From Candidatus Desantisbacteria bacterium CG1_02_49_89 (lineage in GTDB: Bacteria > Desantisbacteria > UBA1551), in NCBI GenBank assembly GCA_001871075.1, contig MNUP01000028.1, forward strand, positions 1-47,550: DNA of 47,550 nt, written 5' to 3'. A program made the position numbers and the translations under genes. The notes under the pieces were generated by a model that saw nothing but the letters and a program-made list of their open reading frames with translations, was not told the origin of the DNA and did no database searches. Each line of letters opens with the position of its first letter. Positions within the stretch are counted from its first letter, which is position 1. Positions 1 to 47,550 of the stretch are shown here, piece after piece.

Positions 1-177
1 TCGATTACAGTGATTATTTAACTAACGATCTTTGCTTCGCAACATTCTTTGTGGGTTATGTCGATAGACGATGAATTCCGGTGATTATCTAAAGAATAAA
101 GTTTAGGTGTAAGGCATGCCCGCAGAAGCGTTCGCGAAGGCGGGTCTTCTCTGAAAATGTCAACCCAGTTAAAACTA

Positions 178-205
178 GCTCAAAGCTGAAAGCTGAAAGC
201 TCAAA
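178..205. repeat. Heptamer array, GCTSAAA x4
   Basis: Four contiguous 7-bp units: GCTCAAA, GCTGAAA twice, then GCTCAAA. Only the fourth base (C or G) varies. The next seven bases (GTTGCCC) are a degenerate fifth unit. The array lies a short distance upstream of the structured repeat at 243-376, the same order as at 5329/5378. Confidence 0.85.
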
Positions 206-242
206 GTTGCCCTCTGTAGCTGCTGATTCCTGCAGTTCCTAT

Positions 243-376
243 CCCCTGTAGCCCCTTTGGGGCTTAACATAGGGACCTGCGAGCCAGAGCCCTGCCAGCT
301 CCAAAGGAGCTCAACGGCAGGACCTACGAATCAGAACGGAGCTGATGATTCTCCGGCTGGGTAGATGGCTCTTCGG
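243..376 (+). repeat. Structured dispersed repeat, family A, copy 1
   Basis: A 134-bp element recurs with the same length and only a few differences at 5378-5511. It folds on paper into hairpins. The first has an outer stem CCCTGT/ATAGGG (imperfect), an inner stem AGCCCC/GGGGCT and a 3' bulge TAAC. The second, around 291-322, has CCTGCC/GGCAGG outside, AGCTCC/GGAGCT inside and a bulge CAAC. The third is GAATCA/TGATTC around 328-351. The same architecture with different stem sequences occurs at 16592, 26203, 31267, 44814 and 44911. Confidence 0.8.
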
Positions 377-435
377 TTAATGCAGGAACCTACAGACCTG
401 AACGTGGTCGAAGGTCTTGCGGACGGGGGGACTTC

Positions 436-459
436 GGCTTCGCCTCAGGCTTCGCCTCA
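436..459. repeat. 12-bp tandem duplication
   Basis: GGCTTCGCCTCA is present twice in a row, directly before the 74-bp promoter-proximal repeat unit. It may be a slippage product. No function is evident. Confidence 0.75.
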
Positions 460-461
460 GC

Positions 462-540
462 TTGACCCCTGCTAATTTCTGTGAAATTAAGCTGCTGGGG
501 TCTTCGTCTCTTGGTTCTTAAGTGGGGTTTTTTCCTTGAC
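462..540 (+). repeat. 74-bp repeat unit ending in a -35 element (family E)
   Basis: TTGAC occurs at 462-466 and again at 536-540, exactly 74 bp apart. The unit between contains a hairpin TAATTTC/GAAATTA nested in GACCCC/GGGGTC-like arms. The same unit with the same 74-bp period is present twice at 17654-17801. In both places the terminal TTGAC becomes the -35 box of the downstream gene. Confidence 0.8.
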
Positions 541-564
541 AAACAGCGGAAAGTATGCTATACT
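536..564 (+). promoter_or_regulatory. Sigma70-type promoter of the toxin-antitoxin operon
   Basis: TTGACA (536-541), a 17-bp spacer, then TATACT (559-564). Transcription should start near 571, placing the antitoxin ATG (609) about 38 nt into the message. Confidence 0.8.
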
Positions 565-583
565 TATAGTAAGTATTGCTTAC
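551..583. promoter_or_regulatory. Two palindromes over -10 and start site, likely autoregulatory operator
   Basis: AAGTAT-GCT-ATACTT (551-565) overlaps the -10 box, and GTAAG-TATTG-CTTAC (569-583) lies over the predicted start site. Type II antitoxins with an AbrB-type DNA-binding fold usually repress their own operon at such sites. The assignment is inferred from position. Confidence 0.6.
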
Positions 584-608
584 AATAAATAAGGAAAGGA
601 AGGATAAT

Positions 609-893
609 ATGAGAACTGCTAACGTCAGGCCCGTAGGCCCCAGGAATCAGGTAACCCTGCCCAAGGAAGCGCTTGAGCTTTTTAAAATACACCCCCATGA
701 CCTCATCGCTTTTGTGTATACCAAGGAAGGCATACTCATTAAGCCGGTCACCGTTGTTGACAGAGACGCGTCTTTCGCTGAAGACGACCTTGACGAGATA
801 GAAAGGTCCATCCGGCAGCAGGTAAACGCCGGAGATTTTACCGAATTTTCCAGTTCAAAAAAAGCGGTCAGCTTTCTGAAGGGAAAGAAATGA
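609..893 (+). CDS. AbrB/MazE-type antitoxin
   Basis: A 94-residue protein whose first ~47 residues look like the swapped-hairpin AbrB DNA-binding fold (VGPRNQVTLPKEALELFKI, then a strand-rich segment ending GILIKPV). The charged C-terminal half should wrap and neutralise the partner toxin. I chose the ATG at 609 because it follows AAGGAAGG-type Shine-Dalgarno sequence; an upstream in-frame ATG at 576 lies almost on the predicted transcription start and has no ribosome binding site. The stop overlaps the toxin start (ATGA), so the pair is translationally coupled. An AbrB-fold antitoxin beside a RelE-fold toxin is less usual than MazE with MazF. Family assignment is by sequence pattern. Confidence 0.85.
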   Translation: MRTANVRPVGPRNQVTLPKEALELFKIHPHDLIAFVYTKEGILIKPVTVVDRDASFAEDDLDEIERSIRQQVNAGDFTEFSSSKKAVSFLKGKK

Positions 894-1165
894 AGGTTAG
901 ATACCTGAATTCTTTCATCCTCCAGTTTGAATCTATGCCGGCGCAGGACAGGCGGAAAGTCACCGGTGCTGTCTCCGGCCTGCTTGGTTTCATCGAGAAA
1001 AGGGTCCGCCCGCCCGCGGGACTGGGCATAAAGAAGCTCAGGAAGAACCTGTGGGAAGCCAGGGCGGGCATCAGAACAAGGGTTCTTTTCGCGCTTGAAC
1101 CGGGCCTGGTTACTTTCGCTTTTACGGGAAACCACGACGAGATCCGCCGGTACCTGCGGAAATAA
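890..1165 (+). CDS. RelE/ParE-family toxin
   Basis: A 91-residue basic protein with a RelE/HigB-type layout: N-terminal helices (about residues 1-40), a KKLRKNLWEAR segment, then strands carrying R-x-R and a C-terminal EIRRYLRK. Such proteins usually cleave ribosome-bound mRNA, though the ParE branch poisons gyrase, and sequence alone does not settle which applies. It starts inside the antitoxin stop codon by a 4-bp overlap. Length is normal for the family and no truncation is seen. Confidence 0.8.
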   Translation: MKVRYLNSFILQFESMPAQDRRKVTGAVSGLLGFIEKRVRPPAGLGIKKLRKNLWEARAGIRTRVLFALEPGLVTFAFTGNHDEIRRYLRK

Positions 1166-1196
1166 CCGCAATTTTTCCAGCCTTAGACAAGACAGT

Positions 1197-1255
1197 AAAT
1201 AAAGGGGACGGGTTCAATCAAAAATCCCCCTCACTCCCCCTTTCTGAAAGGGGGA
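1197..1255. repeat. GGGGACGGGTTC motif plus TCCCCC hairpin
   Basis: The 20 bases at 1197-1216 recur exactly at 5512-5531. They belong to the GGGGACRGGTTC type of intergenic motif that I associate, from general knowledge, with REP-type Y1 transposases. It is followed by a palindrome (1235-1255, TCCCCCTTTC/GAAAGGGGGA), one member of a family repeated at 36170, 38881 and 43149. It lies between the toxin gene and the LamG lipoprotein. Confidence 0.65.
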
Positions 1256-1297
1256 TGAAAGGATTAAAAGATATTGTTCTTTACGGGAGGTACTATA

Positions 1298-4200
1298 ATG
1301 AAGTATCAGATATTTATGACACAAGCGGTCATACTGGCAGTATGTGTGGGGGGGTGTATCATGAAACAGGTTGAGGGTAATGCTGCCCAGCCGGATCAAA
1401 CAGCAACCCGGTCAGACGCGACCGTGGCATACTGGAAGTTTGACGGGGACCTTAAAGATTCTTCAGGCAGGGGGCATGATCTCAAGGCGGCGGGCGCGAA
1501 GTTCGGTCCCGGGCATTCAGGGCAGGCGCTGAAGACCGGCTTTGAGGGGTCGGTGCTGACCAGCTCAGACCTTCAGCTGGCCCCCGGGTTCAGGATAGAA
1601 TGCTGGGTCTGCTTCGAGCGCCACTCTTCCGGCTGGCCCTCGTTCGTCAAAAAGAACACCGAATACATACTGCGCCTGGACCCGGCTGAGTATGGCGGGC
1701 ATTTTTCGTTCTTCGTGTACCTTGACGGGTGGGAGCCGGGGGTGTCGTCCAAAGTGAAGGCGGAGCCCGGAACCTGGTACCATATCATCGCGGAGTGGGA
1801 CGGGTTCAACTCCACGCTTGAGGTTAACGGCGAGAAAACAAGCGTTAAGCGCACTGGTTCGCCCAGGGCAGGCCGTTCCCCGCTGGAGGTCTGCTCGCTG
1901 GACGGGATGTTAGACGAGGTGCGCATAGAGAACATGATGCTTCCGAGGATTAAAATGCTTTACGCGGCAGCAGGCGGCCTGCCATTCTTTTCAGGGACCG
2001 CGAAGCCCGGGCAGGACCCTGTGGTGGGGAACTGGAAGTTCGACGGGGACCTGCGAGACGCTTCAAGCCAGGGCCACGAAATTACCACGAAGGACGCGAG
2101 TTTCGGCCCGGGGCATTCAGGCCAGGCGCTGCAAGTCGGTACCGAGGGATCGGTGCCGAGCAGCCCTGACCTGCAGATGGCGCCCGGTCTGAAAATAGAC
2201 TGCTGGGTCTTCTTCGAAAAGCACTCGCCGGGTTTTCCCGCGTTCGTGATCAAGGAACGCGAATACCAGCTGCGCGTGGACCCTGCGCCGCCCAAGGCAA
2301 GCGGGCTGTTCTCGTTTTACGTGTTTTTAAACGGGTGGGAGCCGAAGGTGTCGTCCACTTTTAAGCCGGAACCCGGCAACTGGTACCACCTTGTGGCGCA
2401 GTGGGACGGGTTCAATGCCACGCTTGAAGTTAACGGCGAGAAAACAAGCGTCCAGCGCCTGGGAATGCCAAGGCCCACCAACAACCCTCTTAAGATCGGC
2501 GCGCTGGACGGGATGATAGACGAACTGCGCATCGAGAACCCGATGTTTCCCGCGATGCAGAAATACCTCGCGGAGGCGGCCGAAGCCCCGCAGCGCGGCA
2601 GCGGGAGCCAGGACCACTTCGGGAAAGGGGCTGGCTGGCCAGGCTGGACAGGGATGTACGGCGCGCGCGTCGCGGCTTCAGGCGATAAGCTTGAAATAAC
2701 CCTGCCTGATTCCAACGCGATGGCGATCAACCCCGCTTTTAACCTGGACCTTAACCAGTACCGGTATGTGTGCTGCGATATTTCCTCCCCGGTGCCCGTG
2801 ATGCTTATATTCATCACGGATGCCGGGTGCGGCACCGCGTACCTGCCCGCAACCCAGGCGTCGCGCACATCCGTGGCTGACCTCAGTTCCAATCCGAGCT
2901 GGAGGGGAAAATTGAAGCTGCTTGCCCTGCTTGCCCCGGGCGCGGGTTCCCGCGGCATACAGATGGAGAACCTGTGGGTATCCGGAAAACCCGAGGGCAA
3001 GCCGTACCTGCAGGTGCAGCGCATAGTCTGGGACCACGCCATACTCAGCATCGGCAAGGAGGAGAAGGTAAGCGCGCTTGTTGAGGCGCGCGGCAGCGAG
3101 GGCCTGGAGGTCAGGGACGCGACCGCCTCTATTATTCTGCCGAAGGGCATTAAGTGCGCCGGCGACAAAACGCGCGAGCTGGGCACTCTGCCCACAGGCG
3201 CAAAAAAGACGGTGGAGTGGACTGTGATCGCGGATACAGAGACCAGCGGCAAGGTGACGGTCGTGATGAAGGCGCCTGACTGCGCGCAGGCATCGAAGCG
3301 CGGCTTTGTGTTCGCCGGCTCATTCACGCAGCTGTTCCCGGCAGTGAAAAATATCGCAACGACATACTATATCGACAGCGTGAACGGCCTGAACGGCAAT
3401 CCCGGCACTTCCCCTGATTCCCCGTGGAAGGACTTCACGAACATCAACGGCAAAACCCTGGGGGCCGGGGACAGGCTCCTTATAAAACGCGGCAGCGTCA
3501 TCAACCAGGAACTGCGGGTCTCGGCCAAAGGCGCGAAGGATAACTGGGCGGAGATCGGGGCCTACGGCACAGGGACGCGGCCCACGATACGGCGTAACTG
3601 GCACATTTCAGACCGCTGCGTCCTTATCACAGACCCGGATTATTTGTGGGTGCGCGGCCTTTACGTGACCTGCGCCGCGAGCGGTATATACGTGAGCTAC
3701 TCGCAGCCCAACCACGCGGGGCTGTTCATAGACGACTGCATCGCGTCCCACATCGAGGGGCGGTACAGCGGGTACCTTAACAGCACAGGAATACCTGAGT
3801 GGCGCGACATTCCGTGGCTGGACCCGGAGGGGTACTGCGGCATCATGGTGGGAGGCAGTTCAGCGAAGGATATCACCTTCAGCAACTGCGAGATGTTCCA
3901 TACGTCCTCCGCGTTCCGCATCAAGGGAGAGCGGGTGACGCTGGACAGGATGTTCGCGCACAGCTGCTACGTGCACAACACCTGCCCGCACCCCTACCTG
4001 GTAGACACCAGGAAATCAATGATGAAGAACTGCGTGCTGAACGCGTCAGGCGGGCACGCCAGCCGCGGGACCATGGGAATAATGCTGGGCGGCATGTACG
4101 GGATGATACTCTTTAACAATACCATCCGCAACATGCCGGACTCGCTCACCTGGGACCAGGGGGGGGTTGATTTCGAGTCGGGCGGCAACTGCTGCCTGAT

Positions 4201-5323
4201 AGACCATTGCACCTTCGAGAACAACGCGGGAGCGGCGATCGAGGTGCTGGGCCTGCAAAGCCCGCAGGCAAAGAACGTGGAGATACGCAACTCGCGTTTC
4301 ATCAAGGATAACTGGGTGAAGAAGAACTGGGGGCCGGCTGAGATCTATATCTGGGAATCAGCAGGCAAGAATTCGGACCCCAATATCGTCTGCTCCGACG
4401 GCACGATCCACGGCAACGGGTACGTCCTGGTCCCGGGAGTCGCGTTCTACGCGAACAAGGCGGAAGCGCTGACCAGCTGGAGGCTTTTTGACAACGCCCA
4501 GTACCAGACCGCTGAGGAGCTGCGCAAGGCTATGCCGCTTAACGACCCGCCGGATGTTGATGCGGGGGATGCTGTATACTCGGACAAGCTTACGTTGCAG
4601 CTGGCAGGTTCGGTAAAGGACGACGGCAGGCCTGCAGGCGCGCGCCTGAAGATACAGTGGGAGGTGCTTGAAGGCCCCGCTTCCGCGGAAGTGTCATTTG
4701 AAAATGAGGCATCTTCGACAACCAAAGCAACATTCGCCAAGCCAGGCGATTACCTTTTGCGGCTGGTCGGGGATGACAGCGAGCTGTGGACCAGCGACAT
4801 GGTAGCGGTGCACGTGCTGCCCAAGGGTGCGTCCGCGGCAAAAGCGTGGGAATTCAACCGCCAGCTGGACAAGGAGGGCTGGACCGAGGAAAACCTGGGC
4901 ACCAGGGACCGCAAGGAAGGGACAAAGGACTACGAAGTGACCAAGCCGGTCAAGTACGTTTCCGGCGGGTACTACATTGTCTGCGTTGAGAAAAGCACCA
5001 ACGCCTGCCTGCTTTCACCCGAAGATCTGAGCCTGGATATTTCAAAGCACAAGACCATCACAGTGCGGTTCCATAACCACACGCCCGCGGCAAGCATGCG
5101 TTTCTCCTTTACGACCGAGGCAAGCCCTGACTGGAACGAAGCCAACGGGCAGTTTTTCGAGGTGACACCCAACGACAACGGGCCCCGCGAGTACGCGGCG
5201 GACATGTCAAAGGCGCCCGGATGGAAAGGGAAACTTAAACAGCTGCGGTTCGACTTTGCCACAGGCGCCGCGCTTACAGGGACATGCCGCATTGACTACG
5301 TTCGGATAGACAGCTCTAATTAA
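1298..5323 (+). CDS. LamG / right-handed beta-helix / PKD-like lipoprotein
   Basis: A 1341-residue predicted lipoprotein. The chosen ATG (1298) follows GGGAGG; a longer frame from 1274 would run through the ribosome binding site. The signal peptide ends in the lipobox V-G-G-C with Cys20. In order it has: LamG/concanavalin-like domain 1 (about 42-218), LamG domain 2 (about 242-430), a jelly-roll-like segment (446-570), a CARDB-like beta domain (575-680), a parallel beta-helix of pectate-lyase type (688-1080, opening TYYIDSVNG), a PKD-like domain (1084-1177) and a C-terminal jelly-roll resembling the one at 446-570. The two LamG domains are clearly similar even at DNA level, so the duplication is recent. 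It probably binds or cleaves polysaccharide at the cell surface. No catalytic residue can be assigned by eye. Confidence 0.85.
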   Translation: MKYQIFMTQAVILAVCVGGCIMKQVEGNAAQPDQTATRSDATVAYWKFDGDLKDSSGRGHDLKAAGAKFGPGHSGQALKTGFEGSVLTSSDLQLAPGFRIECWVCFERHSSGWPSFVKKNTEYILRLDPAEYGGHFSFFVYLDGWEPGVSSKVKAEPGTWYHIIAEWDGFNSTLEVNGEKTSVKRTGSPRAGRSPLEVCSLDGMLDEVRIENMMLPRIKMLYAAAGGLPFFSGTAKPGQDPVVGNWKFDGDLRDASSQGHEITTKDASFGPGHSGQALQVGTEGSVPSSPDLQMAPGLKIDCWVFFEKHSPGFPAFVIKEREYQLRVDPAPPKASGLFSFYVFLNGWEPKVSSTFKPEPGNWYHLVAQWDGFNATLEVNGEKTSVQRLGMPRPTNNPLKIGALDGMIDELRIENPMFPAMQKYLAEAAEAPQRGSGSQDHFGKGAGWPGWTGMYGARVAASGDKLEITLPDSNAMAINPAFNLDLNQYRYVCCDISSPVPVMLIFITDAGCGTAYLPATQASRTSVADLSSNPSWRGKLKLLALLAPGAGSRGIQMENLWVSGKPEGKPYLQVQRIVWDHAILSIGKEEKVSALVEARGSEGLEVRDATASIILPKGIKCAGDKTRELGTLPTGAKKTVEWTVIADTETSGKVTVVMKAPDCAQASKRGFVFAGSFTQLFPAVKNIATTYYIDSVNGLNGNPGTSPDSPWKDFTNINGKTLGAGDRLLIKRGSVINQELRVSAKGAKDNWAEIGAYGTGTRPTIRRNWHISDRCVLITDPDYLWVRGLYVTCAASGIYVSYSQPNHAGLFIDDCIASHIEGRYSGYLNSTGIPEWRDIPWLDPEGYCGIMVGGSSAKDITFSNCEMFHTSSAFRIKGERVTLDRMFAHSCYVHNTCPHPYLVDTRKSMMKNCVLNASGGHASRGTMGIMLGGMYGMILFNNTIRNMPDSLTWDQGGVDFESGGNCCLIDHCTFENNAGAAIEVLGLQSPQAKNVEIRNSRFIKDNWVKKNWGPAEIYIWESAGKNSDPNIVCSDGTIHGNGYVLVPGVAFYANKAEALTSWRLFDNAQYQTAEELRKAMPLNDPPDVDAGDAVYSDKLTLQLAGSVKDDGRPAGARLKIQWEVLEGPASAEVSFENEASSTTKATFAKPGDYLLRLVGDDSELWTSDMVAVHVLPKGASAAKAWEFNRQLDKEGWTEENLGTRDRKEGTKDYEVTKPVKYVSGGYYIVCVEKSTNACLLSPEDLSLDISKHKTITVRFHNHTPAASMRFSFTTEASPDWNEANGQFFEVTPNDNGPREYAADMSKAPGWKGKLKQLRFDFATGAALTGTCRIDYVRIDSSN

Positions 5324-5328
5324 AAATA

Positions 5329-5363
5329 GTTAAAGGTTGAAGGTTGAAAGTTAAAGGTTGAAG
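5329..5363. repeat. Heptamer array, GTTRAAR x5
   Basis: Five contiguous 7-bp units of GTTRAAR: GTTAAAG, GTTGAAG, GTTGAAA, then the first two again. Variation is confined to positions 4 and 7. It starts six bases after the lipoprotein stop codon and precedes the second copy of repeat A. Confidence 0.9.
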
Positions 5364-5377
5364 GCGTGAAACTGCTA

Positions 5378-5511
5378 CCCCTATAGCCCCTTCGGGGCTT
5401 AACATAGGGGCCTGCGAGCCAGAGCCCTGCCAGCTCCAAAGGAGCTCAACGGCAGGACCTACGAATCAGAACGGAGCTGATGATTCTCCGGCTGGGTAGA
5501 TGGCTCTTCGG
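5378..5511 (+). repeat. Structured dispersed repeat, family A, copy 2
   Basis: Same 134-bp length as 243-376 with only a few differences. These include T-to-C in the loop of the first hairpin (TTTG becoming TTCG) and a G-to-A in its outer stem. All three hairpins are kept. Confidence 0.85.
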
Positions 5512-5620
5512 AAATAAAGGGGACGGGTTCATTTATTTGCCTGTAAGATGATCTTTGCTTCGCGCAAATGATGATTACCCCTGCAGTCCCGATAAAAAGA
5601 ATCGGGACAAGACGCAGGGG
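5512..5620. repeat. GGGGACGGGTTC motif and CCCCTGC hairpin
   Basis: AAATAAA (5512-5518) and TTTATTT (5532-5538) flank the GGGGACGGGTTC motif. At 5578-5620 a nested hairpin has outer arms CCCCTGC/GCAGGGG and inner arms GTCCCGAT/ATCGGGAC. The rest of 5621-5904 has another hairpin (CCCGCC 5711-5716 / GGCGGG 5727-5732) but no supportable gene. Confidence 0.65.
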
Positions 5621-5904
5621 TCCTTTAGGGACAGTGATTATTAAATAATGATTACGGTGTTAAAACTTTCTTCACAGGGATTCAGCGGGATTCAAACTAC
5701 AGGCATGTGTCCCGCCCAGCAAACGTGGCGGGCAGGCATGAGTGAAACCGCTTATTGCGGCAAACACTCGACATTTATTTGTGAGCAACAAGGTTCTGCG
5801 AAGCAGGTTCTTATGGCATATCGCATATGGCGTATCGTTTAAGACAGATACTGAATCCCAGATACCGAATGAAGGGAAATTAAAAGTAAAGAAGGAGGTA
5901 TAAA

Positions 5905-6267
5905 ATGCCTGAAGACGAAGAACCAAGAGCCGTAGAGTTCAGTGATATGGGGATTTTGCTGACAAACATCGAAAACGTTCCGGGCAAGACGATCACAAAG
6001 CATTTCGGGCTTGTGGCAGGCAGCACGGTGCGCGCGAAACATATCGGCAGGGATATCGCAGCGTCCTTTAAGAACATTGTCGGCGGCGAGCTGAAGGGTT
6101 ATACAGAGCTATTGCAGGAATCCCGCAAGCAGGCGACCCTGCGGATGATACAGCAGGCAAAGCAGCTGGGGGCGAACGCCGTGGTGAACGTGAGGTTTTC
6201 CACATCTTCGATCACGCAGGGCGCAGCGGAGCTCTACGTTTACGGAACGGCTGTCAGTGTGGAATAA
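5905..6267 (+). CDS. YbjQ/UPF0145 family protein
   Basis: A 120-residue cytoplasmic protein of the YbjQ/UPF0145 (DUF74, 'heavy-metal-binding') family. Typical features are the opening LLTNIENVPGKTI, the central GLVAGSTVRAKHIGRDIAA, the GGELKGYTELL block and the end GANAVVNVRFS...AYGTAVSVE. These proteins are thought to form oligomeric rings; their biochemical role is not established. AGGAGG stands a few bases before the ATG. It is first in an operon with a membrane-anchored paralogue (9-bp gap) and an M48 protease. Confidence 0.9.
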   Translation: MPEDEEPRAVEFSDMGILLTNIENVPGKTITKHFGLVAGSTVRAKHIGRDIAASFKNIVGGELKGYTELLQESRKQATLRMIQQAKQLGANAVVNVRFSTSSITQGAAELYVYGTAVSVE

Positions 6268-6276
6268 GGGGGCATT

Positions 6277-6738
6277 ATGGATATTTCCAACGTTGTCAAC
6301 TTAATAATATTCATTTTTCTCGTCGCCCTCGGATATTTCGCGGGGACCGCAGCCGAGAAGAAGCATTATAGATCCATAAAAGAACGCGAGAAAAAATTCC
6401 TTGGCATGCCCGCAGTGACGATAGAAAAAGCAGAGGATGAGTCCGGGATCGCGGACGCCCGCCTTGTCTGCGGCAGCGTGGTAGTATCCGTGGATTATTA
6501 CAAGCGTTTTCTCGCGGCCCTGCGCAACATCGCGGGCGGCGAGGTAATGTCCTACGAGACCCTTCTTGACAGGGGGCGCAGGGAAGCGGTGCTGCGGATG
6601 AAAGAAAGCGCGGCCGGCGCGGACATGATAGTGAACATGCGCCTGGAAACAGCCACTATAAGCGGGAAGGCGAACAGAAAAGCCGTGGGAACCGTGGAGG
6701 TCATGGCCTACGGCACTGCCATAACGCTGAAGAGGTAG
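6277..6738 (+). CDS. Membrane-anchored YbjQ/UPF0145 paralogue
   Basis: A 153-residue protein with an N-terminal transmembrane helix (about residues 7-24) followed by a YbjQ-type domain from about residue 45. It shares RNIAGGEVMSYETLLDRGRREAVLRM and the C-terminal AYGTAITLK pattern with the upstream gene. The domain would face the cytoplasm if the helix is a reverse signal anchor (positive KKHYRSIKEREKK follows it). It was probably duplicated from its neighbour and then fused to a membrane anchor. Only one base separates its stop from the next start. Confidence 0.85.
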   Translation: MDISNVVNLIIFIFLVALGYFAGTAAEKKHYRSIKEREKKFLGMPAVTIEKAEDESGIADARLVCGSVVVSVDYYKRFLAALRNIAGGEVMSYETLLDRGRREAVLRMKESAAGADMIVNMRLETATISGKANRKAVGTVEVMAYGTAITLKR

Positions 6739-6739
6739 A

Positions 6740-7576
6740 GTGAAATACGAGCCGAAAGAAACGGGCGGGAACGTTAATGTGTCTCCCCGTTCTCCAATAA
6801 AGGAATTTTTTATCCTGGTTGGCGGCATACTGGGTGTAGCGCTGGCAGTTTATGTGATACTTGGGATCGCGGCTGAGTTAATAGTGTCGCGATTGCCGCC
6901 GGATTTTGAAACAAAGCTGGGCGCGGTATATTCAAGGGCGTACCCCGAAGCAAAACAGAGGACGGAAGCCGAAACATGCCTGCAGAAAATACTGGACAGG
7001 CTGCAGGAAGGCCTTCCCCCCGGCCAGCGGGGGTACAGGGCCCGCATAGTCCAGAGCGGCAAGGCCAATGCCTTCGCGGTGCCCGGCAAAAATATTGTAG
7101 TTTATTCGCAGCTGCTGAAAGAGGCCGGTTCAGAGAACGAGATCGCAATGGTGCTGGCCCATGAAATAGGGCATTTTGTCAACAGGGACCATTTGAAGGT
7201 CCTTGGAAGAAGGATAGTATTGCTTTCTATGTCAATGGCGGTTCTGGGCGGCGACAATGCCGTCACGGGAATGCTGCAGAATTCGCTTTTTGCCGCTGAA
7301 TCGAAATTTTCCCAGAAACAGGAAAGGTTCGCGGATGAGTTCGGGCTGCGGCTGCTGAACGCGACATACGGCCACGCGGCGGGGGCGGTTGATTTTTTTG
7401 AAAGGCAGGAAACTAAGCAAAAATACCCGAACTTCGCATTTTTCTTTGCAGGCCACCCTTCACACAAGGACCGCATAAATATTTTAAAGAAGTTAATAAA
7501 TGAAAGGGGATACAAGATCAAAGATAAAATACCCGTGGACAGCAAGATAAAAGCAGCTGGGGTCAGGTCTTTTTAA
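6740..7576 (+). CDS. M48-family zinc metalloprotease
   Basis: A 278-residue protein starting at GTG, one base after the preceding stop, with GAAGAGG just upstream. A transmembrane segment (about residues 24-48) anchors it. The zinc site is HEIGH at H141-E142-x-x-H145, and the downstream ERFADEFGLRLL supplies the third ligand (the Glu of ADEF). This is the HtpX/BepA/Oma1 peptidase class used in membrane or envelope protein quality control. Coupling with two YbjQ proteins suggests a shared function. The last residues (GVRSF and the stop) are encoded by the beginning of a repeat cassette also found at 16179, so the C-terminus appears replaced by repeat DNA. Confidence 0.9.
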   Translation: MKYEPKETGGNVNVSPRSPIKEFFILVGGILGVALAVYVILGIAAELIVSRLPPDFETKLGAVYSRAYPEAKQRTEAETCLQKILDRLQEGLPPGQRGYRARIVQSGKANAFAVPGKNIVVYSQLLKEAGSENEIAMVLAHEIGHFVNRDHLKVLGRRIVLLSMSMAVLGGDNAVTGMLQNSLFAAESKFSQKQERFADEFGLRLLNATYGHAAGAVDFFERQETKQKYPNFAFFFAGHPSHKDRINILKKLINERGYKIKDKIPVDSKIKAAGVRSF

Positions 7577-7695
7577 GGCAGTCATGAGTTATGTGTCATG
7601 AGTCATGGGTGAGAGATTGAAAGTGAGAAAAGGAGGTGACCAATATGTGGAATAAGAAGAGCAGGAAGGAAAACAGAGGCGGGAGAGGAAGATAG
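7559..7695 (+). repeat. Micro-ORF cassette, copy 1
   Basis: The cassette opens with GGGGTCAGGTCTTTTTAA, continues with four heptamers (7581-7608, GTYATGN) and GAGATTGAAA, then a perfect Shine-Dalgarno and a 16-codon frame. The same order of parts recurs at 16179-16383, where the heptamers are interrupted by an inserted hairpin. Confidence 0.8.
7645..7695 (+). CDS. Conserved 16-residue basic micro-ORF, copy 1
   Basis: The peptide is MWNKKSRKENRGGRGR with a TAG stop. AAAAGGAGGTGA, complementary to the 16S 3' end, stands five bases before ATG. A second copy at 16333 encodes MGKKKSRKENRGGRGR. Between copies residues 4-16 are identical; two arginine codons differ synonymously (AGA/AGG) and the stop differs (TAG/TAA). 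That pattern argues for selection on the peptide. Nine of 16 residues are Lys or Arg, so it could bind RNA, act as a leader, or be toxic. Function is unknown, and I recognise no family. Confidence 0.5.
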   Translation: MWNKKSRKENRGGRGR

Positions 7696-7974
7696 CTCGA
7701 AGGCAGCCATTAATATTTAGAAATGCGTCTAATAGTTCAATTGTCCAATAGTCCAGTAGTGCAAGGAATTCGTGTGAATTAGTGAAAATTCGTGGTTATA
7801 AAGGCAGTCATTAGTCATTTGTTAATGCAGAATAAAAAATGCAGACGGATGGTTTAATGCTGTCCATTGTACATAGCAGGCATAAACAGCGGCGGGCAGG
7901 CATTCCACTTTCCCTGAAATAATTCAATACTTAAAATCCAGTCCATAGTTTTTAAGTTTGTATTTGGAGGCATC
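7696..7974. repeat. Intergenic stretch with octamer and heptamer arrays
   Basis: At 7731-7762 lie four degenerate 8-bp units related to AATAGTCC (AATAGTTC, AATTGTCC, AATAGTCC, AGTAGTGC). At 7807-7827 lie three 7-bp units (GTCATTA, GTCATTT, GTTAATG). The remainder shows no gene. GGAGG just before 7975 serves the next gene. Confidence 0.7.
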
Positions 7975-8628
7975 ATGATAAAAAAAGGAAATATTATCAG
8001 GGGCGGAATTTTTGTATTGATGATCTTTTTGCTTGCGGGAGCGGGTACGGCCGTGTCTCAGGAATTTCCTTTACAGGTCCTTTCCGCGACTCCGCGGGGC
8101 AGCGTGGAAGGATACGGCGAATTCAACGAGATCACGGTGATCTTTAACCAGCCGATGGTCCCCCTGGCAAAATTACCTGAAGGCCTCGGTTCAGGGCCGC
8201 TGGTGCTGGAGCCCATTATCAAAGGTAAATACAGATGGATGGGAACAAGCACGCTTGCCTTTACTCCTTCTGAAACCTTTCCTCTTTGCACTGGCTTTAA
8301 GGCTACGGTTCCAGCCGGTACAAAGTCTATGTCCGGACAGGTTTTAAAACAGGACTATATCTGGAGCTTCGAAACCCTGAGGCCAAAGGTGGTTCAACAC
8401 TCTCCGCATCATGGCCAGCAATGGGTAAGGCTGGACCAGGAAATATGGGTGCTTTTCAACCAGGCAATTGTTCCCAGGCTTGTATGGGAAAACGCGGTCC
8501 TCGAGAAGTCTAATTCTTCTCCAGCGGATATCCAGCAGGGCAGGAACATAATGACCGTATCGTGCAGGAATCCATCCAATGAAGAATGGAAAAAAGCTGG
8601 CAATGGATCCCTTCCCCGGACAGGATAG
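7975..8628 (+). CDS. Alpha-2-macroglobulin, N-terminal fragment (frameshifted)
   Basis: The first ~205 codons of a bacterial alpha-2-macroglobulin. A Sec signal peptide (about residues 1-28, hydrophobic GIFVLMIFLLAGAG, no lipobox Cys) is followed by beta-domain sequence with the Big-like FNQPMVPL and FNQAIVPR repeats (MG1-type domains). The frame leaves the family at the A6 run 8590-8595 and stops at 8626-8628 after a foreign tail. The continuation is in the -1 frame from 8586. Seven instead of six A residues would fuse the two frames (…EEWKKSWQWIPSP…). This is either a real mutation or a homopolymer sequencing error. GGAGG precedes the start. Confidence 0.85.
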   Translation: MIKKGNIIRGGIFVLMIFLLAGAGTAVSQEFPLQVLSATPRGSVEGYGEFNEITVIFNQPMVPLAKLPEGLGSGPLVLEPIIKGKYRWMGTSTLAFTPSETFPLCTGFKATVPAGTKSMSGQVLKQDYIWSFETLRPKVVQHSPHHGQQWVRLDQEIWVLFNQAIVPRLVWENAVLEKSNSSPADIQQGRNIMTVSCRNPSNEEWKKAGNGSLPRTG

Positions 8629-11600
8629 CGATCATCAGGCATAAAGAGCAGTTTGAGATAGGCGCCGTTTATAGAATGGTATTAAAAAAGGGATTGCCCG
8701 GAACGGCCGGAAATTTAGGCATGGCAGATACCTATGCTTTTTCTTTTTCAACCGTTAATGTTTTTAAATACACGGGCAGCAGGATAATGCACACGACCCC
8801 CGACCTTATCTGGGACCTGCGGCCGAAATTTTATTTCAGCAATCCCGTAAGGATGAAGGATTTTGTAGTGCATTTCCACTCTGAGCCGAAAATTAAATTC
8901 GCGGAATGGTGCAAGGAGGGCACCCATGCGAGCGCTGAGATAGTACCGGATTTCGAACTCCAGGCAGCCAACACTTATACCATTATCCTGGATCCCGACC
9001 TTCAGGACGAATTCGGCAACCGGCTGGGAGAAGAAGTGAAGATCCTTTTAATTGTAGGAAACTGGCTGCCGCGCGCGATCATCACGCCGGGCTTCGGTAT
9101 CATTGAATCATATATGAAACACCAGTATCCGCTTTTCTGCATGAATATCGGCAGGATCGGCCTGAAGATGAAAGGGATGGCGCCGGACAGCATTATCCCG
9201 TATTTCAACTATGGCTACGGATGGGTCTATACAAGGCCGCTTCCAGTTCCCGAGGCATTCTGGTCCGTGAACAGGATATGGGATATAAAGTCACCCCTGA
9301 ACAAAGGCTATACTTTGCCGGTAGAAACAGACGAGGCAGCAAACCTGGATAAACAGAGCACAGTCCTGCTGCTACTGGACTGCCTTGAAGAGAATTTAAG
9401 TGCCAATAATTGGTATTTCGGAAGCAGGCGTTACCAGAGCGCCATGCTTCAGATAACGGGCATGGGTATCAGCGCAAAGTTTTCTCCCTACAGTAATCTG
9501 GTATTCGTAACGAGATTGCTGGATTCCGTTCCTCTGCCAAAGGCAAAGGTAGAAATAAGGGATAAGGAAAACCGCGTTCTGTGGACCGGGCTCACCGACA
9601 ACAACGGGGTCTGCATAACGCCGGGCTGGAAAAAACTGGGATTGAGCATAGATCCGGAAAATCCCTGGCAGAAACCGATGCAGTGGGTATTCGTCTATCG
9701 CGGCATAAACTTTGCCTTTATTAATTCTGAGTGGGAATCGGGCATCTTTCCGTGGAGGTTCCATGTAAACTATGATTGGTACAACGCTCCGCAGGACATG
9801 GCAGGATACGTGTATACGGAAAAGGGGATCTACCGCCCGGGGGAAACCGTCCACATAAAATGCTGCGTGCGCGAGAAGGAGGACAGGGCCTGGAACATAC
9901 CTTCCGGGTGCACCATGGTAATGAGGATAACGGATTCAAGGGGAGAGGAATTCTTAAAGAGGAAGGTAAACCTTTCCGGTTTCGGCTCTTTCTCGGAGGA
10001 CGTAAAGATCCCGCAGGCGGCAGCGCTCGGTTACTACACTATCAAGATAAGATTCCCGAAGGAAAAGCCCGGTGAGCAGGAAAAACCCTGGGATGACTGG
10101 CGCGAAGCGAACTATGTAGCGGGGACCTTCAGGGTCGCGGAATACAGGCCCGCGCAGTTCGAGGTTAACGCGAGGGTTTCAAAGGACAGCTACGTGTTCG
10201 GAGACACCGCGAGCGGGAAAATAGAAGGAAGATACCTGTTCGGCGCGTCCATGTCGGGCTGTAACGTCAGGTGGAATATATTCAGGAACCGTTCTTATTA
10301 CGAACCGCCCGGGCACAAAGGCTATTATTTCCAGGGAAACTGGTGGACTGACGAGGGATCAGGGGCGCGGGAAGGACTTATTACGCAGGGTTCCGGGGTG
10401 CTGGACAGCCTTGGCACGGTTGACGTGAACTTCAGGCTTGACGGCAGGAATTACTCCGGGACGGCGCGGTATATGCTGGAAGGAACAGTGCAGGACCTTG
10501 ACCGGCAGCAGATCACGGGCAGGGCAGGCACCACGGTCCACCGCGGGACTTATTACATAGGCGTAAAGCCGTCCTCGACCTTCCTTGAGAAGGGAGATCC
10601 GGTAAAACTCCAGATCATTGCCTGCGACATAAACGGCGAGACTATTGCGGGCAGGGAACTCAGGCTAAACCTGGTCCACAGCGAGTGGTGCTCAACATAC
10701 AGGGCTGAGGTAGGCGGCAGGTACCACTGGGTGACCGAAAAGAAGGATACGATAGAAGACACCAGGTTTATCACCACTGCCCTCATTCCCGCGGAGGTGG
10801 ACCTGAAACCCGATAGTATTGGTTATTATATCGTCCGTGTTGAGGGAAATGACGAGCGGGGTAATCCCGTAAAGTCAGGCTGTTATTTTTATATTACCGG
10901 ATCCGGGTATACTGCCTGGGAGAGGAATAACGACGATATCATTGAACTTGTCGCGGATTCCCAAAAATACAAACCGGGAGACACCGCAAAGGTGCTCGTA
11001 AAGTCACCCTACGAATCCTGCTCCGCGCTTGTCACGCTTGAAAGGGAAGGTATTATTGACAACTGGGTCACGAAACTGTACGGGAGCGCCGACAGGATAG
11101 AGATCAAGCTTACAGAGGACCATCTTCCGAACGTTTTTGTTTCTGTCCTGCTTCTCCAGGGCAGGGCAGGAGAGAAGAAACTCTCGGAAGAAGGCGAAGA
11201 TGTCGGCAAGCCGTCTTTCAAGATAGGATACGCGAATTTACTGGTTGACCCCGGGACGAAGCATCTTCAGATAGACGTAAAGACCAACAGGAAAGATTAC
11301 CGTCCCGGCGACGAGGTAAGGGCCGAGGTGAAGGTAAAAGACGCCCTGGGCAGGGGAATAGAATCCGAAATATCCCTGGCCGCGGTTGACGAGGGAGTGC
11401 TGAGCCTGATAGGATACCGGACGCCTGACCCGTTTCCCGCTTTTTACGGCCCGCGGCCGCTTTCCGTCAAAACCGTGGAAATGCGGGCAGGGATAGTAGG
11501 GCAGAGGAATTACGGCGAGAAGGGCGAGGACAGGGGCGGAGGCGGCGGCCTGGGCATGGCAGGTTTTGATATCAGGAAGAAGTTCGAGGCGTGCGCTTAC

Positions 11601-13688
11601 TGGAACCCGTCCATTATTACCGACGGGTCGGGCAGCGCGGCCGTTAAATTCAGGCTGCCCGATAATCTGACCACCTTCAGGATAATGGCAGTTGCGGGCA
11701 CAAAGGATTCGCTTTTTGGCAGCGGAGACTCAAAGATCAAGACGAACAAGCCGTTGATGCTGAGGCCTGCGTTTCCCAGGTTCGCGCGGCTCGGTGACGA
11801 ATTCGAAGCAGGTGCGGTGGTCCACAACTATACAGGCAAGGGCGGGACGGTAACGCTGGCGGTTTCGGCGGAAGGCATCAAACTGAAAAGCGGAGCGGTG
11901 AGAACCTTTTATCTTGCAAACAACGAAGGCGCAGAGTTCAGGTATCCTTTCGGCGCTGACCGGATAGGCAGGGCTGTTTTTACTTTTAAGGCGGTCCTGG
12001 ATTCTGAAAAGGACGCAGTCAGCATATCCATTCCCCTGAATCTTCCGAAACCTACCGAATCGGTCGGCCTGTTCGGAAGCACGACAGGCGAGCAGAGGGA
12101 GTGGATCGAGATCCCGGAAGACTTCATACCGGGAGTAGGCGGGGTGACCTTTACTGCCGCGTCAACGGCAATGGTCGACCTTGCCAAATGCTCAGAGTAC
12201 CTGTTCAATTATCCTTACGGTTGTCTCGAACAGCGCCTTTCCAGGGTGCTGCCGATGATCTTGTTCGGAAAGGTCGTGGACGCTTTCAAGCTGCCGGGGC
12301 TTGTGGAAAGAGATTATCACCAGGTCATACAGGAAGACCTTAATAAAATGGTGTCTTTCCAGCTCCCGAACGGCGGGATGGCAGCCTGGGTTGACAGCGC
12401 CTATGACAATCCGTATATCTCCGCGTACGCTCTGTTCGCGATGCACAAGGCAAGGCAGGAGGGTTACAGGGTTGACGAAAGAATGATGCAGAAAACCAAA
12501 GATTACCTGATCAACGTTCTCAGGAACAAGGCAAACCGCTCGTATTATCCATACTCACGCGTCTGCTGGAATTACACAGACTGTTTCATACTGCAGGCCC
12601 TGGCAACCTGCGGTATCTACGAGCCTGCTTTAGCTGAATACCTGTATAATTACAGGTCTGAACTTCCCTATTTCGCGCTGGCCATGCTCTGGAAGGCGAT
12701 CGTGATAGGCAAGGGGAACCAGAATATGGCGCAGGTGCTCAGGCAGATGATAGATAACGGAATGAAGATCGACAGCACCACCGCGCATTTTGAGGAGCCG
12801 GACAGGGAAGGCCTTGGATGGGTTTTCCATTCAAACACCCGCACGACCGCGGCGGTCCTGCAGGCATTTCTTGAGATGGATAAGGCCCATCCTGCAGCGG
12901 AGAAAATGGCCAGGTGGCTGCTGCAGGCAAGGAAAAGAGGCGTATGGCGGTCCACGCAGGAGAACCTGTACGTGTTCTGGGCGCTCGCAACTTATTTTGA
13001 AAGGTATGAAAGCGAGACGCCGGATTTCACTGCCGGCATAAAGGTGGAACAGAAGGAAATGCTCTCGGATATTTTTAAGGGCAGGTCCCTTAAAACAAAC
13101 CGCAAAATAATCCCGCTTGAAAATTTCACAAAAGGCAAGACTTTGCCGATGCTGTACACCTGCAAGGGCAAGGGCAGGTTTTACTTCGGGACCTGGCTGA
13201 CCTACGCCCCTAAGAAGGAAATTCCCGCCAAAGACGAGGGTTTTTCCGTCCAGAGGCTGGTTGAAACAATGGATGGAAAACCCGCGGACCTTGCAAAGGT
13301 AAAAGCGGGAACGATGCTCAGGATAAGAATAATAGTATCCACGACGCGGGACAGGAACTACGTTGTGGTTGACGACCCGATCCCCGGCGGATTTGAACCG
13401 GTGGACACCACCCTTAAGACAGAGTCAAGGCTTGAAGGTTTCCAGTCCCGGTCCGAGGACAGGTTCGGCAACCGCCGCTGGTGGGGTTCGTTCAACCGGA
13501 GCGAGCTCTATGACGACAGGGTGGTGATATTTGCCGATTACATGAACGCGGGGGTCCACAACTATTCATACCTCGTAAGGGCGACAACCTACGGCGGGTT
13601 CCGCGCGCCTGCCACCAAGGCAGAGGAGATGTACGCTCCAGAAGTGTTCGGGTATGGAACCGCGTACAACGTGACGATCGTAAAATAA
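8586..13688 (+). CDS. Alpha-2-macroglobulin, main part with thioester
   Basis: 1700 residues that continue the fragment at 7975; together they give about 1900, normal for the large bacterial A2M family. It carries MG-type beta domains, a bait-region-like Gly-rich stretch (EDRGGGGGLGMAG) and the A2M signature segment WNPSIITDGSGSAAVKFRLPDNLTTFRIMA (family name only). The thioester CLEQ lies at 12222-12233 within an alpha/alpha barrel, followed by a receptor-binding-like C-terminal domain. Such proteins trap attacking proteases covalently through the Cys-Gln thioester in the periplasm. The ATG at 8586 has no ribosome binding site and is unlikely to be a real start. The gene is followed after 39 bp by pbpC, the well-known partner. 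Confidence 0.9.
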   Translation: MEKSWQWIPSPDRIAIIRHKEQFEIGAVYRMVLKKGLPGTAGNLGMADTYAFSFSTVNVFKYTGSRIMHTTPDLIWDLRPKFYFSNPVRMKDFVVHFHSEPKIKFAEWCKEGTHASAEIVPDFELQAANTYTIILDPDLQDEFGNRLGEEVKILLIVGNWLPRAIITPGFGIIESYMKHQYPLFCMNIGRIGLKMKGMAPDSIIPYFNYGYGWVYTRPLPVPEAFWSVNRIWDIKSPLNKGYTLPVETDEAANLDKQSTVLLLLDCLEENLSANNWYFGSRRYQSAMLQITGMGISAKFSPYSNLVFVTRLLDSVPLPKAKVEIRDKENRVLWTGLTDNNGVCITPGWKKLGLSIDPENPWQKPMQWVFVYRGINFAFINSEWESGIFPWRFHVNYDWYNAPQDMAGYVYTEKGIYRPGETVHIKCCVREKEDRAWNIPSGCTMVMRITDSRGEEFLKRKVNLSGFGSFSEDVKIPQAAALGYYTIKIRFPKEKPGEQEKPWDDWREANYVAGTFRVAEYRPAQFEVNARVSKDSYVFGDTASGKIEGRYLFGASMSGCNVRWNIFRNRSYYEPPGHKGYYFQGNWWTDEGSGAREGLITQGSGVLDSLGTVDVNFRLDGRNYSGTARYMLEGTVQDLDRQQITGRAGTTVHRGTYYIGVKPSSTFLEKGDPVKLQIIACDINGETIAGRELRLNLVHSEWCSTYRAEVGGRYHWVTEKKDTIEDTRFITTALIPAEVDLKPDSIGYYIVRVEGNDERGNPVKSGCYFYITGSGYTAWERNNDDIIELVADSQKYKPGDTAKVLVKSPYESCSALVTLEREGIIDNWVTKLYGSADRIEIKLTEDHLPNVFVSVLLLQGRAGEKKLSEEGEDVGKPSFKIGYANLLVDPGTKHLQIDVKTNRKDYRPGDEVRAEVKVKDALGRGIESEISLAAVDEGVLSLIGYRTPDPFPAFYGPRPLSVKTVEMRAGIVGQRNYGEKGEDRGGGGGLGMAGFDIRKKFEACAYWNPSIITDGSGSAAVKFRLPDNLTTFRIMAVAGTKDSLFGSGDSKIKTNKPLMLRPAFPRFARLGDEFEAGAVVHNYTGKGGTVTLAVSAEGIKLKSGAVRTFYLANNEGAEFRYPFGADRIGRAVFTFKAVLDSEKDAVSISIPLNLPKPTESVGLFGSTTGEQREWIEIPEDFIPGVGGVTFTAASTAMVDLAKCSEYLFNYPYGCLEQRLSRVLPMILFGKVVDAFKLPGLVERDYHQVIQEDLNKMVSFQLPNGGMAAWVDSAYDNPYISAYALFAMHKARQEGYRVDERMMQKTKDYLINVLRNKANRSYYPYSRVCWNYTDCFILQALATCGIYEPALAEYLYNYRSELPYFALAMLWKAIVIGKGNQNMAQVLRQMIDNGMKIDSTTAHFEEPDREGLGWVFHSNTRTTAAVLQAFLEMDKAHPAAEKMARWLLQARKRGVWRSTQENLYVFWALATYFERYESETPDFTAGIKVEQKEMLSDIFKGRSLKTNRKIIPLENFTKGKTLPMLYTCKGKGRFYFGTWLTYAPKKEIPAKDEGFSVQRLVETMDGKPADLAKVKAGTMLRIRIIVSTTRDRNYVVVDDPIPGGFEPVDTTLKTESRLEGFQSRSEDRFGNRRWWGSFNRSELYDDRVVIFADYMNAGVHNYSYLVRATTYGGFRAPATKAEEMYAPEVFGYGTAYNVTIVK

Positions 13689-13727
13689 TTTTAAAAATAA
13701 AAGTCCGGACCGGAACGGAAGGAAGGT

Positions 13728-16163
13728 ATGATCAAAAAAATAGGACGGGCCAAAAAAATATTCATCTTTTCGTCCTGCCTTATAATTGCCGGGGCGGCGG
13801 TGTCTGCCTGGCTGTGGACGTTCATTCCTTTCCCCGGTGAACTGCTGAACCTGCGATCAAAAATATCCCTGCGGATACTTGACCGCAACGGGATCCTGCT
13901 CAGGGAGGTCCTGTCCGACGACAGCGGAAAAGGCCAGTGGGTCGGCCTGGATAGGATCCCGGCGCACATGATAAACGCTTCCGTAGCCGCCGAAGACGCA
14001 AGGTTTTACTCGCACGCAGGGATTGATTTCCTTGCAACTATAAGGGCGGTCATGCAGAACGCGAGTAAACGCAGGATCGTGTCAGGCGGTTCGACCATAA
14101 CGCAGCAGGTAATGCGCAACATATTCCATTTTCCGAGGGATTTGCCGCACAAAGCCCTGGAAGCCTTATATGCAATAAGGCTTGAGCGTTCTCTAAAAAA
14201 GGAAGAGATCGTCGCTCAATACCTTAATTTGGCTCCCTACGGGAACCAGGTCTACGGCATTGAAGCAGCGTCAAGGCTCTATTTCCAGAAACCGGCGTTC
14301 TACCTTTCTCTCGCGGAATGCTGTTTTCTTGCCGCAATTCCCAAATCCCCGGTGGAATTCAATCCTTATTCAAATTTCAAAAGGACAAAAAACCGGCAAA
14401 GGGAGATCCTTTCCAGGATGTATGAAAAGGGTTTCGTTGACAGGGATTCGTTTAAAAGGGCGATAAAAGAGCGGGTAAATATTGTGCCTCCTGAAAAATG
14501 CTTCCGTGCTCCGCATTTTTGCGAATGGGTGCTTTCGCAGCTGAGCGCGGAACAGAAACAGGGCATAAAAACGATCGTGACAAGCCTTGATTACTACATC
14601 CAGAAGGAAGTCGAGGGATTTACCGCGCAGCAGATAAAAACCCTGAAGGACCAGGGCGTTACGAACGGAGCAGTTACGGTTATCGATAACAGAACCGGGG
14701 AAATAATTGCGATGGTCGGTTCGGCTGATTTTTTCAGCCGTTTCATCGGCGGGCAGGTTAATGGCGTGCTTGCTCTCAGGCAGCCGGGTTCAACACTGAA
14801 GCCCTTTACGTACGGGCTTGCCCTGGAATCGGGAATGACACCAGCCAGCATCATACCTGACATCCCCACTTTTTTACAGACCGCAAACGGTAAATTCGCT
14901 CCAGAGAACTATGACAAGAAATACCACGGCCCGGTACGGATGAGAACGGCGCTCTCATGCTCTTATAATGTACCCGCGGTGCGCACGGCGGACAGGATAG
15001 GAATAAATGCGCTGCTGGAAAAATTAAGGGCCGGAGGATTCAAAAGCTTAAATAAGAGCGCGGAATTCTACGGGCCGGGACTTACTCTCGGAAGCGGAGA
15101 AATTACGCTGCTGGAACTGGCTAACGGGTACAGGTCCTTTGCGCTTAATGGCGTGTATTCAGAATACAGGTCCATACTGGGCATGAAGGGACTGCAGGGC
15201 GAAGAGGTCCAATATTTTTCAGACACTGGGACAAGGGTTGTTTTCTCTCCTCAGATAGCATGGGTTGTTACCGACATGATCTCCGACCAGGGCGCGAGGA
15301 TCCCTGCTTTTGGGGAAGGCGGACCGCTTTCCTTCCCGTTCCCATGCGCCTGCAAGACGGGAACCTCCAAGGATTACAGGGATAACTGGACGGTCGGTTT
15401 TACCCCAAGGTATACAATTGGCGTGTGGGTGGGGAATTTTAACGGGGAACCGATGTACAGTGTTTCGGGTGTCACCGGGGCGGCCCCGCTTTTCCACGAG
15501 ATCATGATATTTCTTGAGAGAAATAAGCCGGCGCTTGCTTTCTGCGAACCGGCGGGGATCGTGCACGGCAGGATCTGTCCGCTATCAGGGCTGATCCCGG
15601 GACCCAATTGCCCATACAGTATGGATGAGGTTTTTTTTGACGGAACCCAACCGGGAAGCACCTGCGATTTCCATAGAACCTACAGAATTGATGCGAGGAA
15701 CGAACTGCTTGCAGGAGAGAACTGCCCCGAGGAATATGCGGAAATGAGACTGTATGAAGTCATGCCCCCGGAATTTAAATCCTGGGCAAAAAAAGAAGGT
15801 TATACGTTCCCCCCGACTACCTTATCGCTTCTTGGTCCCGATACCGTTGCCAAGGAATCCTGTTTTAAGGGATCAAAATACCAGCCTGAAAATCTTTCTA
15901 TAGCTTTTCCTGTTGACGAGAGCGTTTTTAAGATCGACCCTATACTGCGGCGCGAGTACCAGGCGATAAAATTTACCGCAACGGTGCCTGAAAAATTCAG
16001 CCAGGTGGTCTGGAAGGTTGACGGGGAGACTATTGCGACCGTCGGGGAACCTTATGCCGCATGGTGGAACCTTACTCCGGGCAGGCATAAAATTGAAGCG
16101 GTGGGAATTGCCGGAAGGAACAAGCCTGCACACAGTTCAGTCAGGATCATTGTCCTGAATTGA
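13728..16163 (+). CDS. pbpC: Penicillin-binding protein 1C
   Basis: An 811-residue bifunctional peptidoglycan synthase. It has an N-terminal membrane anchor (about 10-31) and a GT51 glycosyltransferase with catalytic Glu89 in AAEDARFYSHAGID and the block GGSTITQQ. The transpeptidase has Ser355 (S-T-L-K), SYN at 412-414 and K543-T-G. A BiPBP_C-type domain forms the last ~90 residues (IAFPVDESVFKID… to the C-terminus). GGAAGG precedes the ATG. It is co-transcribed with the alpha-2-macroglobulin; in Enterobacteria the equivalent yfhM-pbpC pair is thought to join protease trapping to repair of breached peptidoglycan. All catalytic motifs look intact. Confidence 0.93.
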   Translation: MIKKIGRAKKIFIFSSCLIIAGAAVSAWLWTFIPFPGELLNLRSKISLRILDRNGILLREVLSDDSGKGQWVGLDRIPAHMINASVAAEDARFYSHAGIDFLATIRAVMQNASKRRIVSGGSTITQQVMRNIFHFPRDLPHKALEALYAIRLERSLKKEEIVAQYLNLAPYGNQVYGIEAASRLYFQKPAFYLSLAECCFLAAIPKSPVEFNPYSNFKRTKNRQREILSRMYEKGFVDRDSFKRAIKERVNIVPPEKCFRAPHFCEWVLSQLSAEQKQGIKTIVTSLDYYIQKEVEGFTAQQIKTLKDQGVTNGAVTVIDNRTGEIIAMVGSADFFSRFIGGQVNGVLALRQPGSTLKPFTYGLALESGMTPASIIPDIPTFLQTANGKFAPENYDKKYHGPVRMRTALSCSYNVPAVRTADRIGINALLEKLRAGGFKSLNKSAEFYGPGLTLGSGEITLLELANGYRSFALNGVYSEYRSILGMKGLQGEEVQYFSDTGTRVVFSPQIAWVVTDMISDQGARIPAFGEGGPLSFPFPCACKTGTSKDYRDNWTVGFTPRYTIGVWVGNFNGEPMYSVSGVTGAAPLFHEIMIFLERNKPALAFCEPAGIVHGRICPLSGLIPGPNCPYSMDEVFFDGTQPGSTCDFHRTYRIDARNELLAGENCPEEYAEMRLYEVMPPEFKSWAKKEGYTFPPTTLSLLGPDTVAKESCFKGSKYQPENLSIAFPVDESVFKIDPILRREYQAIKFTATVPEKFSQVVWKVDGETIATVGEPYAAWWNLTPGRHKIEAVGIAGRNKPAHSSVRIIVLN

Positions 16164-16178
16164 AGCGGTTTAATAGCC

Positions 16179-16383
16179 GGGGTCAGGTCTTTTAAATACA
16201 GTCATGCGTCCCGCCTACGTAAAGACTTAGCAAACCCAAGACTTTTCTATTCGAAGAGGGTTTGCTAATACTACGGCGGGCATGCATGGGTCATAAGTGT
16301 GAGATTGAAAATGAAAAAAGGAGGTGATCAATATGGGTAAGAAGAAGAGCAGGAAGGAAAACAGGGGCGGGAGAGGAAGGTAA
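16179..16383 (+). repeat. Micro-ORF cassette, copy 2, with nested hairpin insertion
   Basis: The same parts as 7559-7695 (GGGGTCAGGTCTTTTAA, GTCATGN heptamers, GAGATTGAAAATGAAA, Shine-Dalgarno, 16 codons). Here ~75 bp interrupt the heptamers: an imperfect hairpin with CCCGCC/GGCGGG at the ends (about 16210-16265) and AGCAAACCC/GGGTTTGCT inside. Since cassette 1 lacks it, it is probably a later insertion of a small mobile hairpin. Confidence 0.75.
16333..16383 (+). CDS. Conserved 16-residue basic micro-ORF, copy 2
   Basis: The peptide is MGKKKSRKENRGGRGR with a TAA stop. AAAAGGAGGTGA again stands five bases before the ATG. See copy 1 for the comparison. Like copy 1, it follows a complete operon (here A2M-pbpC) rather than lying inside one. 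Twelve bases downstream begins a set of four GATNGTTCA motifs. Confidence 0.5.
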   Translation: MGKKKSRKENRGGRGR

Positions 16384-16394
16384 CTAAAGAAACT

Positions 16395-16453
16395 GATTGT
16401 TCAAAAAAAGGATTGTTCACTGAAAAAGATGGTTCAACTCAACTGATCGTTCA
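16395..16453 (+). repeat. Iteron-like GATNGTTCA x4
   Basis: The 9-bp motif GATNGTTCA occurs at 16395, 16411, 16428 and 16445, with starts 16-17 bp apart and N = T, T, G, C. The spacers differ, so only the 9-mer is conserved. It could be a protein-binding array or a decayed tandem repeat. Confidence 0.6.
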
Positions 16454-16527
16454 ATACAGGGCAATGGAAAAGGGGACAGGCTACTTATTGCAGTCTATTG
16501 AGTCCAAAATTTAGGTACTAAAAACTG

Positions 16528-16570
16528 GTGCCAGGTCTTCTGTGAACAGTCCTTACTCAAGACCTGGCAC
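16528..16570. repeat. Perfect 12-bp inverted repeat
   Basis: GTGCCAGGTCTT (16528-16539) and AAGACCTGGCAC (16559-16570) flank a 19-nt loop. The arm resembles the GGTCAGGTCTT that opens the micro-ORF cassettes. There is no T-run, so it is a weak terminator candidate; it looks more like the end of a small repeat element. Confidence 0.65.
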
Positions 16571-16591
16571 TCAATTCTTGCCTATGTATTA

Positions 16592-16721
16592 TCCCTGTAG
16601 CTCCAATCATCCCTCCTACTTTCTTTCGAAAGTGACAGGGGGGACCTGCGCCCGCCAATATTCGTGGCGGGCTTCGGCACAGGGATCTACGAGTCAGAAC
16701 TGGGTTAATGACTCTCCGAGG
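16592..16721 (+). repeat. Structured dispersed repeat, family A, with internal insertion
   Basis: Outer arms CCCTGT (16592-16597) and ACAGGG (16679-16684) enclose further hairpins. The one at 16611-16643 (CCCTCCT, ACTTTC/GAAAGT, AGGGGGG) recurs at 31267-31299. A CCCGCC/GGCGGG hairpin follows. The usual tail comes next with the stem GAGTCA (16691-16696)/TGACTC (16709-16714). The element ends in CCGAGG, which serves as Shine-Dalgarno for the next gene. Confidence 0.75.
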
Positions 16722-16726
16722 TTTAA

Positions 16727-17389
16727 ATGAAGAAAGTGATCGTGTTCGCGGTAATTATCGGGATGGCCATAGGTTCCGCGGCTTACGCGGAAAAAATGTA
16801 TGAGGGAGAAGATATCCCGAAATACATATATAACCTTAAGGAAGGAAATTTCGCGATCAAGGTGGATGCGGTCCTGTCACTCGGCAAGATAGGAAAACCG
16901 GCGATACCCGCCCTCCTCGAAACCCTCAAGGATAAAAATGATTTTACGAGGGTAGGTTCGGTCCTCGCACTCGGTGAAATAGGGAGCAGGGAAAATATCA
17001 TGTTCCCCGAGCTGATCCAGTCGGTGGCCGATAAGAGCGAGCTTGTCAGGTGGGCGGCAATAGAGGCGCTCGGCGTGATAGGCCTGGCCGCAAAAGACGC
17101 GCTGCCCGCGGTAACCGCCGCGTTAAAAGATAAAACCGAGCTTGTCAGGTGGGCGGCTGCAGACGTCCTGGACGAAATAAGCACGGACGCGAAATCGTCA
17201 GTGCCGGCGCTGATAGAAGCGCTTAAAGACAGCAATAAAAATGTCAGGGAGAATGCCAGCGAATCCCTCGGAGAAATAGGGGATCGGTCCGCGCTTGAGG
17301 CATTGGATCTTTTGGCAAAGAATGACAGAGAAGAATCCGTGAGGAAATCCGCTGAGACGGCAATAGAAAGGATAAGGTCAAAGAAATAA
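16727..17389 (+). CDS. Secreted HEAT-repeat protein
   Basis: 220 residues with a Sec signal peptide (cleavage likely after AAYA, about residue 21). Four to five HEAT/PBS-lyase-like repeats of about 31-38 residues follow, each with the pattern VRxxAxxALGxIG (LSLGKIG, LALGEIG, EALGVIG, ESLGEIG). HEAT repeats form an alpha solenoid that binds proteins, here probably in the periplasm; no enzyme activity is implied. The ribosome binding site (GAGG, 16718-16721) is the end of a repeat element. A terminator-like hairpin follows at 17430. Confidence 0.88.
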   Translation: MKKVIVFAVIIGMAIGSAAYAEKMYEGEDIPKYIYNLKEGNFAIKVDAVLSLGKIGKPAIPALLETLKDKNDFTRVGSVLALGEIGSRENIMFPELIQSVADKSELVRWAAIEALGVIGLAAKDALPAVTAALKDKTELVRWAAADVLDEISTDAKSSVPALIEALKDSNKNVRENASESLGEIGDRSALEALDLLAKNDREESVRKSAETAIERIRSKK

Positions 17390-17429
17390 TTTGAAAAATA
17401 GGGACAGTTGTATCAGTTTAATTATTCTG

Positions 17430-17476
17430 TTACCTAACAAACTATGATATTTAAATAGTTGTTAGGTAATTTTTTT
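17430..17476 (+). terminator. Probable intrinsic terminator after the HEAT-repeat gene
   Basis: Perfect 11-bp inverted repeat TTACCTAACAA (17430-17440) / TTGTTAGGTAA (17459-17469) followed by seven T residues (17470-17476). The stem is AT-rich and the loop is 18 nt, so termination strength is uncertain. Confidence 0.55.
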
Positions 17477-17549
17477 ATCCCTGCAAACGTGCGACGAAAC
17501 GTCGTACCCCGCCAAGGTAATTGGCGGGCGCAGCGCTACATTACTACAA

Positions 17550-17575
17550 GATTGCTTCGCTACGCCCGCAATGAC
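17550..17575 (-). repeat. Fragment of the ATTGCGAG...GCAATC dispersed repeat
   Basis: GATTGCTTCGC followed by CGCAATGAC is the reverse complement of a dispersed intergenic sequence common in many bacteria. A fuller copy lies at 30309-30379. Confidence 0.6.
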
Positions 17576-17653
17576 ACGCAAGGCTCCCTCCTGACAAAAT
17601 TGGCGGGTCTTCGAAAAGCCTTGCCCTACGAAAGAATAAATCGGGGGCGGCTT

Positions 17654-17815
17654 GGTTTTTTCCTTGACCCCTGCTAATTTCTTCGAAATTAAGCTGCTGG
17701 GGTCTGCGTCTCTGGGTTCATAAGTGTGGTTTTTTCCTTGACCCCTGCTAATTTCTTCGAAATTAAGCTGCTGGGGTCTGCGTCTCTGGGTTCATAAGTG
17801 TGGTTTTTTCCTTGA
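17654..17815 (+). repeat. Two tandem 74-bp units plus partial third (family E)
   Basis: Units begin at 17654, 17728 and 17802, exactly 74 bp apart, and the first two are nearly identical. Each contains TTGACCCC, a TAATTTC-TTC-GAAATTA hairpin and GGGGTCTGCG. The third copy breaks off right after TTGAC, which becomes the -35 box at 17812. The single unit at 462-540 ends the same way. Confidence 0.9.
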
Positions 17816-17840
17816 CAAATGTCAAAAAATAACGTATAAT
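17812..17840 (+). promoter_or_regulatory. Full-consensus promoter giving a probably leaderless mRNA
   Basis: TTGACA (17812-17817), a 17-bp spacer, then TATAAT (17835-17840). Only eight bases separate the -10 box from the ATG at 17849, so transcription should begin at or within a base or two of the start codon. No Shine-Dalgarno sequence is possible. Confidence 0.8.
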
Positions 17841-17848
17841 GTTATAAA

Positions 17849-19063
17849 ATGACACGATATAGGAAAAGGGAAATAACCGGGGTTTTAACCGATGCGCTGA
17901 AGAATATGCCGGTGGTTGTGCTTTCCGGCATGAGGCAAACAGGCAAAAGCACCCTGCTGCTTAACCAGCAGCAGCTGCGGGGCAGGAAATACCTGAGTTT
18001 TGATGACTTTGGCACTTTGGATGCCGCCAGAAGAAATCCGGAAGAATTAATATCCGGAACAGGGCCTGTCACTATTGACGAAGCGCAGAAAAATCCCGAA
18101 ATAATGAATGCTATTAAAAGGGAAGTAGACAAGAACCGTAAACCGGGCAGGTTCCTTCTGAGCGGTTCAGCCAACTTCCTTCTTTTAAAGAATATCGCTG
18201 AAAGCCTGGCAGGCCGTGCCTTATACCTGACACTGCCTCCTTTTACCCGCAGGGAAATCCAGGGCACAAGAGAGCAGCCCGCGATCATCCATTTTATTAA
18301 TGAAGGATCCTTCCCTGAAAGAAAAGCAAGCCCGATCAGCTGGCAGGAAATTTTAAAAGGCGGCATGCCGCCTGTCTGCCTCGGTGAAGTAAAAAATCCC
18401 GACGTATGGTTCCGGGGTTATGAACAAACTTACCTGGAACGGGACATCCGCGCCTTAAACCAGGTTGCAGATCTGGTTGCTTTCCGGCGGCTCCTGCAAC
18501 TCACGGCTTTGAGAAGCGCCCAGATCATGAAACAGAGCGAGCTGGCGCGGGACGCAAAATTAAACGCAATGACCGCTTCCAGATACCTTTCTTTGATGGA
18601 AACGTCCTTTATTATAAGACTTATGCCCCCGAATCTCCGTAACCGGTCCAGCCGCCTGGTCAAATCTCCTAAATTGTACCTATCAGACACAGGCCTTGCT
18701 TCTTATCTCGCCGGAGTAAAAAAAACAGGCGCAAATGAACCAATGAGCGGAGCCCTGCTGGAAAACTATGCCGCGCAGAATCTTGACGGTATTCTTTCCG
18801 CGCATTGCCCGCATGCAAAAATCGGGTACTGGAACATTCAGGGCAGATATGAGGTGGATTTTATAATCGAGACGGGCAACGAAACCATTGCCATTGAAAT
18901 TAAAAACAGCAGCCGGTGGGCGGAAAGCGACCTGACCGGTTTAAGAGCGTATCTGAATAGCGCCAGAGAATGCCGCGCCGCTATTTTGGCCTGCAACACG
19001 CAGGAAGTTCACAGGATCGAAAATAAAATATGGGTAGCGCCGATCCATTTGCTTTTAAGCTGA
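17849..19063 (+). CDS. AAA-superfamily ATPase with DUF4143 domain
   Basis: 404 residues. The N-terminal ATPase has Walker A G27-MRQTG-K33-S-T, Walker B ending PVTIDEAQK, and the sensor-like RFLLSGSANFLLLK. The C-terminal DUF4143 region (from about residue 205) carries a winged-helix-like stretch, then the nuclease-like core EVDFIIETGNETIAIEIKNS, with a D…E-x-K pattern. Related genes are abundant, often solitary and frequently transferred; their role is unproven. Family members normally start close to the motif RYxKREI, which supports the ATG at 17849. That start directly abuts the promoter. Confidence 0.88.
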   Translation: MTRYRKREITGVLTDALKNMPVVVLSGMRQTGKSTLLLNQQQLRGRKYLSFDDFGTLDAARRNPEELISGTGPVTIDEAQKNPEIMNAIKREVDKNRKPGRFLLSGSANFLLLKNIAESLAGRALYLTLPPFTRREIQGTREQPAIIHFINEGSFPERKASPISWQEILKGGMPPVCLGEVKNPDVWFRGYEQTYLERDIRALNQVADLVAFRRLLQLTALRSAQIMKQSELARDAKLNAMTASRYLSLMETSFIIRLMPPNLRNRSSRLVKSPKLYLSDTGLASYLAGVKKTGANEPMSGALLENYAAQNLDGILSAHCPHAKIGYWNIQGRYEVDFIIETGNETIAIEIKNSSRWAESDLTGLRAYLNSARECRAAILACNTQEVHRIENKIWVAPIHLLLS

Positions 19064-19292
19064 GAATGAGCAAATAAGGGGAACCGCCCGCTCCGCGGCG
19101 GAGGTCTTCCACAGAGGGAGAGAAAAGGGGCATTGCTGCCCCTTCAAATGTTATATATAGGAATTTACGGTTTGTTCAGTCAATTGAGCAAATTGTAAAT
19201 AGGGGAATTGAGGGGGATTTTTAAACGACCCTGAAGGGCCTACTCCTAAGGCTCTAAAAATTAAAAGACGGTTCCAAGGTTCAAGAAAAACA
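19064..19292. repeat. Intergenic stretch with repeat fragments
   Basis: It contains a GGGGGATTT fragment of the TCCCCC hairpin family (about 19199-19222) and the 23-bp sequence 19227-19249 (GACCCTGAAGGGCCTACTCC and three more bases). That sequence recurs with one mismatch inside the GH116 coding sequence at 38268-38290. No clear promoter or strong ribosome binding site precedes the following gene. Confidence 0.6.
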
Positions 19293-22200
19293 ATGCGTAA
19301 AAATGTATTTCCTATTATTTTGGGTGTGATTCTAGTGACGATGGCGGGAGCGAATGCATTCGCGGCAAATTTCCTGCGCAACCAGTCTTTTGAGATAGGG
19401 GAAGGGGCTTTTGAGGTGGATAAGGCCATTGTCAACACAAGCTCGTCCGCGCTTTACTGGACAAACGGGACTGACCACTTAAGGAGCCAGGACAGAGCGT
19501 ATTCAGGTTCCTGGTCTATCAAAAGCATTTCCGCGGGGGATTCGTCTTACACTATATCAAATTTGATATATGTTGAGACTTCAACCCAGTATAAGCTTTC
19601 AGGATGGATCTTCAATTCGCTTTCTTCAGGCAACGCGTATATAGACCTTGCCGGCGTTGCGGGACAGCCGGTTCTTATGTCCGCGAACGGAAATAACGCC
19701 TGGGAATATATTGAAGGCGTTTGGAATAGCGGTACTTCTTCAGAGGTCCAGGCGCGGTGTGCCAGTGACGGTAACCCGTCCGGAAGCGTGTGGTTCGATG
19801 ATATAAAATTCGAGCGCGCTCCGTGTTTCGTGACAACATCAGGATACGATTTTTACAACAACGGCAGGAAATGGTACCCGTACGGCATCAACTACTGGCC
19901 AAGGAACTGCGTTTCAATGATGTACGGGCCGTGGCTGGACTCAAGCGGGCATTACGACGCCGCGGAAATTGAAAAAGACCTGATGGCTATGTCCAGGATG
20001 GGAATGAACATGGTTTACATAGCCGCGGGCACCCCGCTGGACGAGATAGCTCCGAACCTCCTGAATTTCCTTCAGCTTTGCGACAAATACTGCATAAAGG
20101 TCAACCTGGCGATATCAAACCTTAACCCGATGTTCCCGAACCTGGACCCAAACCTCAGCCTGGATTTCATCCGCAAATATAATTTGAAGGATATCGACGC
20201 GCTTTTCGCATATGACATTTCCTGGGAGCCGACTTTCGGGTCTGCTGACGGGTTCGCTTATCCGGGCCCTAACCCAAGAGGGCTGTGGGATTCCGAATGG
20301 AGGGACTGGGTCATTGAAAGGTACGGAAGCATTTCTGCGGCTGAATCGGCCCTCGGAGCCTTAAACACGGTTTCAGGCAACCAGTTCGGCGGCGGCGTTG
20401 TCAGGCACAATGTCCCGGCAAGGATGGTGGCAGGCCAGAATTACAGCGTCCTGATAGAAATGAAAAATATAGGCACAGGCACCTGGTCACAGGCAAACGG
20501 GTACAGATTAACACGGATGAGTTTTTATCCGGGGTCAGGATACGTTTCAAGCATGGGCCCTTCCGAAGTATATCTTGAACCTGCTGATTCAATAGCCACG
20601 GGCGGGTCAAAAACGTTTTCATTCGATATAACCGCGCCTTCCACGCCGGGAAGGTATCTTGTAGCGTATAAGATGTTCACTACCAATTATTCAATCCAGT
20701 ATTTCTGGGGCTGGGTGGGCGGCACCTGCCGTAGGTGGGTGGATGTTGTTTCCGCTGGCGCGCCGATCCAGGAAATGACAACGTATGAGAAGGTTATCAC
20801 AGGGCCTACGGACGCTGAGGCTATGTCCAGCGGCTCAAGCGCCAAGGTCGCGGCGTACAGGCATTTTGTTGACGAGCTTTTAAGCCGCAACTACGGTTTT
20901 ATCATAAGGCAGATAAAAGAGATCGCGCCGGACCAGCTGGTTTCTTTCAGGCAGAACAGCTACGGAAGGGACCAATACGCGATGTCTTTTGATTTCAAAG
21001 CGACCTGCGTGTGGAACGATTTTGTCCAGCCTGAAGCGTATACCGCGTATAACGGGGACACAACCACCTGGAGAAGGACCGGGTTTGACACGGTTTACGC
21101 AAGGTTTGCCTCAGCGAACAAGCGGCCGGTCTGGTGGGCTGAAGGCGGTTATAATGTTTTCAGCTATTCGGGTAACCCGCCGCCTGTTGGCGCGTTCAAT
21201 TACGAGTGGGGGCAGTATAAGAAATGGTGGATAGCTCTGAAAGAGGCTTACGCGTGCGGTGTTGCTCCCTGGTGGTTCCCCGGAGGGTGGAGGGCGAAGG
21301 ACAGGCCGGGTTATGAGGAGAACAGCGATTTCGGGATAGTAAGCGAGACCTGCGTGCTGAGAAAGGTGTGCGCCGTAATAATAGAGGATTCAATTACTCT
21401 CACAACTCCCAGGGATTACACCAATCCCAATTCCTATATAACGATCGACAGGGACTCTCACGCTGACGGGTATCTCGGTATTTACAACCAGAGATCAATG
21501 GATTACGTGAACGCGAGGGATGCCGGGAATACTCCCTCCATAAGGACAACAGGCACAGGCACTAATTCCAAGAACACGCCGCTGGAAAGGATAGGCAACA
21601 TAGGTTCAGGACCCCCGAAATACCTTAAATCCGAATTTGTTTTTGTGAAAATAAAGGACGCTTACAACAACTGGGCTGAGGCGCATGACGGGGAAGTTGT
21701 GGATGTTCCGTATAACAGCCCGATATATGTTACAGCCAAGATGGTGAATATCGGGGAAGCAGAGTGGTGCACTTATTCATCCGCGCCAGCGGGCGAGAAC
21801 GGTTCTGTAAGGTTTGCGGGGAACGAGAATGCCGGGAACGTGAATTTCAGGCAGGAACTTGACCAGGAAGTCCCGTACCTTTCAAGGATAGATGTTCCCG
21901 GGTTTCCTTTCACGTCCGGCATAACCAGTGAAAGCACGGTTGTTTTCCAGATGGTTGCAGAGCAGAGGTCCTGGTTCGGTGACCAGGTGAAGGTAAGGCT
22001 GCATCCTGTATCCGACCAGGCATCTTCGACAAACACTTTCACGAATTCTTTTCTGCGGATCGCGGAGCCCGGAGTTCCTGCTGACGGAACAAGTAAATGC
22101 ACGGTCAGCGTGATACTGCTGACCGAAACAGGGGTTCCGCGCTTGGGAAAGAGCGTAACGCTTAAAACAACCGGGCACAGTTCTTATGATAATATTACCC

Positions 22201-25200
22201 AGCCAGCTGTAACAGACGCGAACGGTATGTGCACTGGTTTTATCTTCACCTCTTACACGGGTGCCTCGGATATTTACGCGGAAGTTTCAGGCGAGACAAA
22301 CATATATCAGAACCTTGTTTCAAACCCTTCGTTTGAATCAGGTTTTTCCGGATGGCAGCAGAATAACTCAGTCCTGGATCCTTCGGTATACTATTCAGGC
22401 GTTAGCTCAGCAAGGCTTTGTGCTGAACCCGGGCTTGAGACCGGATGCTTAAGCGATACAATACCGGTTGACAATAGCTCAGTGGTTGTGTACAGGATCT
22501 CATTGTTTTGCCGGGTAGTTATAAACACCCCCGCATTTTGCGTTACGGCATTTTATTATAGGGAAGACGGCTCCGCGTGCGGCCCGGCGTATGAAAATAT
22601 TATCGAGATAGGGAACACGGATACCTGGAGAAAAAGGTCAGCGCTGATCGGCGGATCAGGGTCAGGCGCGTATTTCATCCTGCCCGCGGATTGCCTTGGC
22701 GTAAGCATAGGGGCAAGATGGGCGGGCCTGTCAGGACCTTCGACGGCCGCCGGCACAGGATGGATAGACTGCGTAAGGATGGAAAGGGTTCCGTCAGTTA
22801 CCTGGACAGCCACAGGTTTCGCGTTCTCAACTTCTCCTGTGACAGCGACAAAAGGCAATCCCTCGCCGCAGATCTTTGTTGAGGCAAGGGGAAGCGCGGG
22901 TTCGATCATTGACAGCTCATTCACAGATACCTGTGATCTTTCCTCGTCTTCAGCCGGCGGAAAATTCTCGGTTTCAGCAGAGAACTGGGTTGACACTACG
23001 GTCCTTTCTTTCTCGTCCGGTTCCGCCTCGTTCTATTACAAGGACCTGAATGAAGGCTTTCCGAGCATCACTGTTTCAAGGCAAAGGTTTGCATCCGCGT
23101 CCCAGGCGGAAAATATCCTGGCGCCTTTCGCTGATCCTTATGTTTCCAACCTGAAGGTAAGCAAAACAGACCCTGTTGCCGACGGGACAGATTCTGCCGC
23201 GGTCATAGTCACTGTGAATGACAGCTTCAATTTCCCCATCACAGGAAAACAGGTGTTCTTTTTCACGGACAGGCCTGATTCTGACACTATAAAGGACAGC
23301 GCCGGCAATGTTGTGGCGTCCCAGGTGACTGACAAGAACGGGCAGTGCACCGCCTATATCTCTTCGCTTTTTTCAGGAGAGCTCAGCGTGTGCGGGGTGT
23401 GCGACGGAGCCACGATAACGGAAAATGTCGTTCCCAATCCTTCTTTTGAGGACGGCACAGGCGCGAACGCTTCTTTGTGGGCAAGGGATGACGCCGGCAA
23501 TTTCGCGCGCACCACGGAAAAATCCCATTCAGGTAATTATTCCCTGCGCCTCAGGACAACCTGGGGCAAGGCGATAACCACAAAATATATAACGGTAAGC
23601 CCGGACTCTGTTTACAGAATATCCGCGTGGATGTATAATTCTTTGGGCGGAAGCTACAACCAGTACGTTGACCTGAACGACGTTTCAAACGACATAAGCC
23701 TGAATTCAACACGGGGAGCGAACGCGTGGGAATATAAGGAAACAACCTGGTCAAGCGGAATATACACGCAGGTTTACATGCGCGCTGTGCTGGGTGACAT
23801 GCTTTCCCCGGCCGGGACCTGCTGGTTTGACGACATCAGGATGGCGCGTATCCCCACCCTCACTTTCATAGGGGTGGCGATCAGGATAAAAATAGTTTCG
23901 GCTCCGTTCACTGTAAGCAAGGTCAACCCCGCAACAGTAACTGTTGAAGCCTGGGATAGCCTGGGAGCCAGGTCTACCGCGTACAACGATCCTGTTTCTT
24001 TGTCCACAAGTTCAGCAAGCGGGTCTTTTTCACTGGACAAGAATTCCTGGTCCAGCCCGCTGTCAATTTCCATGATAGAAGGGCAGGCGGTTTTTTATTA
24101 CAAGGATACACTCGCCGGTGTACCTGTGATAACGGTTACGTCAGGCAGCCTTGCCCCTGATTCGCAGTCTGAAACAGTCACGGAAGTTATCGTAGGTTCG
24201 AACAGCTCCCGTTTGTTCGCTTTCCCGGCCCAGGCAAAGGCAAACGGGGCCGAGCAGATAAGGGTAGTCGCGGCAATGAACGACGTTTACGGATTTCCTG
24301 TCCCTTCCCAGCCTGTAACCCTTTGCAGGACTGATACCAGAACTATCGTTCCGGCAAACCCCCTTACAACAGACGCGAACGGTATGTGCACGTTCACGGT
24401 TACTTCCTCATACGCGGGCATAGTTTCCCTTTCAGCTTTGTGCGCTGACGGCACCGCGGCCTATATGTTCTATGACGATTTCCTGTCTTACGCGGAGGGA
24501 AGCGACGCTTCCCAGGCATGGATAAAAGACAGGGGGGCCTGGAAGGTGCAGGCCGGGGAATTCGTCCAGACGCCGGCGGCTGACGGCCTTGTTTTTGCGG
24601 GGGATTTCAAGTGGACTGATTACACGATCGAAGCAAGGATGAGAACAGACATTCCCGGCGCGCAGACCTGGGACGTGGGAAGGATATTTTTCAGGTGCGC
24701 GCCTTACTCGGCCTCTTACGAATACTATTTCATCCTGCTGCACACTTACGGGTTGATAGAATACGGGGTTTCAAGGCCTTCAAAACCAACGGCCGGCAAC
24801 GAAGGCTGGTACTCGAACCGTAAAACCGTGAGCACAGGCGAAAGCTCCTCTGCCTGGCACAAGTTCAGGATAAACGTAACAGGCTCTGGCCCCGTGAAGA
24901 TAGATGTCTACATGGACGACGTGCTGAGGTTCACGCAGATCGAGTCTGAAGACACGTTTATCCTTACCGCCGGCAAGATAGCGCTTCAGGCGGCGAACTC
25001 CGTATCCAGGTTTGACGATGTGAAGGTTTACCCCTGCTCTGTTGAATTTACCGGTTACAGGACCTCGCTGACAACCGACCCGTTCAGGAAACCCGCGAAC
25101 GCGGTTTCCCCTCAGCTGACAATCGCGGTATGCGGAGCGCTTGGCGGGGCGGACGTTTCCTGCAATACGAACGTGGTCCTGACAACTACCTCAAGCTCAG

Positions 25201-26054
25201 GGGGTTTTTCCGCGGGCACGGGCGGGCCGTGGACAAACACCAGGGCTTTTTCCCTTGTTTCAGGCAGGGCAACCTGCTACTACAGAGATCTTGCGATCGG
25301 TAACCCCGCGATCACTGTTTTGCCGAATGCGGGTTCCTGGCTTCTGGCAGGGACACAGATCGAGACTATAACAGCAGGCATAATCTCGATACCCTATTTC
25401 AGCATCAGGACATCAGAGACTTCTTCCTTGATAACCGCGCTTGCCGTTGGGGACGGGGGAGAGACCAATACGGATTTCTCGGAGGCAATGGCTATTTCAT
25501 CTTCTTCTTCCGCAGGCAGGTTCTCTGTTTCCGGAACGTCCTGGAAGGATACCACAGCCATTAAGTTTGAGTCAAGCGCCGCGTATTTCTGTTACAGGGA
25601 CAAAAAGGCAGGCAGCCCGGTGATAACTATATACAACACAGACCTTGGCTTATCTTCAGCCCGGTCTATAGATGTTCTTATCCCTGACATCCGGATCTCG
25701 GTTTCAGTTAGGAAAGAAGGATCAGGCGCGACCGGGGTCCTGATCGTGATAGAGAACGGGGATACCCTGGAATACGAGATCAGCGCGTATAACGCGGGCA
25801 ACGAAACAGCCGCGCTTGTGACAATAACAGACACATTCCTGTTCGATACCGGGTCTTTCTTCCCGCTTGCCTTCGTTTCTATGGAAACATTCCCTCCAGC
25901 GGATTCCTGGTCGTATAAAAACACCGCCGGAAACTGGCAGGCATGGGGTATCGCGCCTGCGAGCGGGGACGACATCAAGGGGCTAAGGTGGGGCATTTCC
26001 ACGCTGGGCGTCGGTGAAACGAGAGTGGTCCGCTTCAGGGTGCGAGTGAAGTAG
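19293..26054 (+). CDS. Giant secreted modular protein with glycosidase-like barrel
   Basis: 2253 residues with a Sec signal peptide (about 1-24, ANAFA). A CBM-like jelly roll (25-175) precedes a clan-A-like TIM barrel (178-700) opening WYPYGINYWPRN. Candidate catalytic glutamates are E312 in DISWEP and E617 in WWAEGG. The barrel appears interrupted by an NBR1/Ig-like domain (about 366-486). A second such domain (800-915) follows, then repeated modules: Big_1-like Ig (ADGTSKCTV…TDANGMC), CBM-like (NPSFE…) and filamin-like Ig (FYYKDLxxGxPxITV), about three rounds. Next come a DUF1080/LamG-like sheet (about 1723-1916), more Ig domains and a DUF11-like C-terminus. No cell-wall or C-terminal sorting motif is visible. 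It is probably an extracellular polysaccharide-active or adhesive protein. Confidence 0.8.
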   Translation: MRKNVFPIILGVILVTMAGANAFAANFLRNQSFEIGEGAFEVDKAIVNTSSSALYWTNGTDHLRSQDRAYSGSWSIKSISAGDSSYTISNLIYVETSTQYKLSGWIFNSLSSGNAYIDLAGVAGQPVLMSANGNNAWEYIEGVWNSGTSSEVQARCASDGNPSGSVWFDDIKFERAPCFVTTSGYDFYNNGRKWYPYGINYWPRNCVSMMYGPWLDSSGHYDAAEIEKDLMAMSRMGMNMVYIAAGTPLDEIAPNLLNFLQLCDKYCIKVNLAISNLNPMFPNLDPNLSLDFIRKYNLKDIDALFAYDISWEPTFGSADGFAYPGPNPRGLWDSEWRDWVIERYGSISAAESALGALNTVSGNQFGGGVVRHNVPARMVAGQNYSVLIEMKNIGTGTWSQANGYRLTRMSFYPGSGYVSSMGPSEVYLEPADSIATGGSKTFSFDITAPSTPGRYLVAYKMFTTNYSIQYFWGWVGGTCRRWVDVVSAGAPIQEMTTYEKVITGPTDAEAMSSGSSAKVAAYRHFVDELLSRNYGFIIRQIKEIAPDQLVSFRQNSYGRDQYAMSFDFKATCVWNDFVQPEAYTAYNGDTTTWRRTGFDTVYARFASANKRPVWWAEGGYNVFSYSGNPPPVGAFNYEWGQYKKWWIALKEAYACGVAPWWFPGGWRAKDRPGYEENSDFGIVSETCVLRKVCAVIIEDSITLTTPRDYTNPNSYITIDRDSHADGYLGIYNQRSMDYVNARDAGNTPSIRTTGTGTNSKNTPLERIGNIGSGPPKYLKSEFVFVKIKDAYNNWAEAHDGEVVDVPYNSPIYVTAKMVNIGEAEWCTYSSAPAGENGSVRFAGNENAGNVNFRQELDQEVPYLSRIDVPGFPFTSGITSESTVVFQMVAEQRSWFGDQVKVRLHPVSDQASSTNTFTNSFLRIAEPGVPADGTSKCTVSVILLTETGVPRLGKSVTLKTTGHSSYDNITQPAVTDANGMCTGFIFTSYTGASDIYAEVSGETNIYQNLVSNPSFESGFSGWQQNNSVLDPSVYYSGVSSARLCAEPGLETGCLSDTIPVDNSSVVVYRISLFCRVVINTPAFCVTAFYYREDGSACGPAYENIIEIGNTDTWRKRSALIGGSGSGAYFILPADCLGVSIGARWAGLSGPSTAAGTGWIDCVRMERVPSVTWTATGFAFSTSPVTATKGNPSPQIFVEARGSAGSIIDSSFTDTCDLSSSSAGGKFSVSAENWVDTTVLSFSSGSASFYYKDLNEGFPSITVSRQRFASASQAENILAPFADPYVSNLKVSKTDPVADGTDSAAVIVTVNDSFNFPITGKQVFFFTDRPDSDTIKDSAGNVVASQVTDKNGQCTAYISSLFSGELSVCGVCDGATITENVVPNPSFEDGTGANASLWARDDAGNFARTTEKSHSGNYSLRLRTTWGKAITTKYITVSPDSVYRISAWMYNSLGGSYNQYVDLNDVSNDISLNSTRGANAWEYKETTWSSGIYTQVYMRAVLGDMLSPAGTCWFDDIRMARIPTLTFIGVAIRIKIVSAPFTVSKVNPATVTVEAWDSLGARSTAYNDPVSLSTSSASGSFSLDKNSWSSPLSISMIEGQAVFYYKDTLAGVPVITVTSGSLAPDSQSETVTEVIVGSNSSRLFAFPAQAKANGAEQIRVVAAMNDVYGFPVPSQPVTLCRTDTRTIVPANPLTTDANGMCTFTVTSSYAGIVSLSALCADGTAAYMFYDDFLSYAEGSDASQAWIKDRGAWKVQAGEFVQTPAADGLVFAGDFKWTDYTIEARMRTDIPGAQTWDVGRIFFRCAPYSASYEYYFILLHTYGLIEYGVSRPSKPTAGNEGWYSNRKTVSTGESSSAWHKFRINVTGSGPVKIDVYMDDVLRFTQIESEDTFILTAGKIALQAANSVSRFDDVKVYPCSVEFTGYRTSLTTDPFRKPANAVSPQLTIAVCGALGGADVSCNTNVVLTTTSSSGGFSAGTGGPWTNTRAFSLVSGRATCYYRDLAIGNPAITVLPNAGSWLLAGTQIETITAGIISIPYFSIRTSETSSLITALAVGDGGETNTDFSEAMAISSSSSAGRFSVSGTSWKDTTAIKFESSAAYFCYRDKKAGSPVITIYNTDLGLSSARSIDVLIPDIRISVSVRKEGSGATGVLIVIENGDTLEYEISAYNAGNETAALVTITDTFLFDTGSFFPLAFVSMETFPPADSWSYKNTAGNWQAWGIAPASGDDIKGLRWGISTLGVGETRVVRFRVRVK

Positions 26055-26060
26055 CTCTTA

Positions 26061-26088
26061 GTGTAAGGTGTAACGTGTAAGGTGTAAG
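26061..26088. repeat. Heptamer array, GTGTAAS x4
   Basis: Four contiguous units of GTGTAAS in the order G, C, G, G at the last base. It begins six bases after the stop codon of the giant gene. A single unit, followed by GCATG, is also present near 108. Confidence 0.9.
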
Positions 26089-26202
26089 GCAAGATTAAGC
26101 AAAAATGTAGCGGTGCGATTTATCGCACATTTGTATTTCGCGCTTCTCCCCCCGGATTTGCTCCGCAAATCAAAACAGGGGGGACTTCGGCTACGCCCCG
26201 TA

Positions 26203-26263
26203 GAGTCATTGACTTTAACCTGACTCGTAGGTCCCTGTGTTAAGCCCCGAAGGGGCTACAGGG
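26203..26263 (-). repeat. Structured dispersed repeat, family A, minus orientation
   Basis: Read on the minus strand it has CCCTGT/ACAGGG outer arms, AGCCCC/GGGGCT inner arms, the TAAC bulge, ACCTACGA, and the second stem GAGTCA/TGACTC. Downstream (26270-26325) is a GGGGTCTGCGTCTCTGGG segment shared with the 74-bp family E units. Confidence 0.75.
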
Positions 26264-26319
26264 ATCAGGATAAGCTGCGCAGGGGTCTGCGTCTCTGGGT
26301 ATGAAAGTATGCCTCCTCC

Positions 26320-26347
26320 TTGACTTTCAGGGTTTTTATGATATAAT
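26320..26347 (+). promoter_or_regulatory. Promoter upstream of typA
   Basis: TTGACT (26320-26325), a 16-bp spacer, TATAAT (26342-26347). It leaves a ~165-nt 5' leader containing two heptamer arrays. As at 536 and 17812, the -35 box follows a GGGGTCTGCGTCTCTGGG-type repeat. Confidence 0.7.
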
Positions 26348-26366
26348 ACACTTGTTTATATATTCC

Positions 26367-26424
26367 GTCGAACGTCGAACGTCTTGCGTCGTGCGTATAA
26401 ATTCTTCAACGTATGACGTATGAC
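26367..26424. repeat. Two heptamer arrays in the typA leader
   Basis: 26367-26394 has four units GTCNNRC (GTCGAAC twice, GTCTTGC, GTCGTGC), with a degenerate unit following. 26411-26424 is GTATGAC twice. Both would be transcribed as part of the typA 5' leader. Confidence 0.8.
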
Positions 26425-26518
26425 AATATTTTAAGGAAGCAAAAAATGAGAAAAATATTTTTATTATTAAAATTAAAAATGAAGGAATTGATTTCAAATT
26501 TGAAAGGAACAACGGAAA

Positions 26519-28333
26519 ATGAAGATAAGGAATGTAGCGATCATAGCACACGTTGACCACGGCAAGACCACGCTTGTGGACGCGCTTTTGCGGCAGTCAA
26601 AGACGGTTCTGGGAAGAGAGCTGGCAGGGACAGACCTGATAATGGACTCAAACGAGCTGGAAAGGGAGCGGGGCATCACGATATTCTCAAAGAACGCGGC
26701 TATCGTGTGGGGTGACGTTAAGATAAACATCATCGACACGCCCGGGCACGCGGATTTCGGCGGCGAGGTGGAAAGGGTGCTGAAGATGGCGGACGGCTGC
26801 CTGCTCCTGGTGGACGCGAAGGAAGGGCCGATGCCGCAGACCCGGTTCGTGCTGAAAAAAGCGCTGGAAATGGGCCACCGCATTATCGTGGTCATCAACA
26901 AGGTGGATATGCCGGACGTGCGGCCGGGATTTGTGCTGGACAAGACCTTTGACCTTTTCGTGGAGCTGGGCGCCAATGACAAAACCCTGAATTTCCCGAT
27001 CTTATACGCCTCTGCCAAGCACGGCAAGGCAGGGCCGGCGCCTGAACTGGAAAAAATGACTGACATCACCCCTCTTTTCGAGGCGATCGTGAAATACATA
27101 CCATCCCCTGAAAGCAGCGAGGAAAAACCTTTGCAGTTCCTGGCAACGAACATCACGTTTGACAGTTTCAAGGGCAGGATAGCAATAGGCAGGATCTATA
27201 ACGGCAGGATGAAAGCCGGGCAGAAGGTGACGCATATAAACCGCGCCGGGGAAATGAAAGAGAAGCAGGTGGTTTCCCTGATGACGTTCTTCGGGCTGAG
27301 CCGGGTGGAAGTGAAGGAGGTTTCAGCCGGGGATATAGTCGCGGTGAGCGGCATACCGGACATCAATATAGGCGAGACCATAGCGGACCTTGAACACCCG
27401 GACGCGCTCCCTTTGCTGAACATCGAAGAGCCGACCGTGAAAATGGTTTTTATGGTCAACGACTCGCCGTTCGCCGGCAGAGAGGGGGAATTCTCCACCT
27501 CGCGGCAGATCCAGGAAAGGCTTTACAGGGAACTGGAAACAGACATGGCTTTAAGGGTTGAGAACAACGACGCCGGCTCATGGACCATTTCAGGCAGGGG
27601 CGAGCTGCACCTGGCTATCCTGATCGAGCGCATCAGGAGGGAAGGCTACGAGTTCCAGGTTTCCAGGCCGCAGGTCATCGACAAGATAATAGGCGGCAGG
27701 ACCTGCACGCCGTATGAAAGGGTGTATATCGAGGTGCCGGAAGAACACAGCGGAATTGTTATCCAGGCAATGGGCGGGCGGAAAGGCGAGCTTGTGGAAA
27801 TGCGCAGGCTGGAAAACATAGTGCACATGGAATTCATCATACCGACACGCTGCCTTTTCGGGTACCGCAGCGAATTCCTGACCAGCACGCGGGGGTTCGG
27901 CATCATCAACACGGAATTCCATAAGTATAAACCCGACCCCGGGAACTGGAAGGAAAGGGACCGCGGGTCCCTGGTCGCCTACGAAACAGGGCTGACGTGC
28001 ATGTACGGCCTGGTCGGGGTGCAGGACAGGGGGATGCTGTTCGTGAAGCCGGGCGTGGAGGTTTATGAGGGCCAGGTAGTGGGCCAGAATACCAGGCAGG
28101 AGGACATGCGCGTGAACGTCTGCAAGGAAAAACACCTTTCCAACATGCGCTCGAAAGGCGAGGGCGGGATAGAGCAGTTCAACAAATACAGGGAGATGGA
28201 CCTGGAAGACGCGCTGGAATACATAAGCGATGACGAGCTTGTAGAGGTGACGCCCAGGAACGTGCGCATCAGGAAAGTGCTTCTAAGCGAGAAGGCGCAA
28301 AAAAGAAAGCTGAAAGGACTGCCGGAAGTTTAG
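26519..28333 (+). CDS. typA: Translational GTPase TypA/BipA
   Basis: 604 residues, full length for TypA/BipA. The GTPase domain has G1 AHVDHGKTT, the RGITI switch region, G3 DTPGH, G4 NKVD and G5 SAK. EF-G-like beta-barrel and alpha/beta domains follow, then the BipA-specific C-terminal domain (GSLVAYETGLTCMYGLVGVQDRG). It binds the ribosome and assists 50S assembly and growth under stress or cold. AAAGGA lies about 11 bases before the ATG. It appears to be a single-gene unit with its own promoter. Confidence 0.97.
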   Translation: MKIRNVAIIAHVDHGKTTLVDALLRQSKTVLGRELAGTDLIMDSNELERERGITIFSKNAAIVWGDVKINIIDTPGHADFGGEVERVLKMADGCLLLVDAKEGPMPQTRFVLKKALEMGHRIIVVINKVDMPDVRPGFVLDKTFDLFVELGANDKTLNFPILYASAKHGKAGPAPELEKMTDITPLFEAIVKYIPSPESSEEKPLQFLATNITFDSFKGRIAIGRIYNGRMKAGQKVTHINRAGEMKEKQVVSLMTFFGLSRVEVKEVSAGDIVAVSGIPDINIGETIADLEHPDALPLLNIEEPTVKMVFMVNDSPFAGREGEFSTSRQIQERLYRELETDMALRVENNDAGSWTISGRGELHLAILIERIRREGYEFQVSRPQVIDKIIGGRTCTPYERVYIEVPEEHSGIVIQAMGGRKGELVEMRRLENIVHMEFIIPTRCLFGYRSEFLTSTRGFGIINTEFHKYKPDPGNWKERDRGSLVAYETGLTCMYGLVGVQDRGMLFVKPGVEVYEGQVVGQNTRQEDMRVNVCKEKHLSNMRSKGEGGIEQFNKYREMDLEDALEYISDDELVEVTPRNVRIRKVLLSEKAQKRKLKGLPEV

Positions 28334-28350
28334 CATACGCATAAACAAAG

Positions 28351-28382
28351 CGTATCAACGTGTCAACGTATCAGCGTGTCAA
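28351..28382. repeat. Octamer array, CGTRTCAR x4
   Basis: Four 8-bp units alternate CGTATCAA, CGTGTCAA, CGTATCAG, CGTGTCAA. A related pair is at 44571-44586. The remainder of 28383-28493 holds GGGACCCC-type and GTAACTCAGGGCTTCAG repeat fragments. Confidence 0.85.
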
Positions 28383-28493
28383 CGCAACTGCAAGGAATTT
28401 TATCGTCCCAAAGGGACCCCTTTGGGGTAACTCAGGGCTTCAGTTCTGAAAACGCGTAGGGGCGATCTTGGTCGCCCTTTAAGGCGGGTAAAA

Positions 28494-29465
28494 TCAGATT
28501 GTTTTTACAAGATCCATAAATTCATGATAATTCTTTGTTTTGTAGACATTGTTCCGTAAAGTTGTTGCATCCGGGAAGCCTTTAATATACCACATTGCAA
28601 TTTTTTTCATGAAACCGAAATTTCTTTCAATTTTATCCTTCCTGTACTTTATTATGTATTCTATATGCTCTTTCATGGCGCGCTTCCTTTTACTAAAAAT
28701 GTTCTTGTGTTCCGTGAATTTTTTTATTTCCAGGCAGTCTTCAATGTCTTTAAATATCCACGGCGCGCCAAGCGCTCCCCTTGCGACCGTAATGCCGTCG
28801 CATCCGGTCTCGTCGATCATTTTTTTCGCAAGCTCAGGGCTAAAAATATCGCCGCTTCCGAAAACCGGTATTGACACCGCGTTTTTTACTTCCCGTATGC
28901 TTGCGTAATCCACTTTGCCGGAATACATCTGTTTGCAGGTTCTGCCATGCATGAAAATAGCCGATATTCCGTTGTCTTCAAGGCGTCTTGCCAGACCCGC
29001 CAGGAATGCCGGGTCGATCTTATCGAAACCCGCCCTTATTTTTACGGTTACAGGCAGGCGCAGTTTATCCGACAGTATTCTGGCTGTTTTGATCAAAGCG
29101 TCCGGGGATCTCATCAGGTAACCCCCCGCTTTTCTTTTTAATATTTTTTGGACAGGGCAGGCGCTGTTTATGTCCAGAAAAGCTATATCGGGCACGGCAT
29201 CCAAAAGCACATAGGCGGCATCCAGCATTTTCAGCGGATCCCCGCCGAGCAGCTGGGCGGCTATCGGCCTGTCTTTAGAATTTGTTTTAAGCATCCGGAG
29301 AACCCTTGCATTTTTTATAATAAGAGGCATTGCGTCCAGCATTTCAAAAAAGCAAAGTTTTGTCCCGTACCTGCGCGCCATGGTCCTGAACGCAAGGTCA
29401 GTGCATCCTGACATCGAAGCCATTATTATGTTTGACGGGATCTCTTTATCGGCGATCTTGATCAT
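28494..29465 (-). CDS. tRNA-dihydrouridine synthase
   Basis: 323 residues from the Met at 29465, an FMN-dependent TIM-barrel enzyme that reduces uridines in the tRNA D-loop. It opens with MIKIADKEIPSNIIMASMSGCTD, the usual Dus N-terminus. The catalytic Cys lies in INSACPVQK, and phosphate/FMN motifs are MHGRTCKQMYSG and VFGSGDI. It is DusB-like. The open frame extends upstream to 29552, but those 29 residues (MVQGVRVIPVPGS…) resemble no Dus and run across the predicted promoter. The start at 29465 lacks a Shine-Dalgarno, in keeping with a leaderless transcript. Confidence 0.92.
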   Translation of the reverse strand: MIKIADKEIPSNIIMASMSGCTDLAFRTMARRYGTKLCFFEMLDAMPLIIKNARVLRMLKTNSKDRPIAAQLLGGDPLKMLDAAYVLLDAVPDIAFLDINSACPVQKILKRKAGGYLMRSPDALIKTARILSDKLRLPVTVKIRAGFDKIDPAFLAGLARRLEDNGISAIFMHGRTCKQMYSGKVDYASIREVKNAVSIPVFGSGDIFSPELAKKMIDETGCDGITVARGALGAPWIFKDIEDCLEIKKFTEHKNIFSKRKRAMKEHIEYIIKYRKDKIERNFGFMKKIAMWYIKGFPDATTLRNNVYKTKNYHEFMDLVKTI

Positions 29466-29475
29466 ATTACAAAAC

Positions 29476-29503
29476 AGTATATTCTTTTTTATGAAAAAGT
29501 CAA
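29476..29503 (-). promoter_or_regulatory. Promoter of the dus gene, nearly leaderless
   Basis: On the minus strand, TTGACT (29503-29498), a 16-bp spacer, TATACT (29481-29476). Ten bases separate it from the ATG, so the mRNA should begin about three to four nucleotides before the start codon. Confidence 0.7.
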
Positions 29504-29573
29504 CTTCCTCCATTGAGCCGGGAACGGGTATTACCCTCACCCCCTGAACCATACTGTTATCCCCTCACCTCAA

Positions 29574-29595
29574 TCCTCTCCCTCAGGGGGAGAGG
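29574..29595. repeat. CTCTCCC/GGGAGAG hairpin
   Basis: A palindrome CTCTCCC-TCAGG-GGGAGAG between the divergent dus and SGNH genes. It resembles the CCCTCWCC hairpin repeats seen again at 32605-32670. There is no T-run in either direction. Confidence 0.55.
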
Positions 29596-29635
29596 AAGAT
29601 TGCGGAGAAAATAACTTTTAAGGGGAGAATTTTAG

Positions 29636-30238
29636 ATGTTAAAGAAAATTTTATTATTAGGGGATTCGATACGGATGAGCTTTCAGCCTCTGGTAGCGGA
29701 AAAATTGAAGGGTGTTGCGGACGTGACAGGGCCGGGGGATAACTGCAGGTTCGTCAAATACACGCTGTGGAATATCGGGGGCTGGGTCGCGGAACTGGGC
29801 AAGCCGGATATAATCCACTGGAACAACGGTATATGGGACACGTACCACCTTAACCCCGAAACAGGGGTTTTCACGCCCCTGGAAGAATACGCGGCATACT
29901 TAAAACGCGCGCTGAAAGAGCTGCGCAGGACTGAAGCAAAGATAATCTGGGCCGCGACAACCCCTGTAAATGATAATAGCGGGGTGTGCAACAACGCGGA
30001 GGTAGACAGGTATAACGCTGAGGCTGCCAGGCTGATGAAAGCCGAAGGCATCGAGATAAACGACCTGAACAGGCTGTTGAGGGGAAATATTAATGAGCAT
30101 ATAGCGGAGGACGGCGTTCATCTGACACAGAAGGGGATGGAGGCGTGCGCTGAGGCTTGTTCAAATATCCTTAAAAAACAGCTCAAAGCTCAAAGTTACC
30201 CGCCCCGATGGCCATCGGGGCGAGGTCTCGCCCGCTGA
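29636..30238 (+). CDS. SGNH/GDSL-family hydrolase
   Basis: 200 residues without a signal peptide. Block I is LLLGDSI with nucleophile Ser11, and block V is DGVHLT with Asp159 and His162. W-N-x-G-I-W-D probably contains the block III Asn. Likely activity is an esterase, for example removing acetyl groups from sugars, which would fit the carbohydrate-active neighbourhood; substrate is inferred. GGGGAG precedes the ATG. The last ~18 residues (…KAQSYPPRWPSGRGLAR) are translated from an intergenic repeat (30181-30251), so the original C-terminus was probably shorter. Confidence 0.88.
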   Translation: MLKKILLLGDSIRMSFQPLVAEKLKGVADVTGPGDNCRFVKYTLWNIGGWVAELGKPDIIHWNNGIWDTYHLNPETGVFTPLEEYAAYLKRALKELRRTEAKIIWAATTPVNDNSGVCNNAEVDRYNAEAARLMKAEGIEINDLNRLLRGNINEHIAEDGVHLTQKGMEACAEACSNILKKQLKAQSYPPRWPSGRGLAR

Positions 30239-30295
30239 AAGACGGGCGGAAAGGTTAAAAATGTTAAAGGGGTTAAAGAGGGTAAAAGGGGTAAA
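30181..30295 (+). repeat. Composite repeat D, copy 1: heptamers, hairpins, nonamers
   Basis: Two GCTCAAA heptamers (30181-30194) lead into GTTACCCGCC, a CCCCGATGG/CCATCGGGG hairpin, the segment GAGGTCTCGCCCGCTGAAAG, ACGGGCGG, and then four 9-bp units (30257-30292, AAANNGGKT type). The same order occurs at 31107-31226 with different heptamers. Confidence 0.85.
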
Positions 30296-30308
30296 GGTTG
30301 ATAATCTG

Positions 30309-30379
30309 TCATTGCGAGAAGCGAAGCGACGAAGCAATCTATATAGATTGCCGCGCCCTTCGGGTCCAGCGGACAATGA
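30309..30379. repeat. ATTGCGAG...GCAATC dispersed repeat
   Basis: TCATTG (30309-30314) and CAATGA (30374-30379) close a hairpin containing GCAATCT-ATAT-AGATTGC. The left part (ATTGCGAGAAGCGAAGCGAC) is a sequence I know as a widely shared bacterial intergenic repeat. It lies in the leader of the next gene. Confidence 0.7.
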
Positions 30380-30398
30380 TCTAAAAGGATGGTGAAAA

Positions 30399-31100
30399 AT
30401 GAAAAAGATGTTAGGTGTGATGTTGGCGGTATCTCTGTGTTCTCTGTGGTTAGGTTGTTATGCGGCGGATGCTCCGGAGAAGGGCCTTATCGCTTACTGG
30501 TCTTTTGACGAGGGCTCCGGAAATACGGCTAAGGATATGTCGGGAAAAGGGCATAACGGGACGATCTACGGCGCGAAATACGAAAAGGGAAAGGCGGGGA
30601 CCTGCCTTTCTTTTGACGGGGTCGATAATTTCGTCAGTGTCCCGGATTTTGCCGACGCTCCGGTCTCGGAAATAACAATACTGGTCTGGCAGAAGACCGG
30701 CGAAGCCAGGGCGCAGTCCACTTTAAGCAATTTCCCGGATGATTACAAGGACCGCATTAATTTCCACATTCCCTGGTCTGACGGGACCGTGTACTGGGAT
30801 TTCGGGGATATAACCGCGGAAGGAAGGCTGAGCTATATTCCGGACCAGGAGATCGTAGGGACCTGGCAGCACTTCGCTTTTGTAGCGAGCGAGTCAGAAA
30901 ATTGCATGAAAATATACAGGAACGGGGTTGAGGAAGCCTCCAAGGACGGGATGTGCCCTTATTCGGGAGCGCCGAGGGGCATATACATAGGGCTTCTGGA
31001 CGGGGCGAACTTTTTCATCGGTGAAATAGACGAGTTAAAAATGTACAACCGCGCGTTAAGCGCAAAGGAAATAAAAGCCCAGTTCAGCGCGGCGAAGTAG
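30399..31100 (+). CDS. LamG-domain lipoprotein
   Basis: 233 residues with a lipoprotein signal peptide (lipobox L-W-L-G-C, Cys at about residue 20). A single LamG/concanavalin-A-like domain (about 30-230) has the hallmarks GLIAYWSFDEGSGNTAKDMSGKG, GTWQHFAFV and IDELKMYNRALS. Such domains bind sugars or form adhesion sheets. It is related to, but shorter than, the two LamG domains of the lipoprotein at 1298. AAAAGGATGG precedes the ATG. Confidence 0.88.
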   Translation: MKKMLGVMLAVSLCSLWLGCYAADAPEKGLIAYWSFDEGSGNTAKDMSGKGHNGTIYGAKYEKGKAGTCLSFDGVDNFVSVPDFADAPVSEITILVWQKTGEARAQSTLSNFPDDYKDRINFHIPWSDGTVYWDFGDITAEGRLSYIPDQEIVGTWQHFAFVASESENCMKIYRNGVEEASKDGMCPYSGAPRGIYIGLLDGANFFIGEIDELKMYNRALSAKEIKAQFSAAK

Positions 31101-31106
31101 CCAAAA

Positions 31107-31226
31107 GTTGAACGTTGAAAGTTGAACGTTGAAAGTTACCCGCCCAATCGGATAGATCGGGCGAGGTCTCGCCCGCCGAAAGACGGGCGGAAAAAGGTTA
31201 AAGAGGGTAAAGGGGGTAAAAAGGTT
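31107..31226 (+). repeat. Composite repeat D, copy 2
   Basis: GTTGAAC and GTTGAAA alternate twice (31107-31134). GTTACCCGCC, a CGATC-type hairpin, GAGGTCTCGCCCGCCGAAAG and ACGGGCGG follow, then three 9-bp units (31200-31226). The core matches 30195-30251 closely, while the heptamers differ (GCTCAAA there). Confidence 0.88.
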
Positions 31227-31266
31227 CGCGCCAGAATGTGTTACCCCCGCAGTTCCGACACAATAT

Positions 31267-31340
31267 CCCCCCTACTTTCTTTCGAAAGTGACAGGGGGGA
31301 CTTTCGGGTCAGAACTGAGCCTATGACCCTACAGAGGAAG
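31267..31340 (+). repeat. Family A-type hairpins merging into a ribosome binding site
   Basis: 31267-31299 is the hairpin CCCCCCT, ACTTTC/GAAAGT, AGGGGGG seen at 16611. The tail stem GGGTCA/TGACCC (31307-31329) corresponds to GAGTCA/TGACTC elsewhere, a compensated change. It runs into AGAGGAAG, the ribosome binding site of the next gene. Confidence 0.7.
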
Positions 31341-31345
31341 ATAAA

Positions 31346-32506
31346 ATGCTGCCAAGAGAAAGAGTTTTCAGGACGCTTGAGCACAAAGAGCCGGATATCA
31401 TACCGTGGGGAGAGCACTCCATAGATTACAATATCTATGAGGAGATACTCGGAAGGAAGTCGTTCGTCCAGGCAAAGTTCAGGGAGACGAAGGCCCTGTG
31501 GGACGGAAGGCGCGACGAGGTTATCGCTTCCTACAAAAGGGACATAATAGGCCTGGCAGACGCGCTGGGGTTTGATATAATACTTGCCCCGCTCGTGCCG
31601 TCAGCGAAAAGCGTTTACACGCCGATGGAGAAAATAGACGAGGAAACCTACAAAGACGGCAGCGGGAACATTTTCCGCATTTCTTCGACCACCCACGACC
31701 TGATGCCTTACAAGCTGAACCCGAAAGCCTACACAGCTCCGACCCTTGAGGGAATACGCGGGGAGATCGCCAGAATTGACCGGGATGGAGTTCCCTCCCC
31801 TGATGGATCATGCTGGGAACTGGTGGACCATATCGTGAAGGAAAGGAAAAAAACTCATTTCATAATGGGTTTCTGGGAGGATTTCGGATGGCCTTCTTTC
31901 GGGCAGACAGACGAGGATTTTTACATGAACATCCTGCTCCACCCGGAGATGAACGGGCCGATCGCTGAGCTGAACGGGAAAAGAGCGATAGCAGGCTTAA
32001 AGTACCTGGCTGAACACAAGGTGGACGCGGTAATGACCTGCGGCGACATGGGTTCCAGCGCCGGCGCGCTCGCTTCCCCGCTTATCTACAGGAAATACGT
32101 GCTCCGGTGGCATAAAAAATACGCTGAGGAAGCCCGCAGGCTCGGCCTGAAGATCATAAAGCACGCCTGCGGAAGGACATGGGACTTCATAGACGATTTC
32201 ATTGACATAGGATATGACGCTTACGAGGCGATCCAGGCGAGCGCGGGGATGGATATGAAACTTTTGAAGGAAAAAACAAAGGGGAGATTAACGCTCTGGG
32301 GAGGGGTGACGAACGAGAACCTGATACTCGGGAAACCCGGAGATATTAAAAAAGACGCGCTCTACGCGATCAAGTGGGGCGCTCCTGGCGGCGGGTTCAT
32401 ATACGGCGCGTCGCATTCCCTCGCGGTCGGGACAAAAAGGGAAAACCTGCTTATGATGAAAGAGTGCAGGGACAGGTTCGGCGTTTACCCTGTTGGGGAT
32501 TTATAA
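31346..32506 (+). CDS. Uroporphyrinogen decarboxylase (URO-D) superfamily protein
   Basis: 386 residues with the URO-D/MtaA-type fold: N-terminal LPRERVFRTLEHKEPDIIPWGE, a central GFWEDFGWPSFG block, and the C-terminal KHACGRTWDFIDDFIDIGYDAYEAIQ…LTLWGGV. True HemE is about 340-360 residues and begins differently. This branch is usually an uncharacterised or corrinoid methyltransferase-related protein. His and Cys in KHACG could be a metal site. There is no signal peptide. A terminator hairpin at 32568 follows. Confidence 0.85.
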   Translation: MLPRERVFRTLEHKEPDIIPWGEHSIDYNIYEEILGRKSFVQAKFRETKALWDGRRDEVIASYKRDIIGLADALGFDIILAPLVPSAKSVYTPMEKIDEETYKDGSGNIFRISSTTHDLMPYKLNPKAYTAPTLEGIRGEIARIDRDGVPSPDGSCWELVDHIVKERKKTHFIMGFWEDFGWPSFGQTDEDFYMNILLHPEMNGPIAELNGKRAIAGLKYLAEHKVDAVMTCGDMGSSAGALASPLIYRKYVLRWHKKYAEEARRLGLKIIKHACGRTWDFIDDFIDIGYDAYEAIQASAGMDMKLLKEKTKGRLTLWGGVTNENLILGKPGDIKKDALYAIKWGAPGGGFIYGASHSLAVGTKRENLLMMKECRDRFGVYPVGDL

Positions 32507-32515
32507 ATAAAAGTT

Positions 32516-32551
32516 AAAAAGGTTAAAGAGGGTAAAAAGGTTAAAGGTTAA
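32516..32551. repeat. Nonamer array
   Basis: Period-9 units alternate AAAAAGGTT, AAAGAGGGT, AAAAAGGTT, then degenerate AAAGGTTAA. These are the same units as in composite repeat D at 31200-31226. Confidence 0.8.
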
Positions 32552-32567
32552 GGCTAAACTTGAAAAC

Positions 32568-32599
32568 AAAAAGGGGCGGAAAGAAACCGCCCCTTTTTT
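32568..32599. terminator. Bidirectional intrinsic terminator
   Basis: AAAAAGGGGCGG (32568-32579), a 7-nt loop, CCGCCCC plus six T residues (32587-32599). The A-run and T-run on either side make it work for both converging genes, the URO-D protein (+) and the 1155-residue protein (-). Confidence 0.88.
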
Positions 32600-32683
32600 A
32601 TTTACCCTCACCCGCCACCCTCTCCCTCATAACACCCCCATCTCAGTCTTCCCCCGTCAGAGGGGGAAGAAGATCAAGGAAAG

Positions 32684-35600
32684 CTATTTGTTGGTTACCT
32701 TTATAACGGAGACAAAAAGGTCATTATCGTAGGCGAACCTGAAATCAAAGCCGTTGCACCGTTTCTTGAAATCCGCGTCTTCTATGGTGAACACGTATTT
32801 TTTCCAGGACCCGCTGTCTTCAAGGGCGATACCGTCCCCGGGAGTTTTCCACGGCCCTTCTTTTGAATCGTAGTTCAAAGCTATGCTGCCCGTGCCCTCG
32901 TCGAAATATTCTATCTCTATCTCCACTTTTTTCCCCGGCTTGAAATCCGGGCCTGCCTTGCAGTACAGGAACCTTCCTCCGCCGTATTTGTTGGGCACAA
33001 GCTTCCTGCAGGATTTCCCTTCTTTTTCAGCCGGTTCTGTGAGCCCGTCCTCCCCGTCACCCTGTACCAGGCCTTTTTCACTATTCTTCTTACCCAGCTT
33101 GACCGATATCTCAGCCGCAGAGGGTTTTTTGGCGGCCTCGAAAACACTGACGCCGTTTATAGGATCTTTTTCCGAGAACAGCACGCATCCGATGGAATTC
33201 GGTTCAAGCGTAATTTTATATTCGTTCGCAGCGGGCTTTGCTATGCCTGAGCCTGTAACTTTATCAGCGGGAATGCGGATCGTTTTCTCAATTTTTTCTT
33301 CAGTTGAATTGTAATAGATGATCCTGTCCTGCTGCAGGACCGCGAACAACCCGTCCTTTTCGCCGTCAACCTCGGGATAAACGCCGAACTTAGCCCTTAA
33401 AGCCCTTATCGTCTGGAAATAGCCGGCGTTGTCAGCCCAGGTGCCGGGGAACAGGGCGACATATCCTTTGTCTTTTTTTACAAGGCAGCGGTCCAGGACC
33501 TTACCCGTATCGATCTGTTTTACCTTTATCCTGTTGTGGAACACCTTTTCTTCTTCGCTTGCCCCGCTCTCGTACAGCTCAGCCGATCTCACCATTATGC
33601 CAAGGGTGCGGTTGTCGCTTGATCCCGGCATTTTTTCCGCAGGCATCCATCCTTCAACTTCCATCATGATCTCAAGGCCGGTTTTGCCCTTAAGTTCTTT
33701 GCCGCTTATTTCCACGGGTTCCATGCCCGCGCTGATGTCCGCTGCTTCCTTTCCGTTTACGAAGAGTTTGCCCGGCACAGGGCAGTCAGCCGTAAGCCTG
33801 AACACGTAATCCTTCTGCGGGTTGACAGTGAACCTGAAACCGCATTTTGTGCCTGACCAGCGCCAGTGGGATGATTCGTTGCCGCCCTCAATGCCGTTCC
33901 AGTCCCCGGTAAGGTATGGTTCGTCCCCTGTGATGCCGACATTGAGCACAAAGTAAGAGGGGAGGTCGGCAGCGGCCATGCTCTTTATTTCCGCCGGATA
34001 CTCGTCCGAGCCTATGATGTCCGCCTGGGCTTTTTTATCTCCCTCAGGGGTCTGGAAGCTCGCGCCCATGTCATAGGTCACGAATATGCCGCCTGCCTTG
34101 ATCCATTCGGATATCTTGTCCCAGACCTTCTGTTCCGTGATATTTCCCTCAAGCATGACCAGGAACCTGTATTTGTCCAGGGCCCCGTCCATGATCATCC
34201 ACTCGTCCAGGTAATCGTGGTCAAACCAATCCCTCATACCGGCGCTGCGCGCGTAGAACTCTCCGTAACGCTCTTCCGCGACGGCGAAATCTATACGCGG
34301 GCAGAGCACCGCGATGTCGATGAGCGGCGCGGCTTTTGTAAGGAATGCCTTGTGGCGGAAGAACGCGTCTGTTGCCTGCGGTATTGTTTTGCCGCTGTCA
34401 GATGCGAAGACATTGCCGCCGTAAAAATGCACCTCGTCAGCTCCGGCTGCCGCGGCGCCGAACATGCGCGCGACAACCCCTTTGGGGGTTACGTTCCCCG
34501 CAGGCTCGTAACTGAACGGGATATCGTAGAACCTTGCCGCTGATGCGACCTGCCTGGTCATCGTGAAATTAGCCGCGTAATCCGAGCCCTCGTTTGTTAT
34601 GCGTATGCCGCCGTTATATTTCTTTGCCATTTTTATCTGGGCTGAGAAATCAGAGCCCAGGCAGTTGGCGTCCGATCCGCCGGTGCATATGACCGGAGGA
34701 ACGTCCGCAAAATATTTGCGCGTTGTTGAGACCCAGAACTCAGTGAAGTCTGTCATCGATTTCCTGTACCATTCCATCTGGTCCAGCCAGTGCCTTGAAG
34801 ATAAGGCGCTTTTCCGCAGGACCGGGCTTATGGCCGCAAAATCCGCGAAGGATGCCTTCCAGGCAGCGTTCAGTTTTTCGGCCGTCAGATATTTTGCTTT
34901 CAGGAATTCCTTGAAATCCTTTTTCGCGTTCTCGTCCCCGCACCAGAACCCGGTGTGGACATGGTATTTGGTGTTCCAGTTGCCGCCTGCCGGATATATG
35001 GATTCCCCGTAATCGCCTGTCACGCCCAGCAGAACCCTTTTAATGACTTTCTTGTCCGCGTAACGCTGCGCGAAAATGCCGATAAACCTGTCGATCTCCG
35101 CCTTTAAGTAAGGGCTCCACAAAGACTGGTCAGCGGTTGCCTGGTTATGCTCAAGGCACACATAAGGGTAATGCTTTTCCGATTTCCTGAACCAGTCGGG
35201 AAATGAATACCAGGACCCCACTATTATGAACGGCATCCAGCCCTCGCCGAATTCCTTCAGTATCTTCACGTTGCGGTCATCATTCTTCCAGTTGAAAACT
35301 CCCGGCTGCGGCTCCACAACGTCCCACAGCACGTGGATGTACATCTCGGCCGCGGTCATTCCCAGGTCCCGGCAGAGTTTTGCCGCGCGCCTCGCTGATT
35401 TGTCGCTCTTTGAAAAATCAAACCCGAAAGTCACTTCCATCGGTGTCCTGTTGCTCAGGAGAAGGCTGTCTGTTCCTGTCTGTTCCTGCGTATAAGCGTA
35501 TCTTCCCCATTTCTTCAGGTCATAGGTGCGGCTGGTTACCCAGGAGGGCGGGGGGTTCTTGTCAAGGCTCAGAGCGAAAATATGTATGCTGGCGTTCTGC

Positions 35601-36151
35601 GGCAGGGTCAGTGTAACAAGCTCTTTCAAAGGATCAGCAATTACGCCCTGCGCGTAAAGGCAGCATGGGAACTCAGTCCTTTCTCCTTTCCTTATCATAG
35701 CAGGGAAGGCCGCGGCGTTTGTTTCGCCGAATTTCGGTTCTCCCATCCAGTCAGAGACGCCAAAAAGCTCTTTCGAGGATGAGCCGTCCGAATACGTTAG
35801 TATGAGGTCTTCAAGATAATCAACGCTTGAAGAGGCGCAAAGCGCGTAGATTACCGCGTATTTCCCCTTCGGCACATCGATCACCTGTGCCTGCGAAGAG
35901 ATATTGTCGGGTGCACCTTTCTTAAGCGCAGGCACAGAAAAGGGGATGCCGTTCGCTGTAAGTGTTTTTACGGGAAAAGAATCCCCGCAATAGCCGGAAT
36001 TGGCGAAATCAAGGTCCGGGGTCTCTCCCGCGGAACTTACGCCGCAGTTATTAAAATATTTGGAAAGATCAACGGGGGTGATGCTGGATGCGGCGAAAGC
36101 CGAGAGGCAGAAAGCGAAAAGAAAAACAGCGCAAAAAAATATGTGCTTCAT
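32684..36151 (-). CDS. Secreted GH14/GH42-like glycoside hydrolase
   Basis: 1155 residues with a Sec signal peptide (about 1-20, LSAFA). An N-terminal beta domain (25-220) precedes a TIM barrel (about 230-620). Barrel landmarks are EMYIHVLWDVVEPQPGVFNW, the GVTGDYGESIYP block (likely acid/base Glu) and SYEPAGNVTP (possible nucleophile region). This resembles the family-14-like and GH42-like proteins common in candidate phyla. A trimerisation/GATase-like region, beta domains and a C-terminal CBM-like sheet (about 1010-1155) follow. It is the only enzyme of the minus-strand cluster with a signal peptide and probably acts outside the cytoplasm. AAGGAG precedes the ATG. Exact family uncertain. 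Confidence 0.8.
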   Translation of the reverse strand: MKHIFFCAVFLFAFCLSAFAASSITPVDLSKYFNNCGVSSAGETPDLDFANSGYCGDSFPVKTLTANGIPFSVPALKKGAPDNISSQAQVIDVPKGKYAVIYALCASSSVDYLEDLILTYSDGSSSKELFGVSDWMGEPKFGETNAAAFPAMIRKGERTEFPCCLYAQGVIADPLKELVTLTLPQNASIHIFALSLDKNPPPSWVTSRTYDLKKWGRYAYTQEQTGTDSLLLSNRTPMEVTFGFDFSKSDKSARRAAKLCRDLGMTAAEMYIHVLWDVVEPQPGVFNWKNDDRNVKILKEFGEGWMPFIIVGSWYSFPDWFRKSEKHYPYVCLEHNQATADQSLWSPYLKAEIDRFIGIFAQRYADKKVIKRVLLGVTGDYGESIYPAGGNWNTKYHVHTGFWCGDENAKKDFKEFLKAKYLTAEKLNAAWKASFADFAAISPVLRKSALSSRHWLDQMEWYRKSMTDFTEFWVSTTRKYFADVPPVICTGGSDANCLGSDFSAQIKMAKKYNGGIRITNEGSDYAANFTMTRQVASAARFYDIPFSYEPAGNVTPKGVVARMFGAAAAGADEVHFYGGNVFASDSGKTIPQATDAFFRHKAFLTKAAPLIDIAVLCPRIDFAVAEERYGEFYARSAGMRDWFDHDYLDEWMIMDGALDKYRFLVMLEGNITEQKVWDKISEWIKAGGIFVTYDMGASFQTPEGDKKAQADIIGSDEYPAEIKSMAAADLPSYFVLNVGITGDEPYLTGDWNGIEGGNESSHWRWSGTKCGFRFTVNPQKDYVFRLTADCPVPGKLFVNGKEAADISAGMEPVEISGKELKGKTGLEIMMEVEGWMPAEKMPGSSDNRTLGIMVRSAELYESGASEEEKVFHNRIKVKQIDTGKVLDRCLVKKDKGYVALFPGTWADNAGYFQTIRALRAKFGVYPEVDGEKDGLFAVLQQDRIIYYNSTEEKIEKTIRIPADKVTGSGIAKPAANEYKITLEPNSIGCVLFSEKDPINGVSVFEAAKKPSAAEISVKLGKKNSEKGLVQGDGEDGLTEPAEKEGKSCRKLVPNKYGGGRFLYCKAGPDFKPGKKVEIEIEYFDEGTGSIALNYDSKEGPWKTPGDGIALEDSGSWKKYVFTIEDADFKKRCNGFDFRFAYDNDLFVSVIKVTNK

Positions 36152-36164
36152 AAAATCTCCTTTG

Positions 36165-36304
36165 AAATCTCCCCTTACCCCTCCTTTTAAAGGAGGGGAG
36201 TGTATAAAATCCCCCTTTTTAAAGGGGGAGACAGGGGGATTATTAAATAATCTCCCCTTGCCCCTCTTTATGAAAGAGGGGAATAGCCGGGCTAAAGCCC
36301 CGCG
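36165..36304. repeat. TCCCCC/GGGGGA hairpin cluster
   Basis: Three successive palindromes: CCCCTCCTTTT/AAAGGAGGGG, TCCCCCTTTTT/AAAGGGGGA and CCCCTCTTT/AAAGAGGGG. GGCTAAAGCCCC-GCGTTACG follows, and its TTA is the reverse complement of the GH116 stop codon. Confidence 0.75.
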
Positions 36305-38833
36305 TTACGAAAGGATTATTTGAAGAACTTCTTTTTTAAGGTTCAATGCTTTAGGGAAATGGATGAGAAGGACCTTGCCGCGCCTGATCAGCTCGCAGGG
36401 GACGGGTTTGTTGTTAACCAAGGCTAAAAGCGCGGTAAACCGCGCCGCTACATTACCCAGAGATAGGGTCTGCAGGGAAAGGGAGCCGTAAGCGACCTCA
36501 ACGCGGGCGGTCATTTTTTTACCGGCGCGTTTCTGCGAGAACAGGCCCCAGCCGGAATCAACGGAAAAGAAACAGGAGAAATTATCCGCGTTAACGCGGG
36601 GCGAGAAACTCATCATCAGGATGGGCGCCGAATAGTGGAATCCGGACAGCGCGAGCAGCGCAGCCCATGAAGCCATTGAACGGGCATAGTGGTTGCCGCA
36701 CTCCATCTCGTTCCAGGGATTCCTTTTCTCTCCGTCATACCTGTCCCGCAGGCCTTTGATGACCGCAAGTCCTTCCTTCACAAGCCCTTCGTATATCAGG
36801 TGGGTGCCGACCTGGTACTCGATGCCCCCGCCCCATATCTCGTCGCAGTAGGGGAAGGGGATCTTGGGCCTTTTGCCTTTAGGCCAGGTGCAGATGAGCA
36901 GGCCGCTTTCGGTGTTCAGGCCGTAAACCCGCATGAAATTCACGTGGTTTTTCAGGCTTTTCTTCCAGTTGTATTTAAAGATCGAAGACATTGCCTTCTT
37001 CACCTTTTTCTCTTCAAAAAGGTAACCCATGTCGTTTATGTGCGCGAACCACTGCCCGATCATCTGGTCGGAAAGGCAGCCTGTCTTGAACTGGTATTTC
37101 AAATCCGGGTTTTCAGGCGCTTTTTGAAAATAATATTCGCCGTTGAAAAGATTCTTATCCATCCACCTGCTCCCGCTTTCAAAGAGAGCGCGGTATTCGT
37201 CCGCCTTTTCGTCCTCGCCCAGATACCTGGCTATCTCCTCCGCGCTTCGCAGGGCTCCCATGTAAAAACTTCCCATCATCGTGTTGGGGCCGTGGAATTC
37301 TATGTCATACGTGTTGTGCTGGATGCCTTCCATAACCCCGTCCTTGTCAAGGTCCCACCAGTCCTCGTTTGTTTTATTCCAGGCGTATTCAAGGGCTTTT
37401 TTTGCAGCCGGCCACAGTGATTTGAGCCACTTATCATCCCCGCTGAGCTGCCAGTCACGGTACAGCTTCATCAGCCCGCCCATCTGCCCGTCTCCCGCGG
37501 CGTGGAAATCTCCCTTTCCGCTTCCGAGCGGAAGCTGTATGCGGAACTGCATCTTTCCGTTCTCGAACTGGTTGTATCTGTAGTCGGCAGAGCGCATGCT
37601 TCTTTCAAGGCCGGGGAACAGGAACGCGAGTGTCTGCGCGTAGTTCCACACATGGGTGCATGAGCCCTCGCAGCACCCGCAGTTGGTGCCGCACCCTTCA
37701 AACCCGTAGAAGGTGCCGTCCTCAAGCCGCAGGCAGGTCGGGGATTTCAGTATGGATGCCTGGCTTGACACCGCGTCCAGCACGTAGTCCGGCAGGCTTG
37801 ACCTGAACAGGGTGTCATGGAACAGCTTCGTCTCTTCATAAAGGCGCTTTTCGTTCTCAGCCACGTATTCCGCTGTGTCAAATGCATCCTTGAAAAGCGA
37901 CGCGTAGTAATTCTTCCATACAGGTTTATTTGGAGAGCCGTCCCAGTATTTCTCAAAGTTGGGGAAATGCCAGGTGATGTAGATTGGAAGATTGACAGAT
38001 TGAGAAGGTTCAAGATTAACTGATAAAACAATAGCCCCGGTGTCAGTCTGGTTGTCTGCCGAGGGTTCATATGTCCGGTCTTTTACGGCCCCGTGTTCCA
38101 CGAATTCATCCCAGAAGATCCTGGGGCTGTCAAACCAGCCTTCCCGCGTCCAGCAGGTCTGGAAGGAGACGTTTTTCCAGGGGGTTGTAAGAGCCATTGA
38201 GCCGAAATGCGGGTCGTTTTCCTTGTATTTCTTCGTGGTCATGAAAAGGCCTTTTAATGAATTTGATGACCCTGAAGGGTCTACTCCTAACTCCATAAAG
38301 GTATTCACGTTCTGGCCGTAAGAAGGGAACCCGGCAGCGTTAAAAAGGCTGGCAGCGAGCGCAGCGTTCACCTTCTTCCTTCCTTTATTTACAAGCGTGA
38401 AGCGGAATATGGCGCAGGGAATGCTGGAATCCTTCGCGTTCAGGGGTATGAAAGGGTTATACGCTTCCATAGAAACCTTTAAAGGTATTTCGCTGTCCCG
38501 GAAATCAATGTTCGCGAAAGGGTATTCGCCGCGGAAAACGCAGGAATCCATGTGCGGCAGGCCTGCGCCGTTCTCTCTTATGTAGCCGCTTGGGCCCTGG
38601 TACGGCGGGGCAGGAGGCGCTTGGAGTAGTTTAGCTATTGGCTCATGGCTCATGGCTCGACACCTTAAGATAAAAAAAGAAAACGGTAAAATACAACCCT
38701 TATTGGGCTTGTTGAATATTTCCCAGTCCTTAAGCTCGCCGTGCCCGCCAAGGGAAACGCTTCCCGTGCCTATGCCGCCCAGGGGGAAGGCGATCTCATT
38801 CAGGCGTCGGCCCGTGAATGTGAATCTATTCAT
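36305..38833 (-). CDS. GH116-family glycosidase (bile-acid beta-glucosidase type)
   Basis: 842 residues from the Met at 38833, chosen because GGAGG stands five bases upstream; the open frame extends to 38869. The N-terminal beta-sandwich starts EIAFPLGGIGTGSVSLGGHGELKDWEIFNKPNKG, diagnostic of GH116. The C-terminal alpha/alpha barrel holds the probable nucleophile E389 (CCEGSCTHVWNYAQ) and acid/base D510 (HNTYDIEFHGPN), by analogy with human GBA2 and bacterial GH116. It removes beta-linked glucose or xylose. No signal peptide, so cytoplasmic. Three AT-rich patches inside the gene (37981, 38268, 38640) look like intergenic repeats inserted in frame. Confidence 0.93.
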   Translation of the reverse strand: MNRFTFTGRRLNEIAFPLGGIGTGSVSLGGHGELKDWEIFNKPNKGCILPFSFFILRCRAMSHEPIAKLLQAPPAPPYQGPSGYIRENGAGLPHMDSCVFRGEYPFANIDFRDSEIPLKVSMEAYNPFIPLNAKDSSIPCAIFRFTLVNKGRKKVNAALAASLFNAAGFPSYGQNVNTFMELGVDPSGSSNSLKGLFMTTKKYKENDPHFGSMALTTPWKNVSFQTCWTREGWFDSPRIFWDEFVEHGAVKDRTYEPSADNQTDTGAIVLSVNLEPSQSVNLPIYITWHFPNFEKYWDGSPNKPVWKNYYASLFKDAFDTAEYVAENEKRLYEETKLFHDTLFRSSLPDYVLDAVSSQASILKSPTCLRLEDGTFYGFEGCGTNCGCCEGSCTHVWNYAQTLAFLFPGLERSMRSADYRYNQFENGKMQFRIQLPLGSGKGDFHAAGDGQMGGLMKLYRDWQLSGDDKWLKSLWPAAKKALEYAWNKTNEDWWDLDKDGVMEGIQHNTYDIEFHGPNTMMGSFYMGALRSAEEIARYLGEDEKADEYRALFESGSRWMDKNLFNGEYYFQKAPENPDLKYQFKTGCLSDQMIGQWFAHINDMGYLFEEKKVKKAMSSIFKYNWKKSLKNHVNFMRVYGLNTESGLLICTWPKGKRPKIPFPYCDEIWGGGIEYQVGTHLIYEGLVKEGLAVIKGLRDRYDGEKRNPWNEMECGNHYARSMASWAALLALSGFHYSAPILMMSFSPRVNADNFSCFFSVDSGWGLFSQKRAGKKMTARVEVAYGSLSLQTLSLGNVAARFTALLALVNNKPVPCELIRRGKVLLIHFPKALNLKKEVLQIILS
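37981..38020. repeat. Octamer array inside the GH116 gene
   Basis: Five 8-bp units starting AGATTG: AGATTGGA, AGATTGAC, AGATTGAG, then degenerate AAGGTTCA and AGATTAAC. The protein segment is VNLEPSQSVNLPI. Codons are AT-rich, unlike the surrounding GC-rich gene. Confidence 0.7.
38268..38290. repeat. Intergenic repeat fragment inside the GH116 gene
   Basis: 23 bp matching 19227-19249 with one mismatch. Translated on the minus strand it gives LGVDPSGS, a probable surface loop. Confidence 0.7.
38640..38660. repeat. Heptamer array inside the GH116 gene, GGCTCRW x3
   Basis: GGCTCAT twice, then GGCTCGA, 21 bp in total, encoding RAMSHEP on the minus strand. The length is a multiple of three, so the frame is preserved. 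The adjoining codons are AT-rich. Confidence 0.75.
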
Positions 38834-38853
38834 TGTGCCTCCATTTCGTGCTT

Positions 38854-38951
38854 CGTAACATCGTAACATCGTGCATCGTTAAATCCCCCTCTTTCCCCCT
38901 TTTTAAAGGGGGATGGCAGGGGGATTTCTTAATCAGGGCTGAAGCCCTGAG
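38854..38951. repeat. Octamers, TCCCCC hairpin and GGGCTGAAGCCC palindrome
   Basis: CGTAACAT occurs twice (38854-38869), then degenerate units. A TCCCCCT/AGGGGGA hairpin follows at about 38896-38914. GGGCTGAAGCCC leads into TGAGTTACG, whose TTA (38952-38954) is the reverse complement of the stop codon of the next minus-strand gene. Confidence 0.75.
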
Positions 38952-40946
38952 TTACGCGACCTTAAGCAAAACAATTTCCCACGGATGCAACTCTTTGATC
39001 TCAAACACAGAATACGGCTTATCAATGCGCATGCGTTTGATTTTTTCAGCGGACATATCAGTGTGGATCAGTGTCAAATTGTTTGCGTCTTCCAGTATGT
39101 TTACCCTTACTTTTTCCGCAATGTCCAGGGAACAGTTTAGCAGGAGCAGGGCGGGCCTGCCTTTTTTATCCCTGCGGCACCAAACTGCGATCTTGTGGAA
39201 TGAAGACACGTACGCCGGAAGGGTGTCCTTCGAAAGCCACCTTAAAAGAGTTTTTATCTGCGAGCTCTTTGAAAGGCTGTGCAGGGAGGTCCACGGATAA
39301 TATCCCTGGACAGCGAAGCGTCCGCCGAGAGGGTTCTCGAACGCGCCGCATAAAGGGCCGGAGTTTTTGTCAGCGTAATCAAAGGCTTCTGAAAGGACCC
39401 TGCTTTCTTTTTTAAGCGGTTTCAGGATATACGCGTCAGCCTTCCAGAAAGACTGTCGGCAATCCCTTTCCCATCCTTCGAACTTCCCGTTTATTTTGTC
39501 CCCGGTCAGCATTTCCCGGGTATCCTTATCTTTCGTTCTTTCTATGCCAAACCCGGTGTATTCCGCCATCCCGAGCTCATTGAGCCTTTTCAGGGCAGGG
39601 GCGTCAGCAAGCACGCCGCCCGAAAGCATTTCCTTTATTTCGTTTTTTGAGAACGAGGCAAAACAGTCTTCGGTAATGACCTTCACCGAGGAAGAGCCCT
39701 TCGCGTACGCAACCGGTATCCCGATCTGCGAGAGCTCAAGCACGCATCGCGGCCCGACCGCCGGCCCGGTATGCGGCCAGCCGCTGTTATCGATGCCGAA
39801 CGTGGCGTAACAGTCCCTGTCTGCGGCAAACCCGGCCCCTTCGCATTTGCTCCTGCCGAAAGCCTTTACTTCTTCTTCAAAGAACCTGCGGTATTTCTTC
39901 GTCCCTTCAAAATAGGGAATGTATTCATCCATGGAATCCTTGATGGTCCCGATTATGTTCAGGGCTACACCCGTGCATCCCTCGCCGATATACGCGGCTG
40001 ATTCCAGGCAGACCGTTTTCGCGCTTTTCTTAAGTTTCTGGTAGGGGAAGTTCTCGAGTTCGGACACTATATCGTAAACCTCAGCGGGCAGGGACTCGGC
40101 CTGCCTTCCGATGGAGTGTGCTTTTTCAAGCAGTTCGCAGGGGTTGTCATCAGTGTAAAACCCGCCTCCGGGCCGCCATTTTATCTCGACGCTGTTTTTT
40201 CCCGAAAGCGTCTCGGCCCACCCGCGGAATTCCCTTCCGGAATAGTATATGTCGGCTGTCATAAGCCCCAGTTTTATGGAGGGGTCCACGCTGTCAACCG
40301 CTTTCCTGATCAAAGCGAGGATCCCGTCTATCGCCTTGCGGTTATGCTCAAGCCATTTCTTCCGCAGGCCCAATTTTTCTTCCATTGAACCCGAGTTGAA
40401 TGCCTTGTCCAGTTTTTCCCTTGTCCACGCGGTCCCTGTTTCTTTCGAGAACAGTTCCAGGCATTTTTCGCAGAAACAGGCGAACCTGACAGGCGCGTGC
40501 CCTTCCATCCTGAGGTCATCGTCCACCCAGATGAAATCCGGCTTTGTCTTCGCGTACATAATGTAGGTTTGGGCAACGTATTCCCTGAAGTTCTCGTCCG
40601 CGGGGCAGAAGCTTCCTTTCGCTACGGTTCCGTTGATGTCGGTCATTCTCTGCCAGGGCTCATCCAGGGAGTTTTCAAGGTTCTCATCCAGGTGGCCGAG
40701 TGTAGCGAGGTAGTTGACCCCGGTTGAGAAACCGAGCTTCCTGAAACGCGGCATGACTTTTTTCAGCACCCTTGCGCGTTCTGCGGCGGTTTTTGCGGGG
40801 ACAGGAGGGTGGGTGAAGCCGGTGAAGAACGCCAGCTCGTCAACGGTGCCGCGGTATTTCCTGAGCAGTTTTAAAAGTTCGGCGCAGTTACCCTCATCCA
40901 TCCATAAGGGCACGCCTACCCGCAAAGCAACCTTTGATTTTTTCAT
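38952..40946 (-). CDS. Glycosidase-like TIM-barrel protein, family unassigned
   Basis: 664 residues from the Met at 40946, supported by AGGAGG upstream (the open frame runs to 40970). I recognise no named family. The first ~330 residues look like a TIM barrel of hypothetical glycosyl hydrolase type: LRVGVPLWMDEGN, DFIWVDDDLRMEGH (acidic strand end) and the paired cysteines CFCEKCLELF often seen in GHL and GH42 proteins. Later parts resemble a GATase-like trimerisation domain (about 380-480) and a C-terminal beta domain. No signal peptide. Its position between GH116 and GHL6 genes suggests a role in the same sugar pathway. Confidence 0.75.
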   Translation of the reverse strand: MKKSKVALRVGVPLWMDEGNCAELLKLLRKYRGTVDELAFFTGFTHPPVPAKTAAERARVLKKVMPRFRKLGFSTGVNYLATLGHLDENLENSLDEPWQRMTDINGTVAKGSFCPADENFREYVAQTYIMYAKTKPDFIWVDDDLRMEGHAPVRFACFCEKCLELFSKETGTAWTREKLDKAFNSGSMEEKLGLRKKWLEHNRKAIDGILALIRKAVDSVDPSIKLGLMTADIYYSGREFRGWAETLSGKNSVEIKWRPGGGFYTDDNPCELLEKAHSIGRQAESLPAEVYDIVSELENFPYQKLKKSAKTVCLESAAYIGEGCTGVALNIIGTIKDSMDEYIPYFEGTKKYRRFFEEEVKAFGRSKCEGAGFAADRDCYATFGIDNSGWPHTGPAVGPRCVLELSQIGIPVAYAKGSSSVKVITEDCFASFSKNEIKEMLSGGVLADAPALKRLNELGMAEYTGFGIERTKDKDTREMLTGDKINGKFEGWERDCRQSFWKADAYILKPLKKESRVLSEAFDYADKNSGPLCGAFENPLGGRFAVQGYYPWTSLHSLSKSSQIKTLLRWLSKDTLPAYVSSFHKIAVWCRRDKKGRPALLLLNCSLDIAEKVRVNILEDANNLTLIHTDMSAEKIKRMRIDKPYSVFEIKELHPWEIVLLKVA

Positions 40947-41005
40947 TATACCTCCTGTCTGCTGATGCAAGCGGATTAGACAATACGGATGCAGACGGAT
41001 AAAAA

Positions 41006-41106
41006 ATTACAGATTACAGATTATAGATCGGAAGAGTTAAATTTGAAATTTGCAATTTGCAATTTGAAATTTCTTTTACTGGCCACTGGACACTGGCCAC
41101 TGGTCA
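41006..41106. repeat. Three successive heptamer arrays
   Basis: 41006-41026 is ATTACAG twice, then ATTATAG. 41041-41068 is ATTTGAA, ATTTGCA twice, ATTTGAA. 41079-41106 has four units CTGGNCA with N = C, A, C, T. The last array ends two bases before the complement of the next gene's stop codon. Three different heptamers sit side by side, each with variation at one or two fixed positions. Confidence 0.92.
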
Positions 41107-41108
41107 CT

Positions 41109-43142
41109 TTATTCAAGGACGACCATCTGGTGGCCCCTGACCTCAGGCACGCTTACGACAGCGCAGTTCCCGGCCATTTCGAACGGTATGTCAATTTCCT
41201 GAGGGGCAAGATAGACGCGGGACGGTTTTTTTGCCGTGCGGATGTGCAGGAGCACGTCACGGACAGGATAAATGGTCTCGATATATTCCATGATGCCGTG
41301 CCTGCGCTGCGGCTGGAAATTGACAAGGTGGACCACAAGCCTGCCTTTCTGCTTGAGCACGTCTATTTCCATTGACGCGGGCGCGTTTGCCCGGATAAGC
41401 GGCTCTTTGAGCAGCATGTTCAGGGCGTTGGCGAAGATCGTTTTATACGCATGGTATCCGTGCAGGTGGTAACCCTTGAAAATAGAGCCGTAGATATAGA
41501 TGACCCTGCCTTTTTGAACAGCGACCGGATAGGGAAGGGTTTTGTCAGGCGGGGACTGAAAATGCGAGCAGAAATGGCGATAATCCCGGTTGAAATAGCT
41601 GGAGCAGACGTTACCCATGCTTTTCGCGCCACCTGCGGTCTTTTTCACGAGGCTTGATTCCTCGTACATCGCCCAGGGTGTCTGCACAAGCCCTTTGCCC
41701 AGGGCGGTGTCCAGCTTCATGAAGCTGGGTATGAATTCGCAGGGTTTCACGTATTTTGCGCCGATACCGGGGCAGGCGAATTTACCGGTGTTCTTATCAA
41801 GGGTTGCTTCGTGTGAAAGGATCACAGACCCGCCTTTTAAAAGGAACGCGCTAAGTTTTTTGCGCAGGGCAGGGCCGCATGCACCCTTGTCAGGCAGGAC
41901 CAGTACCTTGTATTGATCGAAGTTCCCTTCGGTTGATTCCACGTTCCACTGGTGTTTCAGTTCCTGCAGCATAGCCCCGGCCCCGAACCGCGAGTCATTA
42001 AAAAGCATGCCTTCCCACGGAGAGCCGATCTCGACTGAAGCATCAGGTTTGTCCGGAAGCATGAGCACCGCGATTTCCGCTATTGCTTTTGCTCCAACGC
42101 ACCACGGCTCTCTTTCCTCAAGTTTTTTATATGTCGCGCCTACTATCTCATAGACACCTTTGTTGAGTTTACCGCGCGGGTGCAGCTGGTCCCCGATCCC
42201 CATCCCAGCGCCTGCTCCCAGTATCGCGCCCATTTCGTATTCAAGCTGGTCTTCTGTTTTCAGGCCTCCGAAATCACCCCAGGACTTGTGGAACCTGGCG
42301 GTCTGGCCTACGTACCTGCGGTTAAGGGTCCTGCACATCCTTGCCATGAACGGGAAGAACAGGTATCCCCAGCCCGGAACAGTGGGTAGGGATTCTATTT
42401 CAAGGTGGGTGAGCACGTCCAGCTCGTTGCGGACATTCGGGGTGACACGGGAGTTGAAAAAGAGCATGGCGTTCGGTTTTATCCTGCGCACCGCTTTTGC
42501 AAGCTCCCTGGTGTATTCGCGGATGATGCGGTATTCCATGTCCCAGTGCTTCGCGTCGTCATTGCGGTCAAAGCCCTCTTTATCCATCCTTTCAAGGCAC
42601 CGCTGGCAGAAACACCCGGGATACGGCGCGGGATAGCACATGTCGAACCATATGCCTTCGGGATCGTATCTCTTCATTATCTCGACTGCCTGGTCTTCGA
42701 CGTACTTGTAATATTCGGGGTTGTTCATGCACATGTTGTACCATGCAGCTTCCATCGGGGAGGGGCACCACGGCCTGCCGTCTTTTGTCCTGTTAACCCA
42801 GCCAAGGTTCTGCCTGCCCATGTGCACGTCAACCTTGACGCTTACGTAAACAGGGGTGGCGATGTTGTATTTGCGGCACGCCTTTATCTGTTTTCCCAGC
42901 AGGTCGAATTTTAATCCGGGGTGCATTGTGCCGGTCTTTGTGGGGTAATAGCTCATACCGTGGTGGCATTTGCCGAAAAGGGTGATAAGGTTCACCCGCG
43001 CTTTGTTAAGCGTGCTGCCGAACTCGTCCGGGTCGAACTCTGTCCCCACGTCCTTTATAAGCTCGGATGTGTGGAAATCAAGGTGCACCCATCGCAGGCG
43101 TTGCTCGCAGATCTGCGCCGGCGTTATTACTTTTCTTGCCAT
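41109..43142 (-). CDS. GHL6-like protein with beta-galactosidase trimerisation domain
   Basis: 677 residues without signal peptide. The N-terminal TIM barrel matches the hypothetical glycosyl hydrolase 6 pattern: LRWVHLDFHTSELIKDVG, FGKCHHGMSYYPT, GIWFDMCYPAPYPGCFCQRCLERM and FNSRVTP. A flavodoxin-like trimerisation domain (about 365-500; DQYKVLVLPDKGACGPALRKKLSAFLLKGGSVI) and a C-terminal beta domain follow. The catalytic activity of this group is not established; a fucosidase- or galactosidase-like role is plausible from the neighbours. TAGGAGG precedes the ATG. Confidence 0.85.
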   Translation of the reverse strand: MARKVITPAQICEQRLRWVHLDFHTSELIKDVGTEFDPDEFGSTLNKARVNLITLFGKCHHGMSYYPTKTGTMHPGLKFDLLGKQIKACRKYNIATPVYVSVKVDVHMGRQNLGWVNRTKDGRPWCPSPMEAAWYNMCMNNPEYYKYVEDQAVEIMKRYDPEGIWFDMCYPAPYPGCFCQRCLERMDKEGFDRNDDAKHWDMEYRIIREYTRELAKAVRRIKPNAMLFFNSRVTPNVRNELDVLTHLEIESLPTVPGWGYLFFPFMARMCRTLNRRYVGQTARFHKSWGDFGGLKTEDQLEYEMGAILGAGAGMGIGDQLHPRGKLNKGVYEIVGATYKKLEEREPWCVGAKAIAEIAVLMLPDKPDASVEIGSPWEGMLFNDSRFGAGAMLQELKHQWNVESTEGNFDQYKVLVLPDKGACGPALRKKLSAFLLKGGSVILSHEATLDKNTGKFACPGIGAKYVKPCEFIPSFMKLDTALGKGLVQTPWAMYEESSLVKKTAGGAKSMGNVCSSYFNRDYRHFCSHFQSPPDKTLPYPVAVQKGRVIYIYGSIFKGYHLHGYHAYKTIFANALNMLLKEPLIRANAPASMEIDVLKQKGRLVVHLVNFQPQRRHGIMEYIETIYPVRDVLLHIRTAKKPSRVYLAPQEIDIPFEMAGNCAVVSVPEVRGHQMVVLE

Positions 43143-43148
43143 GAATCC

Positions 43149-43196
43149 TCCTAATCCCCCTCAAATCCCCCTTTAATAAAGGGGGAAGAAGGGGGA
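43149..43196. repeat. TCCCCC/GGGGGA hairpin between GHL6 and GH29 genes
   Basis: TCCCCCTTTAAT/AAAGGGGGA with flanking AATCCCCC/GGGGGATT. It is the same family as 1225, 36165 and 38881. It may stabilise or separate transcripts, or be a mobile palindrome. Confidence 0.75.
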
Positions 43197-44513
43197 TTAT
43201 CTTTTAAGGAATAATTCCACGACCGGCACCGTGACGCTGGGCTTGTCCGCAGGCAGCTGCAGCACTACCGATCTTTCCTGCCTTTTGCCTATCTTCTTCC
43301 TTGCCATCTGGTCCGCCACCCAGGGCTCAAGCCCCAGCCCGATCTCGCTGGCGTCATTTAACAGCTGGGCGTATTCAACCCTGTCAGCAAAAGCGTTGCC
43401 GTCAAGATAAAGGTGCCTGTAAGGCCACGCGAGTATGTGCACGTAAAGCCTTCTTGCCGCGGGGTTGTAAGTAAGCTTACAGTTCTCAGGCACATTGAAC
43501 TCAGCCGGAGCCTGGGTGCAGCCGTAGATAGACCTGCCGTGCCTTCTCATCCATTCGCCTATACCCTCAAGCCTGGCAATAGCGCGGTAATCGAATTCTC
43601 CCCTTGCCGTAGGGCCCACGTTCAATAAAAGATTGCCGCCCTTGCTGACGCAGTCGATAAGGGTGCGGATAAGCTCGTCAACGCTCCTCCATGAGGACTC
43701 GTCCCTGTGGTATCCCCATGAGCCGGAGAATGTCTGGCAGGCTTCCCACACCACTTTCTGGCCGTTGACAGTTACCCATTCCCTGGGCTGGAACTGTTCA
43801 GGCGTCTTGATGTCCCATCCTTTTTCAAGGTCAAGCCTGTCGTCCAGCATTACGCCGGGCATCAGTTCCCTTACCATCTTGTAAAGTTTTTCGCTCTGCC
43901 ATTCGTTGCGCCCTTTGCCTGACCCGTCAGGCTTGGGATAGGAAAAGTCAAACCACATTATGTCTATCTTGCCGAATTTTGTCAGCAGTTCCCTTACCTG
44001 GTTGTGCAGGTATTCCGCGTATTTTGCCTGGTTGCGCGTCTTGTTCATTTTATCCCTGTCAGCGTTGCGGTACGGCCCGACATGGGGATCTATCGTGTAC
44101 TGCGGGTGATGCCAGTCGATCAATGAATGGTACAGGCCAACGCGCAGGCCGTTATTGCGGTACGCGTCCACCATAGGTTTTAAAAGGTCCTTGCCGCATG
44201 GAGTGCTGGGCGCTTTGTAATCGGTGTATTCCGAATCCCACAGGCAGAAACCTTCATGGTGCTTTGTCGTGATGACGAAATATTTCATGCCCGCGTTCGC
44301 TGCTGTCTTCGCCCACATCTCGGGGTCATAAAGGTCAGGGTTGAAATGTTTGAAATACCTGCGCTCGTATTCAGGGACGGGTATCTGCTCGTTGTGCTGC
44401 AGCCACTCGTGCCTGGCGCCCATCGCGTACAGCCCCCAGTGAATGAACATCCCGAACCTTGCTTCCGTGAACCACTTTGAATCTCCCGCCGTTCTCCGAA
44501 CCTGCTCCGCCAT
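43197..44513 (-). CDS. GH29 alpha-L-fucosidase
   Basis: 438 residues from the Met at 44513, supported by AGGAGG (the open frame extends to 44546). The catalytic barrel shows GH29 landmarks: WFTEARFGMFIHWGLYA, TKHHEGFCLWDS, YHSLIDWHHPQY, and the nucleophile Asp189 in KIDIMWFDFS. GGNLLLNVGPTARGEF is also typical. The acid/base is not conserved across GH29 and cannot be assigned safely. No signal peptide, so it likely removes terminal alpha-fucose from imported oligosaccharides. Length fits the family. Confidence 0.95.
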   Translation of the reverse strand: MAEQVRRTAGDSKWFTEARFGMFIHWGLYAMGARHEWLQHNEQIPVPEYERRYFKHFNPDLYDPEMWAKTAANAGMKYFVITTKHHEGFCLWDSEYTDYKAPSTPCGKDLLKPMVDAYRNNGLRVGLYHSLIDWHHPQYTIDPHVGPYRNADRDKMNKTRNQAKYAEYLHNQVRELLTKFGKIDIMWFDFSYPKPDGSGKGRNEWQSEKLYKMVRELMPGVMLDDRLDLEKGWDIKTPEQFQPREWVTVNGQKVVWEACQTFSGSWGYHRDESSWRSVDELIRTLIDCVSKGGNLLLNVGPTARGEFDYRAIARLEGIGEWMRRHGRSIYGCTQAPAEFNVPENCKLTYNPAARRLYVHILAWPYRHLYLDGNAFADRVEYAQLLNDASEIGLGLEPWVADQMARKKIGKRQERSVVLQLPADKPSVTVPVVELFLKR

Positions 44514-44534
44514 TGCTCCTCCTTTTTTAAAACA

Positions 44535-44586
44535 GTCATGGGTCATGCGTCATGAGTCATGTGTAAAAAGCGTGTCAGCGTGTCAA
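44535..44586. repeat. Heptamer array GTCATGN x4 and octamers
   Basis: 44535-44562 has GTCATGN four times, with N running through G, C, A, T. 44571-44586 is CGTGTCAG then CGTGTCAA. The heptamer core is the same as in the micro-ORF cassettes (7581 and about 16201). Confidence 0.9.
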
Positions 44587-44607
44587 CGTAAAAACAAGGA
44601 TTTTATT

Positions 44608-44683
44608 GTAACTCAAACCTTCAGGTTTGATATCAGGACTCCCTCCTTAAAGCCTGGCGGGTCTTCGAAAAGTCCTGAGTTAC
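44608..44683. repeat. Nested inverted repeat GTAACTCA/TGAGTTAC
   Basis: Outer arms GTAACTCA (44608-44615) and TGAGTTAC (44676-44683). Inside are a TCAAACCT/AGGTTTGA hairpin and AGGACT/AGTCCT arms. GGCGGGTCTTCGAAAAG within also occurs near 17606. No gene. Confidence 0.65.
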
Positions 44684-44813
44684 ACATCGTTCTCACTAAA
44701 CTCAGTGCCTTCGGCGGCAAAATGAGTTCTCGTAAGTTCCCTGTGAAAAGAGTCTTAAGGTAGTCTCCCGCCACTTCGGCGGGTCGCCGATGGGGCGACT
44801 GTGCCTCTGTGCC

Positions 44814-44976
44814 GTAGCGCCATCCACTCAGTTCTGGTGCGTAGGTCCCTGTGTTGAGCTGCGTAGCAGTTACAGGGAACTCTGTGGTAATTCTTTTCGT
44901 GCTTTCGTCCGCAGCGCCATCTGCTCAGCTCTGGCGCGCAGGCCCCTGCGTTGAGCTGCGCAGCAGCTGCAGGGGG
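44814..44976 (-). repeat. Two family A elements in direct repeat, 97 bp apart
   Basis: 44814-44878 and 44911-44976 are aligned copies that differ mostly by T/C changes. On the minus strand each has the double hairpin with CAAC bulge. The outer stem is CCCTGT/ACAGGG in one and CCCCTGC/GCAGGGG in the other; the tail stem is GCACCA/TGGCGC (one A-C mismatch) versus GCGCCA/TGGCGC. Confidence 0.8.
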
Positions 44977-45023
44977 ATACTTTCGTGTCCCAAAGGGATC
45001 CCCTTGGGACTTTCGTGGAAATT

Positions 45024-47012
45024 TTAGTACTTGATTACTGCCACTCCGTAAGGCGGAAGCGAAAGCGAATTTTTCACTTTCTTTCCCGTTAAAAGGTCCA
45101 CCCCGTTCTTGTCGGGCGTTGCTTTCCCGCCTTTGCCCGCGATGTCAACCACTATCATTCCTTCAGGCTTACCTGTTACGCTGACCCGCCTTACTGCCAC
45201 AATACCGCAGCCGGATACGGCTTTGGCCTGCGCGTATTTCGCGATCTCACTTACAAGCCATCCCGCAAGGAATCTGCGATCAAAATGGGTGCCAAGCGCC
45301 ACGATCTTTCCCCTGCCTATTTTTCTTTCCACCGCTGCAGCCATTCCCTTAGCAGGGCCGTCAGCGTAGGCCGCTATCGCTTTTGTTCCTTTTTCCGGTA
45401 TGAACGCGTCGCACCACAGGCTGCAGCCAACGCTTTTATGGCCGGTCAGATCGACTTTTCCCTTTCCGGATGCCTGGAACCTGTGCCTGACATGGGCGCC
45501 AATGAGTTTTTCAAGAGGGCCGTAAGCGCTTTCCTGGAACGCGGTTGCCTGTTCGTTCCTAAACGAGGACATCGGCCCGACTATCCAGATACCGCCGTTC
45601 TTCATGAAATCTTCCATCTTCCTGGCGGTCTTCCTGGGTATCACAGCCATGAAAGGGGAGATGACAGCGCTGTAACCGGCAACATCCGCGTTAGGGTAGA
45701 TCACGTCCCTGGGGATCCCCGCCTCAAGCAGGGGCCGGTAATAAAGTTCCTGCCACGAAGAGACGTAGTTGAAATTCCAGGCAAGGTGGCCCTGGTTGAA
45801 GATCCACATTGACGGGTAGCTGAAATGGACCGCGACACGCGGTTTTTCGGGCTTTGTTGAATTAAGGAAATCCTTTGTTTTCGCGAGCTCTCCGCTTACC
45901 TGCCTTATCTGGGGTTCGGCAAGCGTTGGTTCGCCCCACGCGTAGACAAGCGAGCCGTGCTCCATTTCCTGGCCGCTCCAGTGCGCCCTCCACAGCCAGA
46001 ACGAAACAGCTTCGCCGCCTTCAGCGAACGCGAGCCAGCATTTCGCGCGCAGAGCACCGGGGGTGTGATAATACGGAGCCGCGGGGATCAAACCTCCCGC
46101 GCTTGTGGCGGAAGTTTCCATTATCCAGTATGGTTTCTCCTTAAGCGGGCGCATCCAGTCCAGTTCGGGGCACCACTTCCACATTTCCTCAGGCGAATAA
46201 TAAAGGTCGTTTGATGCGAAGTCCAGGTTTGAGAAAAGGTCCTCGTAATCCAGCTCATGGAAAGGCGGCATACCGTTTGTGGTTATGGGAACCGCTGTGA
46301 ACCGCCTGAGTATCCTGGTTTGTTCCCTGGCGTAATTAGAATAGCTGTGGCTCATGAAATATTTAAAGTAATAGATAAGGGAAGGGTGGTGGTTTGCGGG
46401 AGCGGGCTTGGGCAGGGGGATCTCGTCGAAAGAACCGAACCTGATGCTCCACAAGCCTGTTCCCCACGACTCGTTGAGCCTGTCTATTGTCCCGTAGATC
46501 CTTTTAAGGAACTGGCGGAACGTCCTTTCGCACACCTCGCAGTAGCAGGAATTTATATGGCATGAGAACTCATTGTCCAGCTGCCACGCCACGATCTGGG
46601 GGTATTTGCAGAACTCCCTTGCGAGCCGCGTGTTGATCTTGTTCGAGAATTCCCTGTAAACCAGGGAGTTGGGGCAGTAGTGGTGCCTGGCGCCGTGCAC
46701 GAACTTCTGGCCTGTGGGCATCGCGGCAAGGGACTGCGGGTATTTTTTTGTGAGCCACGCCGGAGGGGTTGCGGTGGGCGTGCACATAACGACAGCGATC
46801 CCGGCTTCACCCAGGGCTTTCACGGCCCTGTGCAGCCATTCGAAACTGTACTTTCCCTCTTCGGGCTCCATGAACGCCCAGGCGAATTCGGCGACGCGCA
46901 CCATGTTCACGCCAAGGTCCTTCATCCTTTTTATGTCTTTATCAAGCTCTTTCTGTTCCCATGCCTCGGGGTAATAAGCGGCCCCGAAATACGGCGGGCT
47001 GAATTTTATCAT
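45024..47012 (-). CDS. GH42 beta-galactosidase
   Basis: 662 residues, typical GH42 length. The barrel starts FGAAYYPEAWEQKELDKDIKRMKDLGVNMVRVAEFAW. The acid/base is Glu148 in WQLDNEF and the nucleophile Glu299 in PYWIMETS. A zinc site is predicted from Cys113, Cys156, Cys158 and Cys161 (CYCEVC). A trimerisation domain (about 390-590) and a short C-terminal beta domain follow. AGGAGG precedes the ATG and there is no signal peptide. It hydrolyses beta-galactosides in the cytoplasm and is the most upstream gene of the minus-strand glycosidase run. Confidence 0.95.
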   Translation of the reverse strand: MIKFSPPYFGAAYYPEAWEQKELDKDIKRMKDLGVNMVRVAEFAWAFMEPEEGKYSFEWLHRAVKALGEAGIAVVMCTPTATPPAWLTKKYPQSLAAMPTGQKFVHGARHHYCPNSLVYREFSNKINTRLAREFCKYPQIVAWQLDNEFSCHINSCYCEVCERTFRQFLKRIYGTIDRLNESWGTGLWSIRFGSFDEIPLPKPAPANHHPSLIYYFKYFMSHSYSNYAREQTRILRRFTAVPITTNGMPPFHELDYEDLFSNLDFASNDLYYSPEEMWKWCPELDWMRPLKEKPYWIMETSATSAGGLIPAAPYYHTPGALRAKCWLAFAEGGEAVSFWLWRAHWSGQEMEHGSLVYAWGEPTLAEPQIRQVSGELAKTKDFLNSTKPEKPRVAVHFSYPSMWIFNQGHLAWNFNYVSSWQELYYRPLLEAGIPRDVIYPNADVAGYSAVISPFMAVIPRKTARKMEDFMKNGGIWIVGPMSSFRNEQATAFQESAYGPLEKLIGAHVRHRFQASGKGKVDLTGHKSVGCSLWCDAFIPEKGTKAIAAYADGPAKGMAAAVERKIGRGKIVALGTHFDRRFLAGWLVSEIAKYAQAKAVSGCGIVAVRRVSVTGKPEGMIVVDIAGKGGKATPDKNGVDLLTGKKVKNSLSLPPYGVAVIKY

Positions 47013-47339
47013 AAAACCTCCTAAAAGATTTCCACGAAATCACGAAAGTGTCACGAAAGCACGAAAAAGAATTATTTTGCCACTGAGTTCACTGAATAGT
47101 TTAATTTAAAAATATTTTCTATTAACCCCCGACAACAGAGTTAACACGGAATAATGGAAGATAAAGACTGATTGTTGCGCAACTTAGCAAGAAGAGGAAA
47201 CTAAAAATTATTATGCTAAGAAAATAGGGTTTTGCCGTTAATTTCCTAAACCTGATCATATCAAATATGGTTCTTCTCCAAATGTTGTCGTATAATAGAA
47301 TAAATAGCATTAATGCTCTTTAAATAACGAGGGCACCTG
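47013..47339. other. Intergenic stretch, octamer-like repeats, otherwise nothing supported
   Basis: 47033-47067 holds four CACGAAAN units (N = T, G, G, A), the second followed by three extra bases. From about 47080 the base composition turns AT-rich, in keeping with the edge of an imported insertion sequence. I could not identify its terminal inverted repeat with one end only. Confidence 0.6.
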
Positions 47340-47368
47340 TTGACTTCTTCTCTGCTATAGGGTATAAT
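47340..47368 (+). promoter_or_regulatory. Promoter of the transposase gene
   Basis: TTGACT (47340-47345), 17-bp spacer, TATAAT (47363-47368). The AAAAAGGAGGT ribosome binding site at about 47397-47405 precedes the ATG. Confidence 0.75.
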
Positions 47369-47412
47369 ATTCTTTGGCAAGAAAAACCCGGAAGTAAAAA
47401 GGAGGTCCACAG

Positions 47413-47550
47413 ATGCCAGATAATATTATATCACAATGCCTTCAATTGTCAAGCGTAAAAGTCGTTTCCTGCTGTGTCCATGAAGATGAAGTTGACATAA
47501 TCCTTGCAAGGGACCCTTCCAAAGGTTTCTATTGCTCTTCCTGCGGAAGC
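47413..47550 (+). CDS. ISL3-family transposase, N-terminal part (runs off window)
   Basis: 46 codons are visible, beginning MPDNIISQCLQLSSVKVVSC and ending GFYCSSCGS. The layout (hydrophobic V-K-V-V strand, an acidic H-E-D-E-V-D-I-I-L strand, then a C-x-x-C zinc-finger half) matches the N-terminal zf-ISL3 domain of ISL3 transposases. The catalytic DDE part lies outside the window. The strong own promoter and local AT-rich DNA suit an insertion sequence. Confidence 0.65.
   Translation, partial: MPDNIISQCLQLSSVKVVSCCVHEDEVDIILARDPSKGFYCSSCGS

Follow-up and report, generated by a model that had tools for sequence, protein, structure and literature searches.

The 47,550 nucleotides analysed here (the window), from Candidatus Desantisbacteria bacterium CG1_02_49_89, contain scattered copies of a short sequence that folds into two hairpins, which raises the question of whether these are copies of an RNA motif or of a mobile piece of DNA. 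The original prediction had described seven copies in the window, and all were found where it placed them, with the stems, 3' bulge and tail stem that it gave. To these a CC/GG helix closing the tail was added, and a covariance model built from 20 copies (R1), the check proposed with the prediction, returned more than had been reported, with 112 genome matches at E≤0.001 (best E 6e-20) in 2,481,651 bases scanned, the assembly comprising 150 contigs and being 93.5% complete. A further covariance model (R2) described the first hairpin. Approximately 110 copies of a DNA unit of about 70 bases are therefore dispersed across the genome of this uncultured bacterium. They are depleted from genes, with 87 of 93 element loci lying outside ORFs of at least 150 aa and 6 of 93 overlapping one, against 74% coding (ORF calls being rough).

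The unit consists of two abutting hairpins and spans about 65-75 bp. Read in element orientation, hairpin 1 is Y-CCCTG-N, an AG-variable inner stem, an NAAC bulge and N-CAGGG-R, with hairpin 2 following directly as CC-TNCG-(stem CA-GARCNNRGYNNA-TG)-TNCG-G. Across 113 distinct alignment rows, standard pairs filled 96.2% of pair cells and both-sided changes were seen in 20 of the 21 pairs, pairing falling to 27-54% when partners were shifted by 1-3 columns. Covariation was assessed by our own R-scape-like procedure (APC-corrected G-test; 60 nulls in which substitutions mapped on a FastTree tree were replayed at random columns), and each of the top 11 among 1891 column pairs was a proposed base pair, with 7 reaching E≤0.05 under this phylogeny-preserving null, with an alignment that had been fitted to the model. 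The claim of a selected structure with compensatory change thus withstood the phylogeny-aware test that had been set for it. The YAAC bulge, which had been called invariant, is instead a consensus, with TAAC or CAAC in 65 of the 113 distinct rows (TAAC 38, CAAC 27, AAAC 8, CAAT 7, ATAAC 6, TAAT 5, GACA 5, others 17). The predicted tail stem around a GAAC loop was also seen, CAGAAC or CAGAGC opening the tail loop in 76 rows, but about 18 of the 113 rows have this stem-loop swapped for CCCGCCAATA..GTGGCGGG, an unrelated tail hairpin (CCCGCC..GGCGGG) that is dispersed on its own in about 44 occurrences and is also found at the tip of an unrelated TCATTGCGA..GAAGCAATC repeat. In 34 copies, C.A stands at the outermost pair (5' Y, 3' R). 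Where the tail ends in CGA and not CGG, the partner C has become T and the terminal pair is retained. The copy at 31267, one of the seven first described, has a GACA bulge.

To define the ends of the element, copy flanks were compared with uninterrupted versions elsewhere in 359 kb of sequence from the same genome, these empty sites being paralogous repeats rather than the orthologous loci in another strain. Matched empty sites were found for many copies (Table 1), and in each the inserted piece began with the opening base of hairpin 1 and finished with the final base of the tail helix, the unit having been inserted cleanly with no target-site duplication detected. Clean junctions (insertion point marked by a slash) were GAGCCAGAG/CTGGGT, CACGAATTTC/CACGGATT, ATTAG/CACGG, GGAG/ACACAGAG and AAAGGTTA/AAAAGG. 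No fixed target motif was found on either flank of the copies. We also considered a guide-to-target code in the tags and rejected it, as the tag-flank associations are real but track subfamilies. Exact placement at a hairpin tip, with a flanking stem of at least 6 bp, was seen for 10 of 102 copies, compared with a mean of 0.66 and a maximum of 5 in 200 shuffles of the flanks, and intact relatives of CCGCCCCGA..TCGGGGCGAG-type host hairpins have short loops, such as TGGACA, where the element sits.

Several copies are nested within other copies, at the tail loop or the inner tip, and one nest in the window has three layers (227-422 > 243-376 > 290-356). The copies first reported at 243, 5378 and 16592 are hence present, but as nested composites rather than simple single copies; that at 243 lies inside an outer element and itself holds an inner one. 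Some nests at an inner tip lack the 3' strand of the host's inner stem (CGG/CACAGGG), so that some rearrangement accompanies or follows nesting and insertion is not simple and clean every time. Some nests are probably copied composites rather than independent insertions, since 243-376 and 5378-5511 are 98% identical. With clean insertion against matched empty sites, nesting and dispersal, the suggestion of a hairpin mobile element was supported.

Table 1. Element copies in the window, and further copies with matched hosts in the assembly (C, contig; a slash marks the insertion point).
Position	Strand	Feature	Model match or fold	Host, empty equivalent or context
227..422	+	outermost layer of three-layer nest, TTCCTGCAGTTCC ... 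TTAATGCAGGAACCTACAGACC ... GGTCTTGCGG; next element at inner-hairpin tip	right half is R1 match 366-424; outer stem TTCCTGCA pairs with TGCAGGAA (computed fold)	uninterrupted counterpart, GATTCCTGCAGTTCCTACGGAACTTAACGCAGGAACC, at C26:3014
243..376	+	middle layer of nest; tail loop holds 290-356	R2 match 241-281	direct repeat of 5378-5511
290..356	+	innermost layer of nest	R1 match 287-358, 80.2 bits	GAGCCAGAG/CTGGGT intact at C97 and C82; fixes both ends, duplication absent
5378..5511	+	two-layer composite, second copy	R2 match 5376-5416	direct repeat of 243-376
5425..5491	+	element in tail loop of 5378-5511	R1 match 5422-5493	
5579..5631	+	short subtype, hairpin 1 and minimal hairpin 2 GTCC-TTTAG-GGAC	R2 match 5576-5626	in GATTA..GTGATTATT repeat; sister copies L228-L234
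16592..16719	+	composite element; second element at inner-hairpin tip	R1 match 16589-16721, fold	immediately upstream of ORF, ATG at 16727
16610..16677	+	nested element with CCCGCCAATATTCGTGGCGGG tail hairpin	R2 match 16608-16650; tail pattern 16651-16671	
26198..26264	-	single element	R1 match 26196-26267, 83.4 bits	
31267..31334	+	single element, GACA bulge	R1 match 31264-31336, 69 bits	ends 11 nt upstream of ORF start 31346
44812..44878	-	single element amid CACAGAG repeats	R1 match 44810-44881, 79 bits	empty equivalent C67:4227
44909..44975	-	single element amid CACGAAAG repeats	R1 match 44907-44978, 82.2 bits	empty equivalent C51:1590
C1:2418		copy		host CACGAATTTC/CACGGATT, intact at C30
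C100:29802		copy		host TAG/CACGG, intact at C123
C30:6815		copy		adjoins CACAGAG; intact at C97 and C123
C102		copy		host AAGGTTA/AAAAGG

Whether the fold serves as RNA or as DNA was addressed through the departures from standard pairing, as selection at the RNA level would be expected to leave G.U far above A.C. With the outermost pair excluded, about 2150 cells of the element stems include 29 that are G.U and 23 that are A.C, whereas tRNAs of the same genome (35 tRNAs folded by ARAGORN, which may favour good stems) hold 39 G.U and 0 A.C among 754 pairs (Fisher P = 2e-7 for the G.U:A.C comparison). The tolerance of G.U and avoidance of A.C expected of a structural RNA are thus not seen, which speaks against a transcript function on either strand and argues for a DNA-level fold or for neutral decay of inserted copies; decay after insertion could partly account for the balance. 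The fold looks to be maintained as DNA and not as a riboswitch-like RNA. It is therefore improbable that the element is a cis-regulatory leader or mRNA-end motif, selected for RNA structure and spread by its usefulness in transcripts, although copies between co-directional genes lean slightly towards the sense orientation (39 sense versus 22 antisense, P = 0.04, from the rough ORF calls), some lie right next to start codons (16592, 31267) and, in a genome from the same order (G001), at least two hairpin-1 copies (L127 and L129) are followed without a gap by AGGAGG and a start codon. Against such a motif, antisense copies make up roughly one third of those between co-directional genes, tail hairpins are exchanged for an unrelated hairpin, no shared function of downstream genes was noticed and an Rfam scan at gathering and permissive thresholds gave no family match, so that the undescribed RNA motif originally put forward is not favoured. 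Spread without any dedicated enzyme, by replication slippage, template switching or recombination among short hairpin repeats with nested tips as recombination products, would fit with subfamilies that track host repeats (CACGGATT, GCAATGAC, CGA..TCG tips), as if composites were copied whole, and with hairpin modules such as CCCGCC..GGCGGG common to unrelated repeats. We consider this unlikely in view of the identical clean ends across many unrelated hosts, and of the conserved unpaired CAGARC loop, NAAC bulge and TNCG tags, which point to recognition.

A search for a mover of the element, for which a Y1/REP-type transposase had been suggested, found 10 Y1_Tnp proteins in the genome, one IS200-like of 150 aa and the others mostly RAYT-sized, but a copy beside only one of the 10 genes (and none of 3 in G001). 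This copy is of hairpin-1 type and lies about 70 nt upstream of the start of a RAYT gene on contig C13. Contigs that encode Y1 proteins include C83, C13, C100, C38, C80, C114, C23 (two proteins) and C111. The two Y1 genes on C23 are flanked by GTAACTCAAACCTTCAGGTTTGA arrays, and other Y1 genes by GGGACAGGCACTATTTTT-type terminal inverted repeats. In known Y1 substrates the cleavage site lies apart from the hairpin foot; unlike these, the element ends flush with its hairpins, which counts against a Y1 mover. A reverse-transcriptase route was unsupported, a lone partial RVT_1 at the end of a contig being all that was found. The complementary strand of the element reads CCGNAG-hairpin-CGNAGG-hairpin, such that a (C)GNAG tag precedes both hairpins, and only around one in three hairpin-1 tags is strictly GTAG (the variable base, read on the element strand, is T in 35, A in 31, G in 26 and C in 3). 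The E. coli TnpAREP enzyme recognises REP in single-stranded form by its GTAG tag and stem bulge and does not tolerate tag changes (PMC8266576). That the element is nevertheless a true GTAG-superfamily REP or REPIN, its cognate RAYT missed through incomplete assembly or search, is a rather doubtful reading. The tags 5' of both hairpins, the bulged stem, the high copy number, the intergenic location, the Y1 proteins and the single RAYT association favour it, and hairpins of about 25-40 nt in 112 matches accord with the 20-40 bp palindromes of GTAG-tagged REP; the variable tag base, the arrangement of two different hairpins in tandem and not as the two inverted REPs that form one large hairpin in a REPIN, and the 9 of 10 Y1 genes without an element tell against it. 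Also rather doubtful is the possibility of a new kind of non-autonomous mobile DNA, in which the ends are set purely by folding, as two flush hairpins, and a recombinase other than a known RAYT directs the element to single-stranded hairpin tips including its own; if so, a bacterial genome would be growing fractal nested hairpins. With moderate confidence, we propose that the element works like a REP-type single-stranded DNA hairpin element, without classing it as REP, because one tag base is variable and a cognate RAYT is not evident.

The hairpin-1 architecture is older than the source species, given the hairpin-1 structures present in the order-mate G001. Convincing copies beyond the source genome were found only there, as about 10 hairpin-1 type structures with AAAC-like bulges, mostly without the conserved tail and several running on into TCTACG. 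R1 gave essentially no matches in 58 other genomes, all but G001 being related to the source at no finer level than the domain, and R2 gave nothing outside G001 among 115 other genomes, the R2 match of the best G001 copy being by construction as this copy was included in the model. A weak match in genome G040 lacked the element architecture. TypA did not serve to place the source genome, its nearest matches being from Parcubacteria and further MAGs of candidate phyla, which probably reflects transfer or bait bias. No match was obtained in plasmids and phages by blastn, in viral contigs by pattern, or in one scan of genome contigs with a long exact pattern.

In IS200/IS605 elements and the non-autonomous elements derived from them, hairpin ends are recognised as single-stranded DNA and insertion occurs without target duplication (for details of guide and cleavage, PMC8266576). 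The present element differs from these in having no guide-specified target, no linker from hairpin foot to cleavage site and no adjacent TnpA, and it has no conserved flank such as would mark insertion of an IS200/IS605-derived MITE 3' of a fixed short target with guide pairing. By inspection it is also unlike an integron attC site (R''/R' cores RYYYAAC...GTTRRRY), as one RYYYAAC-like GCTTAAC occurs at the bulge with its partner absent. The small dispersed repeats (SDR) of cyanobacteria have shorter units and come from a different phylum. They resemble the element as tiny dispersed repeats (cited in PMC3116915). Mitochondrial double-hairpin elements of Allomyces and fission yeasts (Paquin 2000, as cited in PMC10085805) likewise have two adjacent G+C-rich hairpins and are mostly intergenic, presumed mobile and non-coding, whereas the present element is bacterial-chromosomal; a relation in sequence is not expected. 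REP, BIME and REPIN repeats (GTAG-tagged; Di Nocera 2013, PMC3733652; Bertels & Rainey 2011, PMC3116915; TnpAREP, PMC8266576) share with the element RAYT-type Y1 proteins in the genome and short intergenic high-copy hairpins that have a mid-stem irregularity and, on one strand, each carry a (G)NAG tag at their 5' side, but they do not share its joining of two unlike hairpins in tandem into one flush-ended unit, its variable tag base, its nesting in its own loops and in hairpin tips, or its absence from the flanks of RAYT genes. Short hairpin repeats, REP tags and mitochondrial double-hairpin elements are already known; a literature search did not find the combination of two different tandem flush-ended hairpins with module swapping and tip self-nesting described.

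We therefore favour, at a probability of about 0.6, a non-autonomous, self-nesting, REP-like mobile DNA hairpin element. Its ends coincide with the bases of the two abutting hairpins, and no target-site duplication accompanies its insertion, whether between genes, at the tips of other hairpins or in loops of its own copies. The balance between G.U and A.C departures suggests a fold that functions at the DNA level, most likely in single strands during replication. Recognition would be in trans, by a single-stranded DNA hairpin transposase for which a Y1/RAYT-like HUH enzyme is the leading, if uncertain, candidate, as the (C)GNAG tag before each hairpin and the mid-stem bulge of hairpin 1 are REP recognition features and exposed hairpin loops would be natural single-stranded targets. 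REP-type repeats are common in bacteria, and how they move and choose their sites is poorly understood. Approximately 110 clear-ended copies, with empty sites and with swaps of tail hairpins, inner stems and short second hairpins, provide test material with which hypotheses of recognition (bulge, tag, loop) and of target choice (hairpin tips) become directly testable, and the element carries REP-like biology into a deep uncultured lineage.

Two RAYT-like Y1 genes of the source genome lie within hairpin arrays on contig C23 (1824-4176; loci L030, L031 and L121). The hairpin unit around these twin genes is GTAACTC-AAACCT-TC-AGGTTTGA; they and their arrays are a REP-RAYT set of more classical type. 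On contigs C13, C100, C38 and C114 the RAYT-like Y1 genes are bordered by terminal inverted repeats (e.g. TAGGGACAGGCACTATTTTTA), which corresponds to the non-REP RAYT arrangement, bounded by such repeats, mentioned in PMC3733652.

Besides the double-hairpin element, the window holds copies of another dispersed family of hairpins, in which TTGACCCCTGC and AAGCTGCTGGGGTCTGCGTCTCTGGGTTC flank an inner stem; the two copies near 17.7 kb are in tandem. On C149, C84 and C82 the tip of this hairpin is occupied by the double-hairpin element. A 21-nt hairpin, CCCGCCAATA..GTGGCGGG, was found at 44 places in the source genome (e.g. loci L237-L243), and is the tip common to the tail of the double-hairpin element, its inner stem and the TCATTGCGA..GCAATC repeats. 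Short tandem tracts of AAAGGTTAAA type occur at three places in the window, and on C102 and C27 such tracts are insertion sites of the double-hairpin element.

Features of the window by position
Feature	Position
TTGACCCCTGC..AAGCTGCTGGGGTCTGCGTCTCTGGGTTC hairpin	461-562
TTGACCCCTGC..AAGCTGCTGGGGTCTGCGTCTCTGGGTTC hairpin	17663-17764
TTGACCCCTGC..AAGCTGCTGGGGTCTGCGTCTCTGGGTTC hairpin	17737-17838
TTGACCCCTGC..AAGCTGCTGGGGTCTGCGTCTCTGGGTTC hairpin	about 26279-26320
TypA/BipA homologue	26519-28333
AAAGGTTAAA-type tract	30250-30299
AAAGGTTAAA-type tract	31184-31233
AAAGGTTAAA-type tract	32509-32549
Alpha-fucosidase-like gene (by eye)	43197-44546
Beta-galactosidase-like gene (by eye)	45024-47012

The TypA/BipA homologue best matched proteins of Parcubacteria and other candidate phyla (at most 69% identity), with Armatimonadetes and other matches well below these at about 53%; this gene may have been transferred. 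Large genes, mostly on the minus strand and glycoside hydrolase-like as judged by eye, cluster at 32684-47012 (two examples are tabulated).

At two loci (L127 and L129) of G001, an order-mate genome, copies of hairpin 1, the bulged first hairpin of the double-hairpin element, continue without a gap into AGGAGG and then a start codon, suggesting a possible leader function in this sister lineage.

Follow-up and report, generated by a model that had tools for sequence, protein, structure and literature searches.

The GH116 gene and its repeats

The window, which is the whole stretch of 47,550 nucleotides analysed here, is about 88% coding. On its minus strand, an ORF of 854 codons (36305-38869) encodes a GH116 protein (PF12215, DUF608), and the three repeats that an initial annotation had placed in one reading frame all lie within it (Table 1). 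Profile matches of the ORF were obtained for PF12215 (4.7e-59) and PF04685 (3.8e-47). The nearest solved relative, by sequence as well as by fold, is the exo-beta-D-arabinanase ExoMA2 (8ic6); the AlphaFold2 model has a mean pLDDT of 89.5 and a TM of 0.87 to that structure. D510 and E379 are invariant in 34 of 34 aligned proteins, and the statement that the catalytic motifs are intact is confirmed. The N-terminal and catalytic domains, the predicted fold and the catalytic-region residues together identify the product as a GH116 member. Because the homology begins near the internal ATG at 38833, a further exact octamer array close to the 5' end of the ORF (38853-38872) is probably noncoding and upstream of the gene.

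Table 1. Coordinates and strands of the features discussed (window positions unless a locus is named).
Feature	Position	Strand	Description
GH116 glycoside hydrolase gene	36305..38833	-	842 aa from the likely start ATG 38833; ORF reaches 38869; fold nearest ExoMA2 8ic6
In-frame 24-nt insertion TTAGGAGTAGACCCTTCAGGGTCA	38267..38290	-	LGVDPSGS, residues 182-189; from homologue alignment
REP core GGAGTAG-ACCC-TTCA-GGGT-C	38268..38287	-	GTAG foot, 5-bp stem, 4-nt loop
Other window copy of the GGAGTAG REP family	19227..19249	-	Intergenic, single REP, one G-T pair in stem
Weak octamer-like pattern	37981..38020	-	In conserved beta strands; ordinary coding sequence
Heptamer micro-tandem (RAMSHEP)	38639..38659	-	In a turn; length unchanged against homologues
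Sister REP family copy (TCAGGGCTGAAGCCCTGA then GTTAC)	38933..38950	+	In the gap that separates the GH116 gene from the next one
CCA-adding enzyme gene	L092:1160-2773	+	Insert of ~61 residues from about codon 87, absent from 30 homologues

A decaying pseudogene that gathers insertions is very unlikely here. A genome of the same order (G001) does keep just the C-terminal part of GH116 (contig C83, L027; about 190 aa, residues 672-853, 62% identity, with stops), which is likely a remnant. However, the gene of the window is intact over 842 codons, its catalytic-region residues are conserved, its GH116 model is confident, and its single insertion is in frame.

The octamer array turned out to be weak, with 73-81% matches, indels and a TRF score of 31-44. 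Its columns contain 0% gaps in 62 homologues, a homologue of 55% identity has nearly the same residues at the site, and the pattern spans two strands of the model (264-274 and 279-289). An insertion was therefore rejected, and the octamer is ordinary conserved coding sequence. The initial annotation had itself laid down that residues conserved in close homologues would speak against its reading, and on that rule (SVTLPAYLTWHFPNFQKYW vs SVNLPIYITWHFPNFEKYW in close homologues) the octamer drops out.

The heptamer is different in kind. The unit TGGCTCA forms an exact array of 2.9 copies at 38639-38658 and encodes RAMSHEP, as had been described. When the codons of the gene were shuffled 400 times, no exact array of period 6-10 and at least 20 bp arose; therefore the array is not simple chance. 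Although it is not chance, it is no demonstrated insertion either, since RAMSHEP aligns to equally long homologues without a gap (2-6% gaps, 62 homologues). The model places it in a variable turn (61-65), with strands 53-60 and 66-69 on either side. The heptamer is thus a real micro-tandem, and the alignment indicates variable rather than added sequence. All other exact arrays of period 7 that the window yielded lie between genes, as do the imperfect AGTCATG arrays at 7580 (7580-7607) and 44534 (44534-44561). These two belong to a set of mostly intergenic tandem arrays of 7-mers (some 8- or 9-mers) with differing units, the others being at 177-206, 5329-5364, 26061-26089, 31104-31137 and 41006-41108. 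An exact intergenic tandem duplication of 74 bp (2.2 copies, 100%) is also present at 17653-17816. The intergenic heptamer arrays resemble the heptanucleotide tandem repeats of cyanobacteria; this is a resemblance only, and it concerns the heptamer and not the palindromic repeat described below.

The initial annotation had joined the three repeats into one system of frame-preserving sequences that enter surface loops and sit in AT-rich patches. The heptamer is indeed a real micro-tandem in a turn, and the window holds related intergenic heptamer arrays (AGTCATG at 7580 and 44534). Against this, the comparison with the 62 homologues shows no added residues for the heptamer or the octamer, the latter falls within conserved strands and is already refuted as a member, and the units, lengths and structures of the three are unrelated. 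A single system is thus highly improbable. The octamer and the palindrome do have AT-rich surroundings (37-42% GC), whereas the heptamer does not (53% GC in 38610-38669), and of the three only the palindrome is an addition to a loop. As regards the 23-mer and what it broadly means, the earlier reading holds; its error was to join the octamer and the heptamer to the 23-mer. The case illustrates how, on a first pass, a genuine element can be lumped together with a conserved strand of ordinary sequence and a micro-tandem that has nothing to do with it.

A GTAG-tagged palindrome in the GH116 gene

The 23-bp segment at 38268-38290 had been reported as a copy of the intergenic sequence at 19227-19249. 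The two differ by one mismatch in 23, where 0.00 copies are expected in window shuffles at up to three mismatches. The encoded LGVDPSGS is an exact block of eight residues that is gapped in 95-100% of 62 homologues, the insertion being read from a comparison in which identity reaches about 60%. In the model, the block is a low-confidence turn (block pLDDT about 60) between strands 175-182 and 193-200. Therefore, the segment stood up to both the homologue alignment and the structure check. Its hairpin is weak when folded alone (-3.9 kcal/mol, z -1.33), and it is a single REP, not a REPIN.

The genome-wide counts were taken from pattern searches and retrieved stretches of a fragmented draft assembly (150 contigs, 93.5% complete). 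In the 2.48 Mb genome, an exact search yielded 50 occurrences of the pattern GGAGTAGNNNCTTYAGNNNC and 0 of the reversed pattern. A looser search gave 49 perfect copies followed by a sharp drop to noise, which suggests a recent spread of this homogeneous family. Among 59 genomes, matches were found in five including the source genome; the other four have one each, so that none of the 58 others, G001 included, exceeds one. The tag GGAGTAG precedes the stem in the 50 exact copies and in 0 cases of the control. Four main stem types were observed (ACCC/GGGT, GGGC/GCCC, GGCC/GGCC and AGCC/GGCT), and pairing is kept among them by two-sided changes: 95.7% of the cells are paired, 15 changes are two-sided, and the covariation score exceeds 500 of 500 shuffles and all slid controls. 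The palindrome is thus maintained by compensating changes, as in GTAG REPs. About 56 copies were counted, nine of them in genes and the others intergenic or in doubtful ORFs. The family is thus of high copy number and mainly intergenic, against a coding share of about 88% in the window, and stands at the low end of copy number for REPs.

Sixteen inverted neighbour pairs (REPINs) are formed among the 56 copies. The GTAG feet point outward in all of them, and 15 are spaced by 28-33 nt. Their 56-nt consensus, laid out as TTAGGAGTAG hairpin / CGTTATTTAACG / hairpin CTACTCCTAA, folds at -13.5 kcal/mol (z -3.95) into a three-hairpin junction with an outer stem of 10 bp and three hairpins. Inverted doublets of defined spacing with a larger fold are what is called a REPIN, and the anatomy of the GGAGTAG family is that of GTAG REPs and REPINs (PMC3733652, PMC3116915).

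It might be argued that the GH116 segment resembles a REP by convergence, being no more than a loop extension whose sequence is palindromic by chance, as loop length varies in the GH116 fold and nearby upstream columns are also of variable length among homologues. However, the segment matches the family exactly over 20 nt, foot, stem and loop included, and the reversed control gave 0 matches in the genome; it fills the homologue gap exactly; and eight further in-gene copies exist. The genome-wide count already disfavours convergence strongly, and we consider it extremely improbable. The segment 38267-38290 is very probably a single GTAG-tagged REP, one half of the 56-nt REPIN, which was inserted into the GH116 gene, presumably through RAYT-type copying. 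For the enzyme, the insertion is most likely close to neutral.

Copies in other genes and the likely mover

Nine in-frame copies were found in seven ORFs when 56 places were examined. The hosts are the GH116 gene, an FAD oxidase, NuoL, PtsI (at the C terminus), a CBM9/DUF5696 protein (two copies), an ORF of 646 aa (two copies) and the CCA-adding enzyme (a copy with one mismatch). The GH116 gene is the strongest in-gene example and the other genes are supporting but weaker ones. The FAD oxidase copy gives a net gain of four residues against 29 homologues, and the CBM9 protein exceeds a paralogue by about 10 residues. The insert of the CCA-adding enzyme is built of REP-like modules, namely the one-mismatch REP, an apparent long-loop hairpin variant recognised by eye and a CCCCGATGTAACATCGGGG hairpin. 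The NuoL copy was set aside as a clean insertion, because the loop varies in all relatives and the sister genome has a different, longer one. In the NuoL of G001 (L203), the loop starts with AACGAG and ends with CTCCACTCCT like the REP-bearing loop, with a different middle; it may be an earlier insertion at this position that has since decayed. The 646-aa ORF has no Pfam match and just weak similarity inside its own genome, and it is less secure as a host gene. ORFs at C100 (an N-terminal extension), C8, C119 and C135 are doubtful or over-extended as true hosts.

Frame 0 alone can be read across the entire REPIN on either strand without a stop, and its peptide, rich in Pro, Gly, Ser and Asn, would suit loops. 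It is used in six of seven genes; as it makes up two of the four stop-free choices, the preference (p about 0.06) is not claimed to be significant. In two genes, REPs in direct tandem, spaced by 27 and 30 nt, are translated into repeated peptides, NGPKGPTPG NEPKGSTPG (L086:1298-6745, minus strand) and NEPKGSTPGE NEPKGSTP (L094:3992-5929, plus strand). The 24-nt unit, the frame free of stops in both orientations and the turn-forming peptide (NEPKGSTP / LGVDPSGS) might mean that the family is tuned to enter genes, which we regard as quite unlikely. If it were true, the REP would be a portable linker of eight residues, able to multiply in tandem within a protein, and a transposable palindrome would repeatedly supply loop sequence.

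Ten Y1_Tnp ORFs and about eight RAYT-like genes are present in the genome. L043, L048 and L050 score above the cut-off of NF047646 (REP_Tyr_transpos), and L044-L047 score below it; judged by these profile matches, RAYTs of the right class are present. No GGAGTAG copy was found within 1.5 kb of any of the ten Y1_Tnp ORFs in this draft genome (93.5% complete), and so a REPtron, in which a RAYT is flanked by two inverted cognate REPs, was not observed for this family. Two of the RAYTs, L048 and L049, lie about 2 kb apart on contig C23 of the source genome (G000), embedded in arrays of sister REPs. The sister hairpins carry the tag GTAACTCA and have the stem-loop core CTTYAG in common with the GGAGTAG family. 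The stop codon of L049 is supplied by the GTAG of a hairpin.

RAYT-type Y1 transposases act on GTAG REPs as folded single strands (PMC8266576), and a GTAG foot, inverted pairs and RAYT genes form the combination associated with RAYT mobility (PMC2817692, PMC3116915, PMC8266576). A spread without a dedicated transposase, through recombination, slippage or template switching at hairpins, is rather unlikely. In its favour are the distance of the family from every Y1_Tnp ORF, the two genes with direct tandem copies at 27- and 30-nt spacing, as slippage would give, and the FAD oxidase, whose net gain of only four residues implies that some insertions came with a loss of native codons. The GTAG foot, the inverted-pair architecture and the right-class RAYT genes of the genome argue against it. 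By analogy with the known systems, RAYT mobility is the likeliest, though unproved, route. A RAYT-type HUH (Y1) transposase would have copied the REP while acting on folded single-stranded DNA, and the copy would have landed in the GH116 gene in frame. Three features may explain its survival there: a length of 24 nt, which is divisible by three; a reading frame that is free of stops in both orientations and gives a turn-forming peptide rich in Pro, Gly, Ser and Asn; and a site that would tolerate extra residues.

Relation to known palindromic repeats

GTAG-tagged REPs, including intragenic in-frame ones across many species, were reported in 2013, with the most in Opitutus terrae (Di Nocera 2013, PMC3733652). 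The present family has in common with them the GTAG foot, the short palindrome, the inverted dimers and the mostly intergenic location, and also the occurrence of some copies in frame inside genes, several per gene and in tandem groups. It differs in being another sequence family in another genome, in its minimal unit of 24 nt and eight residues with a 5-bp stem, and in its host genes, which are mostly metabolic here and not of DNA repair. Close to it are also the Haemophilus REP GTAGGGTGGGCTTTAGCCCACC and the Marinomonas REPMb (5-bp stem, 4-nt loop). The RAYT/TnpA-REP and REPIN systems (PMC2817692, PMC3116915, PMC8266576) share the GTAG with a CTTTAG-type hairpin, the inverted doublets and the RAYT genes in the genome, but the RAYTs here are surrounded by the sister family and not by the GGAGTAG family.

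The palindromic elements of Rickettsia, with which the repeats had first been compared, were published earlier than the intragenic GTAG REPs (Ogata 2000; reviewed in PMC2229807). The comparison is apt as an analogy, since palindromic repeats in frame in unrelated genes and tolerated by the proteins are described in both, and an in-frame insertion that homologues lack is seen in the GH116 gene (95-100% of 62), with weaker support in the other genes. However, the Rickettsia element described in PMC2229807 is 105-146 bp long, against a 24-nt unit and a 56-nt REPIN here, and the closer kin are the GTAG-tagged REPs already reported inside genes (PMC3733652), the source that also classes RPE-4 and RPE-6 as CGTC REPs. 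The REP family and its host are new and the unit is unusually small; intragenic in-frame GTAG REPs and the Rickettsia elements were known already. The small dispersed repeats that Elhai is said to have described in Nostoc in 2008 are reportedly 21-27 nt long and mobile and also enter genes.

The GH116 gene provides a clean case from an uncultured lineage, in which an enzyme has gained exactly eight residues from a minimal REP and 62 homologues serve as the empty-site control. With several further genes of the same genome and an enzyme that has a solved relative, the tolerance and the cost of palindrome insertion become testable.
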